A stretch of 64,000 nt of DNA from Azorinus chamasolen. Lineage: Eukaryota; Mollusca; Bivalvia; Cardiida; Solecurtidae. The stretch spans positions 19,192,957-19,256,956 of the forward strand of contig OY755247.1 of the NCBI GenBank assembly GCA_963576725.1, written 5' to 3'. The notes under the pieces are model-generated. The model had not been told where the DNA came from and searched no databases. It saw nothing but the letters and a program-made list of their open reading frames with translations. Below, one piece after another: positions 1-64,000 of the stretch (position 1 is the first letter of the stretch; each line of letters opens with the position of its first letter). The translations under genes and the position numbers were made by a program.

Positions 1-205
1 TTACCTATGCCCTGTTGTATAATTACATGTCCTCACTGTGTACAAGTATTTCACTGTGCAATCACTGCTGTGGAGTGCACTGGTAGCACAATCAACTTGT
101 AAATAGTGCAGACCCTGATGAGACAGCTCCTATAGGAGCTGTCTCATCTGGGTCTTCACTATTTACAGGTAGGTATATTGACTTGAATAGCAAGCGAAGG
201 GTTAA
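1..205. mobile_element. PB-C MITE (left end outside window)
   Basis: Central palindrome acagctcctataggagctgt; right end agcaagcgaagg-gttaa. Confidence 0.75.
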
Positions 206-287
206 TACAATGACCACTAGAAATATGAAGGAGCTTTCTGCACTGCTTCTATCCTGCATGAATCCCCTTGACACCATATATACACAT

Positions 288-415
288 ATTTTTTTTTTGC
301 CTTCACAGAGTAAATCTAGATCAGACAGATCCTATAGGAGCGTTCTGATCAGGGTCTGCTCTGTTTTCCTATGGAATTACATAGATCCTATTCTACAGTT
401 TCTGTTACAGTGGTC
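288..415. mobile_element. PB-A core fragment
   Basis: agatcagacagatcctatag palindrome and gattctacagtttctg flank; no TTAA ends. Confidence 0.55.
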
Positions 416-734
416 GTAGTACTACACATGTTGACATAAACCCTCTATGTCTTTCTTTCCATCCATCCTGAGTCATATCTCAGAAATGGTTCAAAGTTTT
501 TCTATGAAACTGTGTAAATGTTCAGTAAATTAAGATTTTAACCACTTAATCCCTCACTGCTGTGGTTCAAATCCTGACCTGGGCATTTGGATTTTGCAGG
601 TGAGGAAGCCTTTCAGCTGGCTTGAAGTAGGTTGATGGTTCTGCCCGGTGTTCTTTGCCTTTGTTCTGTGCACAGAAAACCTGTATGAAATCTGTTAAAA
701 AAATATTGTGTCTCATTCGAAATGAGGGATTATG

Positions 735-893
735 ATTAAACCCTTTACCTGATGAATATTCATGTAAGAAAAAATGACTCTGAATATTAGTTAGATGAAT
801 TTTTATGATGGCATTTGAACAGGAAATTTGATCATGGCAGGCAGAATTACATCTATCATAAGCAAACAGAGCAGACCCTGGTCAGGTGGCTGG
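735..893. mobile_element. PB-A left half
   Basis: ttaaaccctttacctgatg through gagcagaccctggtcag; stops before the palindrome centre. Confidence 0.6.
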
Positions 894-939
894 TACAAGA
901 AAACTTTGTGAGAAACTTTATCATCAAGACGACATATTG

Positions 940-1014
940 TTAACCCTTCGCTTGCTATTCATGTCAATATACCTACCTGTAAATAGTGAAGACCCAGAAG
1001 AGACAGATCCTGCA
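940..1014. mobile_element. PB-C half, cut at the palindrome centre
   Basis: ttaacccttcgcttgct end to acagatcctgcag; continues into an HH element. Confidence 0.65.
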
Positions 1015-1307
1015 GGTCAATGTCAAGGTCATCCTTCAAGGTCAAAGGACAAATGTATGGGTCAAAGTTTACATTAGCTATACTATTTGATTTAGTACAG
1101 ATCTAAACAGACTTGATATTTGGCATGCATTTCTATCTCATGGAGCTGCATGTATTGTGTGGTGACATGACGTCAAGGTCACCCTTCCAGGTCAAAGCTC
1201 ATATATAGGTCAGATCACCAACTTCACATAGAGATTTCATATTTGGCCAGCTAGCCTATTAGGGTGGTGTGGGGGCATAGTGTAGTGTTTCACAAACACA
1301 TCTTGTT
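1014..1307 (+). mobile_element. HH element, 5'-truncated (CTTGTT end)
   Basis: The body resembles 16292-17491 (gacttgatatttggcatgca, gtgacatg..aaggtca). The 3' hairpin gtgttt-cac-aaacac (1285-1299) is followed by atcttgtt. The left edge joins the centre of a PB-C palindrome. Confidence 0.65.
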
Positions 1308-1310
1308 CCT

Positions 1311-1524
1311 TTAACCCTTACAATGCTGAATTTTCAAATGGACGCTTCCAAAATTCAAATAGGTCAAGCTTATAGTGAATATTTAGGGATGTTTTCTAAA
1401 GAAAAGTGTAACATGACAAACAGTATAGACCCTGATGAAAGGGCTCCCCTAGGAGCCCTCTCATCTGGGTCTACATTGTTTGCAAAGGACATTAGTGACT
1501 CGGGTCCCGCACTGTAAGGGTTAA
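1311..1524. mobile_element. PB-D MITE, complete
   Basis: ttaacccttacaatgctg to actgtaagggttaa; centre gggctcccctaggagccc. Confidence 0.8.
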
Positions 1525-1669
1525 TGATGGCTATTGAGGAAATTTAAAAAATCTTTTATCTGAAACCACTGGGCAGAAGGAATGATCCTTAGGTGCCAAT
1601 ATACCAGGACTGTAATTACTGTACACTAGAATAAATATCTATATCTGTGCCTTTTTTTCTCATTACAAG

Positions 1670-1747
1670 ATTTAAAGAACTCTGAGTGGCAGAAGGCACT
1701 GGCAGATTGTAATAAGGCCTTATCACTGGAGCCTGACAATGTAAAAG
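1670..1747 (+). CDS. SPAG1: SPAG1 exon a (TPR block 1)
   Basis: Acceptor after a T-rich tract ending in cattacaag; donor gtaagt. It encodes DLKNSEWQKALADCNKAL then SLEPDNVK, the second helix of a TPR. Enters in phase 1 and leaves in phase 1, matching the next exon. Confidence 0.87.
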
Positions 1748-4700
1748 GTAAGTCGGAAAGTTGCAGCAGTTAAAAAAATGTTATCGTCGCTGTGCTGACA
1801 AAACCTCATATAATGAAAATCACTACTTTTCAGGAGAAGCAAAAAACTGATTATTTTTATGAATTCGTCTTTATGTGACAAATAAGGTCTATATTCTGGT
1901 ACCATATTAAAACACAAATTAATAGATAAAACTTTATTTATTCTATCATTAATAAAACTTTACTTTTTCTTTTATTTGGTATGACAATGTATGATAATTT
2001 TGTACCAAGTTTTGTTCACTTTATGTATATGCAAGCTTTTACCACTTGTACGATATTTCGTTGCTTATTTTTTATCCGGCGATCATGATATACAACAATT
2101 TACATTTCACTTGAGTTTAGGCTTTGTACCTTGACACACAAAATAAAGGACAGACCTATGCTCTATGTATCACAATACATGCACTGACCTAATCTGTATG
2201 TTTTTTGATATGTTTAATGTCATTGCATGCTTGAAGAGTAAAATTTATACGAGGTTTTGATATTGAAAAATTCAGACCAATAAATATACGAGGTTTAGTC
2301 ACGGGCGAGTTTTGACACTTTTCATTACTCGATTGGGCTGAGATTTTGACAGGATGTGGGCATTGTACATTTGAATCAGAAATCGTGAAGAATTTCCGCC
2401 AAAATGGATATACGAGGTTTTGTCAGCACAGCGACGTTATGTATCTTAATCTTTTCCTTCATAGGCCATTTGTTTTTCAGAGGATATCAATTCAATTTCT
2501 CAGAAACAAGTGAAACAGATACAATTTAATAGGTAATTGTAGACCTAGATCAAACTCCACCTGAATGAGCAGCTTAACCCTTTACTCTATGACAATTCAT
2601 GTAAGAAATATTCATGCATATTAACCCTTCCCTTGCTGAATTTTAAAAAAACATTTCTTCTTCTCTACCCATGCCCTGTTGTATAATTACATATATCTTC
2701 ACTGTCTGTCTGTCTGTGCAATCACTGCTGTGGAGCGGTGTGCACTGGTTGCACAATCAATTTGTAAATAGTGCAGACCCAGATCTGGGTCTTCACTATT
2801 TACAGGTAGGTATATTGACGTGAACAGCAAGCGAAGGGTTAATTAGGTTAACTGTTATGATAGCACATGGACACAGGACTCTCTGTCCAATGCAGACACT
2901 GTAGAATTACATCTTTAATATATCATACTGTAGAATAACATCTCTACTATGTCATAGGCAAACAGAGCAGACCCTGATCAGATGGCTGTTAATCTAAAAT
3001 GTATGAAATGGTGCCCAAATTAACTTAATCAACTTAACCAACAATTGGAGAGAGAGAGGGGAGATTGAATGTCCAGATATTTAACCCTTTACTCCATAAA
3101 TTACGCCTTTCTATGCCTTTGCAAATAAGTATACCCAGATCAGATGACTCCTGTAGGCGCTGTCTGATCAGGGTCTGTTCTGTTTGCTTATGATATAATA
3201 TAGATATGATTCTATAGTTTCTGTGTCCATTGATATTATAGCAAATAATCTAATTAATATTTATGATGTCATTAGTTTTAAATGAATATTATAAAAAAAA
3301 GGGTTAAGAAAATAAATTACTATACGGCTTCTGATAAAAGTCTGCTCTGTTTGCCACTCATTTAGTCACCAACATTTTGTCCTCTTTTACTGCAAACTGT
3401 GGAGATACAGAGTCATGCAGTGGTTAATCTGGATCTGCACAGTTTGCTGTGTCCAAATACACTATTTCTTGTGACACAGCTCATTGTTGTTTACAGCACT
3501 TTTGAGAAGAAGTACGGCTAAAAAAAGTTTGAAGCAGTATGACCAGGCCTCCGTTGATTTGAACAAAGTGCTGGCGATCGAACCCAATAATAAAAGGGCC
3601 AAGGTAAGACGGAACACTTTACCTGAAACAATATAGATCTGATTTGACAGCTTTTGCAATGACCAACTATTTCTTTGTTCATATGCCATCTTGAATAATC
3701 ATTAATAAATTAATATTCTTGATGTTATTATACCCCCACAATCTTGTTTGAGGGGGTATACTGGAATCAGCCTGTCAGGCAGTCGGGTGGTCCTTCGGTC
3801 CATCCGTCGGTTTGAACATGGGTAGTTGGTGTTGCAAATTCCTCATTTACTTTTAGAGTTATTGAATTTATATGTGGTGTACATAATAACCACGAATGGT
3901 AGATGTGCAAGACGAAATGTTCCTTTGTTTACTGTTGGGCATTGCAGAATTATCTCCCCTTGAACAATTTCCTCCCCTTGAGCATTTTCTGTCATTTTGG
4001 CATGAAACATGTGGAGTTGGTGTACTCCTCCTTCAGTTTGAAAGTTATTCAGTGTATAAGTGGTATACATGTCATAATAACCATGAATAGTAGATGTGCA
4101 ACACTCAATTTCCATGTGTTTAGTGCTGGCATTGCAGAATTATCTCCCCTTGAACTTTGAATATTTTGTGTTCTTTTGGCATGAAACATTGGGATTTCAA
4201 AGTTATTCAATTGATACTTGCCATACATTATAACCAAAAAAAACAAATGTGCAAGATAAAATTTTTCATGTGTTTAGCACTGGGGATTGCAGATTTAACT
4301 CCCCTTGAATTTAGTTTTTTGTCATTTTGGCATGAAACATGGGGATTGGTGTCGCAAACTCCTACTCCTACTCCTCTGTCAGTTTCAAAGTTATTCAGTG
4401 AATAAGTAGTATACATAATAACCATGAATAATAGATGAGCAACACTTATGTTTCATGTGTTTAGGACTAGGCATTGCAGAATTATTTCCCCTTGAACTTT
4501 GAGTAATTTTTATACGCCTGTTTGAAAAAACGGGACGTATTATGGAATGGCGCTGTCTGTGTGTCTGTCCGTAAGTAACATCTCTAACTCAAGTTCTGCT
4601 TGGTGGATCCTTCTCAAATTTTAACACAATGTCTATCTAGACATTCTACAGTAGCCTGCCAAGTCCCGGTTTGTTTATCCAAGGTCAAGGTCACACAATT

Positions 4701-7700
4701 GGACTTATAATTTGCGTTTAGCAAAAATGTTAACCGGTCTGTCTGTCTGTAACATCTCTAACTCAAGTTCCGCTTGGTGGATCCTTCCCAAATTTAACCA
4801 CAATGTTTATCTAGACATGCTACAGTAGCCTGCCAAGTCCCTGCTCGTTTATCCAAGGTCAAGGTCGCTTAATTGGACTTAGAATTTGCGTTTAGCATTT
4901 GCGTTAAGCAAAAAGTGTTAACCTCGATTTATGTGGAACAAGTCCACTTATTTACATAACACTTTGTGATAAAACTTTGAAACTTGGAACACTTGTTCAC
5001 AGTCACAACCTTCACCTGTAGGCAAGAGTAAATAACTCTGTCAAGCATTTTTACCTGATTATATGCCCCTTTTTAACTTAGAATTTTTGGTTAAGGCTTT
5101 GTTAAAGTCCATTTATTTACATAACCCTTTGAGATAAAGCTTTGAAACTTGGAACACGTGTTCACCGTCACAACCTTCACCTGTAGGCAAGAGAAAATAA
5201 CTCTGTCAAGCATTTTGACCGAATTATGCCCCTTTTTAACTTAGAATTTTTGGTTAAGGCTTTGTTAAAGTCCATTTATTTACATAACCCTTTGAGATAA
5301 AGCTTTTAAACTTAGAACACTTGTTTACCTTCACAACTGGCACCTGTAGGCAAGAGTACATAACTCTCTCAAGCGTTTTGACTGAATTATGCAACTTTAA
5401 CTTAGAAATTTTGGTTAAGGTTTTTGTTAAAGTCGATTTATTTACATAACCCTTTGAGATAAAGCTTTTAAACTTTTAACACTTGTTCACCATGACCCGC
5501 TTCACCTGTAGACAAGAGTACATAACTCTGTCAAGCATGCTTGACCGAATTATGCCCCTTTTTAACTTAGAATTTGGTTAAGGTTTTGGTTTAAGTCCAC
5601 TTATTTACATAACCCTTTCAGATTAATCTTTTAAACTTGGAACACTTGTTCACCATCACAAGCTTCACCTGTAGGCTAGAGTACATAACTCTGTCTAACA
5701 TTTTGACATAATTATGACACTTTTTAGCTTGGAATTTTTGGTTAAGGTTTTGGTTCGACGGGCGTATATTGTGCCCACTGGCACTCTTGTTGTCATTTGG
5801 CATGAAACATGGGGATTGGTGTCGCAAACTCCTACTTCAATTTTAAGGTTGTTCAATTGATACTTGCCATACATAATAACCACAAACAAATGTGCAAGAC
5901 ACAAATTTTCATATGATTAGTGCTGGGCATTGCGGATTTATCTCCCCATGAACTTAGTTGGGTTTTTTTTAATTTTGGCATGAAACATGGAGAGCTGGTG
6001 TCATGAACTCCTCCTTCAGTTTTAAAGTAGTATACATAATAACCATGAATAGTAGATGGACAACACTTAATTTTCATGTGTTTAGGGCTATGCATTGCAG
6101 AATTATCTCCCCTTGAACTGAGTAATTTTTGTCATTTTGACATGAAACATGGGGATTGGTGTCGCAAACTCCTCCTTCGATTTTAAAGTTATTCAATTGA
6201 TACTTTCCATACATAATAACCACAAATAGCAGATGTGCATGACATATTTTTTAAGTGTTTAGCGCTGGGCATTGCAGAATTATCTCCCCTTGAATTTTAA
6301 GAGTTATTGTGTTTTTGTCCTATTACATGGCTAGTTGGTGTCACAAATTAGAATTTGCAATCAAAGCTGCCATGCGGGGGTATTTATCACCTTTAGTGAT
6401 AGTTCTAGTTACTCCTTACATTAATAGGAACCCTCTAATCTGGGTATGCACTGTTTACAAAAGATATTAGTGACTCGTTTTCTGCACTAGAAGGGTTAAA
6501 GAAATGTTATTTTGTTTCATTACCATAGTTTTGAACCATTATGAATTTTTAATGCATAATTTTTCTGTCAAGTGATCTTGGAAAGAAGTTTGAAAGTTTT
6601 GTGCTCAGTTTTATGATCACCACATACTTCTTTGTGCTATAAAAATGCATTACTCTTACTTTCAATAAACCTTTACCTAATGAATATTAATGTAAGAAAT
6701 AATGAATACAGTAAAACCTCTCTATAACAGCCACTAAATTGTGTTAATTAGTTGTTATTTAGGGTATTTAGGTACCTGCCTTTAACACAAAATACATGAT
6801 GTAATTTAGTGGTCGTTATAGAGAGGTTTTACTGTATATGGTAATTATTGGTTAGCTTAATCTTTATAATGGCATTATGAACAAGGGGTATTTTGACCAT
6901 GGCAGAAACTATAGAATTGATGTATATAACTTCAGATGCAAATATAGCAGACCCTGATCAGATGGCTCCTAGAGGAGTTGTCTGATATTTGCAAAAGCAT
7001 CAAAAGTGTCTTTATGAGGTAAAAGGTTGAGGGATTTCATCTGCAATGCAAATGTTATCTTATCAAATGTAATCTTATGAGATTCAGAGCTCCAGATAAG
7101 ATGCGCAAATTAAAATATTTTCAAGAATAACTCTTTTGAGTTTGAGATATCGAAGTTCAACTGTATACTGAATTTTTATAATTGCACATGAAAAAGCGAA
7201 ATTTTGCAATAGCAAACAGTATATACTCTATTCTGTAACCATATTTAAACAAAACAGAGCTGACTCTGATCAGACAGCTACTGCAGGAGCTGTTTGATCT
7301 GGATCTTTTTTGGGGGGGGGGGTTCTTTTGCAATAACATATGTATGTGTGTATTTATGAAGTAAAGAGTTAAATCAAATTGAAATGACAATGCTGTTTTT
7401 GCTCAGTGTTGAAACTGTTGCCTTTTCCATAGACTCAAACTAGGCCATAATTTGCTGTTTCCTATTAAAGGACTTGCTGGAAGAAATTGAAAAGACAAAA
7501 CAGAAAGAGAAAGAGGAGAGAAAAACAAAAGGACGTAGAATGAAAATAGAAGATGTGGATGACATGGAAGAGGAAACAGAACAAGAAAACACATCTCCAA
7601 CTCCAAACGGACCAGCCGCAACAGAAGTCAAAGCAGACAAACCCAAGTCAAGGAAAATGAAGATAGAAGAAGTGGAAAGTGATGATGAAGAAGAAGAGGC

Positions 7701-10700
7701 TGAAGTTGTAAAAGTAAATAGTCCTTGCAATGAAGAAGCAAATGATAAACCATTGATGAATGGTTTAGATGAACCAGTAAAAAGCGCTAAAGATCAAATG
7801 CTTGACTATCAAACAGATAAAAGTGGAGACTCAAATGTATTACCTGTAAATGATAAAGTCACAGGTGTAAATATTGAAGACAACTCAACAGGAAAAGAAA
7901 TATCACACGATACTGGAATGGATATAACAGAAACTTCTAATGAAAACAAAGATTTGGACAATGAAAATGTTGTGGGTGAAAATGATACTGAAGAAAGTTC
8001 TGAAACTACAGAACAATGTACTACAACCCAAAAAGTCGAAGAGGAAAGTGATACTCAGACATTGACAAGACCAGTATTTTATACCAAAGACTATCCTGAC
8101 AATTGTAAGGCTTACAGGGAGGAGGCAAATAAGTTATTTAAAAATGGACAGTATGGGGATGCTAAAGAAAAATACTCCAAAGTGATTGCTGAGCTGGAAA
8201 AATGTAAGTTGAGTTTACCTTTTACTTGATATGCAGTCCCTTTAAATGTACTCTTTGCAAACAAAGCACACCCTGGTCAGACTGCTTATTTACTGGAATT
8301 TAATTAATTAATTAAAATGGTAGAAGTTTTGCTTGAATATTCATTAATTTTCTGAATGATCACCATTTCGTGTTATGAGTCAATTTCTCAAAAAATAATT
8401 GCCATTTTTAGCTCGTCTGTTTCGAAGAAATCACGAGCTATTGTTGTCACTCGGTGTCTGCGTCGTCGTTGTCGTCGTTGTCGTCCGAAATCTTAACATT
8501 GACCATAACTTCTTCAATTTTTCATTTACAACCTTCATTTTTGGTATGCATGTTCATCTTGACAATGACGACAGACGAGCGTTGGTACCCGCTTGCAGTG
8601 CTCTTGTTAAGAGATACTACTGTTTATCACATAACCTGCAGTGTGGGAGTGCTGAAAAAGAATGCTGTAAAGTGCAGAAATGCACTTGTTCATTTTATAG
8701 TAAAGTTAGCAGTTTGAATCCAGCCGATAATGAATTTTAAAAAGAATGCACAGAACCAATGCATGACTTACTTAATTGTAAACCAATCGTAGCACTGCAG
8801 GACTGATTCACTCCATGTGCGTTGTCCATTGTATTGTACATGTATTACTATGCAGTTTGTAAACAATGGCCGAAACAGCCGTCAGCTATAGCGTGTTTTA
8901 CCTTCTACGGTACTTTTTAACCCATTCCCTCATAGGCTATTTTAAGATCCAACCTCTTTGAATAAATCTACTGAAAAGGAGCATTAACTAGAGAAAAGGA
9001 TTTTTTTTAGAATTTTGTAGTTTGAAACTATTGTGATAAATAGAGCATTTGCTCATATAAGAGCAAATGCTCTATTTATCACAATGGTTTCATGAAGTGA
9101 CTACCACAGAGGCGTAGAAAGGCGTATTTACGGAGGAAAGGGTTAAGGATGATGTGATAGTGCTAACAGTGTAGGCCCAAATCAGAGGGCTCCTGATAGA
9201 GTCCTTTGGTCAGGGTCTTCACTGTTTATCATACAAACCATTTTCATCAGTGATAAAATCTTAAATTTGTGTTTAACCCTTTCCTCCATAAATACGCCTT
9301 TCTACACTTTTGCAAACATAGTAGACCCAGATCAGAAGATTCCTGTTGGAACCGTCTGATCAGGGTCTGCTCTGTTTGCTTGTGAAATTATTTAGATTTG
9401 ATTCTACAGTTTTCTGCAATGGAAAACTATGGAAGCAAATGCTCTATTTATCACAATGGTTTCAAACTATTAAATTCTAAAAAAAAATCCTTTTCTGCAG
9501 TAAATGCTCCTTTTCAGTAGATTTGCCCAAGAGGTTGGGTCTAAAAATAGTCAATGAGGTAATGCGTTAAAGAGGTTCTACTGTATTTCTGTTGCCAGTA
9601 AAAGACCAGGTTGTGAACTTGGCCCTAAACTACAGTAACAGGGCCGCATGCTGCTTAAAGACAGGTGATCTCCCAGGCTGTGTGAAGGACTGTAACAGCT
9701 CATTGGATCTCGTACCTCAACAAATCAAACCTTTGCTGAGACGAGCTACTGCTTATGAACACCTAGAAAGGTTAGTGCATGTATATTACCTGCCTCTTTG
9801 AGTGCATAAACTTGTACATCCTGTTGTCCTTTAATGCTTTGAGAAAAGTTTCTGGCATTTGCAAACTTGAAGATTCAGATAAGAGGTGAAGTATAAAAAA
9901 CACTCGACCTCTCAGTAGGTTTTTCCCTGACCCCCTTTTTCTATTGAAATGTCCCTTAAATTTTACAAATGACCCTCAAAATTAAGATGATCTGTTCTTT
10001 ACTTTATAGAGAGGGAGTCAAGAAGACCCTCAAATTGGTCTTTTTAAAGGGGTCAAGGGAAAACCCTGCCCTCTGGCTTGTATTTTATTGGTTTTCTAAA
10101 TCTTGTATTATTTGGGATCAACGTTTCTTCCTCAACAGAATAATAGTGTAAACTTTAAAAACAGTTTTGCCATCAATGTCAGTTCGAACTGTTACACAGA
10201 AGCTGTTCTTGGTTTGTGTGGTTGGCCTTTGTTAACCCATTCCCGCATAGACTATTTTTAGATCCTACCTCTTTGATTAAATCTACCAAAAAAGGAGCAT
10301 TGACTACAGAGAAGGAAAATTTTAGAATTGTGTAGTTTTGAAACCATTGTGATAAATAGAGCATTTGCTCCTATGGAGCCTCTGTTTATCACAATGGTTT
10401 CAAAAAGTGAGATTTACAGAGGCGTCAAAAGGCGTCAATATGCGGGAATGGGTTATGTGCCAGACAAGGTGGAAGGCATACAAATTTGCTCATGTCCATT
10501 CATCCATCTGTATGTTCTGCAAATTTTGTGTTTCCAACTCTTCATACACCAATAGGAGGATTTACTTAACAGATGAATAACGTTAATGTGAAGATGAACA
10601 TAAAGAAGGGATTTTTTGCTCAGAACATTTTTACCAGAGTTATGGGACTTTTCTTCTCTATATAATGTACAGTGAAATGTGTGTTCAACTCCCCATACAC

Positions 10701-13700
10701 CAACTGGAGGAATTAATTAAAACTTTCACAAATGAACAATGTTGATGTGAAGATGTAAGTAGAGAAAGGAATTAATACTGCAATAGTTTTTCCTAGATTT
10801 ACAATACAGTTTAACTTCGATATCTCAAACTTCAATTGACCATACAAATTAATTTGAGATAACAAACGTTCGAGTCATCCGATTTGTAATCTGACCAATA
10901 CCTCAAGTTCACAGCTTAATGCAGGTCTAAAGTAATGCTGAAAGCTCCTGTAGGAGATTTCAGCATTATTTTTGACCTGCATTAAGCTGTAAAATGTGTT
11001 TTAGATATGTGTAGTGATACATTTTAGAACAATTCTGTATTGTAAATTTTGGAACCAAACTTTTAGTTCGAGTTGTCCCGAAGTTCGAGTTATCTGAGTT
11101 CGAGATATCGAAGTTCAACTGTATAGTGACAAATCTTGTGTGTCCAACTCCTCATTTGCCAATAGGAGGATTTATTTCAAACCTTCTCACATTGATATGA
11201 AGATGTGCATGTACTTTGTAGATATAAAAGGAACTATTCTGTTGTAACTGTTTTTAATAGTGTAATGGGACATTGAAATTTTCTTTACTATACATAGCAC
11301 ATAGTGAAAAAAAATGTTATATGTCCAACTCCTCGTACACCAATGGAAGGATTTACTTCAAACTTTCAGAATGGATTTTTTGTCCCAACCCTTTTTACCA
11401 GAGTTATGGGACTTTGAAATTGTCATCATTATATAACATATAGTGAAAAGTGTTGGACTGAAAGACAGTATGGCCAGAGAGGCACCCGTGTCCTATGGAC
11501 CCAATTTCCTAGTTAAATACTAAAATCTTCAAGACTATGCTATAAAGTGGGGTTTGGTGGAGATATAAAGGATTTTTTTAATGGTTTAACTTGCGCATTT
11601 TATCTAAGCCTTTCTACATTGACTTTACTCAAGGAAGAACAGCAAGGAATGTCGATTTTTTCCCTGTATATACCTTTTATTTTTATTAGTAGTATAGCTT
11701 TTCTAAGAATGTTTTTGGTGTGGATTAATATAAAGCAAACAGAGACCCTTGTCAGGGAGCTCAACTCAGTACCTGATAGGGACACCTTTTGGCACCTTTG
11801 CATACAGAATAGGCCCAGATCAGACATCTCCTGTAGGAGCCATCTGATCAGGACCTGTCTTGTTTACTAATAGAATGTATTAGATCTCATTCTATACTAT
11901 TTGTCATAGTATTCATTTGTTTTGAAAGAATATCTATTAACCCTTTACCCCATGAATATTCATGTAAGAAATAATAACATCATGAATATCAATTAGATCA
12001 TTGTTATAATAGCACATGGGCACAGGAAGTCTTGCAATGGTAGAAACTGTAGAACAATTTCTTTATTATTTCATGAGCAAACAGAGCAGACCATGATCAG
12101 ACGGCTTCTGTAGGAGCTGTTTGATCTGGGTCTACTCTGTTTGCAAAGGCATAGAAAGTTGTATTTATGGGGTAAAGGGTTAACAATATGATATGCAGAC
12201 ATTGCATAAATTCACAATATAGGCACACATATAATATATATACACAGTATTTGAAGACTAATGCTTTCAAACTACTGTTTGCATGCTAACAAGGTTATGT
12301 CCCTTTAACCCTTTCCCTCATATAAACATGTTTTCACACATTTGCAAACAGAATAGACCCAGATCAGACGGCTCCTAGAGGAGCCGTCTGATCAGGGTCT
12401 GCTCTGTTTGCTAATAGAAAGTGATAGATCTGTTTCTTTGCTTTCTAAAATGTCTACAATGTTCCACCTTCCATATTTCTGTGTAACTATTTTGTTAATG
12501 AATATTCAGTAGGTATTGAAATTTGGCCTAAATACAGAAGAGGAAAGGGTTAAATGATTTGAAAAAACACTTACAGAAAAGCACAGGCATGTACTTATGA
12601 TACTCATATTACAGTTTTAGGAATAGTCTAAAGGACATACTATGCCCATGTACATTTACAGTATTAATTTTCTGTTATATTTAATTCAAGGTGATGTATA
12701 TTTTTTAGAGACAGGAAAGCCTATGTGGATTACAGACATGTTTTACTTCTGGATAGCAGAACTGAACAGGCTCATCTTGGAACTAAAAGGTTGGTGAACA
12801 AATATTTACCCTTTCCTTGGTATAAACCCCTTTTCACACCAAACCATCCTGGGTACATATGCTATTATAAAAAATCATCAACTAATAAATATTCATGATG
12901 TCATTATTTCCTACATGAATATTAAACAAAGAAAGGGTTAATCTTTTATACAATATTCAATATAGGCATTCATTACATAGCAGTGCAAGATGTGGGTTCT
13001 AGGATGACATGTTTTGAAAACATTGTTCTTATATGTCAGAATAATATGAAAGACTGTCAGACTACATGTATCTAAGAAATTTGCTACACGTTTTAATGTT
13101 ACATCTTCAGTTAACAGAAGATTGTTCTATACTTAGATGTCAAGCAATATTAAGTCAGCGGGATGGACCAAGATGGCGAGAGAAGCTGCAGCTTCTGCAA
13201 GTGTCCCCCTGGGATATTCCAGAAGTCATTGGCTTGGATGGGAAATCTGTTGGTTCTGTTTTTGTTCCTACACCTCCAGCTCCAACCTGTGTGCCAGGTA
13301 CCAGTGCAACTAGCACGTCGAGTGCCACTAAAACAGTCACAAATGAACAGAAAACCACCAAAGACAATCAACAGACACTTCCCAGTAGCCCATCAGTAAA
13401 ACCAGTCAAAGTAGTAGAAAAGGAGGAACCAGTTATGTCGCCACAGGAGAAATTTGATACCCTGAAAGCTAAGGGCAATGAACATGTGAAAAAGGTGAAT
13501 ATATTAGTTGTGTTTTGCCTATTGCTGATAAGTTTCAGATAGTGCACAGAGATACAGATAAAGGTGCATACTCAATTACTAAAATTGTCATTTCTCCACC
13601 AAACCCTATATTATGACCACTCTTTAGAATTGTCTCTAAGTAGAATCGTCTCTTAGTAGTCACAGTATAGGGTTTGGTGGAGAAATAGAAGAGCTATTCT

Positions 13701-16700
13701 AGAAAATGTTTTAAATTTATGCATATTATCTGGACATCTGGTGTAGATCCTGATCAGATACCAAATATATGTTACATTACAGCTGGCTTGGGTCAGGTCA
13801 GGTCTACATTGTTCATAGGACATGAAGAACGTTTTCTCCCGGCATTGAGCAAATACAATGTACCTACTTGGGACTGGCCCTAGGCATAAATTAGTCGCAA
13901 TTACTTTATCCAGTCCTAATTTTTGTTTTAAATATTGGAACACTTTACCATATGAATCTTCTTGTAAGAAATAATAACAAATAAATATTAACAAGATTCA
14001 TTTTTATAATGGCATATGAACACACTGGAGCTTCTACCCCTGGCAGAAACTCTAGAATTTTGCAAACAGAGTAGACCCAGATCAGACGGCTCCTGTAGTA
14101 GTCATCAGATAAGGGTCTGCTCTGTTTGCTGATTGAATGATATTGATCTAATTCTAATGTTTCTTCATGTGTTCATATGCAATGTAGTGTTAACATTAAT
14201 ATTAGTTATTATGTTATTTTTTGTACATTAATATTCAAGGCATAAGGGATAAGTGGATGTTTGCAACACAGTGTGGTGAGGGATGAGGAAAGTTGTGCCT
14301 TTGATTGTTTAGCAAACAATGTAAAGTTTATTGGCCCATACTGAGTAGATTTAACGGAGGTTCAGACAATATGCGTAAATTAAAACATTTCCAAGAATAA
14401 CTCCTTTATTTCTCCACCAAACCCTATGTTGTGACCACTCTTTAGAATCGTCTTGGAGAGAAATGACAATTTTAGTGTCTGAGCATGCGCATTTATTTGT
14501 TGCTCAGTTTAGCATGGAAAAACTGTTTTTCAGAGTAGATGATAAAATATTGCATATGCAACTTTTAACCTTGTACTTGATTTAGATTTTCACGCTTTTG
14601 TAAATAGAGTAGACCGAGATCAGACAGCTCTTATAGGGGACGTCTGATCAGGGTATGCTCTGTTTGGTAATGAAATAACATAGACCTGATTCTACAGTTT
14701 CTGTCATGGTCGAAAATTCCTGCTATTATAAAAATACTTCTAATTCATATTCATACAGTCATTATTTCTTAACCCTTCCCCTTTATATAAACGCCTTTTC
14801 ACGCATTTGCAAACAGAGTAGTCCCAGATCAGATGACTGAGACTCCCCTATAGGAGTTGTCTAATCAGGGTTTGCTCTGTTTGCTTTTGACATGATATAG
14901 ATCTGATTCAACAATTTTTTTCAAAGCAAAACATTCCCATGAAAAAATTCAGCTAATAAATTCATGATTTTCATTATAACTTACCTGAATGTTTAACAGG
15001 GAAATGGTTAAATGAATGTCCATCAGGGAAAGAAGGGTTAGTGAGTGTCTGACAGTGTAAATCCACATTAGATACTGTCCCTATGATGCTGATACAAGTT
15101 TTAATGTTTGGCTCTTTCCTGTTGACAACTCCAATTACCATTGAACAGTGATCAGAAATAGAGATAGAAAGAAACACTGCTTTTTCCCAACCTACTCCGT
15201 AGTTTTCAGAAATGTTTTACAGAAGTCTATTGAAGTATTCTATGTCATAAATACTTTTTTGCGGAACAAATAAGAAGTGAATGTCATATCAGATAGAATT
15301 TCCGACCAAAAGACATTACAAAAATTGTAGACCTAGATGAGCTGCCGCATTGAAAAGGCAGCATCTGAACTCATTAGAACTTACTCTAGTTTGCTGATAT
15401 ACCTAGCAAAGAATGTAGAGCTTGATCAGATGTTGGACATTCTGATGACAGATCAAGGATGATTGATCTGGTTCTACACTGTATGCAATGTCCTATGGTT
15501 GGAAATCTCACAGCAATACTGAATTATTCGTCATTTCTGTTCAGGGTCTATTCAGAGACGCCATCCAATGTTACAGCGAGTGTGCCGAGATTCTTCCTGA
15601 CCAGACAGTGTCCTACACCAACAGGGCTCTGTGCTATATCAGGGTGAACCAGGTAAGATGATCATAGGTACAGTAGAACCTCTTTAAACTGGAATTTTAG
15701 TAAAGAATAATTTAGATATTTTTAGGCAGGTGGCTGCTTAATGCAGGTTGAAAGATCCTATTGAAGCCGTCTGATCTGGGTCTGTTTTGCTCAAAAAGGC
15801 ATGAAAAGGCATTTATATAAAGGAAAGTGTTAACCCTTTCCTCCATAAATACGCCTTTCTACGCCTCTGTAATAACCACTTCTTGAAACCATTGTGATAA
15901 ATAGAGCATTTGCAAAATTCTAAAATTTTCCTTTTCTCTAGTTAATGCTCCTTTTTGATAGATTTATTCAAAGAGGTTGGATCTAAAAATAGCCTATGGA
16001 GGAAAGGGTTAAAAAAAGCAGCGTCAAACAGTTTGGTTCCTCATGAAATACTGAATCTGAACTAGGTCCATAATGTTGAAATGGTCCTAATTAATCCTAA
16101 TGGTCCAAAAATTAATATCCATGGTGTCATTATTTCTGTATGAAAATTCATGTGAGAAACAGTTAACTCATTCCCTCATATTGATGCCTTTTGACGCCTC
16201 TGTAAAAATCACTTTTTGAAACCATTGTGAGAACTAGAGCAGTGGCTCCATAGGAGCGAATTATATTTTTATCACAATAAAATTTTCCTTTTTATGTCCC
16301 CCCAGATCAGATGCATATTGTTTTTTCCCTGTCTGTTTGTTTGTCTGCTTGTTTGTTTGTTTGTTTCATGAAGCTGCACATTTAGAGGTCAAGGTCATCC
16401 TTCAGGGTCAAAAGTAAAATTGTCTGTTTGTTTGTCAGTACATGAATCTTTAACACTGGTCATAACTTTGAGCCAGTACAGATAGAGACTTGATATTTGA
16501 CATACCTATGTATCTCATAAAGCCGCACATTTTGACTGGTGACATGTCAAGGTCATCTTTAAAGGTCAGAGGTCAAATATATAGGTCAAATCACCATTTT
16601 TAACATTGGTCATAACTTTTGAACCAGTAGAGATAGAGACTTGATATATAGCATGCATGTGTATCTCATGAAGCTGCACATTTTGATGGGTGACATGTCA

Positions 16701-19700
16701 AGGTCATCCTTCAGGGTCAAAGGTCAGATGTTTGTTTGTTTGTCAGCAACTTTAACATTGGGCATAACTTTTAAATCTGTAGAGACAGAGACTTGATATT
16801 CAGCATGCATATGTATCTCATAAAGTCGTACATTTTGACGGGTGACATGTCAAGGTCATCTTTTAAGGTCAGAGGACAAATATATAGGTCAAATCAACAA
16901 CTTTAGCATTGGCCAAAACTTTTGAACCAGTAGAGATAGAGACATGATATTTGGCATGCATGTGTATCTCATGAAGCTGCAAATTTTGAGGGGTGACATA
17001 TCAAAGTCAAGGTCATCCTTCAGGGTCAAGGGTCACCGACTTTAACATTTGCCATAACATTTCAGCCAGTAGAGATACAGACTTGATATTTGGTATGCAT
17101 GTGTATCTCATGGATCTGCACATTTTGAGGGGTGACATGTCAAGGCAAGGTCATCCTTCAGGGTCAAAGGTCACCAACTTTAACATTTGCCATAACTTTT
17201 GAATCAGTAAAGATTTAAACTTGATATTTGGTATGCATATGTATCTCATGAAGCTGCACAGTTTTAGGGGTGATATGTCAAGGATAAGGTCATCCTTTAG
17301 GGTCAGAGGTCTCCGGCTTTAACATAGGCCATAACTTTTGAACCTGTACAGATACGGACTTGATATTTGGTATGTATGTGTATCTCATGAAGCTGCACAG
17401 TTTGAGGGGTGACATGTCAAGGTCAAGGTCATCCTTTAGGGTCAAATGTCATATCGGGGGGGGGCATAGTGTTTCACAAACACATCTTGTTTCTAGTATC
17501 TTGTTTATTATAACCCTGCAAAGGAGATTTAAGAGGGAGTATATAGGAGTCAGTGTGTTGTTTGGTCTCTCTGCTTGTCTGTCTGTCCGTGGCACAACCC
17601 GGCACAAATCTTGTTTGATTTGCAATCAAGGCAGCTGAGGGGGGTATTCCATCATCTTTAGTGATAGTTCTAGTTTATGTTGTAATTATCTGCTTTTTAG
17701 CCAGAGGATGCAGAGATGGATTGTAGTAGGGCCTTAGCAACAGAGAAGGACAATGTCAAAGCCCTGTTCAGGAGGGCCCAGTCTAGAAAAGTAAGTAAAC
17801 AGGATAATATTGATAATGATAAACACTAGGACTATTCCAGCCAATCGGTCATATTGGTCATTCATTTTATCCATATATGAAGTAAAAGATCATTTTGAAG
17901 TTGAGAAGAATTATTAGGCATGTGAGTTGCGGATTCAAGGAGCCTGGTGTAATTGGTCAGGTTTACCTGATTAGATTACATTTGAACAACTTACATAAGA
18001 GATAACAGTATGTAGATGAAAATAAATTCATTTTAAATATGTTAAAAGTGTCTTTCACAGCTATATGTAATCAACAGAAATTAAAAAACCTGCCTGCATT
18101 GATCAGTAAAACCTCAATAGAAATTTTAGTAATGAAGCATCTGTAATTTTCGTAGGCATTTTCATGGGAATTTAACGGTCTGAAGTCCTGTACCTGTAAA
18201 ATCATGATAATGTCACTAAGTCTCTACTAAACTGTATGTTGTGACCATTCATTAGAATTGTCTCTTCAAGATGATTTAATAAATGGTTACAGCATACTGT
18301 TTGGTTGATACAAAAGCTTAAGTATTTTAGATATTTATTATAATTATTATTATGTATCCCATATCTAGGTGTCCAGTTTTAAACAACTGATTATTAATCT
18401 ATCATCAATTAGTTGCACCATCCATAGTAAAGAAAATGTTGACTTAATTGAATTCATGTTCTCTTATTTCATTCAAGATGTTGAAGAGATACAGGGAGGG
18501 TATTGAGGACTTGAAGCACTTGTTAAATGTTGAACCAACAAATGCTGCTGCCAAAAAGGAAATGGAAGTGTTGAAGAACTACTGGCGGGAGGTATGATAT
18601 ATATAAGAAACATATTAACCCTTTACTCCATAGATATGACTGAATATTCATGATGTCATTATTTCTTGAATTAATGTTCTTGAGGTAGAGAGTTAACAAT
18701 CTATAGTTTCACCAACAGCCTGTGAATACATAAGAATTACCATGCTAGTAGGTTTGAAGTTCAGCTGTATTTTGGCGAGTTAGAAAAGTTGTTAAATGCG
18801 ATCCTTGGCGAGCATTTAACTACTTTTCTGATGAGCCAAAATACAGCTTAACTTCAAACCTACTAGCATAGTAATTCTTTTATCATGATACACCAAGAAA
18901 AATCGAAAACATGAAGAAAAAGAAAGATTGCTAAAGCGGTTTCGTCCCCGGAATGAAAATACATGCAAGTACGATATACGTGACGTCATATTGGCGTGCA
19001 GTGACGTCATCAACTTTTACAACATAAACAAACTTGATTTAATCCTTTTATATGGACAAATAGTTGAGACAAAGGTGAGGAAATGTGTTAAATTTGATGT
19101 TTGTGTTTAATTATGCCTTTTTCGTCTTTCTGTTTTCCTCCTATTGGCTGAACCAAACTTGCATCCCAGTGGTGTCAGTACACATGCACTATACCTCACA
19201 AAATACAGCATCGACATGGACAGTATTATGCTAGTAGGAAGTGACTGTATTTGGTGACGTTGCTTGATAAAATGTTGTTTAATTTGATATATTAATAAAG
19301 TTATGATTAAAAAATACACACGGACAGTTCACATTCTATAAGCCGATGTGCCATGGCTGCCTTGGGTGCCTAGTGTTAATGGCCGACTTATAACCCAGTG
19401 ATCAGGGGGTAAATTGTGAAGTCGGGAGAATATGTACATTGTATGTAGTTCCAGACTATAAACCTCACCTTTACCTTTTTATGGAAAAAACTGATAACTC
19501 TTGCAACAGTTTTAATCTAGATTTACTTGGCCAAATAGCAAATTTTCATTCTTGTAAAAAATTAAACTTTGGGATCAGGCAGTGTTTGCAGTTCTTAAAA
19601 TACTAATACATATTTGTCTTTTGATAATGATAACAAAGGAGCTACAGAATATGAAGAAGGATCTCTCTAGTAAGCCAGAGTCAAAGCCTGCAGCCAGCAC

Positions 19701-22700
19701 ACAGGAGAGCAAACAAAGCTCTAGAACTGCTCAGAGTGGAGCTGGGAAACAGAGGAAGAAGATGGTTATAGAGGAAGTGGAGAGTGAAGAGGAGGAGACA
19801 ACTGCCAGAGGTAATGCACAAGAAAACTTATCTGGATGATATTCCAGACTTTGCAATAGGCGCACTGAAAGTGCAGTAAAACCTCTCTATAACGGCCACT
19901 AAATTGTGTTAATTAGTTGGTATTTAGGGCAGGTGGCAGCTTAAAGCAAGATGAAAGTGAAACAGAACGCTCCTATAGGAGCGTTCTGTTTCACTTTCAC
20001 CTTGCTTTAAGCAGCCACCTGCCTTAAACATAAAATACTTAATGTGATTTAGTGGCCGTTATAGAGAGGTTTTACTGTATAACTGTTGTGACTACAAAAA
20101 TAATTTGATTACGTCCTTAACTCTTTACTCCATGATTATTTATGTCTGATCTGGATCTGCTCTGTTTACAAAAGAATACTTATGGAGTAAAGGGTTAACA
20201 AACACATTGGATTCATATGAGACACCAAATAATGTGAGGAGCCTCCGTGGCCCAGTGGTTATGGAAGCTGCTTTTTTTGGCAAACACTTGAGCATACAAG
20301 TATAACCTTCGGAATGTATTTTCTTTTTTTTTTTCAGAAGTACAAATTAACAGACAGGTTTGTTTTCTGTTTCAGGCAATCAGAAACAGCCACAGAAGTC
20401 CACAGACAAGAAGAAAGATGGTCCTCATATACAGGAAATACATTCTAAACCAGTCAGTCAAACTTCAAGTAATAAACCAGGCAATCAGTCATCTGGTGCT
20501 AAATCAGCCACTGACAAACCAGCTTCTAAACCAGTCAAAGGAAAGTCAGAAACAAAACACAAACCAGTCAACAAAAAGTCCCAGATCAGGGAAACAAGCT
20601 CAGGTCTACCACAAGTGCCAAAAAGTGTTCCCAAGCTGGATAAAGCAACCCCATATGAATTCATATCGACATGGAATGCCTTGAAGAAATCAGATACAGT
20701 CGAACCATACTATAAACTCTTGAAACAGATCAAACCAGCAGATATAAAAACTGGTAAGACTTTCAACTCTATATGGTTATGTGTCAGTTACTAGTCTAGC
20801 ATAGTTTTGGTAGATAAAAATGTAATTATACCCCCTTCCCCCAACATGCAGGTGCACACACAAACTTACTTACATCTTTGCCATACTTATTTTGGTTGTA
20901 TTAACTCATTTCCTCATATAGCGCTCTGCTGATTATAATAGATCTGACTCTACAGTTTCTACCAAGACCAAAAGATCCTGTGTACATTTGCAATTATAAA
21001 AAATCAGCTAATAAAATATTCATGTCATAATGTCTTTAATACATGAATATTAATCAGGGAAAGGGTTAATACTTCACACATTGAATATTTATGTAAGAAA
21101 TGACTGCATGAATATTAATTAGCTGATGAACACAGGAATTTTTAATCATGGCAGAAACTGCAGATTTATAATCATAATTCCATAAGCTTATAGAGCAGAC
21201 CCAGATCAGATGGCTCTTACTGGAGCCATATGATCTGGATCTACTTTAGTTGCAAGGCGTTAAAATGTGTATTTATCCCTTTTCTCCATGAATATTCATA
21301 CAAGAAAAAATGACATCATGAATATTAATTAGATTAATTTGTTAAAATATCACTTTGACACTGAAAGTTTTAGCTAAGGCAGAAACTATACTATGGAATC
21401 ATATCTATATTATGATAAAAGCAAACAGAGCAGACCCTGATCAGATGGCTCCTATACGAGCCATCTGATCTGGGTCTACCCTGTTTGCAAAGGTGTAGAA
21501 AGGCGTAATTATGGAGTAAAGGTTTAAGTAATAAAGGGTTCTAGGAGTCGCACAGATAAAGGGGCGTCTATCAAATACTAAAACAATCGGTTATCCACCA
21601 AACCCTATGTGGTATGACCTCTCTCTGCAGGATCATTTTGAAGACATGACAGAGCAGTAGAAGCTAATTTCAAAAGAAGGCTCACTTTATGCATTATATC
21701 TAAGCCTCTAATGTTCTTCTATCTGTTGATCTGGTAGTAGTTTCCTATGCATAATTTGATTAACTCTTTGCACGCTTTGGATCCAGTTCGGAGTTACTCA
21801 GCATCTTATCTGAATCTAATCAGTTTTCACAGGTACCACAAATTCGCTGCTAGAATGTATGGATTAAATAAGCATCATTTTTTTTTTCTTCCAGTGATAT
21901 CAAACAAGCTAGATGGTAACATGCTGAATGTGATAACAAAGTGTGTAGCAGAACATTATATAACAAATGGTAAGTAGGTTCCACTATTCTTTATACATGT
22001 TGGCACACCGGTGGTCGTGGTTGAGTGGTTAAAACGCTCGACTACAATACCAGGGGTCCCCCGGTTCATTCCCCGGCAGACCAAGTCCTTCGGATGAGAC
22101 GTTATAAACCAAGGTCCAATCTATCAGTGCTTCACAGTGGGCATCTATAAGAACCAGAGAAACTCTATCGATAATAAGAGTAGGGCATCATGCCTGGGGT
22201 TCTCTGTATCCGCTCCCTCTCTCTTAGACTCTTGGGCGTCCTATCAGCCCATAGATGACAGAAACGGACTTTAATCAACACACACATGTTGGTATACAAA
22301 AGAAAGTTTTAACCCTTTACCTGTCTTGAATATTCATGCAAAACCCATTATTAATATCGATTAATTGTTTGAATGGTGTAAAGAAGTGTACATTTTTGTA
22401 CTTGCATTTACAAACTGTGGACCCAGATCAGTGGGCTCCTAGAGGATCCTTCTAAATGTCACTTTTTGAAACCATTTTGAGACAGGAGCAAATGCTCTAT
22501 TTATCACAATGGTTTAAAAAATTACACAATTCTAAAATTTTCTACATAGGAAGTTGGGATTATCTTTGTAAACAGTATAGATCCAAATGAGACTTCAAGT
22601 GACTTAACCCTTTACTCCATGAATATTTATCAAAGAAATGAGGATGTCATGAATACTAATTACCGGGACCAGTAGATATTTTAGAAACAAACAGAGCAGA

Positions 22701-25260
22701 CCCTGATCAGACGGCTCCTATAGGAGCCGTCTGATCTGGGTCTACTCTGTTAGCTAAGATGTAGAAAGGCGTGATTATAGAGTAAAGGGTTGATGTCGTA
22801 TCAGGTTGCAGACTTGTGTATGATTGTAGAAATACACAATACAGCTTAATACTGCAGAGCAACAGATAAACATGGAAACTCAAGTACTAAAATCGTCATT
22901 TCTCTACCTATGTTATGACCACTCTTTAGAATTGTCTCTTGAAGATGATCCGAAAGAGTGATCATAACATAGGATTTGGTGGAGAAATAAAGAAGTTATT
23001 CTTGAAAATGTCTTATCTGGACCTCTGTTACTGATGCATTGTGTCACCTGCTTTATTAGGATGACAATTTGGATCACTTCTCCATCGTCAGCCTGTCTGT
23101 CTGTCTGTCACGCTTTTTGTGTAATCCTTTAAACCCTCTTGTATGTATATTGAGTTCCTATTACACTACTAGAAATTTTTTTCTTACTTGACAGTTTTGG
23201 TGACTACTGTCACCTTTCTCAAAATTCCAACTGATTCCGTGGATCATCGGCTATTCATCGGAATCAGTTGGATTTTTGAGAAAGGTGACAGTAGTCACCG
23301 AAACTGCCAAGTAAGAAAAATATTTCTAGTAGGGCAATAAGAACTCAATATACATATGGACTTACCTACTAAATGAACTCTTTCAAGGCTTTAAACCCTT
23401 TTGTTCGCCCATTACTCCATAAAGATTCGTCTCTATGCCTTTGCAAACAGAGTAGACCCAGATTAGACGGCTCCTGTCGGAGTTGTCTGATCAGGGTTTG
23501 CTCTGTTTGTTTATGGAATAATATAAATCTGATTGTACAACTTCAGCTGTGACATTTCATTTTTTGTGTTAATATGCCAAAATTAATCTTATTAATATTG
23601 ATGATGTCCGTGTATGTTCATCTGTTGTCGACAAAGCCCATGGCTTCACGCAGTCGAATTGAGTCTGTGTGTCAGAAGGTGACTGGTCAGTCCAATTCGG
23701 GCACGGAAGTAGCATCAACAGGTTGGACATCTGAAGTCGTACACTATAGTTGATGTACCTGCAGCAGCCCTAGTTTTACGTGCGACACGCTTGTCCTGTG
23801 CTGATTGGGTACATGACTCTTCTGAGATGGTACATCCAGTTCTAACTGACCTATGCCAGAGTGTTCGGTCAAGGGTGAGGTTTTCCCAATTCTCCTAGTC
23901 TATGTTGAAGGACTTTAGCGATGCCTTCAAGCTATCTTTAAACCGTTTCCTCTGACCTCTGACTGTTCTCTTGGCAGACACTAATTCCCCATAGAGTAGT
24001 TGCTTCGGAATTCTCATCATGCTAAAAATTATTTGTGACAGTACTTTAGGACTTACATTATACTTGCAGGTGAAGAGGACGAGAGTTACCTTATACTAAA
24101 GAACCTCTCTACAGTACCCAGGTTTGGCACTGTTGCTATGTTTCTGTCCAGTAAAGACAAATCAGGTAAGTGCTTAGTTGCTTTTATTGACTCACCTGGC
24201 ACAAAGTGGTCAGTCATGCGCCGTCAACATTTTTTTCTTTTAACCCATTACCTCAAAGGCTATTTTTAGATACAACCCCTTTGAATACATCTACCTATAG
24301 GAGCAAATGCTCTATTTATCACAATGGTTTCACAAAGTGACTTTTACAGAGTCGTCAATATGAGGGAATGGTTTAACAACACCTTCTCCTAAACCACGGA
24401 CTGGATTTTCACCAAATTTTACAGGAATGATTTGCATGTGACCCTCTATGAAAGTTATATAAATCATTCCAGCCCAATGCATAAGTAGGTCACAGGAGCT
24501 AAAAAATAGATTTAAAGTAATAATTTATTTAATTGACCTAAATCAAATAAATTAGGATTTCAACCAAATTTCACAGAAATGATTTGGAGGTGAGCATCCA
24601 CGAAAGTTATATAAATTGTTTCAGTTCCTGTCTGTTGCATAAGTAGGTCAAACAAGATTTAACCAGGTGAGCGATACAGGGTCATCATGGCCCTCTTGCT
24701 TAAAAGTAGCTTCTTGCATTTTGTACACTGGTTGTAGCTAGTGCGGAATGAAAGTCCGCATTAACCCATTACCTCATAGGCAGTTTTTAGATACAACCTC
24801 TTTGAATAAATCTACCCAAAATGAGCATTAACTAGAGAAAAGGAAAATTACAGAATTTTGTAGTCTGAAACCATTGTTCCTATAGGAGTAAATGCTCTAT
24901 TTATCACAATGATTTCGCAAAGTAGCTTTTACAGAGTCATCAAAAGTCGTCAATATGAGGGAATGGGTTAAGCTGCCACATATATTTTAGTAAAGACTAC
25001 AATGTATATTTCTTTATTTAACGGTTGTTAATAGGGTTTTATATGTTTTATTGAGCATTAGGTTCCCCCCCCCCCCCTCCCCCAAGTGTTTATTAGAAGA
25101 AGTGAGGGGGCATTTATTAGAGAGAATACGATATTTACAGTTGTTCTTTTTCTTTATTCTGACAGGTGTGCAGGCTGTGATGGAGAGACTATCCAGCCAC
25201 CAGTCTTCAGTGTACAGTGCAGATGACATAAAGAAACTCCGCAAGGACTATGGTGTTTGA
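1670..25260 (+). CDS. SPAG1: SPAG1, 3' part (14 coding exons, 5' end outside window)
   Basis: Spliced model of exons 1670-1747, 3497-3603, 7471-8203, 9599-9770, 12709-12789, 13137-13494, 15545-15652, 17701-17790, 18478-18591, 19639-19810, 20376-20753, 21895-21969, 24070-24165 and 25166-25260. All junctions are AG/GT and stay in frame, giving about 884 visible residues. Order: end of TPR block 1 (residues 1-70), acidic linker, TPR block 2 (about 270-410), Ser/Thr/Pro linker, TPR block 3 (about 495-625), Lys/Ser-rich linker, RPAP3_C domain (about 750-884). This layout is that of SPAG1, a cytoplasmic co-chaperone scaffold needed for axonemal dynein-arm assembly (established for the family). Block 3 has the KxxGN, YTNRA and K..R pattern of HSP70/HSP90 carboxylate-clamp TPRs. 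RPAP3 shares the C-terminal domain but has two TPR blocks, so three blocks favour SPAG1. The start codon and first TPR lie upstream of the window. Confidence 0.9.
1785..2436. mobile_element. E1: terminal-inverted-repeat element with repeated word
   Basis: Inverted ends of about 28 bp (cgtcgctgtgctgac..) bound 652 bp in a SPAG1 intron, with TTAT on both sides. The word tatacgaggtttt occurs three times toward the right end (near 2250, 2285 and 2410). No ORF. Confidence 0.6.
2574..3000. mobile_element. PB-A copy carrying a nested PB-C
   Basis: ttaaccctttactctatg start; resumes after the insert with aggttaactgttatgatag; right end lost after cagatggct. Confidence 0.7.
2621..2842. mobile_element. 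PB-C MITE nested in PB-A
   Basis: TTAA at both ends; the central palindrome has collapsed to cccagatctggg. Confidence 0.75.
3081..3307. mobile_element. PB-A MITE, complete
   Basis: ttaaccctttactccat to aaaaagggttaa; imperfect core gactcctgtaggcgctgtc. Confidence 0.8.
3497..3603 (+). CDS. SPAG1: SPAG1 exon b (TPR block 1)
   Basis: Acceptor tgtttacag, donor gtaaga. Encodes ALLRRSTAKKSLKQYDQA and VLAIEPNNKRAK, a canonical TPR with the K/R residues on the concave face. Leaves in phase 0. Confidence 0.9.
3731..6410 (+). mobile_element. HH element with tandem-repeat body (CTAGTT end), split by another HH
   Basis: 5' hairpin taccccc..gggggta (3731-3760), then four to five units of about 150-200 bp containing attgcagaattatctcccc and catgaaacatggggattggt. 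The 3' end is gcgggggtat, hairpin tatcac-cttta-gtgata, then gttctagtt. Sequence resumes across the 4512-5791 insert. Confidence 0.7.
4512..5791 (+). mobile_element. HH element (CTTGTT end), nested in 3731-6410
   Basis: Starts atacgcctgtttgaaaaaac (5' hairpin) and ends acgggcgtatattg, then hairpin gtgcc-cact-ggcac plus tcttgtt. The body has five units of about 135 bp (ttagaatttttggttaagg). The close relative is at 30888-32088. Confidence 0.75.
6413..6498. mobile_element. PB-D fragment
   Basis: Right half with gatattagtgactcg and agaagggttaa. Confidence 0.55.
6667..7029. mobile_element. PB-A copy carrying a nested PG-A
   Basis: aaacctttacctaatg to gaggtaaaaggttga; core gctcctagaggag. Confidence 0.7.
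6709..6834. mobile_element. PG-A MITE, core deleted, nested in PB-A
   Basis: cagtaaaacctctctataac to gagaggttttactg between TA dinucleotides. Confidence 0.75.
7205..7372. mobile_element. PB-A fragment
   Basis: caaacagag..gatcagacagctactgcagg; followed by a poly-G run; ends at aagagttaa. Confidence 0.5.
7471..8203 (+). CDS. SPAG1: SPAG1 exon c (acidic linker and start of TPR block 2)
   Basis: The largest exon (733 bp). After a capping helix (DLLEEIEKTKQKEKEE) comes a long, low-complexity, Asp/Glu-rich linker. It carries two copies of a basic-acidic motif, RRMKIEDVDDMEEE and RKMKIEEVESDDEEEE. The exon ends with the first helix of TPR block 2 (YREEANKLFKNGQYGDA). Acceptor cctattaaag, donor gtaagt, leaving phase 1. 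Confidence 0.9.
8238..8400. mobile_element. PB-A-like remnant
   Basis: ctttgcaaacaaagcacacc and decayed flank; no core. Confidence 0.35.
8409..8745 (+). mobile_element. HH element 5' part
   Basis: 5' hairpin tagctcg..cgagcta (8409-8440), gtcgtc-rich stretch, then cataacttcttcaatttt. No 3' hairpin found. The long ORF here is transposon sequence. Confidence 0.5.
8917..9146. mobile_element. PB-B MITE, complete
   Basis: ttaacccattccctcat to ggaggaaagggttaa; 64-bp palindrome around gctcatataagagc. Confidence 0.8.
9160..9240. mobile_element. PB-D core fragment
   Basis: gagggctcctgatagagtcctttgg-like imperfect centre with gtcttcactgttt. Confidence 0.4.
9273..9570. mobile_element. PB-A/PB-B chimera before SPAG1 exon d
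   Basis: Left 160 bp is PB-A including its core; right part is the PB-B right half from agcaaatgctctatttat to the TTAA. Confidence 0.7.
9599..9770 (+). CDS. SPAG1: SPAG1 exon d (TPR block 2)
   Basis: Encodes NYSNRAACCLKTGDLPGC and IKPLLRRATAYEHLE, the central TPR of block 2 with the clamp-like N, K and R positions. Acceptor gttgccag, donor gttagt, leaving phase 2. A piggyBac-type MITE chimera ends only 28 bp before the exon. Confidence 0.9.
10232..10455. mobile_element. PB-B MITE
   Basis: ttaacccattcccgcat to gcgggaatgggtta; centre gctcctatggagcc with part of one arm altered. Confidence 0.75.
10456..11514 (+). mobile_element. HH element with tandem body (CTAGTT end), split by PG-C
   Basis: Three to four units of about 170 bp (ccaactcctcatacaccaat..ggaggatttacttcaaac). 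The 3' hairpin gtcc-tat-ggac is followed by ccaatttcctagtt (11509-11514). The 5' edge is approximate. Confidence 0.6.
10807..11121. mobile_element. PG-C MITE nested in an HH element
   Basis: cagtttaacttcgatatctc to tcgaagttcaactg with TA flanks; centre aagctcctgtaggagatt. Confidence 0.8.
11727..11930. mobile_element. PB-A fragment
   Basis: agatcagacatctcctgtagg core with gtttactaatagaatg flank; ends missing. Confidence 0.55.
11937..12183. mobile_element. PB-A MITE, complete
   Basis: ttaaccctttaccccatgaa to ggtaaagggttaa; core cggcttctgtaggagctg. Confidence 0.8.
12305..12553. mobile_element. PB-A variant, complete
   Basis: ttaaccctttccctcat to aggaaagggttaa; core cggctcctagaggagccg. Confidence 0.8.
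12709..12789 (+). CDS. SPAG1: SPAG1 exon e (TPR block 2)
   Basis: Acceptor ttttttag, donor gttggt. Encodes RDRKAYVDYRHVLLLDSR, the third TPR of block 2. Both junctions are phase 2. Confidence 0.85.
12806..12941. mobile_element. PB-A, core deleted
   Basis: ttaccctttccttggta to gaaagggttaa without palindrome. Confidence 0.6.
13137..13494 (+). CDS. SPAG1: SPAG1 exon f (linker and start of TPR block 3)
   Basis: Acceptor atacttag, donor gtgaat. Starts with CQAILSQRDGPRWREKL, then a Pro/Thr/Ser-rich linker, then EKFDTLKAKGNEHVKK, the KxxGN helix that opens TPR block 3. Leaves in phase 0. Confidence 0.88.
13565..13740. repeat. FB-1 foldback
   Basis: ctccaccaaaccctatatta and its complement around a gtctctaag spacer; right flank aattatctggacatct-like. 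Confidence 0.7.
13935..14245. mobile_element. PB-A with the same flank type on both sides
   Basis: gaatcttcttgtaagaaata on the left and the inverted long-side flank on the right of one core; consistent with recombination through the palindrome. Confidence 0.5.
14370..14500. repeat. FB-1 half
   Basis: ctccaccaaaccctatgttg, one arm only. Confidence 0.6.
14563..14768. mobile_element. PB-A, decayed ends
   Basis: Core agacagctcttatagggg and ctattataaaaatacttc flank, truncated at the next copy. Confidence 0.6.
14769..15011. mobile_element. PB-A MITE
   Basis: ttaacccttccccttta to gaaatggttaa; core with a small internal duplication gactgagactcc. Confidence 0.75.
15545..15652 (+). CDS. SPAG1: SPAG1 exon g (TPR block 3)
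   Basis: Acceptor ctgttcag, donor gtaaga; 36 codons. Encodes GLFRDAIQCYSECAEILP and VSYTNRALCYIRV. The N of YTNRA is a clamp residue. Confidence 0.9.
15669..15833. mobile_element. PG-B/PB-A chimera
   Basis: Left is a pogo-type half (acagtagaacctctttaaac to cttaatgcaggttgaaag); right is a PB-A half (gccgtctgatctgggtct to gtgttaa). Confidence 0.65.
15830..16012. mobile_element. PB-B MITE lacking one palindrome arm
   Basis: TTAA at both ends; gagcatttgc joins directly to aaaattctaaaa, so the right arm is gone. Confidence 0.75.
16163..16291. mobile_element. PB-B left part, cut by HH 16292-17492
   Basis: ttaactcattccctcat, palindrome around ggctccataggagcg, stops at ttcctttt. The right end is not found after the insert. 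Confidence 0.65.
16292..17492 (+). mobile_element. HH element with about seven tandem units (CTTGTT end)
   Basis: Starts tatgtcccccc and ends gggggggcata, hairpin gtgttt-cac-aaacac, atcttgtt. Units of about 130-180 bp carry atctcatgaagctgcacatt and gacatgtcaaggtcatcct. Inserted in a PB-B copy between ttcctttt and tctagt. Confidence 0.75.
17508..17675 (+). mobile_element. Short HH element (CTAGTT end)
   Basis: Shares its 3' end with 3731-6410: caatcaaggcagctg.. ggggtatt, hairpin atcat-cttta-gtgat, agttctagtt. About 170 bp, directly after the 16292 element and 25 bp before a SPAG1 exon. Confidence 0.6.
17701..17790 (+). CDS. SPAG1: SPAG1 exon h (TPR block 3)
   Basis: Acceptor tgctttttag, donor gtaagt; 30 codons, phase 0. 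Encodes PEDAEMDCSRALATEK and DNVKALFRRAQSRK, with the K..R clamp pair. Confidence 0.9.
17793..18477. other. SPAG1 intron without recognised element
   Basis: AT-rich intron; a faint FB-1-like ccattcattagaattgtctc near 18245. Nothing else recognised. Confidence 0.5.
18478..18591 (+). CDS. SPAG1: SPAG1 exon i (TPR block 3 and capping helix)
   Basis: Acceptor attcaag, donor gtatga; 38 codons. Encodes MLKRYREGIEDLKHLLNV, the last TPR of the protein, followed by a charged helix ending NYWRE. Confidence 0.88.
18615..18696. mobile_element. PB-A mini-MITE
   Basis: 82 bp between TTAAs, no core. Confidence 0.65.
18734..18877. repeat. Foldback element in SPAG1 intron
   Basis: Arms of about 60 bp starting gaattaccatgctagtag fold onto gcatagtaattc; the loop is short. 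A related half-arm sequence appears near 19200-19260. Its class is unknown. Confidence 0.6.
18880..19638. other. SPAG1 intron, unassigned
   Basis: Some dispersed similarity to the 18734 foldback (tgctagtaggaagtg, 19231). No ORF or RNA gene recognised. Confidence 0.4.
19639..19810 (+). CDS. SPAG1: SPAG1 exon j (Ser/Lys linker with third acidic motif)
   Basis: Acceptor gataacaaag (weak pyrimidine tract), donor gtaatg, leaving phase 1. Ser/Gln/Lys-rich linker ending in RKKMVIEEVESEEEET, a third copy of the motif found twice in the 7471-8203 exon. Confidence 0.82.
19874..20077. mobile_element. PG-A MITE, complete
   Basis: 204-bp palindrome with centre acgctcctataggagcgt; CAGTAAAACC ends. Confidence 0.8.
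20117..20198. mobile_element. PB-A mini-MITE
   Basis: 82 bp between TTAAs, one core arm kept. Confidence 0.7.
20376..20753 (+). CDS. SPAG1: SPAG1 exon k (linker and start of RPAP3_C)
   Basis: Acceptor ctgtttcag, donor gtaaga. About 80 residues of Lys/Ser/Pro-rich linker precede TPYEFISTWNALKK and YYKLLKQIKPADIKT, the recognisable opening of an RPAP3_C domain. Confidence 0.9.
20901..21069. mobile_element. PB-A, core deleted
   Basis: ttaactcatttcctcat to gaaagggttaa. Confidence 0.65.
21070..21270. mobile_element. PB-A, decayed
   Basis: tatttatgtaagaaatgac, core agatggctcttactggagcc. Confidence 0.6.
21273..21526. mobile_element. PB-A MITE
   Basis: cccttttctccatgaat to gagtaaaggtttaa; core ggctcctatacgagcc. 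Confidence 0.75.
21560..21720. repeat. FB-1, decayed
   Basis: ccaccaaaccctatgtgg; gcattatatctaagcctct right flank. Confidence 0.55.
21895..21969 (+). CDS. SPAG1: SPAG1 exon l (RPAP3_C)
   Basis: Acceptor cttccag, donor gtaagt; phase 1 on both sides. Encodes ISNKLDGNMLNVITKC and VAEHYITN, a middle helix pair of the RPAP3_C domain. Confidence 0.85.
22009..22288 (+). mobile_element. tRNA-derived SINE, nearly full length
   Basis: The head has an A box (tgagtggttaaaacgc, 22022-22037) and a B-box-like ggttcattcccc (22063-22074), spaced as in tRNA-Ser/Leu type SINEs. A body of about 200 bp ends in acggactttaatcaac. The 3' part recurs at 52047-52124. Confidence 0.65.
22309..22607. mobile_element. 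Multi-part PB chimera
   Basis: A PB-A tip, a core with gtgggctcctagaggatcc, a PB-B right arm (gagcaaatgctctattta) and a PB-D-like end (gtaaacagtatagatcc). Confidence 0.5.
22604..22792. mobile_element. PB-A MITE
   Basis: ttaaccctttactccatg to agtaaagggttga; perfect core cggctcctataggagccg. Confidence 0.8.
22863..23035. repeat. FB-1 foldback
   Basis: tatgttatgaccactcttta and its complement; ends in cttatctggacctctg. Confidence 0.7.
23040..23130 (+). mobile_element. HH 5' fragment
   Basis: gtgtcacctgct start, then a gtctgtctgtctgtcac run, as in 30713 and in the reverse complement of 61283. Confidence 0.4.
23133..23365. repeat. Long near-perfect foldback
   Basis: Arms of about 95 bp (tgtatgtatattgag.. 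to ..ccaactgattccg) are almost perfect complements with a spacer of about 25 bp. The ends do not match the MITE families here. Confidence 0.65.
23405..23613. mobile_element. PB-A, right end lost
   Basis: attactccataaagattcg, core cggctcctgtcggagttg. Confidence 0.6.
23625..24022 (-). mobile_element. Degenerate LINE 3' coding tail
   Basis: The minus strand reads MRIPKQLLYGELVSAKRT, then RFKDSLKASLKSFNI and, later, CPTC*CYFRARIGLTSHL. This is the familiar C-terminus of invertebrate endonuclease/reverse-transcriptase LINE proteins, which end in a zinc-finger-like CPxC...H..H. Several in-frame stops show it is dead. The reverse-transcriptase domain is absent. Confidence 0.65.
24070..24165 (+). 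CDS. SPAG1: SPAG1 exon m (RPAP3_C)
   Basis: Acceptor atacttgcag, donor gtaagt. Encodes LILKNLSTVPRFGTVAMF and LSSKDKS. The PRF..VAMFL core is typical of the end of RPAP3_C domains. Confidence 0.88.
24188..24700 (+). mobile_element. HH element (CTTG end) containing a PB-B MITE
   Basis: Starts gactcacctggcacaaagtgg; the 3' end is ggtgagcgataca, hairpin gggtc-atcat-ggccc, tcttg. Related to 57241-58325. The PB-B insert at 24240-24376 has clean TTAA flanks. Confidence 0.65.
24240..24376. mobile_element. PB-B MITE, internally deleted
   Basis: ttaacccattacctcaa to gaatggtttaa; only the right arm of the palindrome remains. Confidence 0.7.
24761..24971. mobile_element. PB-B MITE
   Basis: ttaacccattacctcat to gaatgggttaa; the left arm is partly deleted. 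Confidence 0.75.
25067..25084. repeat. Poly-C tract
   Basis: A run of about 14 C, one T, then five C, 80 bp before the last SPAG1 exon. Length is likely unreliable. Confidence 0.8.
25166..25260 (+). CDS. SPAG1: SPAG1 terminal coding exon
   Basis: Acceptor ttctgacag; encodes VQAVMERLSSHQ through DDIKKLRKDYGV, then TGA at 25258-25260. It completes the RPAP3_C region and ends the protein. A possible AATAAA lies at 25821-25826, but the 3' UTR is full of repeats and the true cleavage site cannot be seen. Confidence 0.85.
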
Positions 25261-25290
25261 GAGTGACTCATTACTATAGCATAGAATGAT

Positions 25291-25486
25291 ATCTAATTTG
25301 TCAGGGTTCATGCATTTGGATAGACAATTATTGTCCTTACTTGCTGTTTTCAGATTATCTTTATCTTAACCCTTTACCTGATGAATATATCTAATTTGTC
25401 AGGGTTCATGCATTTGGATAGACAATTATTGTCCTTACTTGCTGTTTTCAGATTATCTTTATCTTAACCCTTTACCTGATGAATAT
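25291..25486. repeat. Exact 98-bp tandem duplication after SPAG1 stop
   Basis: 25291-25388 and 25389-25486 are identical as read, each ending in the left tip of a PB-A MITE (ttaaccctttacctgatgaat). Confidence 0.9.
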
Positions 25487-25544
25487 TCATGTCTGAATTC
25501 ACTCATTATGAATATTCATTACTTAATTATCTTGTTATTGTTAA
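25464..25544. mobile_element. PB-A remnant (core deleted)
   Basis: ttaaccctttacctgatg to a TTAA shared with the next copy. Confidence 0.55.
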
Positions 25545-25821
25545 CCCCTTACTCAGCACTAATTATGGCCTGTATTAAGCAACCTCTTACTTTCAAAATA
25601 CGCCTTTCTACACATTTACAAACAGAGAAGACCCAGATCAGACGGCTCCTATAGGAGCTGTCTGATCAAGATCTGCTCGGTTGCTTATAATATAGATATC
25701 ATTCTACACTTTCTGCCAATGCGAAAACTTCCTGAGCCTATGTGCTACAATAACAGTTAATACAATTCATATTCATAATATCATTATTTCTTACATAAAT
25801 ATTCATGGAGTAAAGGGTTAA
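25541..25821. mobile_element. PB-A MITE, complete
   Basis: ttaaccccttactcagc to gagtaaagggttaa; core cggctcctataggagctg. Confidence 0.75.
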
Positions 25822-25880
25822 ATAAAACAGTATTATACATTGCAATGACAAATTGTATAGAATAATATCTAAGATATTCT

Positions 25881-26085
25881 TTAACCCTTTCCTCCATAAA
25901 TACGCCTTTCTACGCCTCTAAAAGCCACTTTTTGAAACCATCGTGATAAATACAGCATTTGCTCTATAGTGGTTTCAGAACTACACAATTCTAAATTGCT
26001 CCTTTTCTCTAGTTAATGCTCCTACTTTCGGTAGGTTTATTCAAAGAGGTTGGATCTAAAGATAGACTATGAGGGAATGGGTTAA
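25881..26085. mobile_element. PB-B MITE with shortened core
   Basis: ttaaccctttcctccat to gaatgggttaa; core reduced to gcatttgctctatagtgg. Confidence 0.75.
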
Positions 26086-26170
26086 GCAAACAGAGCAGAT
26101 CCTGATCAGATTAGTCTGTTTGCAAAGGTATCCTTAGACATGGTTGTCAGGTAAATGATTAAAAAATCAT
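26086..26170. mobile_element. PB-A arm remnant
   Basis: gcaaacagagcagatcctg and gtctgtttgcaaagg without the centre. Confidence 0.45.
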
Positions 26171-26398
26171 TAACCCATTACCTCATAGGCTATTTTTAGA
26201 TACAACCTCTTTGAATAAATCTAACGAAAAGGAGCATTAACTAGAGAAAAGGAAAATTTTAGAATTTTGTAGTTTGAAACCATTGAGATAAATAGAGCAT
26301 TTGCTCCTATAGGAGCAAATGCTCTATTTATCACAATGGTTTCACAAAGTGGCTTTTACAGAGTCGTCAAAAGGTGTCAATATGAGGGAATGAGTTAA
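26170..26398. mobile_element. PB-B MITE, complete
   Basis: Near-perfect 66-bp palindrome (26277-26342) with gctcctataggagc at its centre; TTAA both ends. Confidence 0.85.
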
Positions 26399-26593
26399 GT
26401 GTCAGAGCCGAAATAGGGTCGTCAGTACAACCATACTGTCAGATATATTTGCATTCACTGTTTGTATTTTAGTACTTTCCATTGCTGTACATATCAAATG
26501 GAGAGAAATTAACTGTATTTGTTTTAAATATTAGAAAACCCAGTCCCTTCTCCATCATTAAGTCAATTTAACAACTGTTTTGACTTTGGATTA

Positions 26594-26841
26594 CTTTACC
26601 CTTTCCCTGTTGCATATTCATGTAAGAAATAATCACATCATGAATATTTATTAGCTGAAAATTTAAAATGGCATGTGTACACATGATGTTTTAGCTTTTA
26701 AAGGCAGAAACAAGAGTGAGATCTATACCATGTCAAAAGCAAACAGAGCAGACCCTGGTCAGTCAGCTACTATTGGAGTCGTCTGATCTGGGTCTACTGT
26801 GTTTGCAAATGCGTGAAAAGGTGTATGAGGGAAAGGGTTAA
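26594..26841. mobile_element. PB-A MITE
   Basis: ttaccctttccctgttg to gaaagggttaa; core agctactattggagtcg. Confidence 0.75.
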
Positions 26842-27050
26842 TCTTTACAGTGCGGGACACGAGTCACTAATGTCATTTGCAAATAGTGAAGACCCAGATG
26901 AGAGGGTTCCTAGAGGAGTCCTCTCATCAGGGTCTGCACTGTTTGTCATGTAACACTTTTCTTTAGAAAAATCCCTAAATATTCACTATAAGTTTTACCT
27001 GTTTGAATTTTGGAATAGTCCATTTGAAAAGTCAGGGTTGAAAGGGTTAA
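26838..27050. mobile_element. PB-D MITE, complete, inverse orientation
   Basis: ttaatctttacagtgcgg to gaaagggttaa; shares its left TTAA with the preceding PB-A. Confidence 0.75.
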
Positions 27051-27237
27051 ACTGAAAGAAGTGAAGCAGCACATAGTGTAGACCCTCATCAACTGAGGGA
27101 GCTAAAATTATGGGTTCTTCAGATCATATTTGTAGTACATGTACATGTGTAAAAGGTAAAATGGACAATGTTGCTTGAGTGGTGTTTGTTTGTCTGAAAT
27201 TGTGCAAACTAATTGTTACTTACTTTTATTGTTATGC

Positions 27238-27496
27238 TTAAACCCTTTACTCCATAGATATTCATGTAAGAAATAATGCCATCATGAATATTTATATATT
27301 ATTAATTAGATTAATTGTTATAATAGAATGAGGACACGTGAAGTGTTTGTCATGTCAGAAACTATGGAATCATATCTGTATTTTATTATAAGCAAACAGA
27401 GCAGACCCTGATCTGACGGCTACTACAGGAGCGGTCTGACCGGGTCTACTCTGTTTGCAAAGGTGTAGAGAGGCTTATTTATGGAGTAAAGGGTTA
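27238..27496. mobile_element. PB-A MITE
   Basis: ttaaaccctttactccat to gagtaaagggtta; core cggctactacaggagcgg. Confidence 0.8.
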
Positions 27497-27714
27497 GTAT
27501 TGATAATGTACTTTACAGTAGTATTATTTGGAACCTTAATGTATGCATATGCCATCATCAGTTCGATTAAAGCATTCTAAAGGAATGGAGAACAGTTCGA
27601 CTGTTTTATCCTCTGAAATAAGAATGCTTCAGTATTGGTTGATTTTGCATAATTTTTTCTTAATGCAGTAAAATCCCTCTAAAGCAATCACTTCATGAAT
27701 AGACATAAGTGTCT

Positions 27715-27964
27715 TTAACCCTTTTATATTCCATGAATATTCATATTAAAAATAATGCCACCATGAATATTAATTAGATTAATTGTTGCAGTAGCGGATG
27801 GAGACAGAATGTTTTCTTCTTGGCAGAAACTCCTATTTTACCTATATTATATCATAAGCAAACAGAGCAGACCCTGATCAGATGGCTCCTACAGGAGCCG
27901 TCTGATCAGGGTCTGCGCTGTTTGCGAAGGCGTAAAAAGGCATATTTATGGAGTAAGGGGTTAA
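27715..27964. mobile_element. PB-A MITE
   Basis: ttaacccttttatattcc to gagtaaggggttaa; both arms here read gatcagggtc, an exception to the usual arm asymmetry. Confidence 0.8.
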
Positions 27965-27979
27965 AAACAGATGGTTGCT

Positions 27980-28115
27980 AATGTAGGAAAAGAGTAATGC
28001 AGAAAGCTCCTGCAGGAGTTTCTGTGTAACTTTCATCCTGCTTTAAGATACCACCTGCCTTTAAGATCAAGATTTAGACCTCTTTTTGGTGGTAGCTTTA
28101 TAGGGGTTTTACTGT
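27980..28115. mobile_element. PG-B, left end lost
   Basis: gaaagctcctgcaggagttt centre; right end aggggttttactgta. Confidence 0.65.
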
Positions 28116-28139
28116 ACACTATTTTGTATAATGATTTTT

Positions 28140-28240
28140 TTATCCCCCCATCGTAGGAGGGGCATATGGGATTGCTCTTGTCCATCTGTTCGTACATACA
28201 TTCAGAAAATCTTAAACCCCGCACTGCTCCTTTACTAAAT
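28140..28240 (+). mobile_element. HH 5' fragment
   Basis: 5' hairpin atcccccca..aggggcatat, then a short body; no 3' hairpin follows. Confidence 0.4.
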
Positions 28241-28358
28241 AGACATTGAGTCATCAAATATAATACAAATGTTTATCGGGATGAGAAATGATGCAGTTGG
28301 GTTTTAGTTTTATATGGGACCAATAACACTGGAATTATGGTCCTTGCAGTAGTCAACA

Positions 28359-28740
28359 TTAACCCTTTACTCCAGGAATATTCATGTACGAAATAATGAC
28401 ATCATAAATATTAGTTTGTTATTAAGTAGTTTGTTAGATTAATTGTTATAAAATCACATGGACACAGGAATTTTTTACCATGGCGGATATTGTAAAATTA
28501 TTACAATATCAATTGCAAACAGAGCAGAATACTGATGAGACGTCTCTTACATGAATATTAATTAGATCAATTGTTAATAAAGCACCTGGACATAGGAATG
28601 TTTGTCCATGGCAGAAACTGTAGAATCCTATGTATATCATATCATAAGCAAACAGAGCAGACCCTGATCAGATGGCTCCTGTAGGAGTGTCTGATCTGGG
28701 GTTTTTTTGTTTGCAAAAGAGTATTTACAGAGTAAAGGGT
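28359..28740. mobile_element. PB-A with duplicated left half
   Basis: Two left-half modules in tandem (gaatattca..gcaaacagagcag, then tgaatattaattagatc..gcaaacagagcag) before one core and right end. Confidence 0.65.
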
Positions 28741-28808
28741 ATGTATGGCAATTTTGTGGCAAATGTGGAAATAGGGGCATCTATGTCCTATGGACACACT
28801 TCTAGTTT
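28741..28808 (+). mobile_element. HH 3' fragment (CTAGTT end)
   Basis: caaatgtggaaataggggcat, hairpin gtcc-tat-ggac, acacttctagtt; the same tail type as 11480-11514. Confidence 0.5.
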
Positions 28809-28877
28809 ATACATGTATATCAACCATTACATCAGACTTTCATGTACATGTACTTATAAACTGGTGCTTTTGAAATA

Positions 28878-30588
28878 CAGTTGAACTTCGATATCTCGAA
28901 CTAGGATAACTCGAACTTGGGGTTAACTCGGAACTAAAAGTTCGGTCCTTCCAAAAGGTTGTCAGACGCTTCGCTACCCATACCATTTCGCTACAGTCAT
29001 TTCGCTACCCACCGAGAAGTCATTTCGCTACCCTGACCATTTCGCTACCTGTACATTTCGCTACCTATCGAATTTGATAGAAAAACCAATATTATTGCGG
29101 GGGTGGTTAGTGATTAAAAGTTTAAGCGATAAGAAATATTATCGACTTTGTGAAATACATAATGATAATAATAAAAAAACACGATGATAATCACAACAAA
29201 AATATTAGGTTTTAATAGATTAAATATATACATAATACACGTTTCATTATCGGTGCCTCTGTGATATTGCTGATTGAATTAAGTCACCCGCTGCTCTCGT
29301 AATTACACGTGCCAATCAATATTGTCCACCCAGATATCACAGGTACCGCAGATATAACATTGGCTTGTATAACGGTATGTGGCACTGATTGGATTAACAC
29401 ATACTGCTATAGTGGGAATAAAATATACATGCTTCACTGTAAGACAAACGCCAATGTATTTTGTATAAATGATAAAAGATACTAAAGAGTTCAGACTAGA
29501 AAAATGTGTTGAATCTTTGATATGTACAGTGCATTACGATCACATGAAAAGTTCAAAATGCAAGCATTACTTATGCACTTTTACTTTAAGGTTTGTTAAC
29601 CATTTACCTGCTCTAAAGTTTAAAATATTCTCATAATTTTTAATTTGAATTCGGATGATATGTTGAATTACTCGGCATCTCAACCGGATCTAAGTTGCTT
29701 GGACACGGAATATGGTCTAGTTATTTACTAATATACCATACCATTCGCGAATTTTTGGGATTATTTTGAAAATAGAATTACGACTTTTTATATAATTACG
29801 GTTACATGGTGTGTTGTCCTATGACAACAAACAGCTTGTTCTGTGCATCAGATTTCATTTACACGGGTGTATTCATCGGCGCAGTGCTATTGTTATTACA
29901 TGTAGATGCAGTTTGGAACTAGATGATCTCACACAATTATAATTATGTGTAAACAGTCAACTACGTTTCGGATACGACACATAGAACAGTCCTAATTGTC
30001 AGTTTTGTTAGTTTTGTGATATACTTACGTTGAACATATTTCCGAACAGCTATATCTTATATGCGAATTAACTAATTTACTGTGAACGTTTCATTCGGAT
30101 CCAAACTGTTTGCCTATGCTGCTACGCTCGGTAGAGTATTTCAAATTGGTAAAGGTATCTTTTTCATCGGTTAAACTATTATCGTCCAAATCAATTAATT
30201 ATGTGAATAATTATAATTAATTGGGTGACAGGGTAGCGAAATGACTTCCCGTAAGGGTGCGAAATGACTGTAGCGAAATGGTCAGGGTAGCGAAATGGTC
30301 AGGGTAGCGAAACGCTGTGTAGCGAAACGTCCGTAAACCTTCCAAAACATACATTACAGAATTGCTGTTAAATATATCACTAAGGATATCTAGAAACACA
30401 TGTGACAGCTTAATGCAGGTGTAAAGTAATTCTGAAAGCTCCTGCAGGAGCTTTCAGCATTACTTTACACATGCATTAAGCTGTCAACTCGAGAAATTGT
30501 CCAGAATAGAAATCTGGTAACTCGAACTTCTGTTATCTCAAACTAATTTATATATTCCCTTGAAGTTTGAGATATCTTAATTCAACTG
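28878..30588. mobile_element. PG-C MITE split by E2
   Basis: cagttgaacttcgatatctc to tatcttaattcaactg with TA flanks; centre aagctcctgcaggagctt. Confidence 0.8.
28957..30337. mobile_element. E2: element with word-array inverted ends (TTCGCTAC)
   Basis: A 1381-bp insert in a PG-C MITE, flanked by the 10-bp direct repeat ccttccaaaa (28947-28956 and 30338-30347). The left end holds about six copies of ttcgctac within 120 bp; the right end holds the complement gtagcgaa about five times. There is no coding potential in the interior. The duplication length suggests a Mutator-like mechanism (inference). Confidence 0.75.
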
Positions 30589-30712
30589 TACATGTTATAT
30601 CACACAAGTGCTTTGCAACACAGCTTTTTCTTCACCCCCTTCCCTCATGTATATTCACGTTAGGAAAAAAAAAATGACTATGAAAATTTGTTGGATAGGA
30701 GTCTTTATTTTT

Positions 30713-32190
30713 GTGTCACCTGCTGAGAGGCAGTGTTTCACTTCGGGATCACTTTTCTGTCACACTTTCTTCTTTTGGCTGTCATTTCTAAACTAATTAT
30801 TATAGAGCTTTTAAATTTCACATGTCTTCCTCTCATTAAGGACCATTGATGTAACTAAGGTCCATCACTCTGCATGCAATAATTTTTATACGCCCGTTTG
30901 AAAAAACGGGACGTATTATGGAATAGCGCTGTCTGGTTGTCTGTAACATCTCTAACTCAAGTTCCGCTTGGTGGATCCTTCTCAAATTTTAACACAATGT
31001 TTATCTAGACATTCTACAGTTGCCTGCCAAGTCCCGGTTTGTTTATCCAAGGTCAAGGTCACACAATTGGACTTAGAATTTTTGTTTAGCAAAAAATTTA
31101 ACCGGTCTGTCTGTCTGTAACATCTCTAACTCAAGTTCCTCTTGGTGGATCCTTCCCAAATTTAATCATAATGTTTATCTAGACATGCTACAGTAGCCTG
31201 CCAAGTCTCGGCTCGTTTATCCAAGGTCAAGGTCGCTTAATTGGACTTGGAATTTGCGTTTAGCATTTGCGTTAAGCAAAAATGTTAACCTCAATTTATG
31301 TGGAACAAGTCCACTTATCTACATAACACTTTGAGATAAAGCTTTGAAACTTGGAACACTTGTTCACCGTCACAACCTTCACCTGTAGGCAAGAGTAAAT
31401 AACTCTGTCAAGCATTTTGACTGAATTATGCCCCTTTTTAACTTAGAATTTTTGGTTAAGGCTTTGTTAAAGTCCATTTATTTACATAACACTTTGAGAT
31501 AAAGCTTTGAAACTTGGAACACTTGTTTACCTGTAGGCAAGAGTAAATAACTCTGTCAAGCATTTTGACCAAATTATGCCCCTTTTTAACTTAGAATTTT
31601 TGGTTAAGGCTTTGTTAAAGTCCATTTATTTACATAACCCTTTGAGATAAAGGTTTTAAACTTGGAACACTTGTTCACCGTCACAACCTTCACCAGTAGG
31701 CAAGAGAAAATAACTCTGTCAAGCATTTTGACCGAATTATACCCCTTTTTAACTTAGAATTTTTTGTTACGGTTTTGGTTAAAGTCCACTTATTTACATA
31801 ACCCTTTGAGATAAAGCTTTTAAACTTGGAGCACTTTTTCACCATCAGAAGCTTCATCTGTAGGCAAGAGTAAATACAATGCAACTCTGTCAAGCATTTA
31901 GACACAATTATGGCACTTTTCAATTTAGAATTTTTGGTTAAGGTTTTTTGTTACAGTATGCCTATTTACAACCTTGAAACTTGGTCGCAAAATTTGGCTT
32001 AGAATTGGAGTTCAGCAAATACGTTAACCCCAGTTAATGTTGAACAAGACCCCGACGGGCGTATATTGTGTCCACTGGCACTCTTGTTGAGTTATGCCCC
32101 TTTGTTCTGATTTTCGCTCCCTAGCATATTAACAGTTTTTGTGTCAGTTGCGAGCAGGTGACACATGTGTTCCTTCAAACACTCTTGTTT
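30713..32190 (+). mobile_element. HH element (CTTGTT end), split by another HH and itself inside PB-A
   Basis: Starts gtgtcacctgctgagaggca and ends gtgttccttcaaacactcttgtt. Colinear with the reverse complement of 60829-61283 except for the 1.2-kb insert at 30888-32088. Confidence 0.75.
30888..32088 (+). mobile_element. HH element (CTTGTT end), nested; relative of 4512-5791
   Basis: Starts atacgcccgtttgaaaaaac and ends acgggcgtatattgtgtcc, ggcactcttgtt. The 11-bp end tatacgcccgt is repeated inverted at the other side. The body has five units of about 135 bp. Confidence 0.78.
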
Positions 32191-32309
32191 AATGGAATAT
32201 GAACATGGAAATGTTTGGCAGAAACTGCAGATTCAGATGTTTCATAAACAGAGCAGACCCTGATCAGACGGCTGCTACAACAATTGTCTGAGCATGGTCT
32301 ACTCTGTTT

Positions 32310-32535
32310 CATATTCATGTATTAAAAGAAATAATGACACCATGAATGTTTATTTACTGAGTTTTTACCATGAATGTTTATTTACTGAGTTTTTATAGTG
32401 TAATGTGTACACAGGATATTTTGGTATTGGTAGAAACTGTAGAGTCAGATGTATTAAAATTTTATAAGCAAAGCAATCTGGATATACACTGTTCGTGAAG
32501 GCGTGAAAAAGCATTTGTGTGCAGGAAAAGGTTGA
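32310..32535. mobile_element. PB-A, core mostly deleted, with a 28-bp tandem repeat
   Basis: catgaatgtttatttactga occurs at 32341 and 32369; right tip aggaaaaggttga. Confidence 0.6.
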
Positions 32536-32589
32536 ATGACATATACATATACCTTTATGAGGTAAAGAGTTAACTCATATGAGTTATAT

Positions 32590-32806
32590 ATTACCCCATT
32601 CCCTCATATTGACGCCTCTGCAAAAGTCACCTGTTGAAACCATTGTGATAAATAGAGCATTTGCTCCTATAGGAGCAAATGCTCTATTTATCACAATGGT
32701 TTCACACTACAAAATTCTAAAATTTTCCTTTTCTCGAGTTAATGCTCCTTTTCAGTAGATTTATTCAGAGGTTGGATCTAAAAATAGCCTATGAGGTAAT
32801 GGATTC
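32590..32806. mobile_element. PB-B MITE
   Basis: ttaccccattccctcat to tatgaggtaatgg; perfect centre gctcctataggagc, terminal TTAAs decayed. Confidence 0.75.
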
Positions 32807-32883
32807 AGTACATGTCCCATTGTTGGTTGTACAAGATGATAAGAATGATAATGTTTTTAAAAATACAGATATACTTTTACTCT

Positions 32884-33114
32884 TTAACCCTTTACCTAAT
32901 GAATATTCATGTATGAAATAATATCTTTGAATATTAATTAGTTTGTTTTTTATAATCGCATTACGAACAAAGGAAGTTTAGGCCATGGCAGAAACTGTAG
33001 AATCATATCGAGAAAACAGAGCAGACCCTGGTAAGACAGCTCCAACAGGGGCTGTCTGATCTGGGTCTACTCCATTTGCAAATGTGCAAAAATGCCTCAT
33101 CAGGTAAAGGGTTA
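32884..33114. mobile_element. PB-A MITE
   Basis: ttaaccctttacctaatg to ggtaaagggtta; core cagctccaacaggggctg. Confidence 0.8.
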
Positions 33115-33211
33115 GATTTATTGATTCCAGGAAGTTGTTATAAGGATGTTGATATGGGAGAACCAAATCTCAATATACACGTGTTTTTGTTTATGATGTG
33201 TTTAAAACAAT

Positions 33212-33438
33212 TTAATGCTTTCCATTGATATGCTTTTCAATGCCTTTGCAAACAGAGAAGACCCAGATCAGACAGCTCCAGATAGAGCTATCTGATAAGG
33301 GTCTGCTCTGTTTCCTTTGAAATGATATTGATCTAATTCTAGAGTTTCTGTCATTAAAAATGAATTCCCTTGTTCATCGGGCCATGATAAATATTCAGTT
33401 AATTAATAATCATGAATATTCATAGAATAAAGGGTTAA
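33212..33438. mobile_element. PB-A MITE
   Basis: ttaatgctttccattga to ataaagggttaa; core cagctccagatagagct. Confidence 0.7.
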
Positions 33439-33663
33439 CCCATTCCCTCATTAGCTATTTTTAGATCAAACCACTTTGAATAAATCTACCGAAAAGGAGC
33501 ATTAACTAGAGAAAAGGAAAATTTTAGAATTTTGTAGTTTGAAACCATTGTGATAAATAGAGCATTTGCTCCTATAGGAGCAAATGCTCTATTTATCACT
33601 ATGGTTTCAACAGGTGACTTTTACAGAGGTGTAGAAAGGCGTATTTATGGAGGAAAGGGTTAA
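33435..33663. mobile_element. PB-B MITE, complete
   Basis: Shares TTAA with the preceding PB-A copy; perfect palindrome centre. Confidence 0.8.
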
Positions 33664-33827
33664 GACTTAATGTCATATTGTTGTGATCACAAATTGCTTG
33701 TAAATCATTGTTATAAGTGTACAACACTGCATTGAAAATTTAGATCGGCTATTCAAATAAAAATTACAGATAAAATTGTTGATTTTTATTTTATTTTTAC
33801 AATTAATTTAGTTACCGTAAAGAGTAG

Positions 33828-33967
33828 ACAGTTAATCCCTCTAATGTGACCACCAAAAAGAGGTCTATGTTTTGGTCATAGAGGCAGATGGTAGCTTAAT
33901 GCAGCATGAGAGTTATGCAGATAGTTCTATTACTTTTGTCCTGCATTAAGCAACCACCTGTCCTTAA
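33828..33967. mobile_element. PG-B-like, decayed
   Basis: acagttaatccctctaatg; tagcttaatgcagcatgag and ctgcattaagcaacc arms. Confidence 0.55.
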
Positions 33968-34446
33968 CCCTTTCCTCCATAAATACGTCATTTGACGCCT
34001 CTGTAAAAATCACCTATTGAAACCATTAGGAGCAAATGCTCTATTTATCACAATGGTTTCAAAGCTACAAAATTCTAAAAAAAAATCCTTTTCTCTAGTA
34101 TATGCTCCTTTTGGGTAGATTCATTCAAAGATCCTACCTTGCCTTGGTTCTGGGGCTTAATTGTCACGGGGGATGTTTTTGTTTATTTGACGGAGATTAT
34201 CCCCTCTGCCAAGAACTAAAAGGAAGGCAGGTCGGTGGTTTTGATCCCATGCACTGCTTTGCAGCGCATGAGATTAGCCGAAATCATCTTCCTGATATCA
34301 TCCCTCATCATCATGTCATCTCATCATTCATCGGCGCTATATGACCTATTCTGTGTCGCAGTGCCGTAAAACCCAACTCACTCACTCACTCACTCACTCA
34401 TTCAAAGAGGTTGGATCTAAAAATAGCCTATGGAGGAAAGGGTTAA
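33964..34446. mobile_element. PB-B MITE split by a SINE-like insert
   Basis: ttaaccctttcctccat to gaaagggttaa; left palindrome arm deleted; insert at 34131-34407. Confidence 0.8.
34131..34407 (+). mobile_element. SINE-like retroposon with (ctca)n tail, nested in a PB-B MITE
   Basis: A 277-bp insert ends in a run of ctca repeats and is flanked by tcattcaaag at 34121-34130 and 34398-34407, a target-site duplication. A paralogous PB-B copy at 36974-37184 lacks it (empty site). A tail-like fragment (aacccaactcactcactc) recurs near 39683-39707. Confidence 0.7.
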
Positions 34447-35077
34447 ATAATTTTATATTTGTTCATTGAGTGGTTGCTTTAGAGGGGTTCACTGTGCTGT
34501 TTTTTTGTTTGATTTTCCCAATGATTTTGTATGATCTGATTTTCATTATAGAAACAATTGTGTTCCATTTACTTAGCCTCAAAGGCATAAAAAACAAGGG
34601 CATGTTGTATTGTTATGCAAGACATGAGTCCCCCACCGGACTGAATAAAACCCTCCACTCTCCCCACCCCACCCACCCATGGTGTGGTTGACCATGGTAT
34701 ATACATGACCACCTGAATGGTATTAGTACCTACTTTCATACATTGAATCAGTAAATAAAAAGTTATTGGCCCGACAAGAAAATATGAAAAAGGGGAGTAA
34801 CTCCAAAAATATTAATGCTAGAGTTATTGCCCTTGTGCATGACACTACACCTCATCATGCTTGTTCCATATGAGAAGTTTCAAATCAATTGAACCAGTAC
34901 ATAAAGAGTTATTAACTGGACAAGAAAATATGAAAAGGGGAATAACTCTAAAAATATAGATGTTAGAGTTATGGCCCTTGTGCATGACACTACCCCTCAT
35001 CATGCTTGTTCCATATGTGAAGTTTCAAATCAATTGAACCGGTAGATAAAGAGTTATTGTCAGGACAAAAAAATATG

Positions 35078-36690
35078 AACAAGAGTACCGCATACGGTAC
35101 ATAATACGCCCACTTGCAAACTTTCTCCGATTCAGCATGCCTAATAAGTGTTGACATTTTCTAATCTGTACTTCAGATCTTGATTTCCATATTAAGGTGA
35201 TACTATTTTTAAAAAAAAACTTAAGTGATAATCTTATTAAATAAAACGTTACAGCTAATCCTCATATTTGCAGATTTTTGTATTAAAGTGCAACGGCCAT
35301 AACTCTGTAAAGAAAAACTTAATGAACCTCAAAATAAACTCAGCTTCAGATTTTGTTGCTTAAAACATTTGTGTTAAGTTTCATTTATATCATTTTAGTA
35401 GTTGTCAAAGAAAACAACAGACAAACTAAAAGTTGACTGACAAACAAAGCAATGAACACACAAAATTCAAGGACCATAACTTTAGAATAAAATGACATAT
35501 CAAAACCATCGCAATATATGTGAAAATTCATAATAAGGTTTAACCATATAAAGAAATTGAAGTAAATATCATTTCAAAGAAAAAGTTATGGCCATCCTCA
35601 TATTTGCATAGATTTGCATTATTTTTTTTAAATGCAAGGGCTATAACTCCGAAACGACAAATCAAATGAACCTCAGAATCGACTCAGCTTTAGATCTTAA
35701 TGCATTAAACATTTGTGTGAAGTTTCAATAATATGTCTCAAATAGTTTTCCAAGAAAACAGCGGATAAACTATTTGCATGTATTTGCATTATTTTTTAAG
35801 TACAAGGGCCATAACTCCAAAACGACAGATCAAATGAACCTCAGAATCAACTCAGCTACAGATCTTTATGCATTAAACATTTGTGTGAAGTTTCATTAAT
35901 ATCTCTCAAATAGTTTTCCCAGAAAACAGCGGACAAACTATTTGCATGTATTTGCATTATTTCTTAAGGACAAGGGCCATAACTCTGAAACGACTAATCA
36001 AATGAATTTCAGAATAGACTCAGCTTCAGATCTTTATGCATTAAACATTTGTGTTAAGATTCATTAATATCTCTCAAATAGTTTTCCGAGAAAACAGCGG
36101 ACAAACTATTTGCATGTATTTGCATTATTTTTTAAGCACAAGGGCCATAACTCTGAAACGACAAATCAAATGAACCTCAGAATCGACTCAACTTCAGATC
36201 TTGATGCATTAAACATTTGTGTGAAGTTTCATTAATATCTCTCAAACAGTTTTCCCAGAAAACAGCGGACAAACTATTTGCTTGTATTTGCATTATTTTT
36301 TTAAGTACAAGGGCCATAACTCCGAAACGACAGATCAAATGAACCTTAGAATCGACTCAGCTTCAGATCTTTATGCATTAAACATTTGTGTGAAGTTTCA
36401 TTAATATCTCTCAAACAGTTTTCCCAGAAAACGGCGGACAAACTATTTGCATGTATTTGCATTATTTTTTAAGTACAAGGGCCATAACTCTGAAATGAAA
36501 AATCAAATGAACCTCAGAATAGACTCAGCTTCAGATCTCGATGCATTAAACATTTGTGTGAAGTTTCATTAATATCTGTCAAATGGTTTTCCGAGAAAAC
36601 TGCAGACAAACAAAATGTTGACGGACGAACGAACGGACGGACGGACAGGGCCACGCCAATATACGACCACCTTTATTAGGTGGGCATATA
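35078..36690 (-). mobile_element. HH element with about eight tandem units, nested (CTTGTT end)
   Basis: Minus strand: 5' tatgcccacctaataaaggtgg, units of about 170 bp (gggccataactctgaaacga on the plus strand), and 3' hairpin gtaccg-tatg-cggtac then tcttgtt. Outer sequence continues from aatatgaa to aaagggg across it. Confidence 0.75.
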
Positions 36691-36973
36691 AAAAGGGGAA
36701 TAACTCAAAAAATATTGATGTTAGAGTTATGGCCCTTGTGCATGACACTACTCCTCATCATGATTCTTCAATGTGTGAAGTTATAATGAATTTGGTCTAA
36801 CTTTGTAGGAGATATGGCCCGGACACGAAGCGTGACAGATGGACTGACAAGAAAATATGAAAAAGGGGAATAACTCCAAAAATATTGATGCTAGAGTTAT
36901 GGCCCTTGTGCATGACACTACCCCTCATCATGATTGTTCCATATGTGAAGTTTCAAATCAATCGAACCAGTAT

Positions 36974-37184
36974 ATGCCATTCTACGTCTCTGTAAAAATC
37001 TCCTATTGACACCATTGTGATAAATAGAGCATTTGCTCCTATAGGAGCAAATGCTCTTTTTATCACAATGGTTTCAAAACTACAAAATTCTAAAAAAAAT
37101 CCTTTTCTCTAGTAAATGCTCCTTTTGGGTAGATTCATTCAAAGAGGTTGGATCTAAAAATAGCCTATGAGGGAAAGGGTTAAA
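36974..37184. mobile_element. PB-B MITE, paralog of 33964-34446 without the SINE
   Basis: Left terminus missing; ttgggtagattcattcaaag runs straight into aggttggatct. Confidence 0.75.
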
Positions 37185-37670
37185 TAATTTTATATGTATG
37201 CATTGAGTGGTCACTTTAGAGAGTTTTCACTGTACTGTTTTTAGTTTGATTTCCCCAAAGATTTTGTACGATCTCTGATTTTCATTATAGAAACAATTGT
37301 GTTCCATTTACTTAGCCTCAAAGCATAAAAATAAATCTATATTGCAAGTTGTTTTAAGCATAAACCATTCTTCAGTTATGACCCTTGTGCATGACACTAG
37401 CCCTCATCATGCTTCTTCAATGTGTGAAGTTATAATGAATTTGGCCTAACTTTGTAGGAGATATGGCCCGGACAAGAAGCGTGACAGACGGACAGACAGA
37501 CGGACGGACGGACGAAATCGAGCAAACCTATAGTCCCCCAACCGGTAACCGGTGGGGGACTAATAAATCTATATTGCAAGTTGTTTTAAGCATAAACCAT
37601 TCTTCATAGAAAATGCTGTTGACTTGATTAAATGACAGACAATGTAGATTCTTATAAAATGCCACATTTT

Positions 37671-38575
37671 AGTCCCCCACCTGCCTCTGCAGGGGACTAT
37701 CGATTTACACTCCTTCTGTCTGTTTGGATTTTTGTCCTATTTCCTCAACCACTTGGGTTATGGTTTCCAAATTTATTAAAATTAAAGTACATGTATCTTG
37801 GGAAGGCAGAGTGTCAGATACTGTTGTGTCTGTGACCTTGACTTCAGTTTTGTTTATCTGGATAATATATCCTCAACCTCTTGGGTTAGGATTTCCAAAT
37901 TTCTTTTGTGGGGGTATCTTTGGGATGCAGAGTGTTGTATACTACTTTTGTAGCTATTTTTAGATCAAACCACTTTGAATAAATCTACCGAAAAGGAGCA
38001 TTAACTAGAGAAAAGGAATTTTTTTAGAATTTTGTAGTTTGAAATCATTGTGATAAATAGAGCATTTGCTCCTATAGGAGCAAATGCTCTATTTATCATA
38101 ATGGTTTCAACAGAGTATTGCAGAGTATTGTATACTGCTTTTGTGTCTCTGTGTGACCTTGACTTTAACATTAGTTTTAGTAAAAAATTGTCTGAAACTT
38201 GTCTCTCTGATATATCCTCACCTCCTTTGATTAGGATTTCCAAAGTTCTTGTGTGGATGCATCTTGGAAAGGCAGAATATTGCATACATACTAGTATGGT
38301 GTCTCTTTGACCATGACCTCAATTTTAGTAAACGCTTGTCAAGAAATTTGTCTGGAGAACATCTCCTCAATTGCTTGACTTAGGGTTTCCAGTTTACTTG
38401 TTTAGATGAATCTTCAGAAGGAGAAATGTCTCATACTACTTTGGTGTCTATGTGACTTTCACCATGACCTTAAGCTCAGTTTAAGTTTAATTATTTTTTT
38501 ATCTGGATGATAATCTCCTCAACCACTTGGGTTATCGTTTCCAAATTTCTTGTGAGGATGCATCTTAGGAAAGCT
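37671..38575 (+). mobile_element. HH element, 5' part with tandem body
   Basis: 5' hairpin agtcccc..ggggact (37671-37698) and four units of about 190 bp (tcctcaaccacttgggttagg). Two PB-B copies interrupt or end it. No 3' hairpin seen. Confidence 0.55.
37950..38115. mobile_element. PB-B fragment inside HH 37671-38575
   Basis: ctatttttagatcaaacc to atggtttcaacag; full palindrome, no TTAA ends. Confidence 0.65.
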
Positions 38576-38578
38576 ACT

Positions 38579-38671
38579 TTAACCCATTCCCTCATAGGCT
38601 ATTTTGATACCATTGTGATAAATAGAGCATTTGCTCCTATAGGAAGTCGTCAATATGAGGGAATGGGTTAA
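38579..38671. mobile_element. PB-B mini-MITE (internal deletion)
   Basis: 93 bp between TTAAs; keeps both tips and gctcctatagga. Confidence 0.75.
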
Positions 38672-39045
38672 TGTATTTTTGAACTTAAGTCATCCACCCA
38701 ACAAGGAAATAAAATGTTGAAACATGTGTTTCTGATCTGACTAAACTGTATAAGATCATTAATAAACCATATATACTTTTTTTTGCATAAATAATCCCTA
38801 TTAGTCTACATCCAACTCAAGCAATATTTTCTTGTTTAAACTGATATAGGTCAACAATGATTGCAAAAATCTGTGATAAGACTCAGATATTGACCTTTCA
38901 ATCAGCTAGTATGCCTATTTCCAGACTTTCAACTCATTGAATTGGCTTATACCAATAATAAAATTCAATGATTATTTTTGCTGTTTCTACAAACCCTGAT
39001 TGTTATGATTATTTTTGCTGTTTCTTTGTTGTTTCTACAAACCCT
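38672..39045. other. Unassigned intergenic stretch
   Basis: AT-rich; only a local duplication of gattatttttgctgtttc (38969, 39008) stands out. Confidence 0.5.
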
Positions 39046-39049
39046 GATT

Positions 39050-39289
39050 ATTACTCCATGAGCATTCATGTAAGGAATAATATCATCATGAATATTAATT
39101 AGATTAACTGCTGTAATAGCACATAAACACAGGAAGTTTGTCCATGACAGATACTGTAGAATCATAGCTGTATTATAGCATAGGCAAACAGAGCAGACCC
39201 TGATCAGACAACTCCTACAGGAGCTGTCTGATCTGGGTCTACTCTGTTTGCAAATACATGAAAGAGCATTTATATAAAGGAAAGGGTTA
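39050..39289. mobile_element. PB-A MITE
   Basis: ttactccatgagcattc to gaaagggtta; core aactcctacaggagctg. A duplicated gattatttttgctgtttc precedes it. Confidence 0.75.
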
Positions 39290-39749
39290 GTATGAGGTAA
39301 TATAGGTTTATAAAGTTTCATTCGAAGGACTTGGTCCGGCGGGGGATTGAAGCTGATTGAAGCTGGTATTGTAGTTCGGTACAATTTTGGTACTTCTGAT
39401 TTAGACTTACATTATAGCAAATAGCTTAAGACCCTGATCAAATTGCTTGTAAAGTTTGTCTGTCCAAATATTTGGTGTAATTAAGGTATGAAATCTTTAT
39501 ACATGTACTTCAATTGTACACAGATTTGAACAACAGTAATAAACACAAAGCTTGACAGGTTTTCATTATTCTTTTTAACCTCTCTATCAATTTTCATACA
39601 TTGTGGATGGTAATAATACATGTACATTTTGTCTTCTCATAAATGAAATAGATCCACATGCTTTTGAGTCCGAGATAATTCTAACCCAACTCACTCACTC
39701 ACTCCTTTGACTTTTATTTCTTGATTTTTATATAGCGCTGGTAATTTGT

Positions 39750-40375
39750 TATCCCCTGCCGATGTTATTTCTCTGAAACTGACAGAATTCAGTGTAACTC
39801 AACATGAATATTTGTTATCACTGGGACATCGTTCCCATGTATTACTTTTCCAGATCGCTTGCGACATTTAGGAGTTATTGCCCTTTTATATGCAAAATTG
39901 ACATTTTTTCTGTCCGGTGCCATATCTCTGTAACAGACAGACAGAATTTAACGAAACTAGACATGAATATTTGTTATCACTGGGACATCGTTCCCATGTA
40001 TTACTTTTCCAGATCGCTTGTGGCATTTAGGGGTTATTGCCCTTTGATATGCAAAAATCACATCTTTTTTTCCGTCTGATGCCATATCTCTGTTACGGAT
40101 TGACAGAATTCAGTGAAACTTGACATGAATATTTGTTATCACCGGGGTATCAGATCACTTGTGGCATTTTAGGAGTTATTACCCTTTTATATGCAAAAAT
40201 GACATTTTTTCCCTCCAATGCTATATATCTCTGTAACGGATTGACAAAATTCAATGAAACTCAACTTGAATATTTGTTATCGCCATGGCATCATTCCCAT
40301 GCATTACTTTTTTCAGACAGCATGTGGCTTTTAGGAGTTATAACCCTTTGATACACAAAAATCATATTTATTGCC
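39750..40375 (+). repeat. Tandem repeat array (about 160-bp unit, 4 copies)
   Basis: gaatatttgttatcac recurs at about 39805, 39965, 40127 and 40268; the last unit has a deletion. Flanked by ttatcccctgcc motifs, so probably the body of a further HH-like element. Confidence 0.65.
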
Positions 40376-41120
40376 CTTATCCCCTGCCTGCTAAAAGCAG
40401 AGGGAAACTGTATTGCATTGAATACTATTTTGCATTAAGTACTTGACTATACTTTATACAGCTTTCATAATATTCAAGCAGTGTCAAGATAAAATAGGCC
40501 TTATGATTCAAACAGTTCAGAAACAGATCAGCAACCACATCACCAATGCAACATCTAATCTGATATGTAATGACTCACCATATCAGAATAAACTGTATAG
40601 TATATACAAACTACAACTAATGCGAACTGTAGTAGACTGGATCAGATGCCACAGCGGAGACGTGGCAGCCAGTCTAGGTCTACACTTTTTTGTACTACAA
40701 TAAGGCACATTTCCCCTTGCTGTGGCTCATTCAGTATCAAAACCTGTACACTATTATTAAAGATTGCCGTAGAAAGCAGTAATTTGGCCCAATATTCATA
40801 TAGTTGGTCAAAATAGCTATTTAAGGTATTGGTATGCATCAAAGGCAAATAAAACCTGGTTGAGCGATCTAGGGCTAACATGGCCCACATGTTTTAAATT
40901 GAAAATTGATTATCTAAAGATTCCCCCACCCCCATTGTTTGCCGTTTCACTAGGTAGAACCTTTGGCAGGGGATACCAATTCTATGAATTTGATTGTTTG
41001 ACTTGTTTGGAATCTAGAAGCTAGTGAAATTAAAGAACTTAGCTCACATACCCCACATGCCACATTGTCAGAGAAAAAAGTAACTCCCCATGATGGATTC
41101 CTCTGAAAATCGAACTGATC
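40376..41120. other. Unassigned intergenic stretch
   Basis: Mostly nondescript, with an HH-like scrap (gagcgatctagggctaacat, near 40862) and ggcaggggatacc at 40966. Confidence 0.4.
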
Positions 41121-41129
41121 CAGGTTTTT

Positions 41130-41710
41130 ACTCATGACAGTTCTTAAAGCAAATTTCAGAAAAATTGGTCAAGAAATGAAAGTGCTAGATGAGCAACAAT
41201 GTATAAGGATACAGGGATGGACGGACAAACTGATGGGTACCATAAGAAATGTGGCCCTACAAGTATCACTCATCTTGAGCTTGGAACACCAGAGTTATTG
41301 CCTAGTGTTGGCAAAAAAAGTTACCTTTTTTGTCAGTCCAGAGTCATATCTTGCAAACAGCTTGAAGCATTTCAATAAAACTTTGTGTAAATGGTTTGGA
41401 GATATTCTATGAAACATTGTGTAAATTTAAAGTACCATAAAGAAATGTGGCCCTGCAACTATTTCTGACATTGATCTTGAAACACCAGAGTTATGACCTT
41501 TTGTTTGCAAAAGATGACCATTTTGTCTGTCCGGTTTGGTTTTTTTCTATTAAACGTTGTTTGAATGTTTAGTACCAGAAGATGCAGCCCTGCAAGTATC
41601 ACTTACATTTATGAATACCAGAATTATGACCCTTTGTTTTACAAAACCTTGGTCAACAACTCGGTTAAATACTGAGGCCAGCATTTGTTTTGCGGGGATA
41701 TCAATTCAGC
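41130..41710 (+). repeat. Diverged tandem units, probably an HH body
   Basis: Three units start near gtaccataagaaatgtggccc (41236, 41432, 41572) and contain gaacaccagagttatt. No terminal hairpins identified. Confidence 0.45.
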
Positions 41711-42018
41711 GTATTTGCGTATTCTTCCATGAATATTCATGGTAATTATTGAGTAAAGGATTGATTAACCCATTCCCTCATATTGATGCCTTTTGACGCC
41801 TCTGCAAAAGTCACCTATTGAAACAATTGTGATAAATACAGCATTTGCTCCGGAAAATAGACGAAGCGTACCATTGCCGAAGCGTACCTGGATTATGCGT
41901 ACCATTTCCTGGACGGAGCGTACCAATAATAAAAAACATAAATTATATTTGAATATAACACTTAAGTATTATACTAATGTATTATACAGTGTTTTAAAAA
42001 TATACTCTTACAAGATTA

Positions 42019-42303
42019 CAAGTATTGGACATCATATGCCGACTTATTAGATTCTGTGTAAGAACCCAATATGCCGATTTCTTGACATCGCCATACAGGA
42101 AATCTACAGGTTACAAGTTTCCCCAACACAGTCATAATACATGTAAACTGCACAAATAAACATTAACAAAAGTCACCTGTATTGGACATCATATGCCGAC
42201 ATTTTAGATTCTGTGTAGAACCTCATATATGCCGATTTGTTGACATCGACATACAGGAAATCGACCATTTACAAGTTTCCCCAACACAGTCATAATAAAA
42301 TGC
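42019..42303. repeat. Tandem duplication inside E3 (about 155-bp unit)
   Basis: Two diverged copies, each running from attggacatcatatgccgac to tttccccaacacagtcataa. Confidence 0.7.
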
Positions 42304-42503
42304 ACAAGTATCCTTTATAAAAAATTAACACCTTAGATGAATCTTATATTCTGAATTAGTTTTAAATAGCCCAAGATTTAAACAATCCAACTCTATTTAC
42401 GAATCATGACCTGTGTGTATTGCGAATGATCTGGTATGCACTGCATTGAAGGTGGCACGCGTTATGGAAAATCCGGAGATTTGATTGTACAGTAATCAAT
42501 AAT

Positions 42504-42722
42504 TTAACTCTTTCCCAATTCCAAAGTTCATTACCTACTGAATAGTCTTGGCCAAATTATTTATAATGAAATACGGACTAAATTAAAAAAAATAGAACTA
42601 TTAAAATCCATTACCAAACATAGCAGAGTCCAGCAGACCCTGATAAGATAGCTCCTATAAGAGCCGTCTGATCTGGGTCTACTCTGCAGATGCGTGGAAA
42701 CACATATGAGTGGAAGGGTTAA
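42504..42722. mobile_element. PB-A variant nested in E3
   Basis: ttaactctttcccaat to ggaagggttaa; core tagctcctataagagcc. Confidence 0.75.
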
Positions 42723-43091
42723 AATATTTTAACTGCAAATACCGGTATACTAGAAATAAATTAAATAAGTATGCGTGTGCTTAGAAATTGTCACTATCGT
42801 TGGTCAGTGTTTGAATAACTTTTAAAGCGGTGAATTAATTATCCAATTAATGACTGTAGTCATTATAGTAACGCCTCGGTCCCAACCCCAGACTACACAT
42901 TACTCAATGCACGCGTGTTTGAGACACTGGATTAAAAACGGCGAATTAATTGTCCAATAATTGACTGCAGTTAATGTCGTTACGCCTCAGTCAAAACTCA
43001 ATATGACACTTTACTCAAACGACTCAATTCGCTAAAATGCACGCGAATAAAAGTCACGCGCAAATGAAGACTTGACAGTCAAGAAAGCATC
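42723..43091. other. E3 interior with a diverged direct repeat
   Basis: gaattaattatccaattaat (42833) and gaattaattgtccaataatt (42943) start two copies of a unit of about 110 bp that includes gttacgcctc. Confidence 0.5.
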
Positions 43092-43476
43092 ATGCCGGTC
43101 TATCCTTGTTTAGACGGCTCATTAGACATCAAAGGACGGGGCCGGGCTGTGCAGTGCAGAAGTTGTTCTAGATGGCAACACAGAAAGTGCAATACTGGTA
43201 ACATTTCTTAACAATTTTCGTGTTTTGGGGCGTTTTTTTTAAAAATATTTTCCAAGTCGTCTGATAGGGTAGGTTTTGTTTGCGATTGCGAGAATAAGTT
43301 GAATTATGGAATCATTCTAAAGAGAGGTGTAACATTGTATTTGGACACGCATCTTTATATGTAGCTCTGTTAATAGTTCCTAACTACCGCTGCCATGTAT
43401 TCCTATTTGTTTCAAAATAGTACCTAATCAGGCGTACTTGAAATGTCTATCATGCAAGTTCAGCATCATAGAGTAG
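43092..43476 (+). pseudogene. Possible two-exon gene fragment with a CxxC..WQHRxC zinc motif, inside element E3
   Basis: 43092-43197 reads MPVYPCLDGSLDIKGRGRAV then QCRSCSRWQHRKCNT before a gtaaca donor. An in-phase acceptor at 43421 (aaaatag) continues VPNQAYLKCLSCKFSIIE to a stop at 43474. The C-x2-C-x3-W-x-H-x2-C pattern resembles short treble-clef modules found beside MULE-transposase-like and FLYWCH-type proteins in invertebrates (inference). It is too short to be a working transposase; it may be a captured or decayed gene piece. Confidence 0.35.
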
Positions 43477-43792
43477 CAGCGTGTCAGATGTATAAATCTT
43501 ATTCCGTTGAACATGTAATTAGTATCAATCCAAAATTTCTCCGTATTTGGAATTTGCTTTATGTTTCAGGTGAAACACCAGCACAGTATAGACATGTACC
43601 GGAAACAACAACGGGTGTACAAATGTAGCAAAAAAATCGTACGTACGGATACGCTCTATCAGTATACACAAACAAACGTACGGTGATCGTAGACAAAACA
43701 TCGCAGCCCGTAGACTTCTACGATGCCAAACAAAATCGTAGGAAAATCGCAGAGAAAGAAATCGTACGGCCTCCGCGGCAAATGTAAACTTG

Positions 43793-43905
43793 TCATAAGC
43801 AAACAGAGCAGACCCTAATCAGAAAACTCTTATAAGTGCCGTCTGCTTTGGGTCTACTGTGTTTGCAGAGACGTAGAAAAGCGTATTCATGCAGTAATGG
43901 GTTAA
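43793..43905. mobile_element. PB-A right part in E3
   Basis: gcaaacagagcagaccc to gtaatgggttaa. Confidence 0.65.
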
Positions 43906-43974
43906 TAAACGTGAACGGGTACGAGTCTTTAGAAATGTGCTGCTGAGTGTATGTGCTATGACATCGGGAATATT

Positions 43975-44122
43975 AAATTTGCAATGACACACTGTCATAG
44001 GAATTTTGGCCATGACAGAAACTAGAGAGTCTGATATAATTTCGTGAGCAAACAGCAGCAGATGATTCCTATACGAGCCGTCTAAACAGGGTCTATTGTG
44101 TTTGCAAATGCATAAAAAGCGT
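43975..44122. mobile_element. PB-A fragment in E3
   Basis: ggccatgacagaaacta, core gattcctatacgagcc. Confidence 0.6.
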
Positions 44123-44417
44123 ACACCCATTCTGTCCGTGTTCTGTTGTATGTAACTATAGTTAGTGTTTCTATTCATTTATATTAGGTTTAGAACCACC
44201 ACATGTTAACCGGGACTGAAATAAAACAATAAAAATAATATGTGTTTATTTTCTCTTATATAGAATATATGAAATTTCAGCTTTGTCTTAAAACACCACA
44301 ACCTTTATTTTTCGGCCCCAAATGTTACAAAACGCCAATTTTGGGACATTTTAACTTAATTTAGACATATTTCATGAGCCTAAGGCCTGTGGAAACAAAT
44401 ACCCGCTTATAACGTTT

Positions 44418-44726
44418 ACTCCATTACTCCATAAACATTCGTGTAAGAAAAAAATATGATGAGTATTATTAACTGATTTTTTGTAAAGACATGTAGGCTA
44501 TAGATAACATTTGTAATTTGTAAACTACATGATTGTATAGTTATATTTCATAACCAGACATGGTAGGCCCTGGTCAGACCACAGGGGCCGATCCAATCAT
44601 TTTATTTTACTTTTTAGACCATACAGACCCACGAAATCGTCCCATGTGGGTCAGACAGTCTCTAAAGGTGTTGTCTGATCTGGATCTACTCTGTTTGCAA
44701 ACATGTATTTATGGAATAATTGGGAT
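44418..44726. mobile_element. PB-A, expanded core, in E3
   Basis: attactccataaacattc to atggaataattggg; extra sequence separates the arms. Confidence 0.5.
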
Positions 44727-44999
44727 AATATATCAGATTAGTGCAATCCAATTGGGGTTCTCTCGCATCGTATTATCAATACACATCGGCATTCACACAC
44801 TAGCGCGTGGCCCAATGTCACGTGATTATGGGCACGTGCCAAATACACACTGGCATATAACAGTCGAAACTGTAAGGGAATATCGGTATTGGAACGAAGC
44901 TAAGTTCAAGTGTAAAAATTGTCTCAAAAAACGATTTCTCATCCTGTTTTTGCATTCTGGCTGATTTATTATGGGTCTGACCTGCTTGCAAATACTTAT

Positions 45000-45267
45000 T
45001 GTGTGTGCATATGACCTTTGTTAACTTAAACTCTACGTGGCAATTACCACACAGTGAAACCCTTAGTGGAAAGTTTACACATTTCCGATATTCGCTGTAC
45101 ATAAAAAGTGATTTGGCAGTAGCCAACACGCCGGATGGATGAATGATATCCTCAAATTCAAAGTACGTATTTTGAAAGAAACTTAGGACACCGTATTTAG
45201 GATCTTCGTCTTGTCTAGGAAAGTCGGTGTATGGGCCATACGTTGGATACGGGTAACCGTGTGTCAT
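45000..45267 (-). CDS. Unidentified possible coding exon inside element E3
   Basis: Open reading on the minus strand begins MTHGYPYPTYGPYTDF and continues with a mixed, protein-like composition (DEDPKYGVLSFFQNTYFEFE, then ..LCGNCHVEFKLT). The frame stays open to 44818, but its downstream part looks like noncoding sequence. I recognise no family. It could be a captured host exon or chance. Confidence 0.25.
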
Positions 45268-45892
45268 GACAATACTATGCTCAATTAAAACACATTACGA
45301 TAAAATAACGCATTAATAACACTTTTTATGTTTTCATATATAACAATAATAAAAACATTTATACCAGTTTCATATATTTGGTAAATGGTACGCTTAGACC
45401 GAAAATGGTACGATTTGGTAATGGTACGCTACGGTAATGGTACGCTTAGTCCATAAACCAATGGTAATGGTACGCTTAGTCCATAAGCAAATGCTCTATT
45501 TATCACAATGGTTTCAAACTACAAAATTCTGAAACTTTTCTTTTCTCTAGTTAATGCTCCTTTTCGGTAAATTTATTCAAAGTGGTTGGATCTAAAAATA
45601 GGCTATGAGGTAAAGGGTTGATTAATGGGTCTTCCTGCTCAGGGAAGTTTGAGCAGGTTGAGAAAAAAAGGTAGTCTCGACCGAGTTAAAGTTTTATTAT
45701 AAAAAAAAATTTAGCACAACAAAACACCAGAGCTACATATACATGTAGAAATATTAGACTACTCATATATATCTGATAAAAACGTGTAGAGATATAAGAC
45801 TACATGTACTCATACATCTGATATAAACCTATCTCAAATGTATCAACCTAACGGCCATCAAACTGGCCCTGTGAACAATCTGTGGGCTGAAA

Positions 45893-46342
45893 GCCATTTA
45901 CCATATGAATATTCATGTGTAATAATAGTGACTGTAGGAATATTAACCCTTCGCTTGCTGAATTGTAAAATACATTTCTTCTTCTTTACCCATGCCCTGT
46001 TGTATAATTACATATATCTTCACTGTGTACAAGTATTTCTCTGTGCAATCACTGCTGTGGAGTGCACTGGTTGCACAACAATTTGTAAAGAGTGCAGACC
46101 CTGATGAGACAGCTCCAGCAGGAGCTGTCTCATCTGGGTCTTCACTATTTACAGGTAGGTATATTGACGTCAACAGCAAACAGTGTTAAAATGGCATTAT
46201 GAACAAGGAATTCTTTTTACCATGAAAACAAAACGTGCAAACGAAGCATATCCTGATCAGACAGCTCCTACAAGAACCATCTGATCTGGGTCTACTACAT
46301 TTGCAAAAGGTGTTGCAAAGCATCTCTATCAAGTAAAGGGTA
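45893..46342. mobile_element. PB-A carrying a nested PB-C
   Basis: accatatgaatattcatg; after the insert aatggcattatgaacaagg; core cagctcctacaagaacc. Confidence 0.7.
45943..46189. mobile_element. PB-C MITE nested in PB-A
   Basis: ttaacccttcgcttgctgaa to agtgttaa with centre acagctccagcaggagctgt. Confidence 0.75.
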
Positions 46343-46382
46343 AATATTGCTGCAGTTTGCCACGAATATTCATCAGTTAAAG

Positions 46383-46860
46383 GGTTAACCCTTCCCCATA
46401 TTCATGTAAGAAATAATCACATCATAAATATTTATTAGCTGAAATTTTACAATGGCCTAAGTCGAAGGATTTTTTGGTACAGTAAAACCTCTCTAAACCG
46501 GAATTCTAGCACAGAAGATTTTAGATACTTTTATGCAGGTGGCTGCTTAATGCAGGGTGAAAGTCATTCAGAAAGCTCCTAGAGGAGCTTTCTGAATGAC
46601 TTTCACCCTGTATTAAGCTGCCACCTGTCTCCAAGACCAATATTTATACTAAATTTTACGTCCGGTTTAGAGGGGTTTTACTGTATTGGTAAAAACTGTA
46701 GTCAAATCTACAGGTATTATAATTTCAAATCTACAGGTATTATAATTTCATAAGCAAACAAAACAGCCTCTGAATAGACATAGCCAATACGATCTGTCTG
46801 ATCTGGGTCTACTCTGTTTGCAAAGGCGCGGAAAGGCTTAATTATTGAGTAGAGGGTAAA
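46383..46860. mobile_element. PB-A carrying a nested PG-B
   Basis: ttaacccttccccata; PG-B inserted at a TA; a 23-bp duplication (aaatctacaggtattataat..) follows; right tip agagggtaa. Confidence 0.7.
46480..46683. mobile_element. PG-B MITE, complete, nested in PB-A
   Basis: cagtaaaacctctctaaacc to aggggttttactg, TA on both sides; centre aagctcctagaggagctt. Confidence 0.8.
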
Positions 46861-46939
46861 TGGAGAAACAGATTGAAGTAGAATCAAATAATAACACTTT
46901 GGGTTCACATTCTAGTGAAGCACTTGGTAACTATGTACT

Positions 46940-47176
46940 TTAACCCTTTACTCCATGAATATTCATGTAAGAAATAATGACATCATGAATATTAATTAGA
47001 TTAATTATTGTAATAGTACATGGACCCAAGAAAGAAGTTTTGGTTATGGCAGAAACTATATAATCATATTTATAATATAAGCAAACAGAGCAGACCCAGA
47101 TCAGATGGCTCCTATAGGAGCCATCTGATCAGGGTCAACTCTGCTTGCAAGGGCGTATTTATGGAGTAAAGTGTTA
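46940..47176. mobile_element. PB-A MITE, complete
   Basis: ttaaccctttactccatg to gtaaagtgttaa; core tggctcctataggagcca. Confidence 0.8.
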
Positions 47177-47557
47177 ATTAAGAAATCATATGTAAATTGC
47201 ACAATCCCATGTAAGCAACAACATATACTAACACTTAATGCTTTCAACACTATGACCAATTTCTGATCACCTTTGCAAACAATTTGGTTTCTGATGAGAT
47301 GCCGAGTAACTCGTCAGGATCCACACTGTTTCAACACTCAAAGAAATGGAAGGACACTGTAGCACTGTAGCAGAAGGCAGGTTTTTGCTTGACATAAGTT
47401 ACATAGTGTTAAAAGATTTACGTCTGTGCACCTATACAATCACATAGCATTTACATGTCTATATATAATAATCTTCTAAAACAACAACTAACATTAAGCT
47501 AGAACAAGTCAACTTTGTGTAGCAAGCACCAATTTAAAATACAGCCGAGCCTCTTCA
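47177..47557. other. Unassigned intergenic stretch
   Basis: Weakly MITE-like at 47240-47340 (ctttgcaaacaatttgg, gatgagatgccgagtaa); otherwise nothing. Confidence 0.4.
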
Positions 47558-47998
47558 ACCCCTTACTCCATAAATACGCATTTCTATGTCTTTGCAAACA
47601 GTAAAAACAGATCAGACAGCTCATAAAGGAGCCTCCTGATCTGGGTCTGATCTGTTTGCTTATGAATAATATACACTAAAACCTCTCTATAACGACCACT
47701 AAATTGTGTTAATTAGTTGGAATTCAGGGCAGGTGGCTGATTAAAGCAAGGTGAAAGTAAAACAGAACGCTCCTATAGGAGCGTTCTGTTTTACTTTCAC
47801 CTTGCTTTAAGCAGCCACCTGCCTTCAACACAAAATACTTGATGTAATTAAGTGGACGTTATAGGGAGGTTTTACTGTAGATCTAATTCTGCACTTTTGC
47901 CATGGAAAAATTGTTTCCTGTACTCACATGCCATTACAAAAAAAAATAATCTTATTGATATTTATGACGTAGTTTATTCATGAAGGTAAGGGAATAGG
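47558..47998. mobile_element. PB-A carrying a nested PG-A
   Basis: accccttactccataaat, core cagctcataaaggagcc, long-side flank after the insert. Confidence 0.65.
47674..47877. mobile_element. PG-A MITE, complete, nested in PB-A
   Basis: cactaaaacctctctataac to gggaggttttactg; centre acgctcctataggagcgt. Confidence 0.8.
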
Positions 47999-48013
47999 AA
48001 TTTTAACTAGCTG

Positions 48014-48211
48014 AGTTGTAAAACCTCTCTATAATGGCCACTAAATTGTGTTAATTAGTTGGTATATTAGGGCAGGGGGCTGCTTAAAGCAAGGTGAAAG
48101 TAAAACAACGCTCCTATAGGACCGTTCTGTTTTTATTTTCATCTCGCTTTAAGCAACCACCTGTCTTTAACATTGATGTAATTTAGTGGCCATTGTAGAG
48201 AGGTTTTACTG
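48014..48211. mobile_element. PG-A MITE
   Basis: Slightly decayed copy with centre acgctcctataggaccgt. Confidence 0.75.
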
Positions 48212-48234
48212 TATGGTAAAACAGTACAATCAAC

Positions 48235-48320
48235 CCTCCATAAACAGAGTAGTCATCTGATCTGGGTCTACTCTGTTTGCAAAGGTGTTAAAAGGTCTAT
48301 CTTGAGGCAACAACCATTTA
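48235..48320. mobile_element. PB-A arm remnant
   Basis: cataaacagagtag and gatctgggtctactctg. Confidence 0.45.
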
Positions 48321-48322
48321 TT

Positions 48323-48500
48323 AAAATAAACCTGTTAAATATTCATGTATGAAATAATGACATCATGAATATTTAATAGCTGAATTGTTATCATGACTTT
48401 TGTATACCTGAATTTTTGACACTGGTAGAAAATGTAGAGTCAGATCTATTACTATTTCATAAGCAAATGGGGCAGAGGTGTTTATATGAAGGAAAGGGTT
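48323..48500. mobile_element. PB-A, core deleted
   Basis: aacctgttaaatattcatg to gaaagggttag. Confidence 0.6.
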
Positions 48501-48787
48501 AGAACTGTCAGAAATTCTTTCTTGCCTGATGGCATGGGCTTTCAAACACAAGATCAAAATACAGAACTCCTAAAATTTGCTGTAGTTATCCTTGAAACTC
48601 ATACAATTTGTTGTAGTTAAATATGGCAATAAATGGTTAAAATATTCTCAGCACTAAATTAGCAAAAGTTCTTTAATACTGTAACACTTTCAACACATCC
48701 ATGAATTTGTAATGAGACCAGCAGCAACTCAGTGTTCAATCAACATCCAAAGTTTCCAAACTGCTTGACATTATGACTGTATCTTGC

Positions 48788-49075
48788 AAACCTTTCCCTG
48801 TTCTATATTTAGTCCAAATTTCAATACTTACAGAATATTCATGGACACAATAGTTATAATGAAATATGGATTGTAGAACATTGTTCCCATTTTTCAATCT
48901 AAAGAAACAGTTCTATCAAATTCCGTTAACAAACAGAGCAGACCCTGATCAGGCAGCTCCCATAGGAGGGGTAAAGAAACAGATCTATTAAATTCCATTA
49001 TCAAACAGAGCAGACCCTGATCAGACAGCTCCTATAATCTGTTTGCAAATGTGTGAAAAAGCGTCTGTTTAGACA
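48788..49075. mobile_element. PB-A variant with duplicated core arm
   Basis: aacctttccctgttc; the arm cagagcagaccctgatcag occurs twice (48935, 49008). Confidence 0.6.
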
Positions 49076-49079
49076 TTTG

Positions 49080-49292
49080 CTTCATACAAAGGTGTTTTCA
49101 GGCATTTGCAAACAAATAGGAGCCGTCTGATCAGGGTCTGCTCTGTTTGCTAATGGAATTTGAAAGATCTATTTCTTAACTTTCTAAAATGGCTACAGTA
49201 TTCCACCTGCCATATTTCATTACAATTATTTTGTCCATGAATATTCAGTAGGTATTGAAATTTGAAATTAACATGGAACAGGGAAAGGGTTA
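49080..49292. mobile_element. PB-A variant
   Basis: Half core taggagccgtctgatcag; right tip gaaagggttaa. Confidence 0.65.
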
Positions 49293-49336
49293 AGTCACAC
49301 TTGGCATAAGGATTATTTATCCTGATGGACAACTAG

Positions 49337-49585
49337 TTAACTCTTTCCTTGTTCTATGTTTATTACAAATTTCAATATCTACTGAATATTCATGGACAAA
49401 ATAGTTATAATGAAATATGGAAGGTGGTACATTATAGCCATTTTAGAAAGTGAAGACACAGATCTTTCAAATTCTGTTAGCAAACAGAGTAGATCCTGAT
49501 CAGACGGCTCCTCTAGGAACTGTCTGATCTGGGTTTACTCTGTTTCAAATGCGTGAAAACAAGTTTATATGAGGGAAAGCGTTAA
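49337..49585. mobile_element. PB-A variant, complete
   Basis: ttaactctttccttgttc to gaaagcgttaa; core cggctcctctaggaactg. Confidence 0.75.
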
Positions 49586-49730
49586 CCATGATCTGACACA
49601 ATCTCCGAGTTGACAGCTGGTCAGGGTCTACACTACATATTTGCACTGACCTGGAGATACCTTTTCTCAATTTTCAGCTATATAAATGCATTATCCACTA
49701 TTTTCAGCTATCAAAGTTTATTATCATTCT

Positions 49731-49999
49731 TTAACCCTTTCCTTGTTGAATATTCATGTAAGAAATAATGACATCATGAATATTACTTATCAGAATGATT
49801 ATAACCGAATGTATACACAGGATATTTTAGTATTGGTAGAAACTAGAGTCAGATCCGTTATAAACTAGAAACAGATCTATTAAATTCTATTTGCAAACAG
49901 AGCAGACCCTGATCAGATGGCTCCTCTAGGAGCCGTCTGATCTGGGTCTACTCTGTTTGCAAAGGAGTGAAAAACCGTTTATATGAGGGAAAGGGTTAA
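49731..49999. mobile_element. PB-A MITE, complete
   Basis: ttaaccctttccttgttg to gaaagggttaa; core tggctcctctaggagccg. Confidence 0.8.
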
Positions 50000-50115
50000 C
50001 ACACACTTTGACATTTTAATACTCAAAATTATTCATCAAATATTGATCCAAATGGTATTACCTATACAAAGTAAACTTCAAGATCTGGAACAAAACAAGC
50101 CTCTTGCTTATCTTA

Positions 50116-50301
50116 GGGCTGTTCCATTTAAATGTGTATCAGGGGGCAGGAAGGCACTTTAAAAAAACAGCTATGCATGGGTGGGTTTCGCTGCAAAAAT
50201 TGTACTATTTGGTTTGTGCATTCATAAAAAATTCTATGGGTGGGTGGCCGAATTTGAAAGTGCCTTCCTGCACCCCCATACACATTTAAATGGAACAGCC
50301 C
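50116..50301. mobile_element. PIF/Harbinger-like MITE
   Basis: A 186-bp element with inverted ends of about 45 bp beginning gggctgttccatttaaat, flanked by TTA at 50113-50115 and 50302-50304. A TWA-type 3-bp duplication with GGGxCTGTT ends is typical of Harbinger elements (family knowledge). Confidence 0.7.
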
Positions 50302-50640
50302 TTAGGGAATACTTTTGGATTGGATTACAATCTGTACCTCAAAAACGCAAAATAAACATATCTTCCAAATGGTTATCTGTTTCTCTATATATACATATAG
50401 ACATATACATGTATATTAAATAAATTTTTCTAACCCCTAGCCTAAGAAAATCTTGTAACAACTAACAAGCAATCATTGCACATACACACTGTTATCACAT
50501 CTTAGCTGTGTATATAAACTATATGTACACATATCATATATCACATAACAAGTATTGATCAGCAACTTACATAAAGTGGGCATTTTTGGCAGCATATAGT
50601 CAGCTGTAGATAAGTGGCAGACTGATCTATCTAAATATCT
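50302..50640. other. Unassigned AT-rich stretch
   Basis: Several acatatacatgtat-like simple sequences; no element recognised. Confidence 0.5.
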
Positions 50641-50671
50641 TATTTCTCAACCAAACCCTACTCTATTGGTT

Positions 50672-50874
50672 CAGTAAAACCCCTCTAAAAGGGAATTCTA
50701 GTTGAGCAGAATTTATATACTTCTAGGCAGGTGGCTGCTTAATGCAGGGTGAAAGTCATGCAGAAAGCTCCTAGAGGAGCTTTCTGCATGACTTTCACCC
50801 TGCATTAAGCTGCCACCTATTTCCAGGACCGATATTTATACTAAATTGAATGTCTGGTTAAGAGAGATTTACTG
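50672..50874. mobile_element. PG-B MITE, complete
   Basis: cagtaaaacccctctaaaag to gagagatttactg; centre aagctcctagaggagctt. Confidence 0.8.
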
Positions 50875-50986
50875 TACTTATAATTGCTTCAGAGAGTACC
50901 AATAAGACAGTGTTTGTCAGAGAAACATAAAAAATATTTTGTGTCTGTTCCTACATACTCCTCTTACCTATGGCTTTGGTAACATG

Positions 50987-51211
50987 TTAACCCTGTACTC
51001 CATAAATACGCCTTTCTATGACTTTGCAAACAGAGTAGACCCAGATCAGTCTGCACCGTTTGCTTATGAAATAATATAGATTTAATTCTACAGTTTCTGC
51101 CATGACCTAAATTCCATGTACATGTATTCATGTACCATTATTAAAACTAATCTAATCAATATTCATGATGTCATTATTTTTTACATGAATATTCAAGGAG
51201 TAAAGGATTAA
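50987..51211. mobile_element. PB-A MITE, core deleted
   Basis: ttaaccctgtactccat to gtaaaggattaa. Confidence 0.7.
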
Positions 51212-51234
51212 TCATGTACATGTATCAGAGCAAC

Positions 51235-51425
51235 AGATAACGATGAGTACACAAATACTAAAATCATCATTTCTACACCAAACCCTATGTTATGACCACT
51301 CTTTAGAATCGTCTCAAAGAGACGATTCTAAAGAGTAGTCACAACATCGGGGTAGGTGTAGAAATAAAGAAGTTATTCTCGACAATAGTTTAATGTACAC
51401 ATCTTATCTAGACCTCTGGTATCAT
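51235..51425. repeat. FB-1 foldback, complete
   Basis: ctacaccaaaccctatgtta, centre gtctcaaagagac, complement to ggtgtagaaataaag. Confidence 0.75.
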
Positions 51426-51474
51426 ATGACATTCAAAGGTAAATGCACACTGATAGGATTTCTAACAAACATGT

Positions 51475-51655
51475 ACAGTGAAACATGTTCACAGGGATCG
51501 CCCAAAATAAGCCGAATTATGGTGTTTTTAGACAGGTGGTAGCTTAATGCAGGATAAAAGTAATGAAGAAAGCTCCTCTAAAAAGGCCTTAAACCTACTC
51601 TTATATACCTCCATGTTTGTTCACTACATGGCCGCTTTAGACAGATTCCCTTGTA
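51475..51655. mobile_element. PG-B-like, decayed
   Basis: acaggtggtagcttaatgca, then gaaagctcctc; right half degraded. Confidence 0.5.
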
Positions 51656-52046
51656 CATGTATACTGACAAAAACATCCAGCAGGTAAAATACTGAACTGA
51701 CTACAAATGTATAATTAGTTGTCACAAACAGTACAGAATACTGACCTGGTTAAGATACAAAATCCAAGTTGAGTTAGGTTATACTAAACTGGTTAAATAG
51801 TGCCATTACAGAAGAAAATTTACTGGATCTACCTCTCATTTACATCGAGATAAAAATATGAGATATGTATCCAGAAACTTAAGACCTGCTGGAGTATCAC
51901 AGATGCAGATACTTTAGTTTCTGTTTAAACCCCTATTATTTGCCAGGATCATGCAAGGTTAACAGAGCTCCCAATTCTTGTGCCGTTCAGTCATGCTCCA
52001 GAACTACATGGGGCAAAAATTCCTAATAAAATGAGTTTTTAACTCT
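51656..52046. other. Unassigned intergenic stretch
   Basis: No ORF, repeat or RNA gene that I can support. Confidence 0.5.
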
Positions 52047-52124
52047 TTCTCTGAATCCGCTCCCCCCTGTCTGGAGCATCCAATTAGCCCATAGTTGGCA
52101 GAAACGGATGTTAATCAGCACAAC
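52047..52124 (+). mobile_element. SINE 3' fragment (same family as 22009-22288)
   Basis: Matches the 3' body of that SINE, including the atccgctcccc start and the cagaaacgga..ttaatcagcac end. The tRNA head is missing, typical of 5' truncation. Confidence 0.6.
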
Positions 52125-52504
52125 CTACCAACCATATTTGTTTAACAGTCAGTTACAGACGTTTAATACCTGATCCAATATTTGTTTAACACTCAGTTAC
52201 AAAATCTGATCCCACATTTAAATACAAATGTCTTTATCTGATAGTTTGCAATAAGCAGCCACTTGTCTTAAGAAGTTACTTTGACTCAGTCCCTTGGATG
52301 GCTGCTTAACACAACCTTGAACTCAATATCAAACATATCCTTGTGAAGTGTTGGCTTGTCACCTCTATCAATATTGCCTTCTTGACCCTTTCTATTGAAC
52401 CAAAGAAGTTCTCTCTCTGAACTTTTCACATATCAAAAGGCATCTATATAAAGAAAAGGACTGAATGCACTTTCTGGGAGGACCGACAGTCAATGAATAT
52501 ATGA

Positions 52505-52815
52505 TCATGAACAAACAAGAACTATGTCCAAAGGACACTGACGCTTCAGACTTTTGTCACAGAAAGTAAGGGCCATTTTAAAGTAAATTTTGTAAAAAAA
52601 GGCCGCAACTCCTAAACGACTGGAACGATTTACATGGCTATCGAACTTGACCAAGATATAAATTATAATGGCCACAAACATATGTGTAAAGTTTGGTGTG
52701 AATTGGACAAATACTTTCCAAGAAGAAGTCCAGACAAATTCTTCTAGATGTGCGTATGGACGTACATACTTACAGACAAGGGCAACCCTATATGCCACCA
52801 CTATGTAGGGGCATA
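52505..52815 (-). mobile_element. Short HH element (CTTGTT end)
   Basis: Minus strand: 5' ttatgcccctacatagtgg, 3' hairpin gtcc-ttt-ggac, atagttcttgtt. About 310 bp. Confidence 0.6.
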
Positions 52816-52884
52816 ACAAACAAATGAAATGCAAATTGTAGATTACTTAGATACTGGTACATAAACAAACCCTGATCATAGTAT

Positions 52885-53115
52885 TTAACCCTTTACCACA
52901 TGACTATTTAGCAAGAATTAATGACTATCAATATACATTAGCAGAAATTTATAAAGGCTTTATGTAACAGAATATTTTACCATTTCAGAAACTGTCAAAT
53001 ATTATCTTTATCATTTCATAAGCAAACAGAGAAGACCATGATCAGACGGCTCCTGCAGGAGGGTCTACTCTGTTTGCAAAGGCATGAAAAGATACCTCTA
53101 TCGGGTAAAGGGTTA
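52885..53115. mobile_element. PB-A MITE
   Basis: ttaaccctttaccacatg to ggtaaagggttaa; core cggctcctgcaggag with most of the right arm deleted. Confidence 0.75.
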
Positions 53116-53605
53116 AAGGTATACATGATTGTCATGGCAAGTAATACATAAACAAGTGAGTATTGTTGTGGCAGGTTCTTCATCATACATAAACATTCAA
53201 TATAATTTCTGTTTTTCATAGTTTATATGGCAGCCATTACAAAAACAGGAGTACTTGTAGATTTGCAAACAATGCAGATCCAAATCAGCCACTGCATGTT
53301 CAAAATAGTATCAGATCAGCGCTCTTACTATCTAGCACTCTTTGGAAGCTAATTTTCATGTCAAAATAAACCTTCACATGGCAAATATCCACAAACGAAT
53401 GAGTTGTGTTTAATGGCACCATAAAACTGTCAAAATTAAATGGCACAATCACATGAAGCACCTTCATAGATCTCTATCTCCTTTATGTTGAGATAAAAAA
53501 AATATAGTAAATAGATTCTGATTCTCAAAATCTATTGGAAAATCACAGATCTATACAGAAATATTCATTCAAAGCAAATAAATCAATAGGTGTATTCAAA
53601 TACTT
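53116..53605. other. Unassigned intergenic stretch downstream of the TRIM-like gene
   Basis: No recognisable element apart from scattered MITE scraps. Confidence 0.45.
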
Positions 53606-53609
53606 ATAT

Positions 53610-53700
53610 TGTCATTTCTCAACAAAACCCTATACATGTTGTCTATTTCAGGAGCTTTTTGCCAACATTGTCTGTTTCAATACATAGGGTATTGATCAAT
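53610..53700. repeat. FB-1, decayed
   Basis: ctcaacaaaaccctatacat to caatacatagggtattga. Confidence 0.5.
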
Positions 53701-53929
53701 TGAATAGTGTAACTTGTAGCACTGCAATATTGTAAATGTGTCAGTTAGTACTAGATCATAGATGTATACATTCAACTGCCATTGTGGTGACTATGTCGAG
53801 CTGGTCACAAGAGCAATCTCGAAAAATCATACTTTCAGAGCACAAAAATGCCAAGCACAACAATTAATTTCAACCCCGATAATAAGTTACCAGCCATAAG
53901 CTTATTTCCAAGATTACATGTATATTGAA

Positions 53930-54091
53930 CAGGTAAATGGTTAAGAAAAGACAATAAAAAAATTAATTGCCACGGTAAACAATAGAAACTCAGATCTGTA
54001 ACATGTAAGCATACTCAGAGCAGACCCTGATCAGACAGCTCCTGTTTGAAAAAAATATAAATATAGGCCTGATTATAAAGAAAAGGGTTAA
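53930..54091. mobile_element. PB-A, right part deleted
   Basis: cagaccctgatcagacagct then decayed right arm; tip gaaaagggttaa. Confidence 0.55.
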
Positions 54092-54117
54092 AGTACAGGT
54101 ACGTCCTCATACAATTA

Positions 54118-54516
54118 CAGTAAAACCCCTCTAAATCAGAATTTTAACATAAAAACAAGAGATGTCACAGTCACGTGACAAATGCCCCCGAAAATTGTAC
54201 CCGGTGACCTTGACCTTTGACCCATGGACCAGGGAGTTGAACGCGACACATCGTCTCTGTCTGGTGAAGCACAGACGGATGGACGGACTGACAGATGGAA
54301 GGACGGACAATGCGATTATTATATGCCCGCCTTTGGGGGCATAAAAAGAAGAATTTAGGCCCTTTTAGACAGGAGGCCACTTAATGCATCCTGAAAGTCA
54401 TGCAGAAAGCTTCTAGAGGAGTTTTCTGTACGACTTTCACCTTGCATTAAGCTGCCACCTATCTCCAAGGTATATTCATAATAAACTGAATGTCTGGTTT
54501 TAGAGAGGTTTTACTG
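54118..54516. mobile_element. PG-B MITE split by a short HH element
   Basis: cagtaaaacccctctaaatc to gagaggttttactg; centre agcttctagaggagtttt. Confidence 0.75.
54155..54345 (-). mobile_element. Short HH element nested in PG-B
   Basis: Minus strand: 5' hairpin tatgcccccaaaggcgggcata, 3' hairpin gtcac-gtgact-gtgac, atctcttgtt. It is 191 bp and splits the PG-B copy at 54118-54516. Confidence 0.75.
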
Positions 54517-54677
54517 AACTAGAACTTTTTCTCCACAGAAATACAAGGGTGTCAAAAAGTTAAGATACAAACAAGACATCAATTACTGTCACATCTGGAT
54601 AAAACATGTTTGAAAATGTCCTCATTATATCATTTGTAGCATCCTAGGAGATAAAGAGCTAAAAATTACTTTCGATT

Positions 54678-55827
54678 TCAAGACTTTCTGTAGGCAAATA
54701 TGGCAGCCAGACACAGGTAACCATACAATATGGCACAAATAACATTTTCTGCACAAGTCCCATCACTCTGCAGCCACAGACCAAGCTTGACTGCTCCTAT
54801 CAGCACAAAGATGCACACTATCACAGCAACAAGTCCTCGTATGGATAACCTAAATGAAAGCCAATTTCTAAGAAATCTTTTCTTCTCTCGTTGCATGAAC
54901 AAGGTATCAGATACCCTATTTGTTAACACACCTCTACCCACCCACAAATGACCCAATCTGTTCATGATCCGACCAGGCTTGAAAGAAAAGGAGTTCTGCC
55001 TAATCAGCTTATTGCTAACTGACTTTTGCGTAGAGTCAACCAGACCCTTGAACTTCTGGAAGCAAGATAACAATTCCAAACACATGTCCTCCTCCTGTAA
55101 CTCTCCAAGAAATGTAGCACCCCGTGTCAGCTGATCCACATAACCGGACAGTTCAGTTTCATAATCTCGAATTTCTTTCACATACTTGTCTCTCGTTGCC
55201 ATAATCTTCGCAATTTTTGCATCTGCCAGTTTTTGGATAGCCTGATTTACCGCAGTTGCATGTTCTTTGATTTGCTGTATGGCGTCATCTGCTGATTTCT
55301 CTCCATTCTTTTCTAGGTCACTCAGCTTTGTAAGTGAAGTCTTTACCTCTTTTGTATCTATTTGAAGCTTATCCAAATCAAATTGTAGATGCTTTCGGGC
55401 CAGTTGTAACTTCTTAGTCAATGTGATGGTATCATGTTTCTTGTGTGAATCGCAAACACATGACACGCAGATGACAGCATCACATGTCAGACAAAACATC
55501 TGCAGTGATTCGTCTTTGTGTTGACTGCAAAATCTCTCCGATGTTTGGTACTCCCCTATATTTCCTGTCTCAATTCTGATAATGTTTGGCTGTCGTCCGG
55601 TCATGTGCGTAAATAAACGGTGATCATGCACACAGAACTTGCAGATATCAAAATCACAGTCGATACATCTGTACTGGGACACCAACCAGTCTCTCTCACA
55701 CACTTCACAAATTCCAAAGTAAGGCTTTGAACCCAGTTCATCCTGTATACAGTTGATGTAGAAGTTTGGAGGAAAGTCTTTCACCCCACCCCTTGGCACA
55801 CAGACATCAGCTCTGCATTGCGGACAT
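54678..55827 (-). CDS. TRIM-like gene exon 2 (rest of RING to C-terminus)
   Basis: The minus-strand acceptor is tattatttag before 55827. The exon opens with RCPQCRADVC, completing the RING, and runs uninterrupted for 382 codons to TGA at 54680-54678. Being one long exon, it resembles a retrocopy-like or compact TRIM structure. Confidence 0.9.
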
Positions 55828-58800
55828 CTAAATAATACAAACAAGATGTGTTTGTGATACACAATGTCCCTACAGGCACAGGGACTTACAATGTTGACCT
55901 TTAACCTTTGTATGATCTTGATATGGTACTACAGTGCTCCCTCTCTACAACGACACCCTTTGGGATACGAAGATTGTATGTGTTGTTCAGAGGGAGTTGT
56001 TATAGGGAGGGAAAATCAAACATAATTAGCTTGTTTGCAGATCCCCAGATAAGGTGTATTTCAAGAACTAAGACCATTATGCCTCTATCAAACCCTGTGT
56101 TGTGACCACTCTTTAGAATCGTCACAAAGTGACGATTCTAAAGAGTGGTCACAACATAGGGTTTGATAGAGGCATAAAGAAAATACGATGGAAAAAAGTT
56201 GTTTCTGGAGCCTTGTTGTTTCGGAAACGGTGACATGCGTTGTTGTAAGGAGGGAATTGTTATTGAGAGGGCCGTTGTAGGGAGGGAGCACTGTACTCAA
56301 AAGTTGCAATTTCATCAGATGTGTATATACATGCCAACTTCATTGCCAAGTATGAAGTATTTGTCTTTAATCATTTACTTCATGAATATTCATGCTAATA
56401 ATGACATCCTGAATATTAACCCATTCCCTCATAGGCTATTTTTAGATCCAACCTCTTTGAATAAATCTACCGAAAAGGAGCAGTAACTCTAGAGAAAAGG
56501 AAAGTTTTAGAATTTTGCAATTTGAAACCATTGTGATAAATAGAGCATTTGCTCCTATAGGAGCAAATGCTCTATTAATCACGATGGCTTCAACAGGTGA
56601 CTTTTACAGAGACATAGAAAGGCGTATTAATGGAGGAAAGGGTTAAATAACTGGGTATTTATTTTTATAATGGCACAATTAAATAATTAAATTAATTAAT
56701 GACAGAAACTGCAGAATCGGACCTATATGTATTTCATTTCATCAGTAACTAGAGCAGACAGACCCTGATCAAACAGCTCCTTCAATAGGATACAATAGAG
56801 CACCAGTACTATGTGTGTCATGTTTACATATTAACTCTCTTGTCCATAATTATGTACACCATTTAATACCTCTGCAAAAGAGTAGACCCATATCAGACAG
56901 CTCCTGTAAGAGCTGTCTGATAAGAGTCTGCTCTGTTTGCTTATGTGATAATATAGATCTGATTCTATATTTTCTGACAGGGCCAAAAATTCCTGTGTCC
57001 ATCTGCCAATATAACAAGATGTGTTTGCGAAATACACTGCATGCCCCCGATATGACCTTTGACCTTGATGTATGATCCTGACCTTAATAAGTCAGCCCTA
57101 ACATTGTTTGCCTCATTGTTTTACACATGCAAGCAAAGCTGAAGTATGTATGTGCTTTGGCGACAAAATTATCGCCAACGTAAAAGTTAAGGGCCAAACA
57201 GACAATCCATTGCCAATGTACAGACAGGGCAAAAATAATAAACAAGAGGGCCATGATGGCCCTGATATCGCTCACCAGACAATCAGGAGAAGATTTTCAA
57301 AGTTTTCACTATGTTCTATAGAAAACTGGCCATCCCTGGGGTGGGGCTTTATTTCTTAGCATGACTTGACTGAAATTAGCACACAGTTTGGATTCTGATC
57401 TGATGCATACCTGTATATAACTTCGTATGTGGTTTGTACATGAGTTAATTGTAAGATTGATATGCATTAACCCTTTCCTCCATAAAAACGCCTTTATACG
57501 CCTCTGTAATAGTCACTTTATGAAACCATTGTAATAAATAGAGCATTTGCTCCATAGGAGTAAATGCTCTATTTATCACAATGGTTTCAAATCTACACAA
57601 TTCTGAAATTTTCCTTTTCTCTAATTAATGCTCCTTATCAGTAGATTTATTCAAAGAGGTAGGATCTGAAAATAGCCTATGAGGGAATGGGTTAAAAACA
57701 GTGTGAACAAACAGACACTAATTCTGAAGCAGACAACTTTATAGAGTTTTGACCAGGAATTTGACCTCTCCAGTGATTACATAACACAGACTGAGTATCT
57801 AGGGTCCTTCTAGCTCAGGGGAACCTTTATAGTGTAAGAGTCTATTTTAAAGTTAACCAACAGGGCAGGGCCAATTTTAACCTCAGAACTATGATATTAA
57901 CCAATTTCAATAAGTTATACTAAGTAAATCCATACACCAAATATCTAAGCTCTGTGACATGTAGTTTTTGACAAGAAGATTTTTAAAGTTTTCCCCATGC
58001 CTAACCTAAGTGAACCCAGCATTCTGCTACTTGTACAGAAAACAACAGTCAGCTAAAGAAAACTGGCCACCCCTGGGACCGTGGCGGGGCCAATTTTGAC
58101 TCCAGGGACATAATTTATATAACTTTGTAGAGGACCTATAGGTGATGCTATGTGCCAAAGATGAAAGCTGAGAACCCTGTAGATTCAGAGGAGAAGACTT
58201 TTAAAGGTTCAAATTGTTGACGACGCACACCGCACACCGCACGACGCACAACAAACGCCGACAGACGACAGACATCAGGCGATCACAAAAGCTCACCCTG
58301 AGCACTTTGTGCTCTGGTGAGCTAATAATATCCCCATTACAGGAATTTATGATCATGATGTCATTATTTCTTTCATGAATATTCATGGATTAAATGATTA
58401 ATGTAACAAGATTAATTCCAGTCAACTAATATATGCATGCAAAAGTACTGCTTCATATAAAGAAGGAAACATTGAACAATACACTGTTGTCCTACCAGTA
58501 GACTAAATTGAAGGCTTGTTGCAATTAGTTAGAATAGTTTTGCACCAAGCCCTCGAAATAGAGCAATGATACCATCTTACCTACCAAGGTACATTTTACT
58601 GTTTCCTTTTGAGTCATTTACAGACATAATCTATTTACCTAGTGAATACTCATGTTAGAAAAATATGTCTTATGAATATTGATTAGATGAATGGCAAATG
58701 GCGTTAGAACAAAGATTTTTTTGGTTTTGGCAGAACTAAAATCAGATCTATAAACAAACAGAGCAGAACCTGATCCTACAGGAGCTGTCTGATCTAAGTC

Positions 58801-59190
58801 CACCATTTGTAAATGCATAAATATGTATCTTTATATGTCAAAGAAATGGTTATACTCACACTAGCTGACAGACTTAAAAAAGTAAAATCACAAAATGGTA
58901 AAGTTTGAATTTTATTCACAAAATGCATATACAAAATTAAAATTTAATAATAGTAACTCGTGTTACAACAGCATGTGGGAACTTTAAGTTACAATATGAA
59001 ATTACAAACTATAAAAATACCTGAATAAGCGCCCTGAGGAAGATGAGGCATGTACATAGTCAAGCAGGCAGTTGAGGCAGACTGTGTGGTGACAGGTCAG
59101 TATTCTCGGATCCTTGTATTCATCCATGCATATTGGACACTGCAGCATACGGTCCCTGAGCCTTTCAATCTTTTCATTCTCCATAGTCAT
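54678..59190 (-). CDS. TRIM-like RING/B-box/coiled-coil protein with two C-terminal membrane segments
   Basis: Two coding exons (59190-59021 and 55827-54678) joined in phase 2 give about 439 residues. The RING finger is split by the intron: C18, C21, C33, H35, C38, C41 from exon 1, then C58 and C61 from exon 2, a complete C3HC4 set. A B-box1-like cysteine cluster (97-126) and a B-box2 with C157, H160, C169, C172, C177, C180 and H185 follow, then a coiled coil (about 190-330). The C-terminus has hydrophobic stretches near 387-408 and 418-435, so the protein is probably membrane-anchored. RING-B-box proteins are usually E3 ubiquitin ligases (family knowledge); the membrane anchor suggests ER or another endomembrane, as for vertebrate TRIM13 and TRIM59 (inference). 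No NHL, SPRY or filamin domain is present. I cannot assign an ortholog. Confidence 0.88.
55932..56293. mobile_element. PG-D MITE carrying an FB-1 foldback
   Basis: cagtgctccctctctacaac to tagggagggagcactg, TA on both sides, in the TRIM-like gene intron just upstream of exon 2. Confidence 0.7.
56079..56178. repeat. FB-1 foldback nested in PG-D
   Basis: 100-bp near-perfect palindrome centred on gtcacaaagtgac. Confidence 0.8.
56370..56780. mobile_element. PB-A carrying a nested PB-B
   Basis: tttacttcatgaatattcatg; resumes with aataactgggtatttat; ends in the left core arm. Confidence 0.6.
56416..56646. mobile_element. PB-B MITE nested in PB-A
   Basis: TTAA both ends, perfect core; inserted after gaata in a PB-A copy. 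Confidence 0.8.
56832..57012. mobile_element. PB-A MITE, right end lost
   Basis: ttaactctcttgtccata, core cagctcctgtaagagctg. Confidence 0.65.
57013..57100 (-). mobile_element. HH 3' fragment
   Basis: Minus strand ends gcatgca, gtgtatttcgcaaacaca, tcttg, like the tail of 16292-17492. Confidence 0.45.
57241..58325 (-). mobile_element. HH element (CTTGTT end) in TRIM-like gene intron
   Basis: Minus strand: 5' hairpin agctcacc..ggtgagct (58294-58323), 3' hairpin gggcc-atcat-ggccc, tcttgtt. A PB-B MITE (57467-57695) sits inside. Confidence 0.7.
57467..57695. mobile_element. PB-B MITE nested in an HH element
   Basis: ttaaccctttcctccat to gaatgggttaa; centre gctccataggagt. Confidence 0.8.
58328..58402. 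mobile_element. PB-A end remnant
   Basis: tcatgatgtcattatttc to ggattaaatgattaa. Confidence 0.5.
58628..58845. mobile_element. PB-A, decayed
   Basis: tatttacctagtgaatac; core tcctacaggagctgtctg. Confidence 0.55.
59021..59190 (-). CDS. TRIM-like gene exon 1 (first half of RING)
   Basis: Starts MTMENEKIERLRDRM, then CPICMDEYKDPRILTCHHTV. The donor on the minus strand is cag/gtattt at 59020. A second ATG two codons in could also be used. Only 8 bp separate the ATG from the TTAA end of a PB-C MITE at 59199. Confidence 0.87.
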
Positions 59191-59198
59191 TATGTCCT

Positions 59199-59451
59199 TT
59201 AACTTCCCTTTGCTTGCTCTTCACGTCAATATACCTACCTGTAAATAGTGAAGACCCAGATGAGACAGCTCCTGCAGGAGCTGTCTCATCAGGGTCTGCA
59301 CTATTTACAAGTTGATTGTGCAACCAGTGCACTCCACAGCAGTGATTGCACAGCGAAATACGTGTACACAGTGAAGATATATGTAATTATACAACAGGGC
59401 ATGGGTAAAGAAGGAGAAATGTATTTTAAAATTCAGCCAGAGAAGGGTTAA
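59199..59451. mobile_element. PB-C MITE abutting the TRIM-like start codon
   Basis: TTAA at 59199 and 59448; centre acagctcctgcaggagctgt. It lies 8 bp upstream of the ATG on the minus strand. Confidence 0.8.
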
Positions 59452-59682
59452 CCCTTTCCCCGTTCTGTATTCATGTAACTAATAATGATAACATAATTGT
59501 AAACTTTTCAAAGGAATTTGTTGCTTTGACAAAAACTGTAGAATCAGATCTAGCTCTATATCATGTCAAAGGCAAACAGAGCAGACCATAATTAGAAGGC
59601 TCCTATAAGAGCCGTCTGATTTGGGTTTACTAAAAATGTTTGCAAATGTGTGAAAATGCCTTTATATGAGGAAAAGGATTAA
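59448..59682. mobile_element. PB-A MITE upstream of the TRIM-like gene
   Basis: ttaaccctttccccgttc to aaaaggattaa; core ggctcctataagagcc; shares TTAA with PB-C. Confidence 0.75.
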
Positions 59683-59687
59683 AAACA

Positions 59688-60666
59688 AACTAGAAAATTG
59701 TGTCTGTAAGACACAGCGATGCCCTGTGTAGGTGCTTGCCTAGCTGCACGTAAAATCCCCAAGTCATTTTACCTTGACCTTGGGCTTGCGAGCAGCATGG
59801 GCCGGGTGCGTAATGAAAGTATGGATGGTGTTTATAATGTGTATATGCAATTCCACGCCAATAGCTATAGCGGTTAGTGAGATATAAGACGATGAAAAAA
59901 CTGTGACAACAAACTGCACCTAAAATTCCTAAGTCATTTGACCTTGGGCTTGCAGGCAGCATGGGCCGGGGGCATAATGAAAGTATGGATGGTCTTCAAT
60001 GTGTATATATGCAATTCCATGCCAATAGCTATAGCGGTTAGTGAGATATTAGATGATGAAAAAAACTATGTGAAAACCAACTGAACATAAAATTCCTAAG
60101 TCATTTGACCTTGACATTGGGCTTTTGGGCAGCATGGGTTGGGTGTTCAAAGAAAGTATAGATGGTATTTAATGTGTATATATGCAATTCCATATGAATA
60201 GCTGAAGTAGTTAAGAAGATGTAGCTAATAGTGGTTAGGGAGATATAAGACGAAAAAACTGTGACGACCAACTGCACGTAAAATTTCAAAGTCATTTGAC
60301 CTTGACCTTGCGGGCAGCATGGGCTTGGTGCGCAATGAAAGTATGGATGCTGTTTAATGTGTATATGCAATTCCATGGCAATAGCTACAGTGGTTTGGGA
60401 GATAAGACAATGAAAAAACTGTGACTACCAACTGCACGTAAAATTTCAAAGTCGTTTGACCTTGACTTTGGGCTTGCGGGCAGCATGGGTGGGGTGCCAA
60501 ATGATAGCACAGATGGTAATTGATGTGTATGTGAAGTTTCATGTGTATAAGAGTAGAAATTATTTAACATATAACACTTTATAGCAAAGCATGACGCAAG
60601 GATGGACAGACAGATGGATGGGTGCAAAACATAATGCCCCCTGACTGTCGTCACGGGGGCATAAAA
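59688..60666 (-). mobile_element. HH element with tandem body (CTAGTT end)
   Basis: Minus strand: 5' hairpin tatgcccccgtgac..gtcagggggcat, four units (cctaagtcatttgaccttg on the plus strand), 3' hairpin tgtgtc-ttaca-gacaca, attttctagtt. Confidence 0.75.
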
Positions 60667-60680
60667 AGATAATTTGTTAA

Positions 60681-60796
60681 AACAGAGACATGTCTCTGCT
60701 CGGAAAGACCCCAGACCGAGATTCGAATCCACAGCTGTGAGGGGCTAAGCTATTGTCATTTGAAGACCATAATCACTCAGCCACAGAGAACCCTGT
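60681..60796 (-). mobile_element. tRNA-derived SINE head (minus strand)
   Basis: Read on the minus strand, an A-box-like ctgtggctgagtgatt precedes ggattcgaatctcgg, a good B box. It is sandwiched between two HH elements. Confidence 0.55.
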
Positions 60797-60828
60797 CTCT
60801 GTTAATAATGGTGATAAGCCTAAGATGA

Positions 60829-61283
60829 AACAAGAGTGTTCTGAGGAACACATGTGTCATCTGCTCGCAACTGACACAAAAACTGTTAATATGCTGAAGT
60901 GTGAAAATCCGAACAAAGGGGAATAACTCAAAAAGAATCGCATGCAGAGTGATGGACCTTAGTTACATCAATGGTCCTCAATGAGAAGACACACGTGAAA
61001 TTTGAAAGCTCTATAATGATTAGATTAAAAATGAAAGCCAAAAAAGAAAGTGTGACGAAAATCCAAACAAAGGGGAATAACTCCAAAAGTATTGCATGCA
61101 GAGTGATGGACCTTAGTTACATCAATGGTCCTTAATGAGTCTTGAGAGGAAGACACATGTGAAATTTGAAAGCTCTATAACGATTAGTTTAGAAATGACA
61201 GCCAAAAAAATAAAGTGTGACAGACAGACAGACAACAGAAAAGTGATCTCTAAGTGACACACTGCCTCTCGGCAGGTGACACA
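60829..61283 (-). mobile_element. HH element (CTTGTT end), uninterrupted relative of 30713-32190
   Basis: Minus strand: 5' gtgtcacctgccgagaggca, 3' hairpin gtgttc-ctca-gaacac, tcttgtt. It contains a direct repeat of about 155 bp (ggggaataactc..cagagtgatggac). Confidence 0.75.
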
Positions 61284-61815
61284 ATTAGACTGCCAGTTCA
61301 GGAAAAGGTTTCTAATCTTGTGACATAGTGAGAAATTGAAAAAATACCTGAACATTGTAAATTACCATGTACATGATGTTAAATTTGTGAAATTTCATAA
61401 ATATATTTTTTGAAAATTCTCCAGAACTACGAGGATGTGAACATTGAGATTGTTTCTTGCAGTTTGGATTTATGAGCTAGCATATCTGAGGTCAGTTGCA
61501 CACGTTTGAATGATGTAATCACTACAAAAGTGCAGATTTACATTGAAAATTAGATCCAATATGACCAGATTGTAAAAAAGAAAATTAACAATTTCCACCC
61601 CGTATTTGATGTATTGCCATGAGACTGTAAGACGGCAACCATCACAAAACTAGCATGCTGTCTTACAGCTCATTGATGAGACTTAGTTGGCAACCAACTT
61701 GAAAATCGGACCCTGTGCACATCCATGATTTCTTTGCAGATTCGGCGAGAATCTCAGGGAAAAAGGGGGAGTAGTGTCACAGGCCTGGTACAGGTACTGG
61801 GTGAGAAGCAGTAAG
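61284..61815. other. Unassigned intergenic stretch
   Basis: No ORF; no terminal hairpin or MITE end found. A SINE follows at 61816. Confidence 0.5.
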
Positions 61816-61990
61816 CGGTTCGATCGATAGCTCAGTCGGTACAGCAATTGCCCTGTAAGTGAGGGTATGTACGTCCCAGGTTCGATCGCCAGTCTGACTG
61901 CATGTTTTTCACCAGTCCTATTAAAATGACAACGCTCTCTTTTGGGCCCAAACGAGTCAACGACTCAGCCAATGGCCAGCAGTAAAGGTA
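61816..61990 (+). mobile_element. tRNA-derived SINE
   Basis: A box tagctcagtcggta (61828-61841) and B box ggttcgatcgcc (61879-61890) lie at tRNA spacing. The arms do not fold as a full tRNA, and a non-tRNA tail follows. Confidence 0.6.
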
Positions 61991-62202
61991 ACTAGCTAAA
62001 AGGTAACTATGTCAAGGACCATAACTCTGTAGATAACCAAAAGTTGGTCGAGACAACTCCGATTCTGAATATTGCCCGACTCATTATCATAGTGTTGTTT
62101 AAAAAAAATGATGCGAAACTACGTTTACAAGTGTAAGTACCGTTTAAGAATAGAATAAGATAAAATAGTTATAACGATCTCAGTCCTACATGTGTCATAG
62201 AA

Positions 62203-62862
62203 GGGTGTCCGACGTTTCGGTAAATGACCGTTTCGGTAAATTGAATTTATAGAGTAACTCGATCCGACGTTTCGGTAAAAAGGTCATTATATAGTACTTA
62301 TCATATATTTTTCCAAAATGTCTTTAAGAAAACTTATTTATCAGGATTGATGTCATAGTTCTTAGAAATTTTATGTATTAGATCTATATTGTTGTTAAAT
62401 CAGTTTATTAACTGATAATTTTACCGCCACACAATACCGGTTTGCACCCGCTGACGGCACGTGTCATTGATAATTGTTGTTAGATGTTCGCACTCTTCTT
62501 TAAAAGTAGTCGCAATAAATACTTTTAATTATTGAGCAAACGTCGCCGAAATTAAAAATAATTGTATTAAATGGTAGTACCAGTTTGCATCCGCTGATGG
62601 TACGCGCCTTTGATAATTGTTATGCTTAATAGATGTTTGCACCTATGTTTAAAGGTAGTCGTAATAATAATAATCCGATCTATACACAGCTTGCACCCAG
62701 ATCACACAGAGCTACTTCATGTTCCAAACCTACAAAACCATGATAATACCTGTGTATATAATGACTATATATATATAATCACGTTTTTACCGAAACGTCG
62801 ATTCTATTTACTATATAAATTCAATTTACCGAACTGGTCATTTACCGAAACGTGGGTAAATC
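62203..62862. mobile_element. E4: element with word-array inverted ends (CGTTTCGGTAAA)
   Basis: A 660-bp insert flanked by tcatagaa (62195-62202 and 62863-62870). Both ends carry three ttcggtaaa words in opposite orientation, with about 70 bp of inverted similarity. It lies 1 kb upstream of PGAP3 exon 1. Confidence 0.72.
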
Positions 62863-62870
62863 TCATAGAA

Positions 62871-63878
62871 AACTGATGACACACGGAAATGAAACAAAAT
62901 GTAACGGTATCTGCCTTTCTCAAGGATTTCCGTGACTTTTAATGAATGGTTATTCAAAACTTTTCATGAAGGAAACGCTGAACTGCGAAAATACTCATAC
63001 TTACATATCCAGAAACCAAAACAAATGTCTTTTTCTCCCGAGATTTTGATTTCTGTTTTTGAAGGTTTAAATTACACCGTGATACTTACACTACTGTAGG
63101 AATTGCACAGCGGCGAAATTCTGAAAGCGAAGCATAGCTTTTCGGCAAGTATTTCGAAGAAATATCTAATGTTTGCATTCAGATGTCGTCGTAAATGTGA
63201 TATATAGTATGGTATATTGAAAACTCTTATTATATTAGCGACATTTGGTAAAGGTCGGATTAATAAATTGCCGGCAACCGTTTTCCATATTTGAAGATTC
63301 GGACCCTATAGCGTTCGAACCAGAATCGATAAATTTGTTGCGTTAATATTTCTTTATTGGCATAGAATAGTCCGTGGATGAATCATGAAATAATGGATTA
63401 ACAAATTCAATTTGACTTTTATCTGATGGCTTAAACTGAAAGTTCACAAGGCTACAATAAAACACATATTTTCAATAACAAAATTGGTATCTTAATGTTC
63501 ATTATTAAAACGCTTGTCAGCTTATATCGACAAATACCTCAGTGATACAATTCAAATTGTTTTCATCGATACATGTAATTTTTGTTTTACAATGTCGAAC
63601 AGTTAACAAAACTAAAAGGTAGATTAACCCACCCATTGCTGAATAACATCAGGTCTCCAATATCAACATGTGAAAGTTTTGTCTTCTTCCGCATTTCTTT
63701 CAATGGTTTTCCTATGATATACTTCTTTTCAGCATGTACACAGATGATTTATGCAATTTTAGGCATTTGTAAAACACGTATATTGCAACTTGGAGACTCG
63801 ATCACTTTCAATAAATTAAATAAATCTTCTGTTTTCAGAATTTATTTTCATTTATGTTTTCTAGTGGTGTGTAGAGAG
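62871..63878. promoter_or_regulatory. Upstream region of PGAP3
   Basis: The only kilobase without a recognised MITE near a gene start. It ends in a pyrimidine-rich tract and ttttctag at 63863, a possible 3' splice site. The promoter probably lies here or just upstream, but no core element is convincing. Confidence 0.35.
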
Positions 63879-64000
63879 ATGTTGTTGAAGATTGCTGCAG
63901 TATGTTTTATGCTGATGTCCATGGTAACCTTGATAAAGGCCTCGGTTGGGGACAGGTCATATGTGTACCAGAAGTGTCTCCACAACTGCAACCAGCAGAA
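63879..64000 (+). CDS. PGAP3: PGAP3 / Per1-like, first coding exon (truncated by window edge)
   Basis: ATG at 63879 opens MLLKIAAVCFMLMSMVTL, a signal peptide of about 22 residues, then GDRSYVYQKCLHNCNQQ. A GDR..VY..C...C start just after a signal peptide is characteristic of PGAP3/Per1 proteins, which remodel the lipid of GPI anchors in the ER/Golgi by removing the sn-2 fatty acid (family knowledge). A possible 3' splice site (ttttctag) ends at 63863, so the 5' UTR may be interrupted by an intron. Only about 40 residues are visible; the catalytic membrane domain is outside. Confidence 0.8.
   Translation, partial: MLLKIAAVCFMLMSMVTLIKASVGDRSYVYQKCLHNCNQQ

Follow-up and report, generated by a model that had tools for sequence, protein, structure and literature searches.

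The window analysed here, a 64-kb stretch of Azorinus chamasolen DNA, contains MITEs with two types of ends (Table 1). TTAACCC/GGGTTAA ends were found in the PB families, for which a reading of the letters alone (referred to as the sequence-only reading) had claimed TTAA/CCC termini; the TTAA duplication and CCC/GGG termini of a piggyBac-like MITE are seen as TTAACCC...GGGTTAA on complete copies, for example at 49731-49999 and 11937-12183, and other copies have mutated ends. The TA/CAGT ends claimed for the PG families were found as CAGT/ACTG termini, flanked by TA in several copies, and the TA duplication and CAGT termini of a pogo/Tc1-mariner-type MITE appear as ATA/CAGT...ACTG/TATA at 6709-6834 and 10807-11121; certain PG copies have a mutated flank. 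From these end signatures, we take the PB families to be piggyBac-like and the PG families to be pogo-like. Below, PB-A, PB-B, PB-C and PB-D are called F1, F2, F3 and D, respectively, and the hairpin stems are called HP1 (in F1, F3 and D), HP2 (in F2) and HP3 (in PG).

Table 1. Positions of MITEs, hairpins and tips in the window.
Feature	Position	Strand	Remarks
F1 (PB-A) MITE	49731..49999	+	Complete, TTAACCC...GGGTTAA
F1 hairpin, stem HP1	49893..49960	+	T-arm toward long side
F1 tip GCTCCTCTAGGAGC	49920..49933		Centre 73 bp from right TTAA
F1 tip, exact	12371..12384		Further exact F1 tips at 22714, 25645, 27885, 47108
F3 (PB-C) MITE frame with HP1	59199..59451	-	Right end degenerate, 3 mismatches
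F3 tip GCTCCTGCAGGAGC	59268..59281		Second F3 tip at 126
D (PB-D) MITE frame with HP1	1311..1524	+	
D tip variant GCTCCCCTAGGAGC	1443..1456		
F2 (PB-B) MITE	33435..33663	+	Complete
F2 hairpin, stem HP2	33539..33610	+	
F2 tip, exact	33568..33581		89 bp from right TTAA
Further exact F2 tips	26303, 32663, 37035, 38068, 56551		
Additional AGGAGC half-site	33495..33500	+	F2 left spacer
PG-A MITE, CAGT...ACTG	19874..20077		Palindrome end to end, tip at exact centre (102/102)
PG-A tip	19969..19982		Second PG-A tip at 47769
PG-B MITE	50672..50874		102/101
PG-B tip GCTCCTAGAGGAGC	50767..50780		Second PG-B tip at 46575
PG-C MITE, CAGTTTAACTTCGA...TCGAAGTTCAACTG	10807..11121		TA flanks (144/171); HP3 stem within other outer sequence
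PG-C tip GCTCCTGCAGGAGC	30438..30451		Second PG-C copy (hairpin 30403-30486)
PG-A copy	6709..6834		Hairpin centre lost

The exact sequence GCTCCTNNAGGAGC occurs 19 times in the 64 kb, against 0.00 expected from 100 shuffles, and 73 times with up to three mismatches (10.35 in shuffles). This tip has a two-fold 6-2-6 layout, GCTCCT-NN-AGGAGC, and a reading of the printed arms placed all 19 exact occurrences at MITE palindrome centres: six in F1, two in F3, six in F2, two in PG-A, two in PG-B and one in PG-C. The earlier proposal that these six families centre on one core was borne out, the close variant announced for D is present (GCTCCCCTAGGAGC at 1443), and the six quoted examples lie 0-10 bases from the true starts (22714, 26303, 59268, 19969, 50767 and 30438). 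With NN oriented by arm asymmetry, 26 tips read AT (11), AC (9), CT (3) or others (3), which shows that NN, random at first sight, is inherited. An artefact, in which GCTCCT would be locally common or the assembly would repeat one element, is highly improbable. Outside the masked hairpins, GCTCCT/AGGAGC was indeed observed 18 times against 10.4 expected, but 13 of these 18 sites are one repeated F2 spacer site (AGGAGC within AAAAGGAGCATT or close, in the left spacer of 13 F2 copies including 33435..33663), and the copies differ mutually in sequence, decay and flanks.

By sequence comparison, the seven named families are three stems (F1/F3/D, F2 and PG-A/B/C), because the PG hairpins match mutually, F1, F3 and D have a single stem in common, and arm similarity between stems is non-significant. 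BLAST aligned the PG-A, PG-B and PG-C hairpins over 76-94 bp (70-85%, E 8.7e-4 to 4.8e-26), and anchored arms of PG-A matched those of PG-C and PG-B at 17-21 of 27 positions (p<5e-5). The earlier statement that the arms of F2, PG-A and PG-C differ completely holds beside the core for F2, which has 0/5 matches to other stems at the five adjoining positions, and fails for PG-A and PG-C, which are alike. Outside the core, the 11 comparisons of anchored arms between stems gave p values of 0.051-0.72, the lowest for F2 and PG-A (12/27 matches); F2 and F1 matched at 6/27 (p 0.69), and whole-arm likeness of F1 to PG-A/B was non-significant (p 0.09-0.15). Since about 44 bp of their right ends is homologous (82-93%, BLAST), F1 and F2 are non-independent. 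The case for a shared tip comprises three stems, one of them of another superfamily.

Pooling the seven family consensuses, 6/6 core columns are invariant (all GCTCCT) versus 2/27 arm columns; the D consensus comes from three decayed copies, of which the one at 9195 is flanked differently from the others, and one D arm reads ACTCCN at the core. An unrelated arm would carry GCTCCT by chance with a probability of 1.1e-4, and two such arms both would with one of about 1.2e-8; the 14-letter tip looks inherited or functional, not accidental. These figures put the recurrence of one tip among three stems and both kinds of termini far outside chance, with the caveat of the related F1 and F2 right ends. 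The expectation that the core would be better conserved than the arms failed: copies decay equally or faster at the core (65-77% versus 75-91% for the arms in F1 copies), a comparison that bears on dead copies and not on source elements. Between consensuses of one stem, the excess of core over arm conservation was non-significant (P 0.12 and 0.09, and P 0.63 with the six F1/F3/D arms held separate). A core kept for function, one of the alternatives offered by the sequence-only reading, thus has only indirect support.

It is unlikely that the TTAA families form one lineage (F1, F3, D and F2) whose centre was merely retained and that chance, or one capture, gave PG its six bases. The common right end of F1 and F2, the single stem of F1, F3 and D (which would leave PG alone to be explained) and the lack of tip-specific constraint in the within-stem tests are all consistent with such a history. 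However, it must accommodate the 1.1e-4 chance per unrelated arm, as well as a CAGA that F1 and PG-A/B have in common two bases beyond the core (CAGA-NN-GCTCCT) despite their non-significant whole-arm likeness. Moreover, the F2 arms are unlike those of F1, and descent must therefore still replace a stem.

A firmer result than the conservation of the tip is that the hairpin as a whole is a retained module. Three TTAA-ended frames (F1, F3 and D) with unalignable spacers (left, z 0.4-1.0 in four comparisons; right, p 0.23-0.66 in three) each carry a similar HP1 hairpin, and one F1 element used as BLAST query matched F3 and D copies solely within it. The distance from tip to right TTAA is also similar. 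Among 30 F1 hairpins, 22 had an end with at most one mismatch, of which 16 lay at 69-77 bp, including 10 at 73 bp; F3 gave 73, 71 and 76 bp (the last with three end mismatches) and D gave 75 and 75 bp (the second with two mismatches), a third D-like copy giving none. In F2, with another stem and the same tip, the distance was 89 bp in 3/7 copies (clean ends). The T-arm of HP1 points toward the long side in copies with recognisable ends, with one exception (47114), orientation being unassignable in 4/36 copies. The module, its placement and the common tip are thus features of the window. The HP1 arms co-vary (48 double-changed cells versus 34.2 shuffled, 1/500; covariation score 0/500), although such counts can surpass shuffles among related sequences even without structure, and arm symmetry can also arise by arm-to-arm template switching.

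The occurrence of HP1 in three frames and of HP3 in two (PG-A/B and PG-C, within unlike outer sequence by BLAST) might also point to exchange, whereby the tip or the entire hairpin would be transferred among families through recombination or template switching between palindromes, and the CAGA-NN-GCTCCT of F1 and PG-A/B, longer than the core, fits this as well. We nevertheless regard exchange as improbable, given that no hairpin combined two families and that random exchange would not be expected to give F1, F3 and D matching orientations and distances. Core exchange, as originally put forward, lacks direct support: the sole chimera candidate, at 22434-22489, proved to be two adjoining elements, an F1-like fragment and next to it an F2 element, each with its own tip; no tip chimeras among the three stems were seen in the hairpins examined. 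Insertion of a small mobile palindrome was rejected as the flanks are inverted and not direct repeats. Other candidate origins of the hairpin were discarded with 0 matches to Rfam families at the gathering threshold and 0 tRNAs by ARAGORN. Stability was dismissed as the reason for the exact sequence: the actual tip is surpassed by 17% of 4096 tips, and 20 of 60 same-composition tips (actual tip included) are equally or more stable.

Quasi-palindrome template switching and fold-back inversion homogenise arms and use short-stem hairpins as seeds. An inherited GCTCCTNNAGGAGC could likewise be a fold-back point where, following breakage or fork stalling, the strand doubles back on itself and takes its own flank as template, the stem being replaced or made perfect while the tip stays because it is old and not because it is selected. 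We consider this renewal less likely than not. Homology loss clusters at the tip, both in F2 hairpins (13/15 no more than 7 nt from the centre, p 2.4e-5) and in F1 hairpins (20/42, p 0.03), which makes the tip a breakage point; these tip-centred losses fit quasi-palindrome switching or fold-back inversion, which alone does not yield the same tip in unrelated families. Most copies of PG-A and of PG-B are almost perfect palindromes, although the two families have different arms, and symmetric derived changes in 26 F1 copies exceed permutation (15 versus 5.85, p 5e-4). In yeast, hairpin stems of as little as 4 bp can serve in fold-back inversions (PMC7467729). Yet renewal leaves unexplained the similar right-end distance amid unrelated spacers and the one stem mismatch retained in 32/36 HP1 copies, and it still requires piggyBac-like and pogo-like elements to have one seed in common. 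Moreover, among the known stems searched, no hairpin paired the arms of two. Were the tip a fold-back seed, it would offer a direct handle on the birth and remaking of palindromic MITEs.

Our preferred reading, to which we assign a probability of about 0.38, is that of a cis-acting hairpin kept in the source elements, with the tip as a two-fold 6-2-6 recognition site. The hairpin would be a cis-acting module of MITE source elements with the shared core as its apex, that is, a sequence-specific two-fold tip (GCTCCT-NN-AGGAGC) on a stem of replaceable sequence. In the TTAA families, the spacer around this module would turn over, whereas the module itself would keep its distance to the right end and, for the most part, its orientation. 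From these features we infer constraint on the source elements and binding of the tip by a protein as a symmetric dimer, which would yield fixed half-sites around a variable NN. For the TTAA families, a dimer of the cysteine-rich domain (CRD) type of a piggyBac-type transposase would be a concrete candidate reader, and a two-fold motif at a set distance from the TTAA end, as in a putative CRD-dimer site, was found in F1 (mode 73), F3 (71-76), D (75) and F2 (89). Such a site leaves the CAGT families unexplained, and these would call for a host factor or a captured hairpin instead. Pfam searches with four ORFs returned no transposase or binding protein. Points that weigh against the preferred reading are the lack of a core excess in the copies and of a significant one within stems, the number of stems (three only, with F1 and F2 related), the decayed D consensus, and one multi-copy palindrome family in the window whose centre is unrelated to the shared tip. 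A bolder version, in which two unrelated superfamilies depend on one host-recognised apex, a 6-2-6 site on interchangeable stems, seems doubtful; if true, the apex would be a cross-superfamily cis-element by which one host (or hijacked) factor governs how MITEs are excised, replicated or silenced.

For piggyBac, binding of a CRD dimer to a palindromic 19-bp internal repeat (left end, bp 17-33) is limited to one end, and activity requires asymmetric ends (PMC7351741). The TTAA families resemble piggyBac in architecture, both having an internal two-fold site close to a TTAA end, whereas the piggyBac repeat is not described there as lying at the tip of a 70-bp hairpin (PMC7351741). Among bivalves, the MITE-like 'consensus sequence 1' of the Lucina pectinata haemoglobin genes (210 bp, ending in imperfect terminal inverted repeats of 30 bp and with 77 bp of self-complementary sequence at its centre) is, compared by description only, much like F1 and F2 in architecture; unlike here, the portion of that account considered describes no tip common to several families (PMC4732748). 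The PG families resemble palindromic pogo/Tc1-like MITEs in their CAGT ends, TA flanks (several copies) and near-complete palindromy (PG-A/B), but differ in that their tip recurs across two types of outer sequence and in MITEs with TTAA ends. Palindromic TTAACCC repeats of a similar kind, but with different centres, occur in other bivalve genomes. In the open-licence literature, we found no account of a tip common to CAGT- and TTAA-ended MITEs.

Although MITE families are defined by their ends, what these elements share best across ends, stems and spacers is the centre. This suggests that MITE amplification may need an internal hairpin besides terminal repeats, and, if one factor reads the tip, mobilisation or silencing of unrelated transposons would be linked. 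Beyond the window, exact pattern scans of viral and genome contigs with HP1 arms and hairpins, and of viral contigs with the PG pattern, gave no match in collections from which the records of this and near genomes are possibly excluded. The F3 hairpin had no match in plasmids, an F1 stretch none in phages, and two hairpin-crossing ORFs none in protein searches. The 16-mer TGCTCCTATAGGAGCA matched in eight viral contigs, and another protein search matched P0001-P0003. Finally, two proteins (from contigs of 5.3 and 2.8 Mb) read NSADPDETAPIGAVSSG, which corresponds to HP1 with an APIGA tip.

When one element per family was compared with the window by BLAST, the hairpins of the families with TA/CAGT ends (PG-A, PG-B and PG-C) had 76–94 bp in common at 70–85%, with PG-A and PG-B alignable along the entire element. 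Among the families with TTAA/CCC ends, a single 68-bp hairpin was common to PB-A, PB-C and PB-D, and PB-B had a stem of its own, its right ~44 bp being common to PB-A (82–93%). Because of this grouping, the elements comprise six frames (F1, F3, D and F2 for PB-A, PB-C, PB-D and PB-B, respectively, PG-A/B, and PG-C), three stems (HP1 in F1, F3 and D, HP2 in F2, HP3 in PG) and one tip, the 6-2-6 core GCTCCT-NN-AGGAGC. The sequence-only reading of seven families with one core thus keeps its core, GCTCCT being read in 7/7 consensuses (majority of window copies, arms pooled), but its families reduce to three stems. We take the families to be piggyBac-like and pogo-like from their end signatures.

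The DNA analysed is this one 64-kb window (36.3% GC), whose repeats, B-box ORF and resemblance to a Lucina element suggest a nuclear genome of an invertebrate, probably a mollusc. Exact copies of GCTCCTNNAGGAGC numbered 19 (0.00 expected), rising to 73 when up to three mismatches were allowed (10.35 expected). Among 49 palindromes from an ungapped scan, sorted by hand from their printed centres, 40 bore the tip, either intact or in decayed form (heavily so in some), two were family copies with a lost tip, and seven had other centres. Four of these seven appeared by eye to form one separate repeat family.

The argument for the tip is its sharing across stems, not constraint within a stem. Across the seven consensuses, 6/6 core columns were invariant, and 2/27 arm columns. 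Arms of the same stem matched significantly (17–21/27, three comparisons), and outside the core those of different stems did not (11 comparisons, p 0.051–0.72; lowest for PB-B/PG-A, 12/27, and PB-A/PG-A, 11/27); CAGA two bases outside the core was common to PB-A and PG-A/B (4/4). Under the window's composition, GCTCCT in both of two unrelated arms has a probability of ~1.2e-8, of which only the PG term (1.1e-4) is fully independent, since the ends of PB-B tie it to PB-A. Descent plus coincidence, placed third, is an unlikely account of the tip. Exchange of the core between families, as earlier proposed, is less probable still, no chimera of the known stems having been seen among the hairpins of the window.

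With elements picked by their distal arm, all 91 F1 arms had majorities of 75–91% at arm positions –9 to –3 from the core, 52–60% at the next two, 65–77% in the core and 55–59% at NN; for the 77 with a colinear proximal arm, a restriction biased in the arm's favour, these were 82–96, 58–62, 75–87 and 61–62%. For all 28 in F2, the arms reached 93–100% and the core 75–96%, declining toward the centre. The core of the copies was thus no more conserved than the arms, the outcome that the sequence-only reading had named as refuting it, in a comparison that concerns dead copies, where selection is not expected. In the source consensuses, the within-stem tip excess was not significant (P 0.12 for HP1 and 0.09 for HP3; 0.63 for HP1 with six arms kept apart, noisy D arm included), so that tip-specific constraint within a stem is not demonstrated. 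The NN of oriented tips was AT in 11, AC in 9, CT in 3 and others in 3 (n=26), and is therefore inherited.

The spacers of F1, F3 and D aligned no better than shuffles (left z 0.4–1.0, two copies per frame; right p 0.23–0.66, one sequence per frame); left spacers of same-frame copies aligned at z 8–24. Despite these unalignable spacers, all three frames carry HP1, and its orientation was uniform (T-arm on the long side) wherever orientation and ends were readable, with one exception; 4/36 HP1 hairpins had no assignable orientation. F1 ends were present at ≤1 mismatch in 22/30 hairpins, where the tip lay 73 bp from the right TTAA, the element end, in 10 and 69–77 bp in 16, the remaining six distances being 54, 65, 85, 89, 111 and 118. 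The distance was 73, 71 and 76 in F3 (the last with 3 mismatches), 75 and 75 in D (the second with 2 mismatches), and 89 in 3/7 F2 copies, those with a clean end; a third copy counted as D has no usable end and other flanks.

We tentatively place first, at a probability of about 0.38, a cis-acting hairpin with a tip that serves as a two-fold recognition site. This reading would explain why the module is conserved against its spacers, why the tip-to-end distances are similar and why NN varies between half-sites that do not; the CAGT families would need a host factor or capture. According to PMC7351741 (also PMC11707139), a CRD dimer in piggyBac contacts a palindromic internal repeat at just one of the two ends, which have to be asymmetric; the likeness to the MITE tip is one of analogy, not membership.

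Homology was lost inside the hairpin in 15/29 F2 arms, 13 of the 15 ≤7 nt from the centre (p 2.4e-5), and in 42/90 F1 arms, 20 of them ≤7 nt from it (p 0.03), these uniform-null values being optimistic because one copy's two arms were counted separately and small indels scored as breaks. Evidently, hairpins do fold, and arms are lost starting at the tip. Symmetric derived changes in 26 F1 copies (15 vs 5.85 by permutation, p 5e-4) are as expected of arm-to-arm template switching, and subfamily structure can contribute to them. Renewal of stems by fold-back seeded at the tip, which we place second and consider doubtful, would explain the tip-centred breakage and the near-perfect palindromes in diverged PG subfamilies, but leaves the spacing unexplained. 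In 36 in-register HP1 copies, 48 cells were double-changed between arms vs 34.2 shuffled (1/500), the covariation score was exceeded in 0/500 shuffles and 82.2% of cells were paired vs 80.9% (3/500), with the caveat that related sequences may exceed shuffles without structure. A stem mismatch at columns 18/51 was kept in 32/36 copies. Hairpin stability does not require the tip's exact sequence and was ruled out as a demand for it.

In a protein database search, the translated F3 hairpin (NSADPDETAPIGAVSSGSSLF) matched three proteins. P0001 carries the F3 frame itself, and NSADPDETAPIGAVSSG is present in P0002 (5.3-Mb contig) and P0003 (2.8-Mb contig). The latter two matches were weak (E 0.046 and 0.78, full database), yet spanned 24 and 23 residues at 83% identity. 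The sequence flanking these residues shows little or no likeness to the frames of the window, with P0003 aligning to the D frame at 37.5%. At the protein level, both would be consistent with HP1 bearing the same tip. Searches with the F2 ORF and another F1 ORF gave no comparable match. Hairpin-crossing frames in the predicted-protein database are probably spurious proteins. No report of a centre common to MITE families with different ends was found in titles and abstract openings listed by searches of open-licence literature; a Lucina pectinata MITE (PMC4732748) is the nearest described element.

An extra half-site, AAAAGGAGCATT or close to it, lies in the left spacer of 12 F2 copies besides the one tabulated, and accounts for 13/18 non-hairpin GCTCCT/AGGAGC in the window.

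Positions of individual copies, other palindromes and reading frames in the window
Position	Strand	Feature
2763; 6706		family copies with lost tip
3389		palindrome with other centre
18220-18311; 22907-22973; 51269-51365; 56077-56177		palindrome family with centre GAATCGTCTC-AAA-GAGACGATTC, unrelated to tip (by eye)
18732-18879; 23142-23356		long palindromes, unrelated centres, each met once in the scan
9195		third copy counted as D
47114		HP1 orientation exception
33495-33500		F2 left-spacer half-site, 60 bp from left TTAA
87-416	plus	MITE hairpin readable as open frame, as are other hairpin-crossing frames (DPDETAPIGAVSSG and like)
54678-55925	minus	ORF of 415-416 aa with B-box zinc finger (PF00643), TRIM-like
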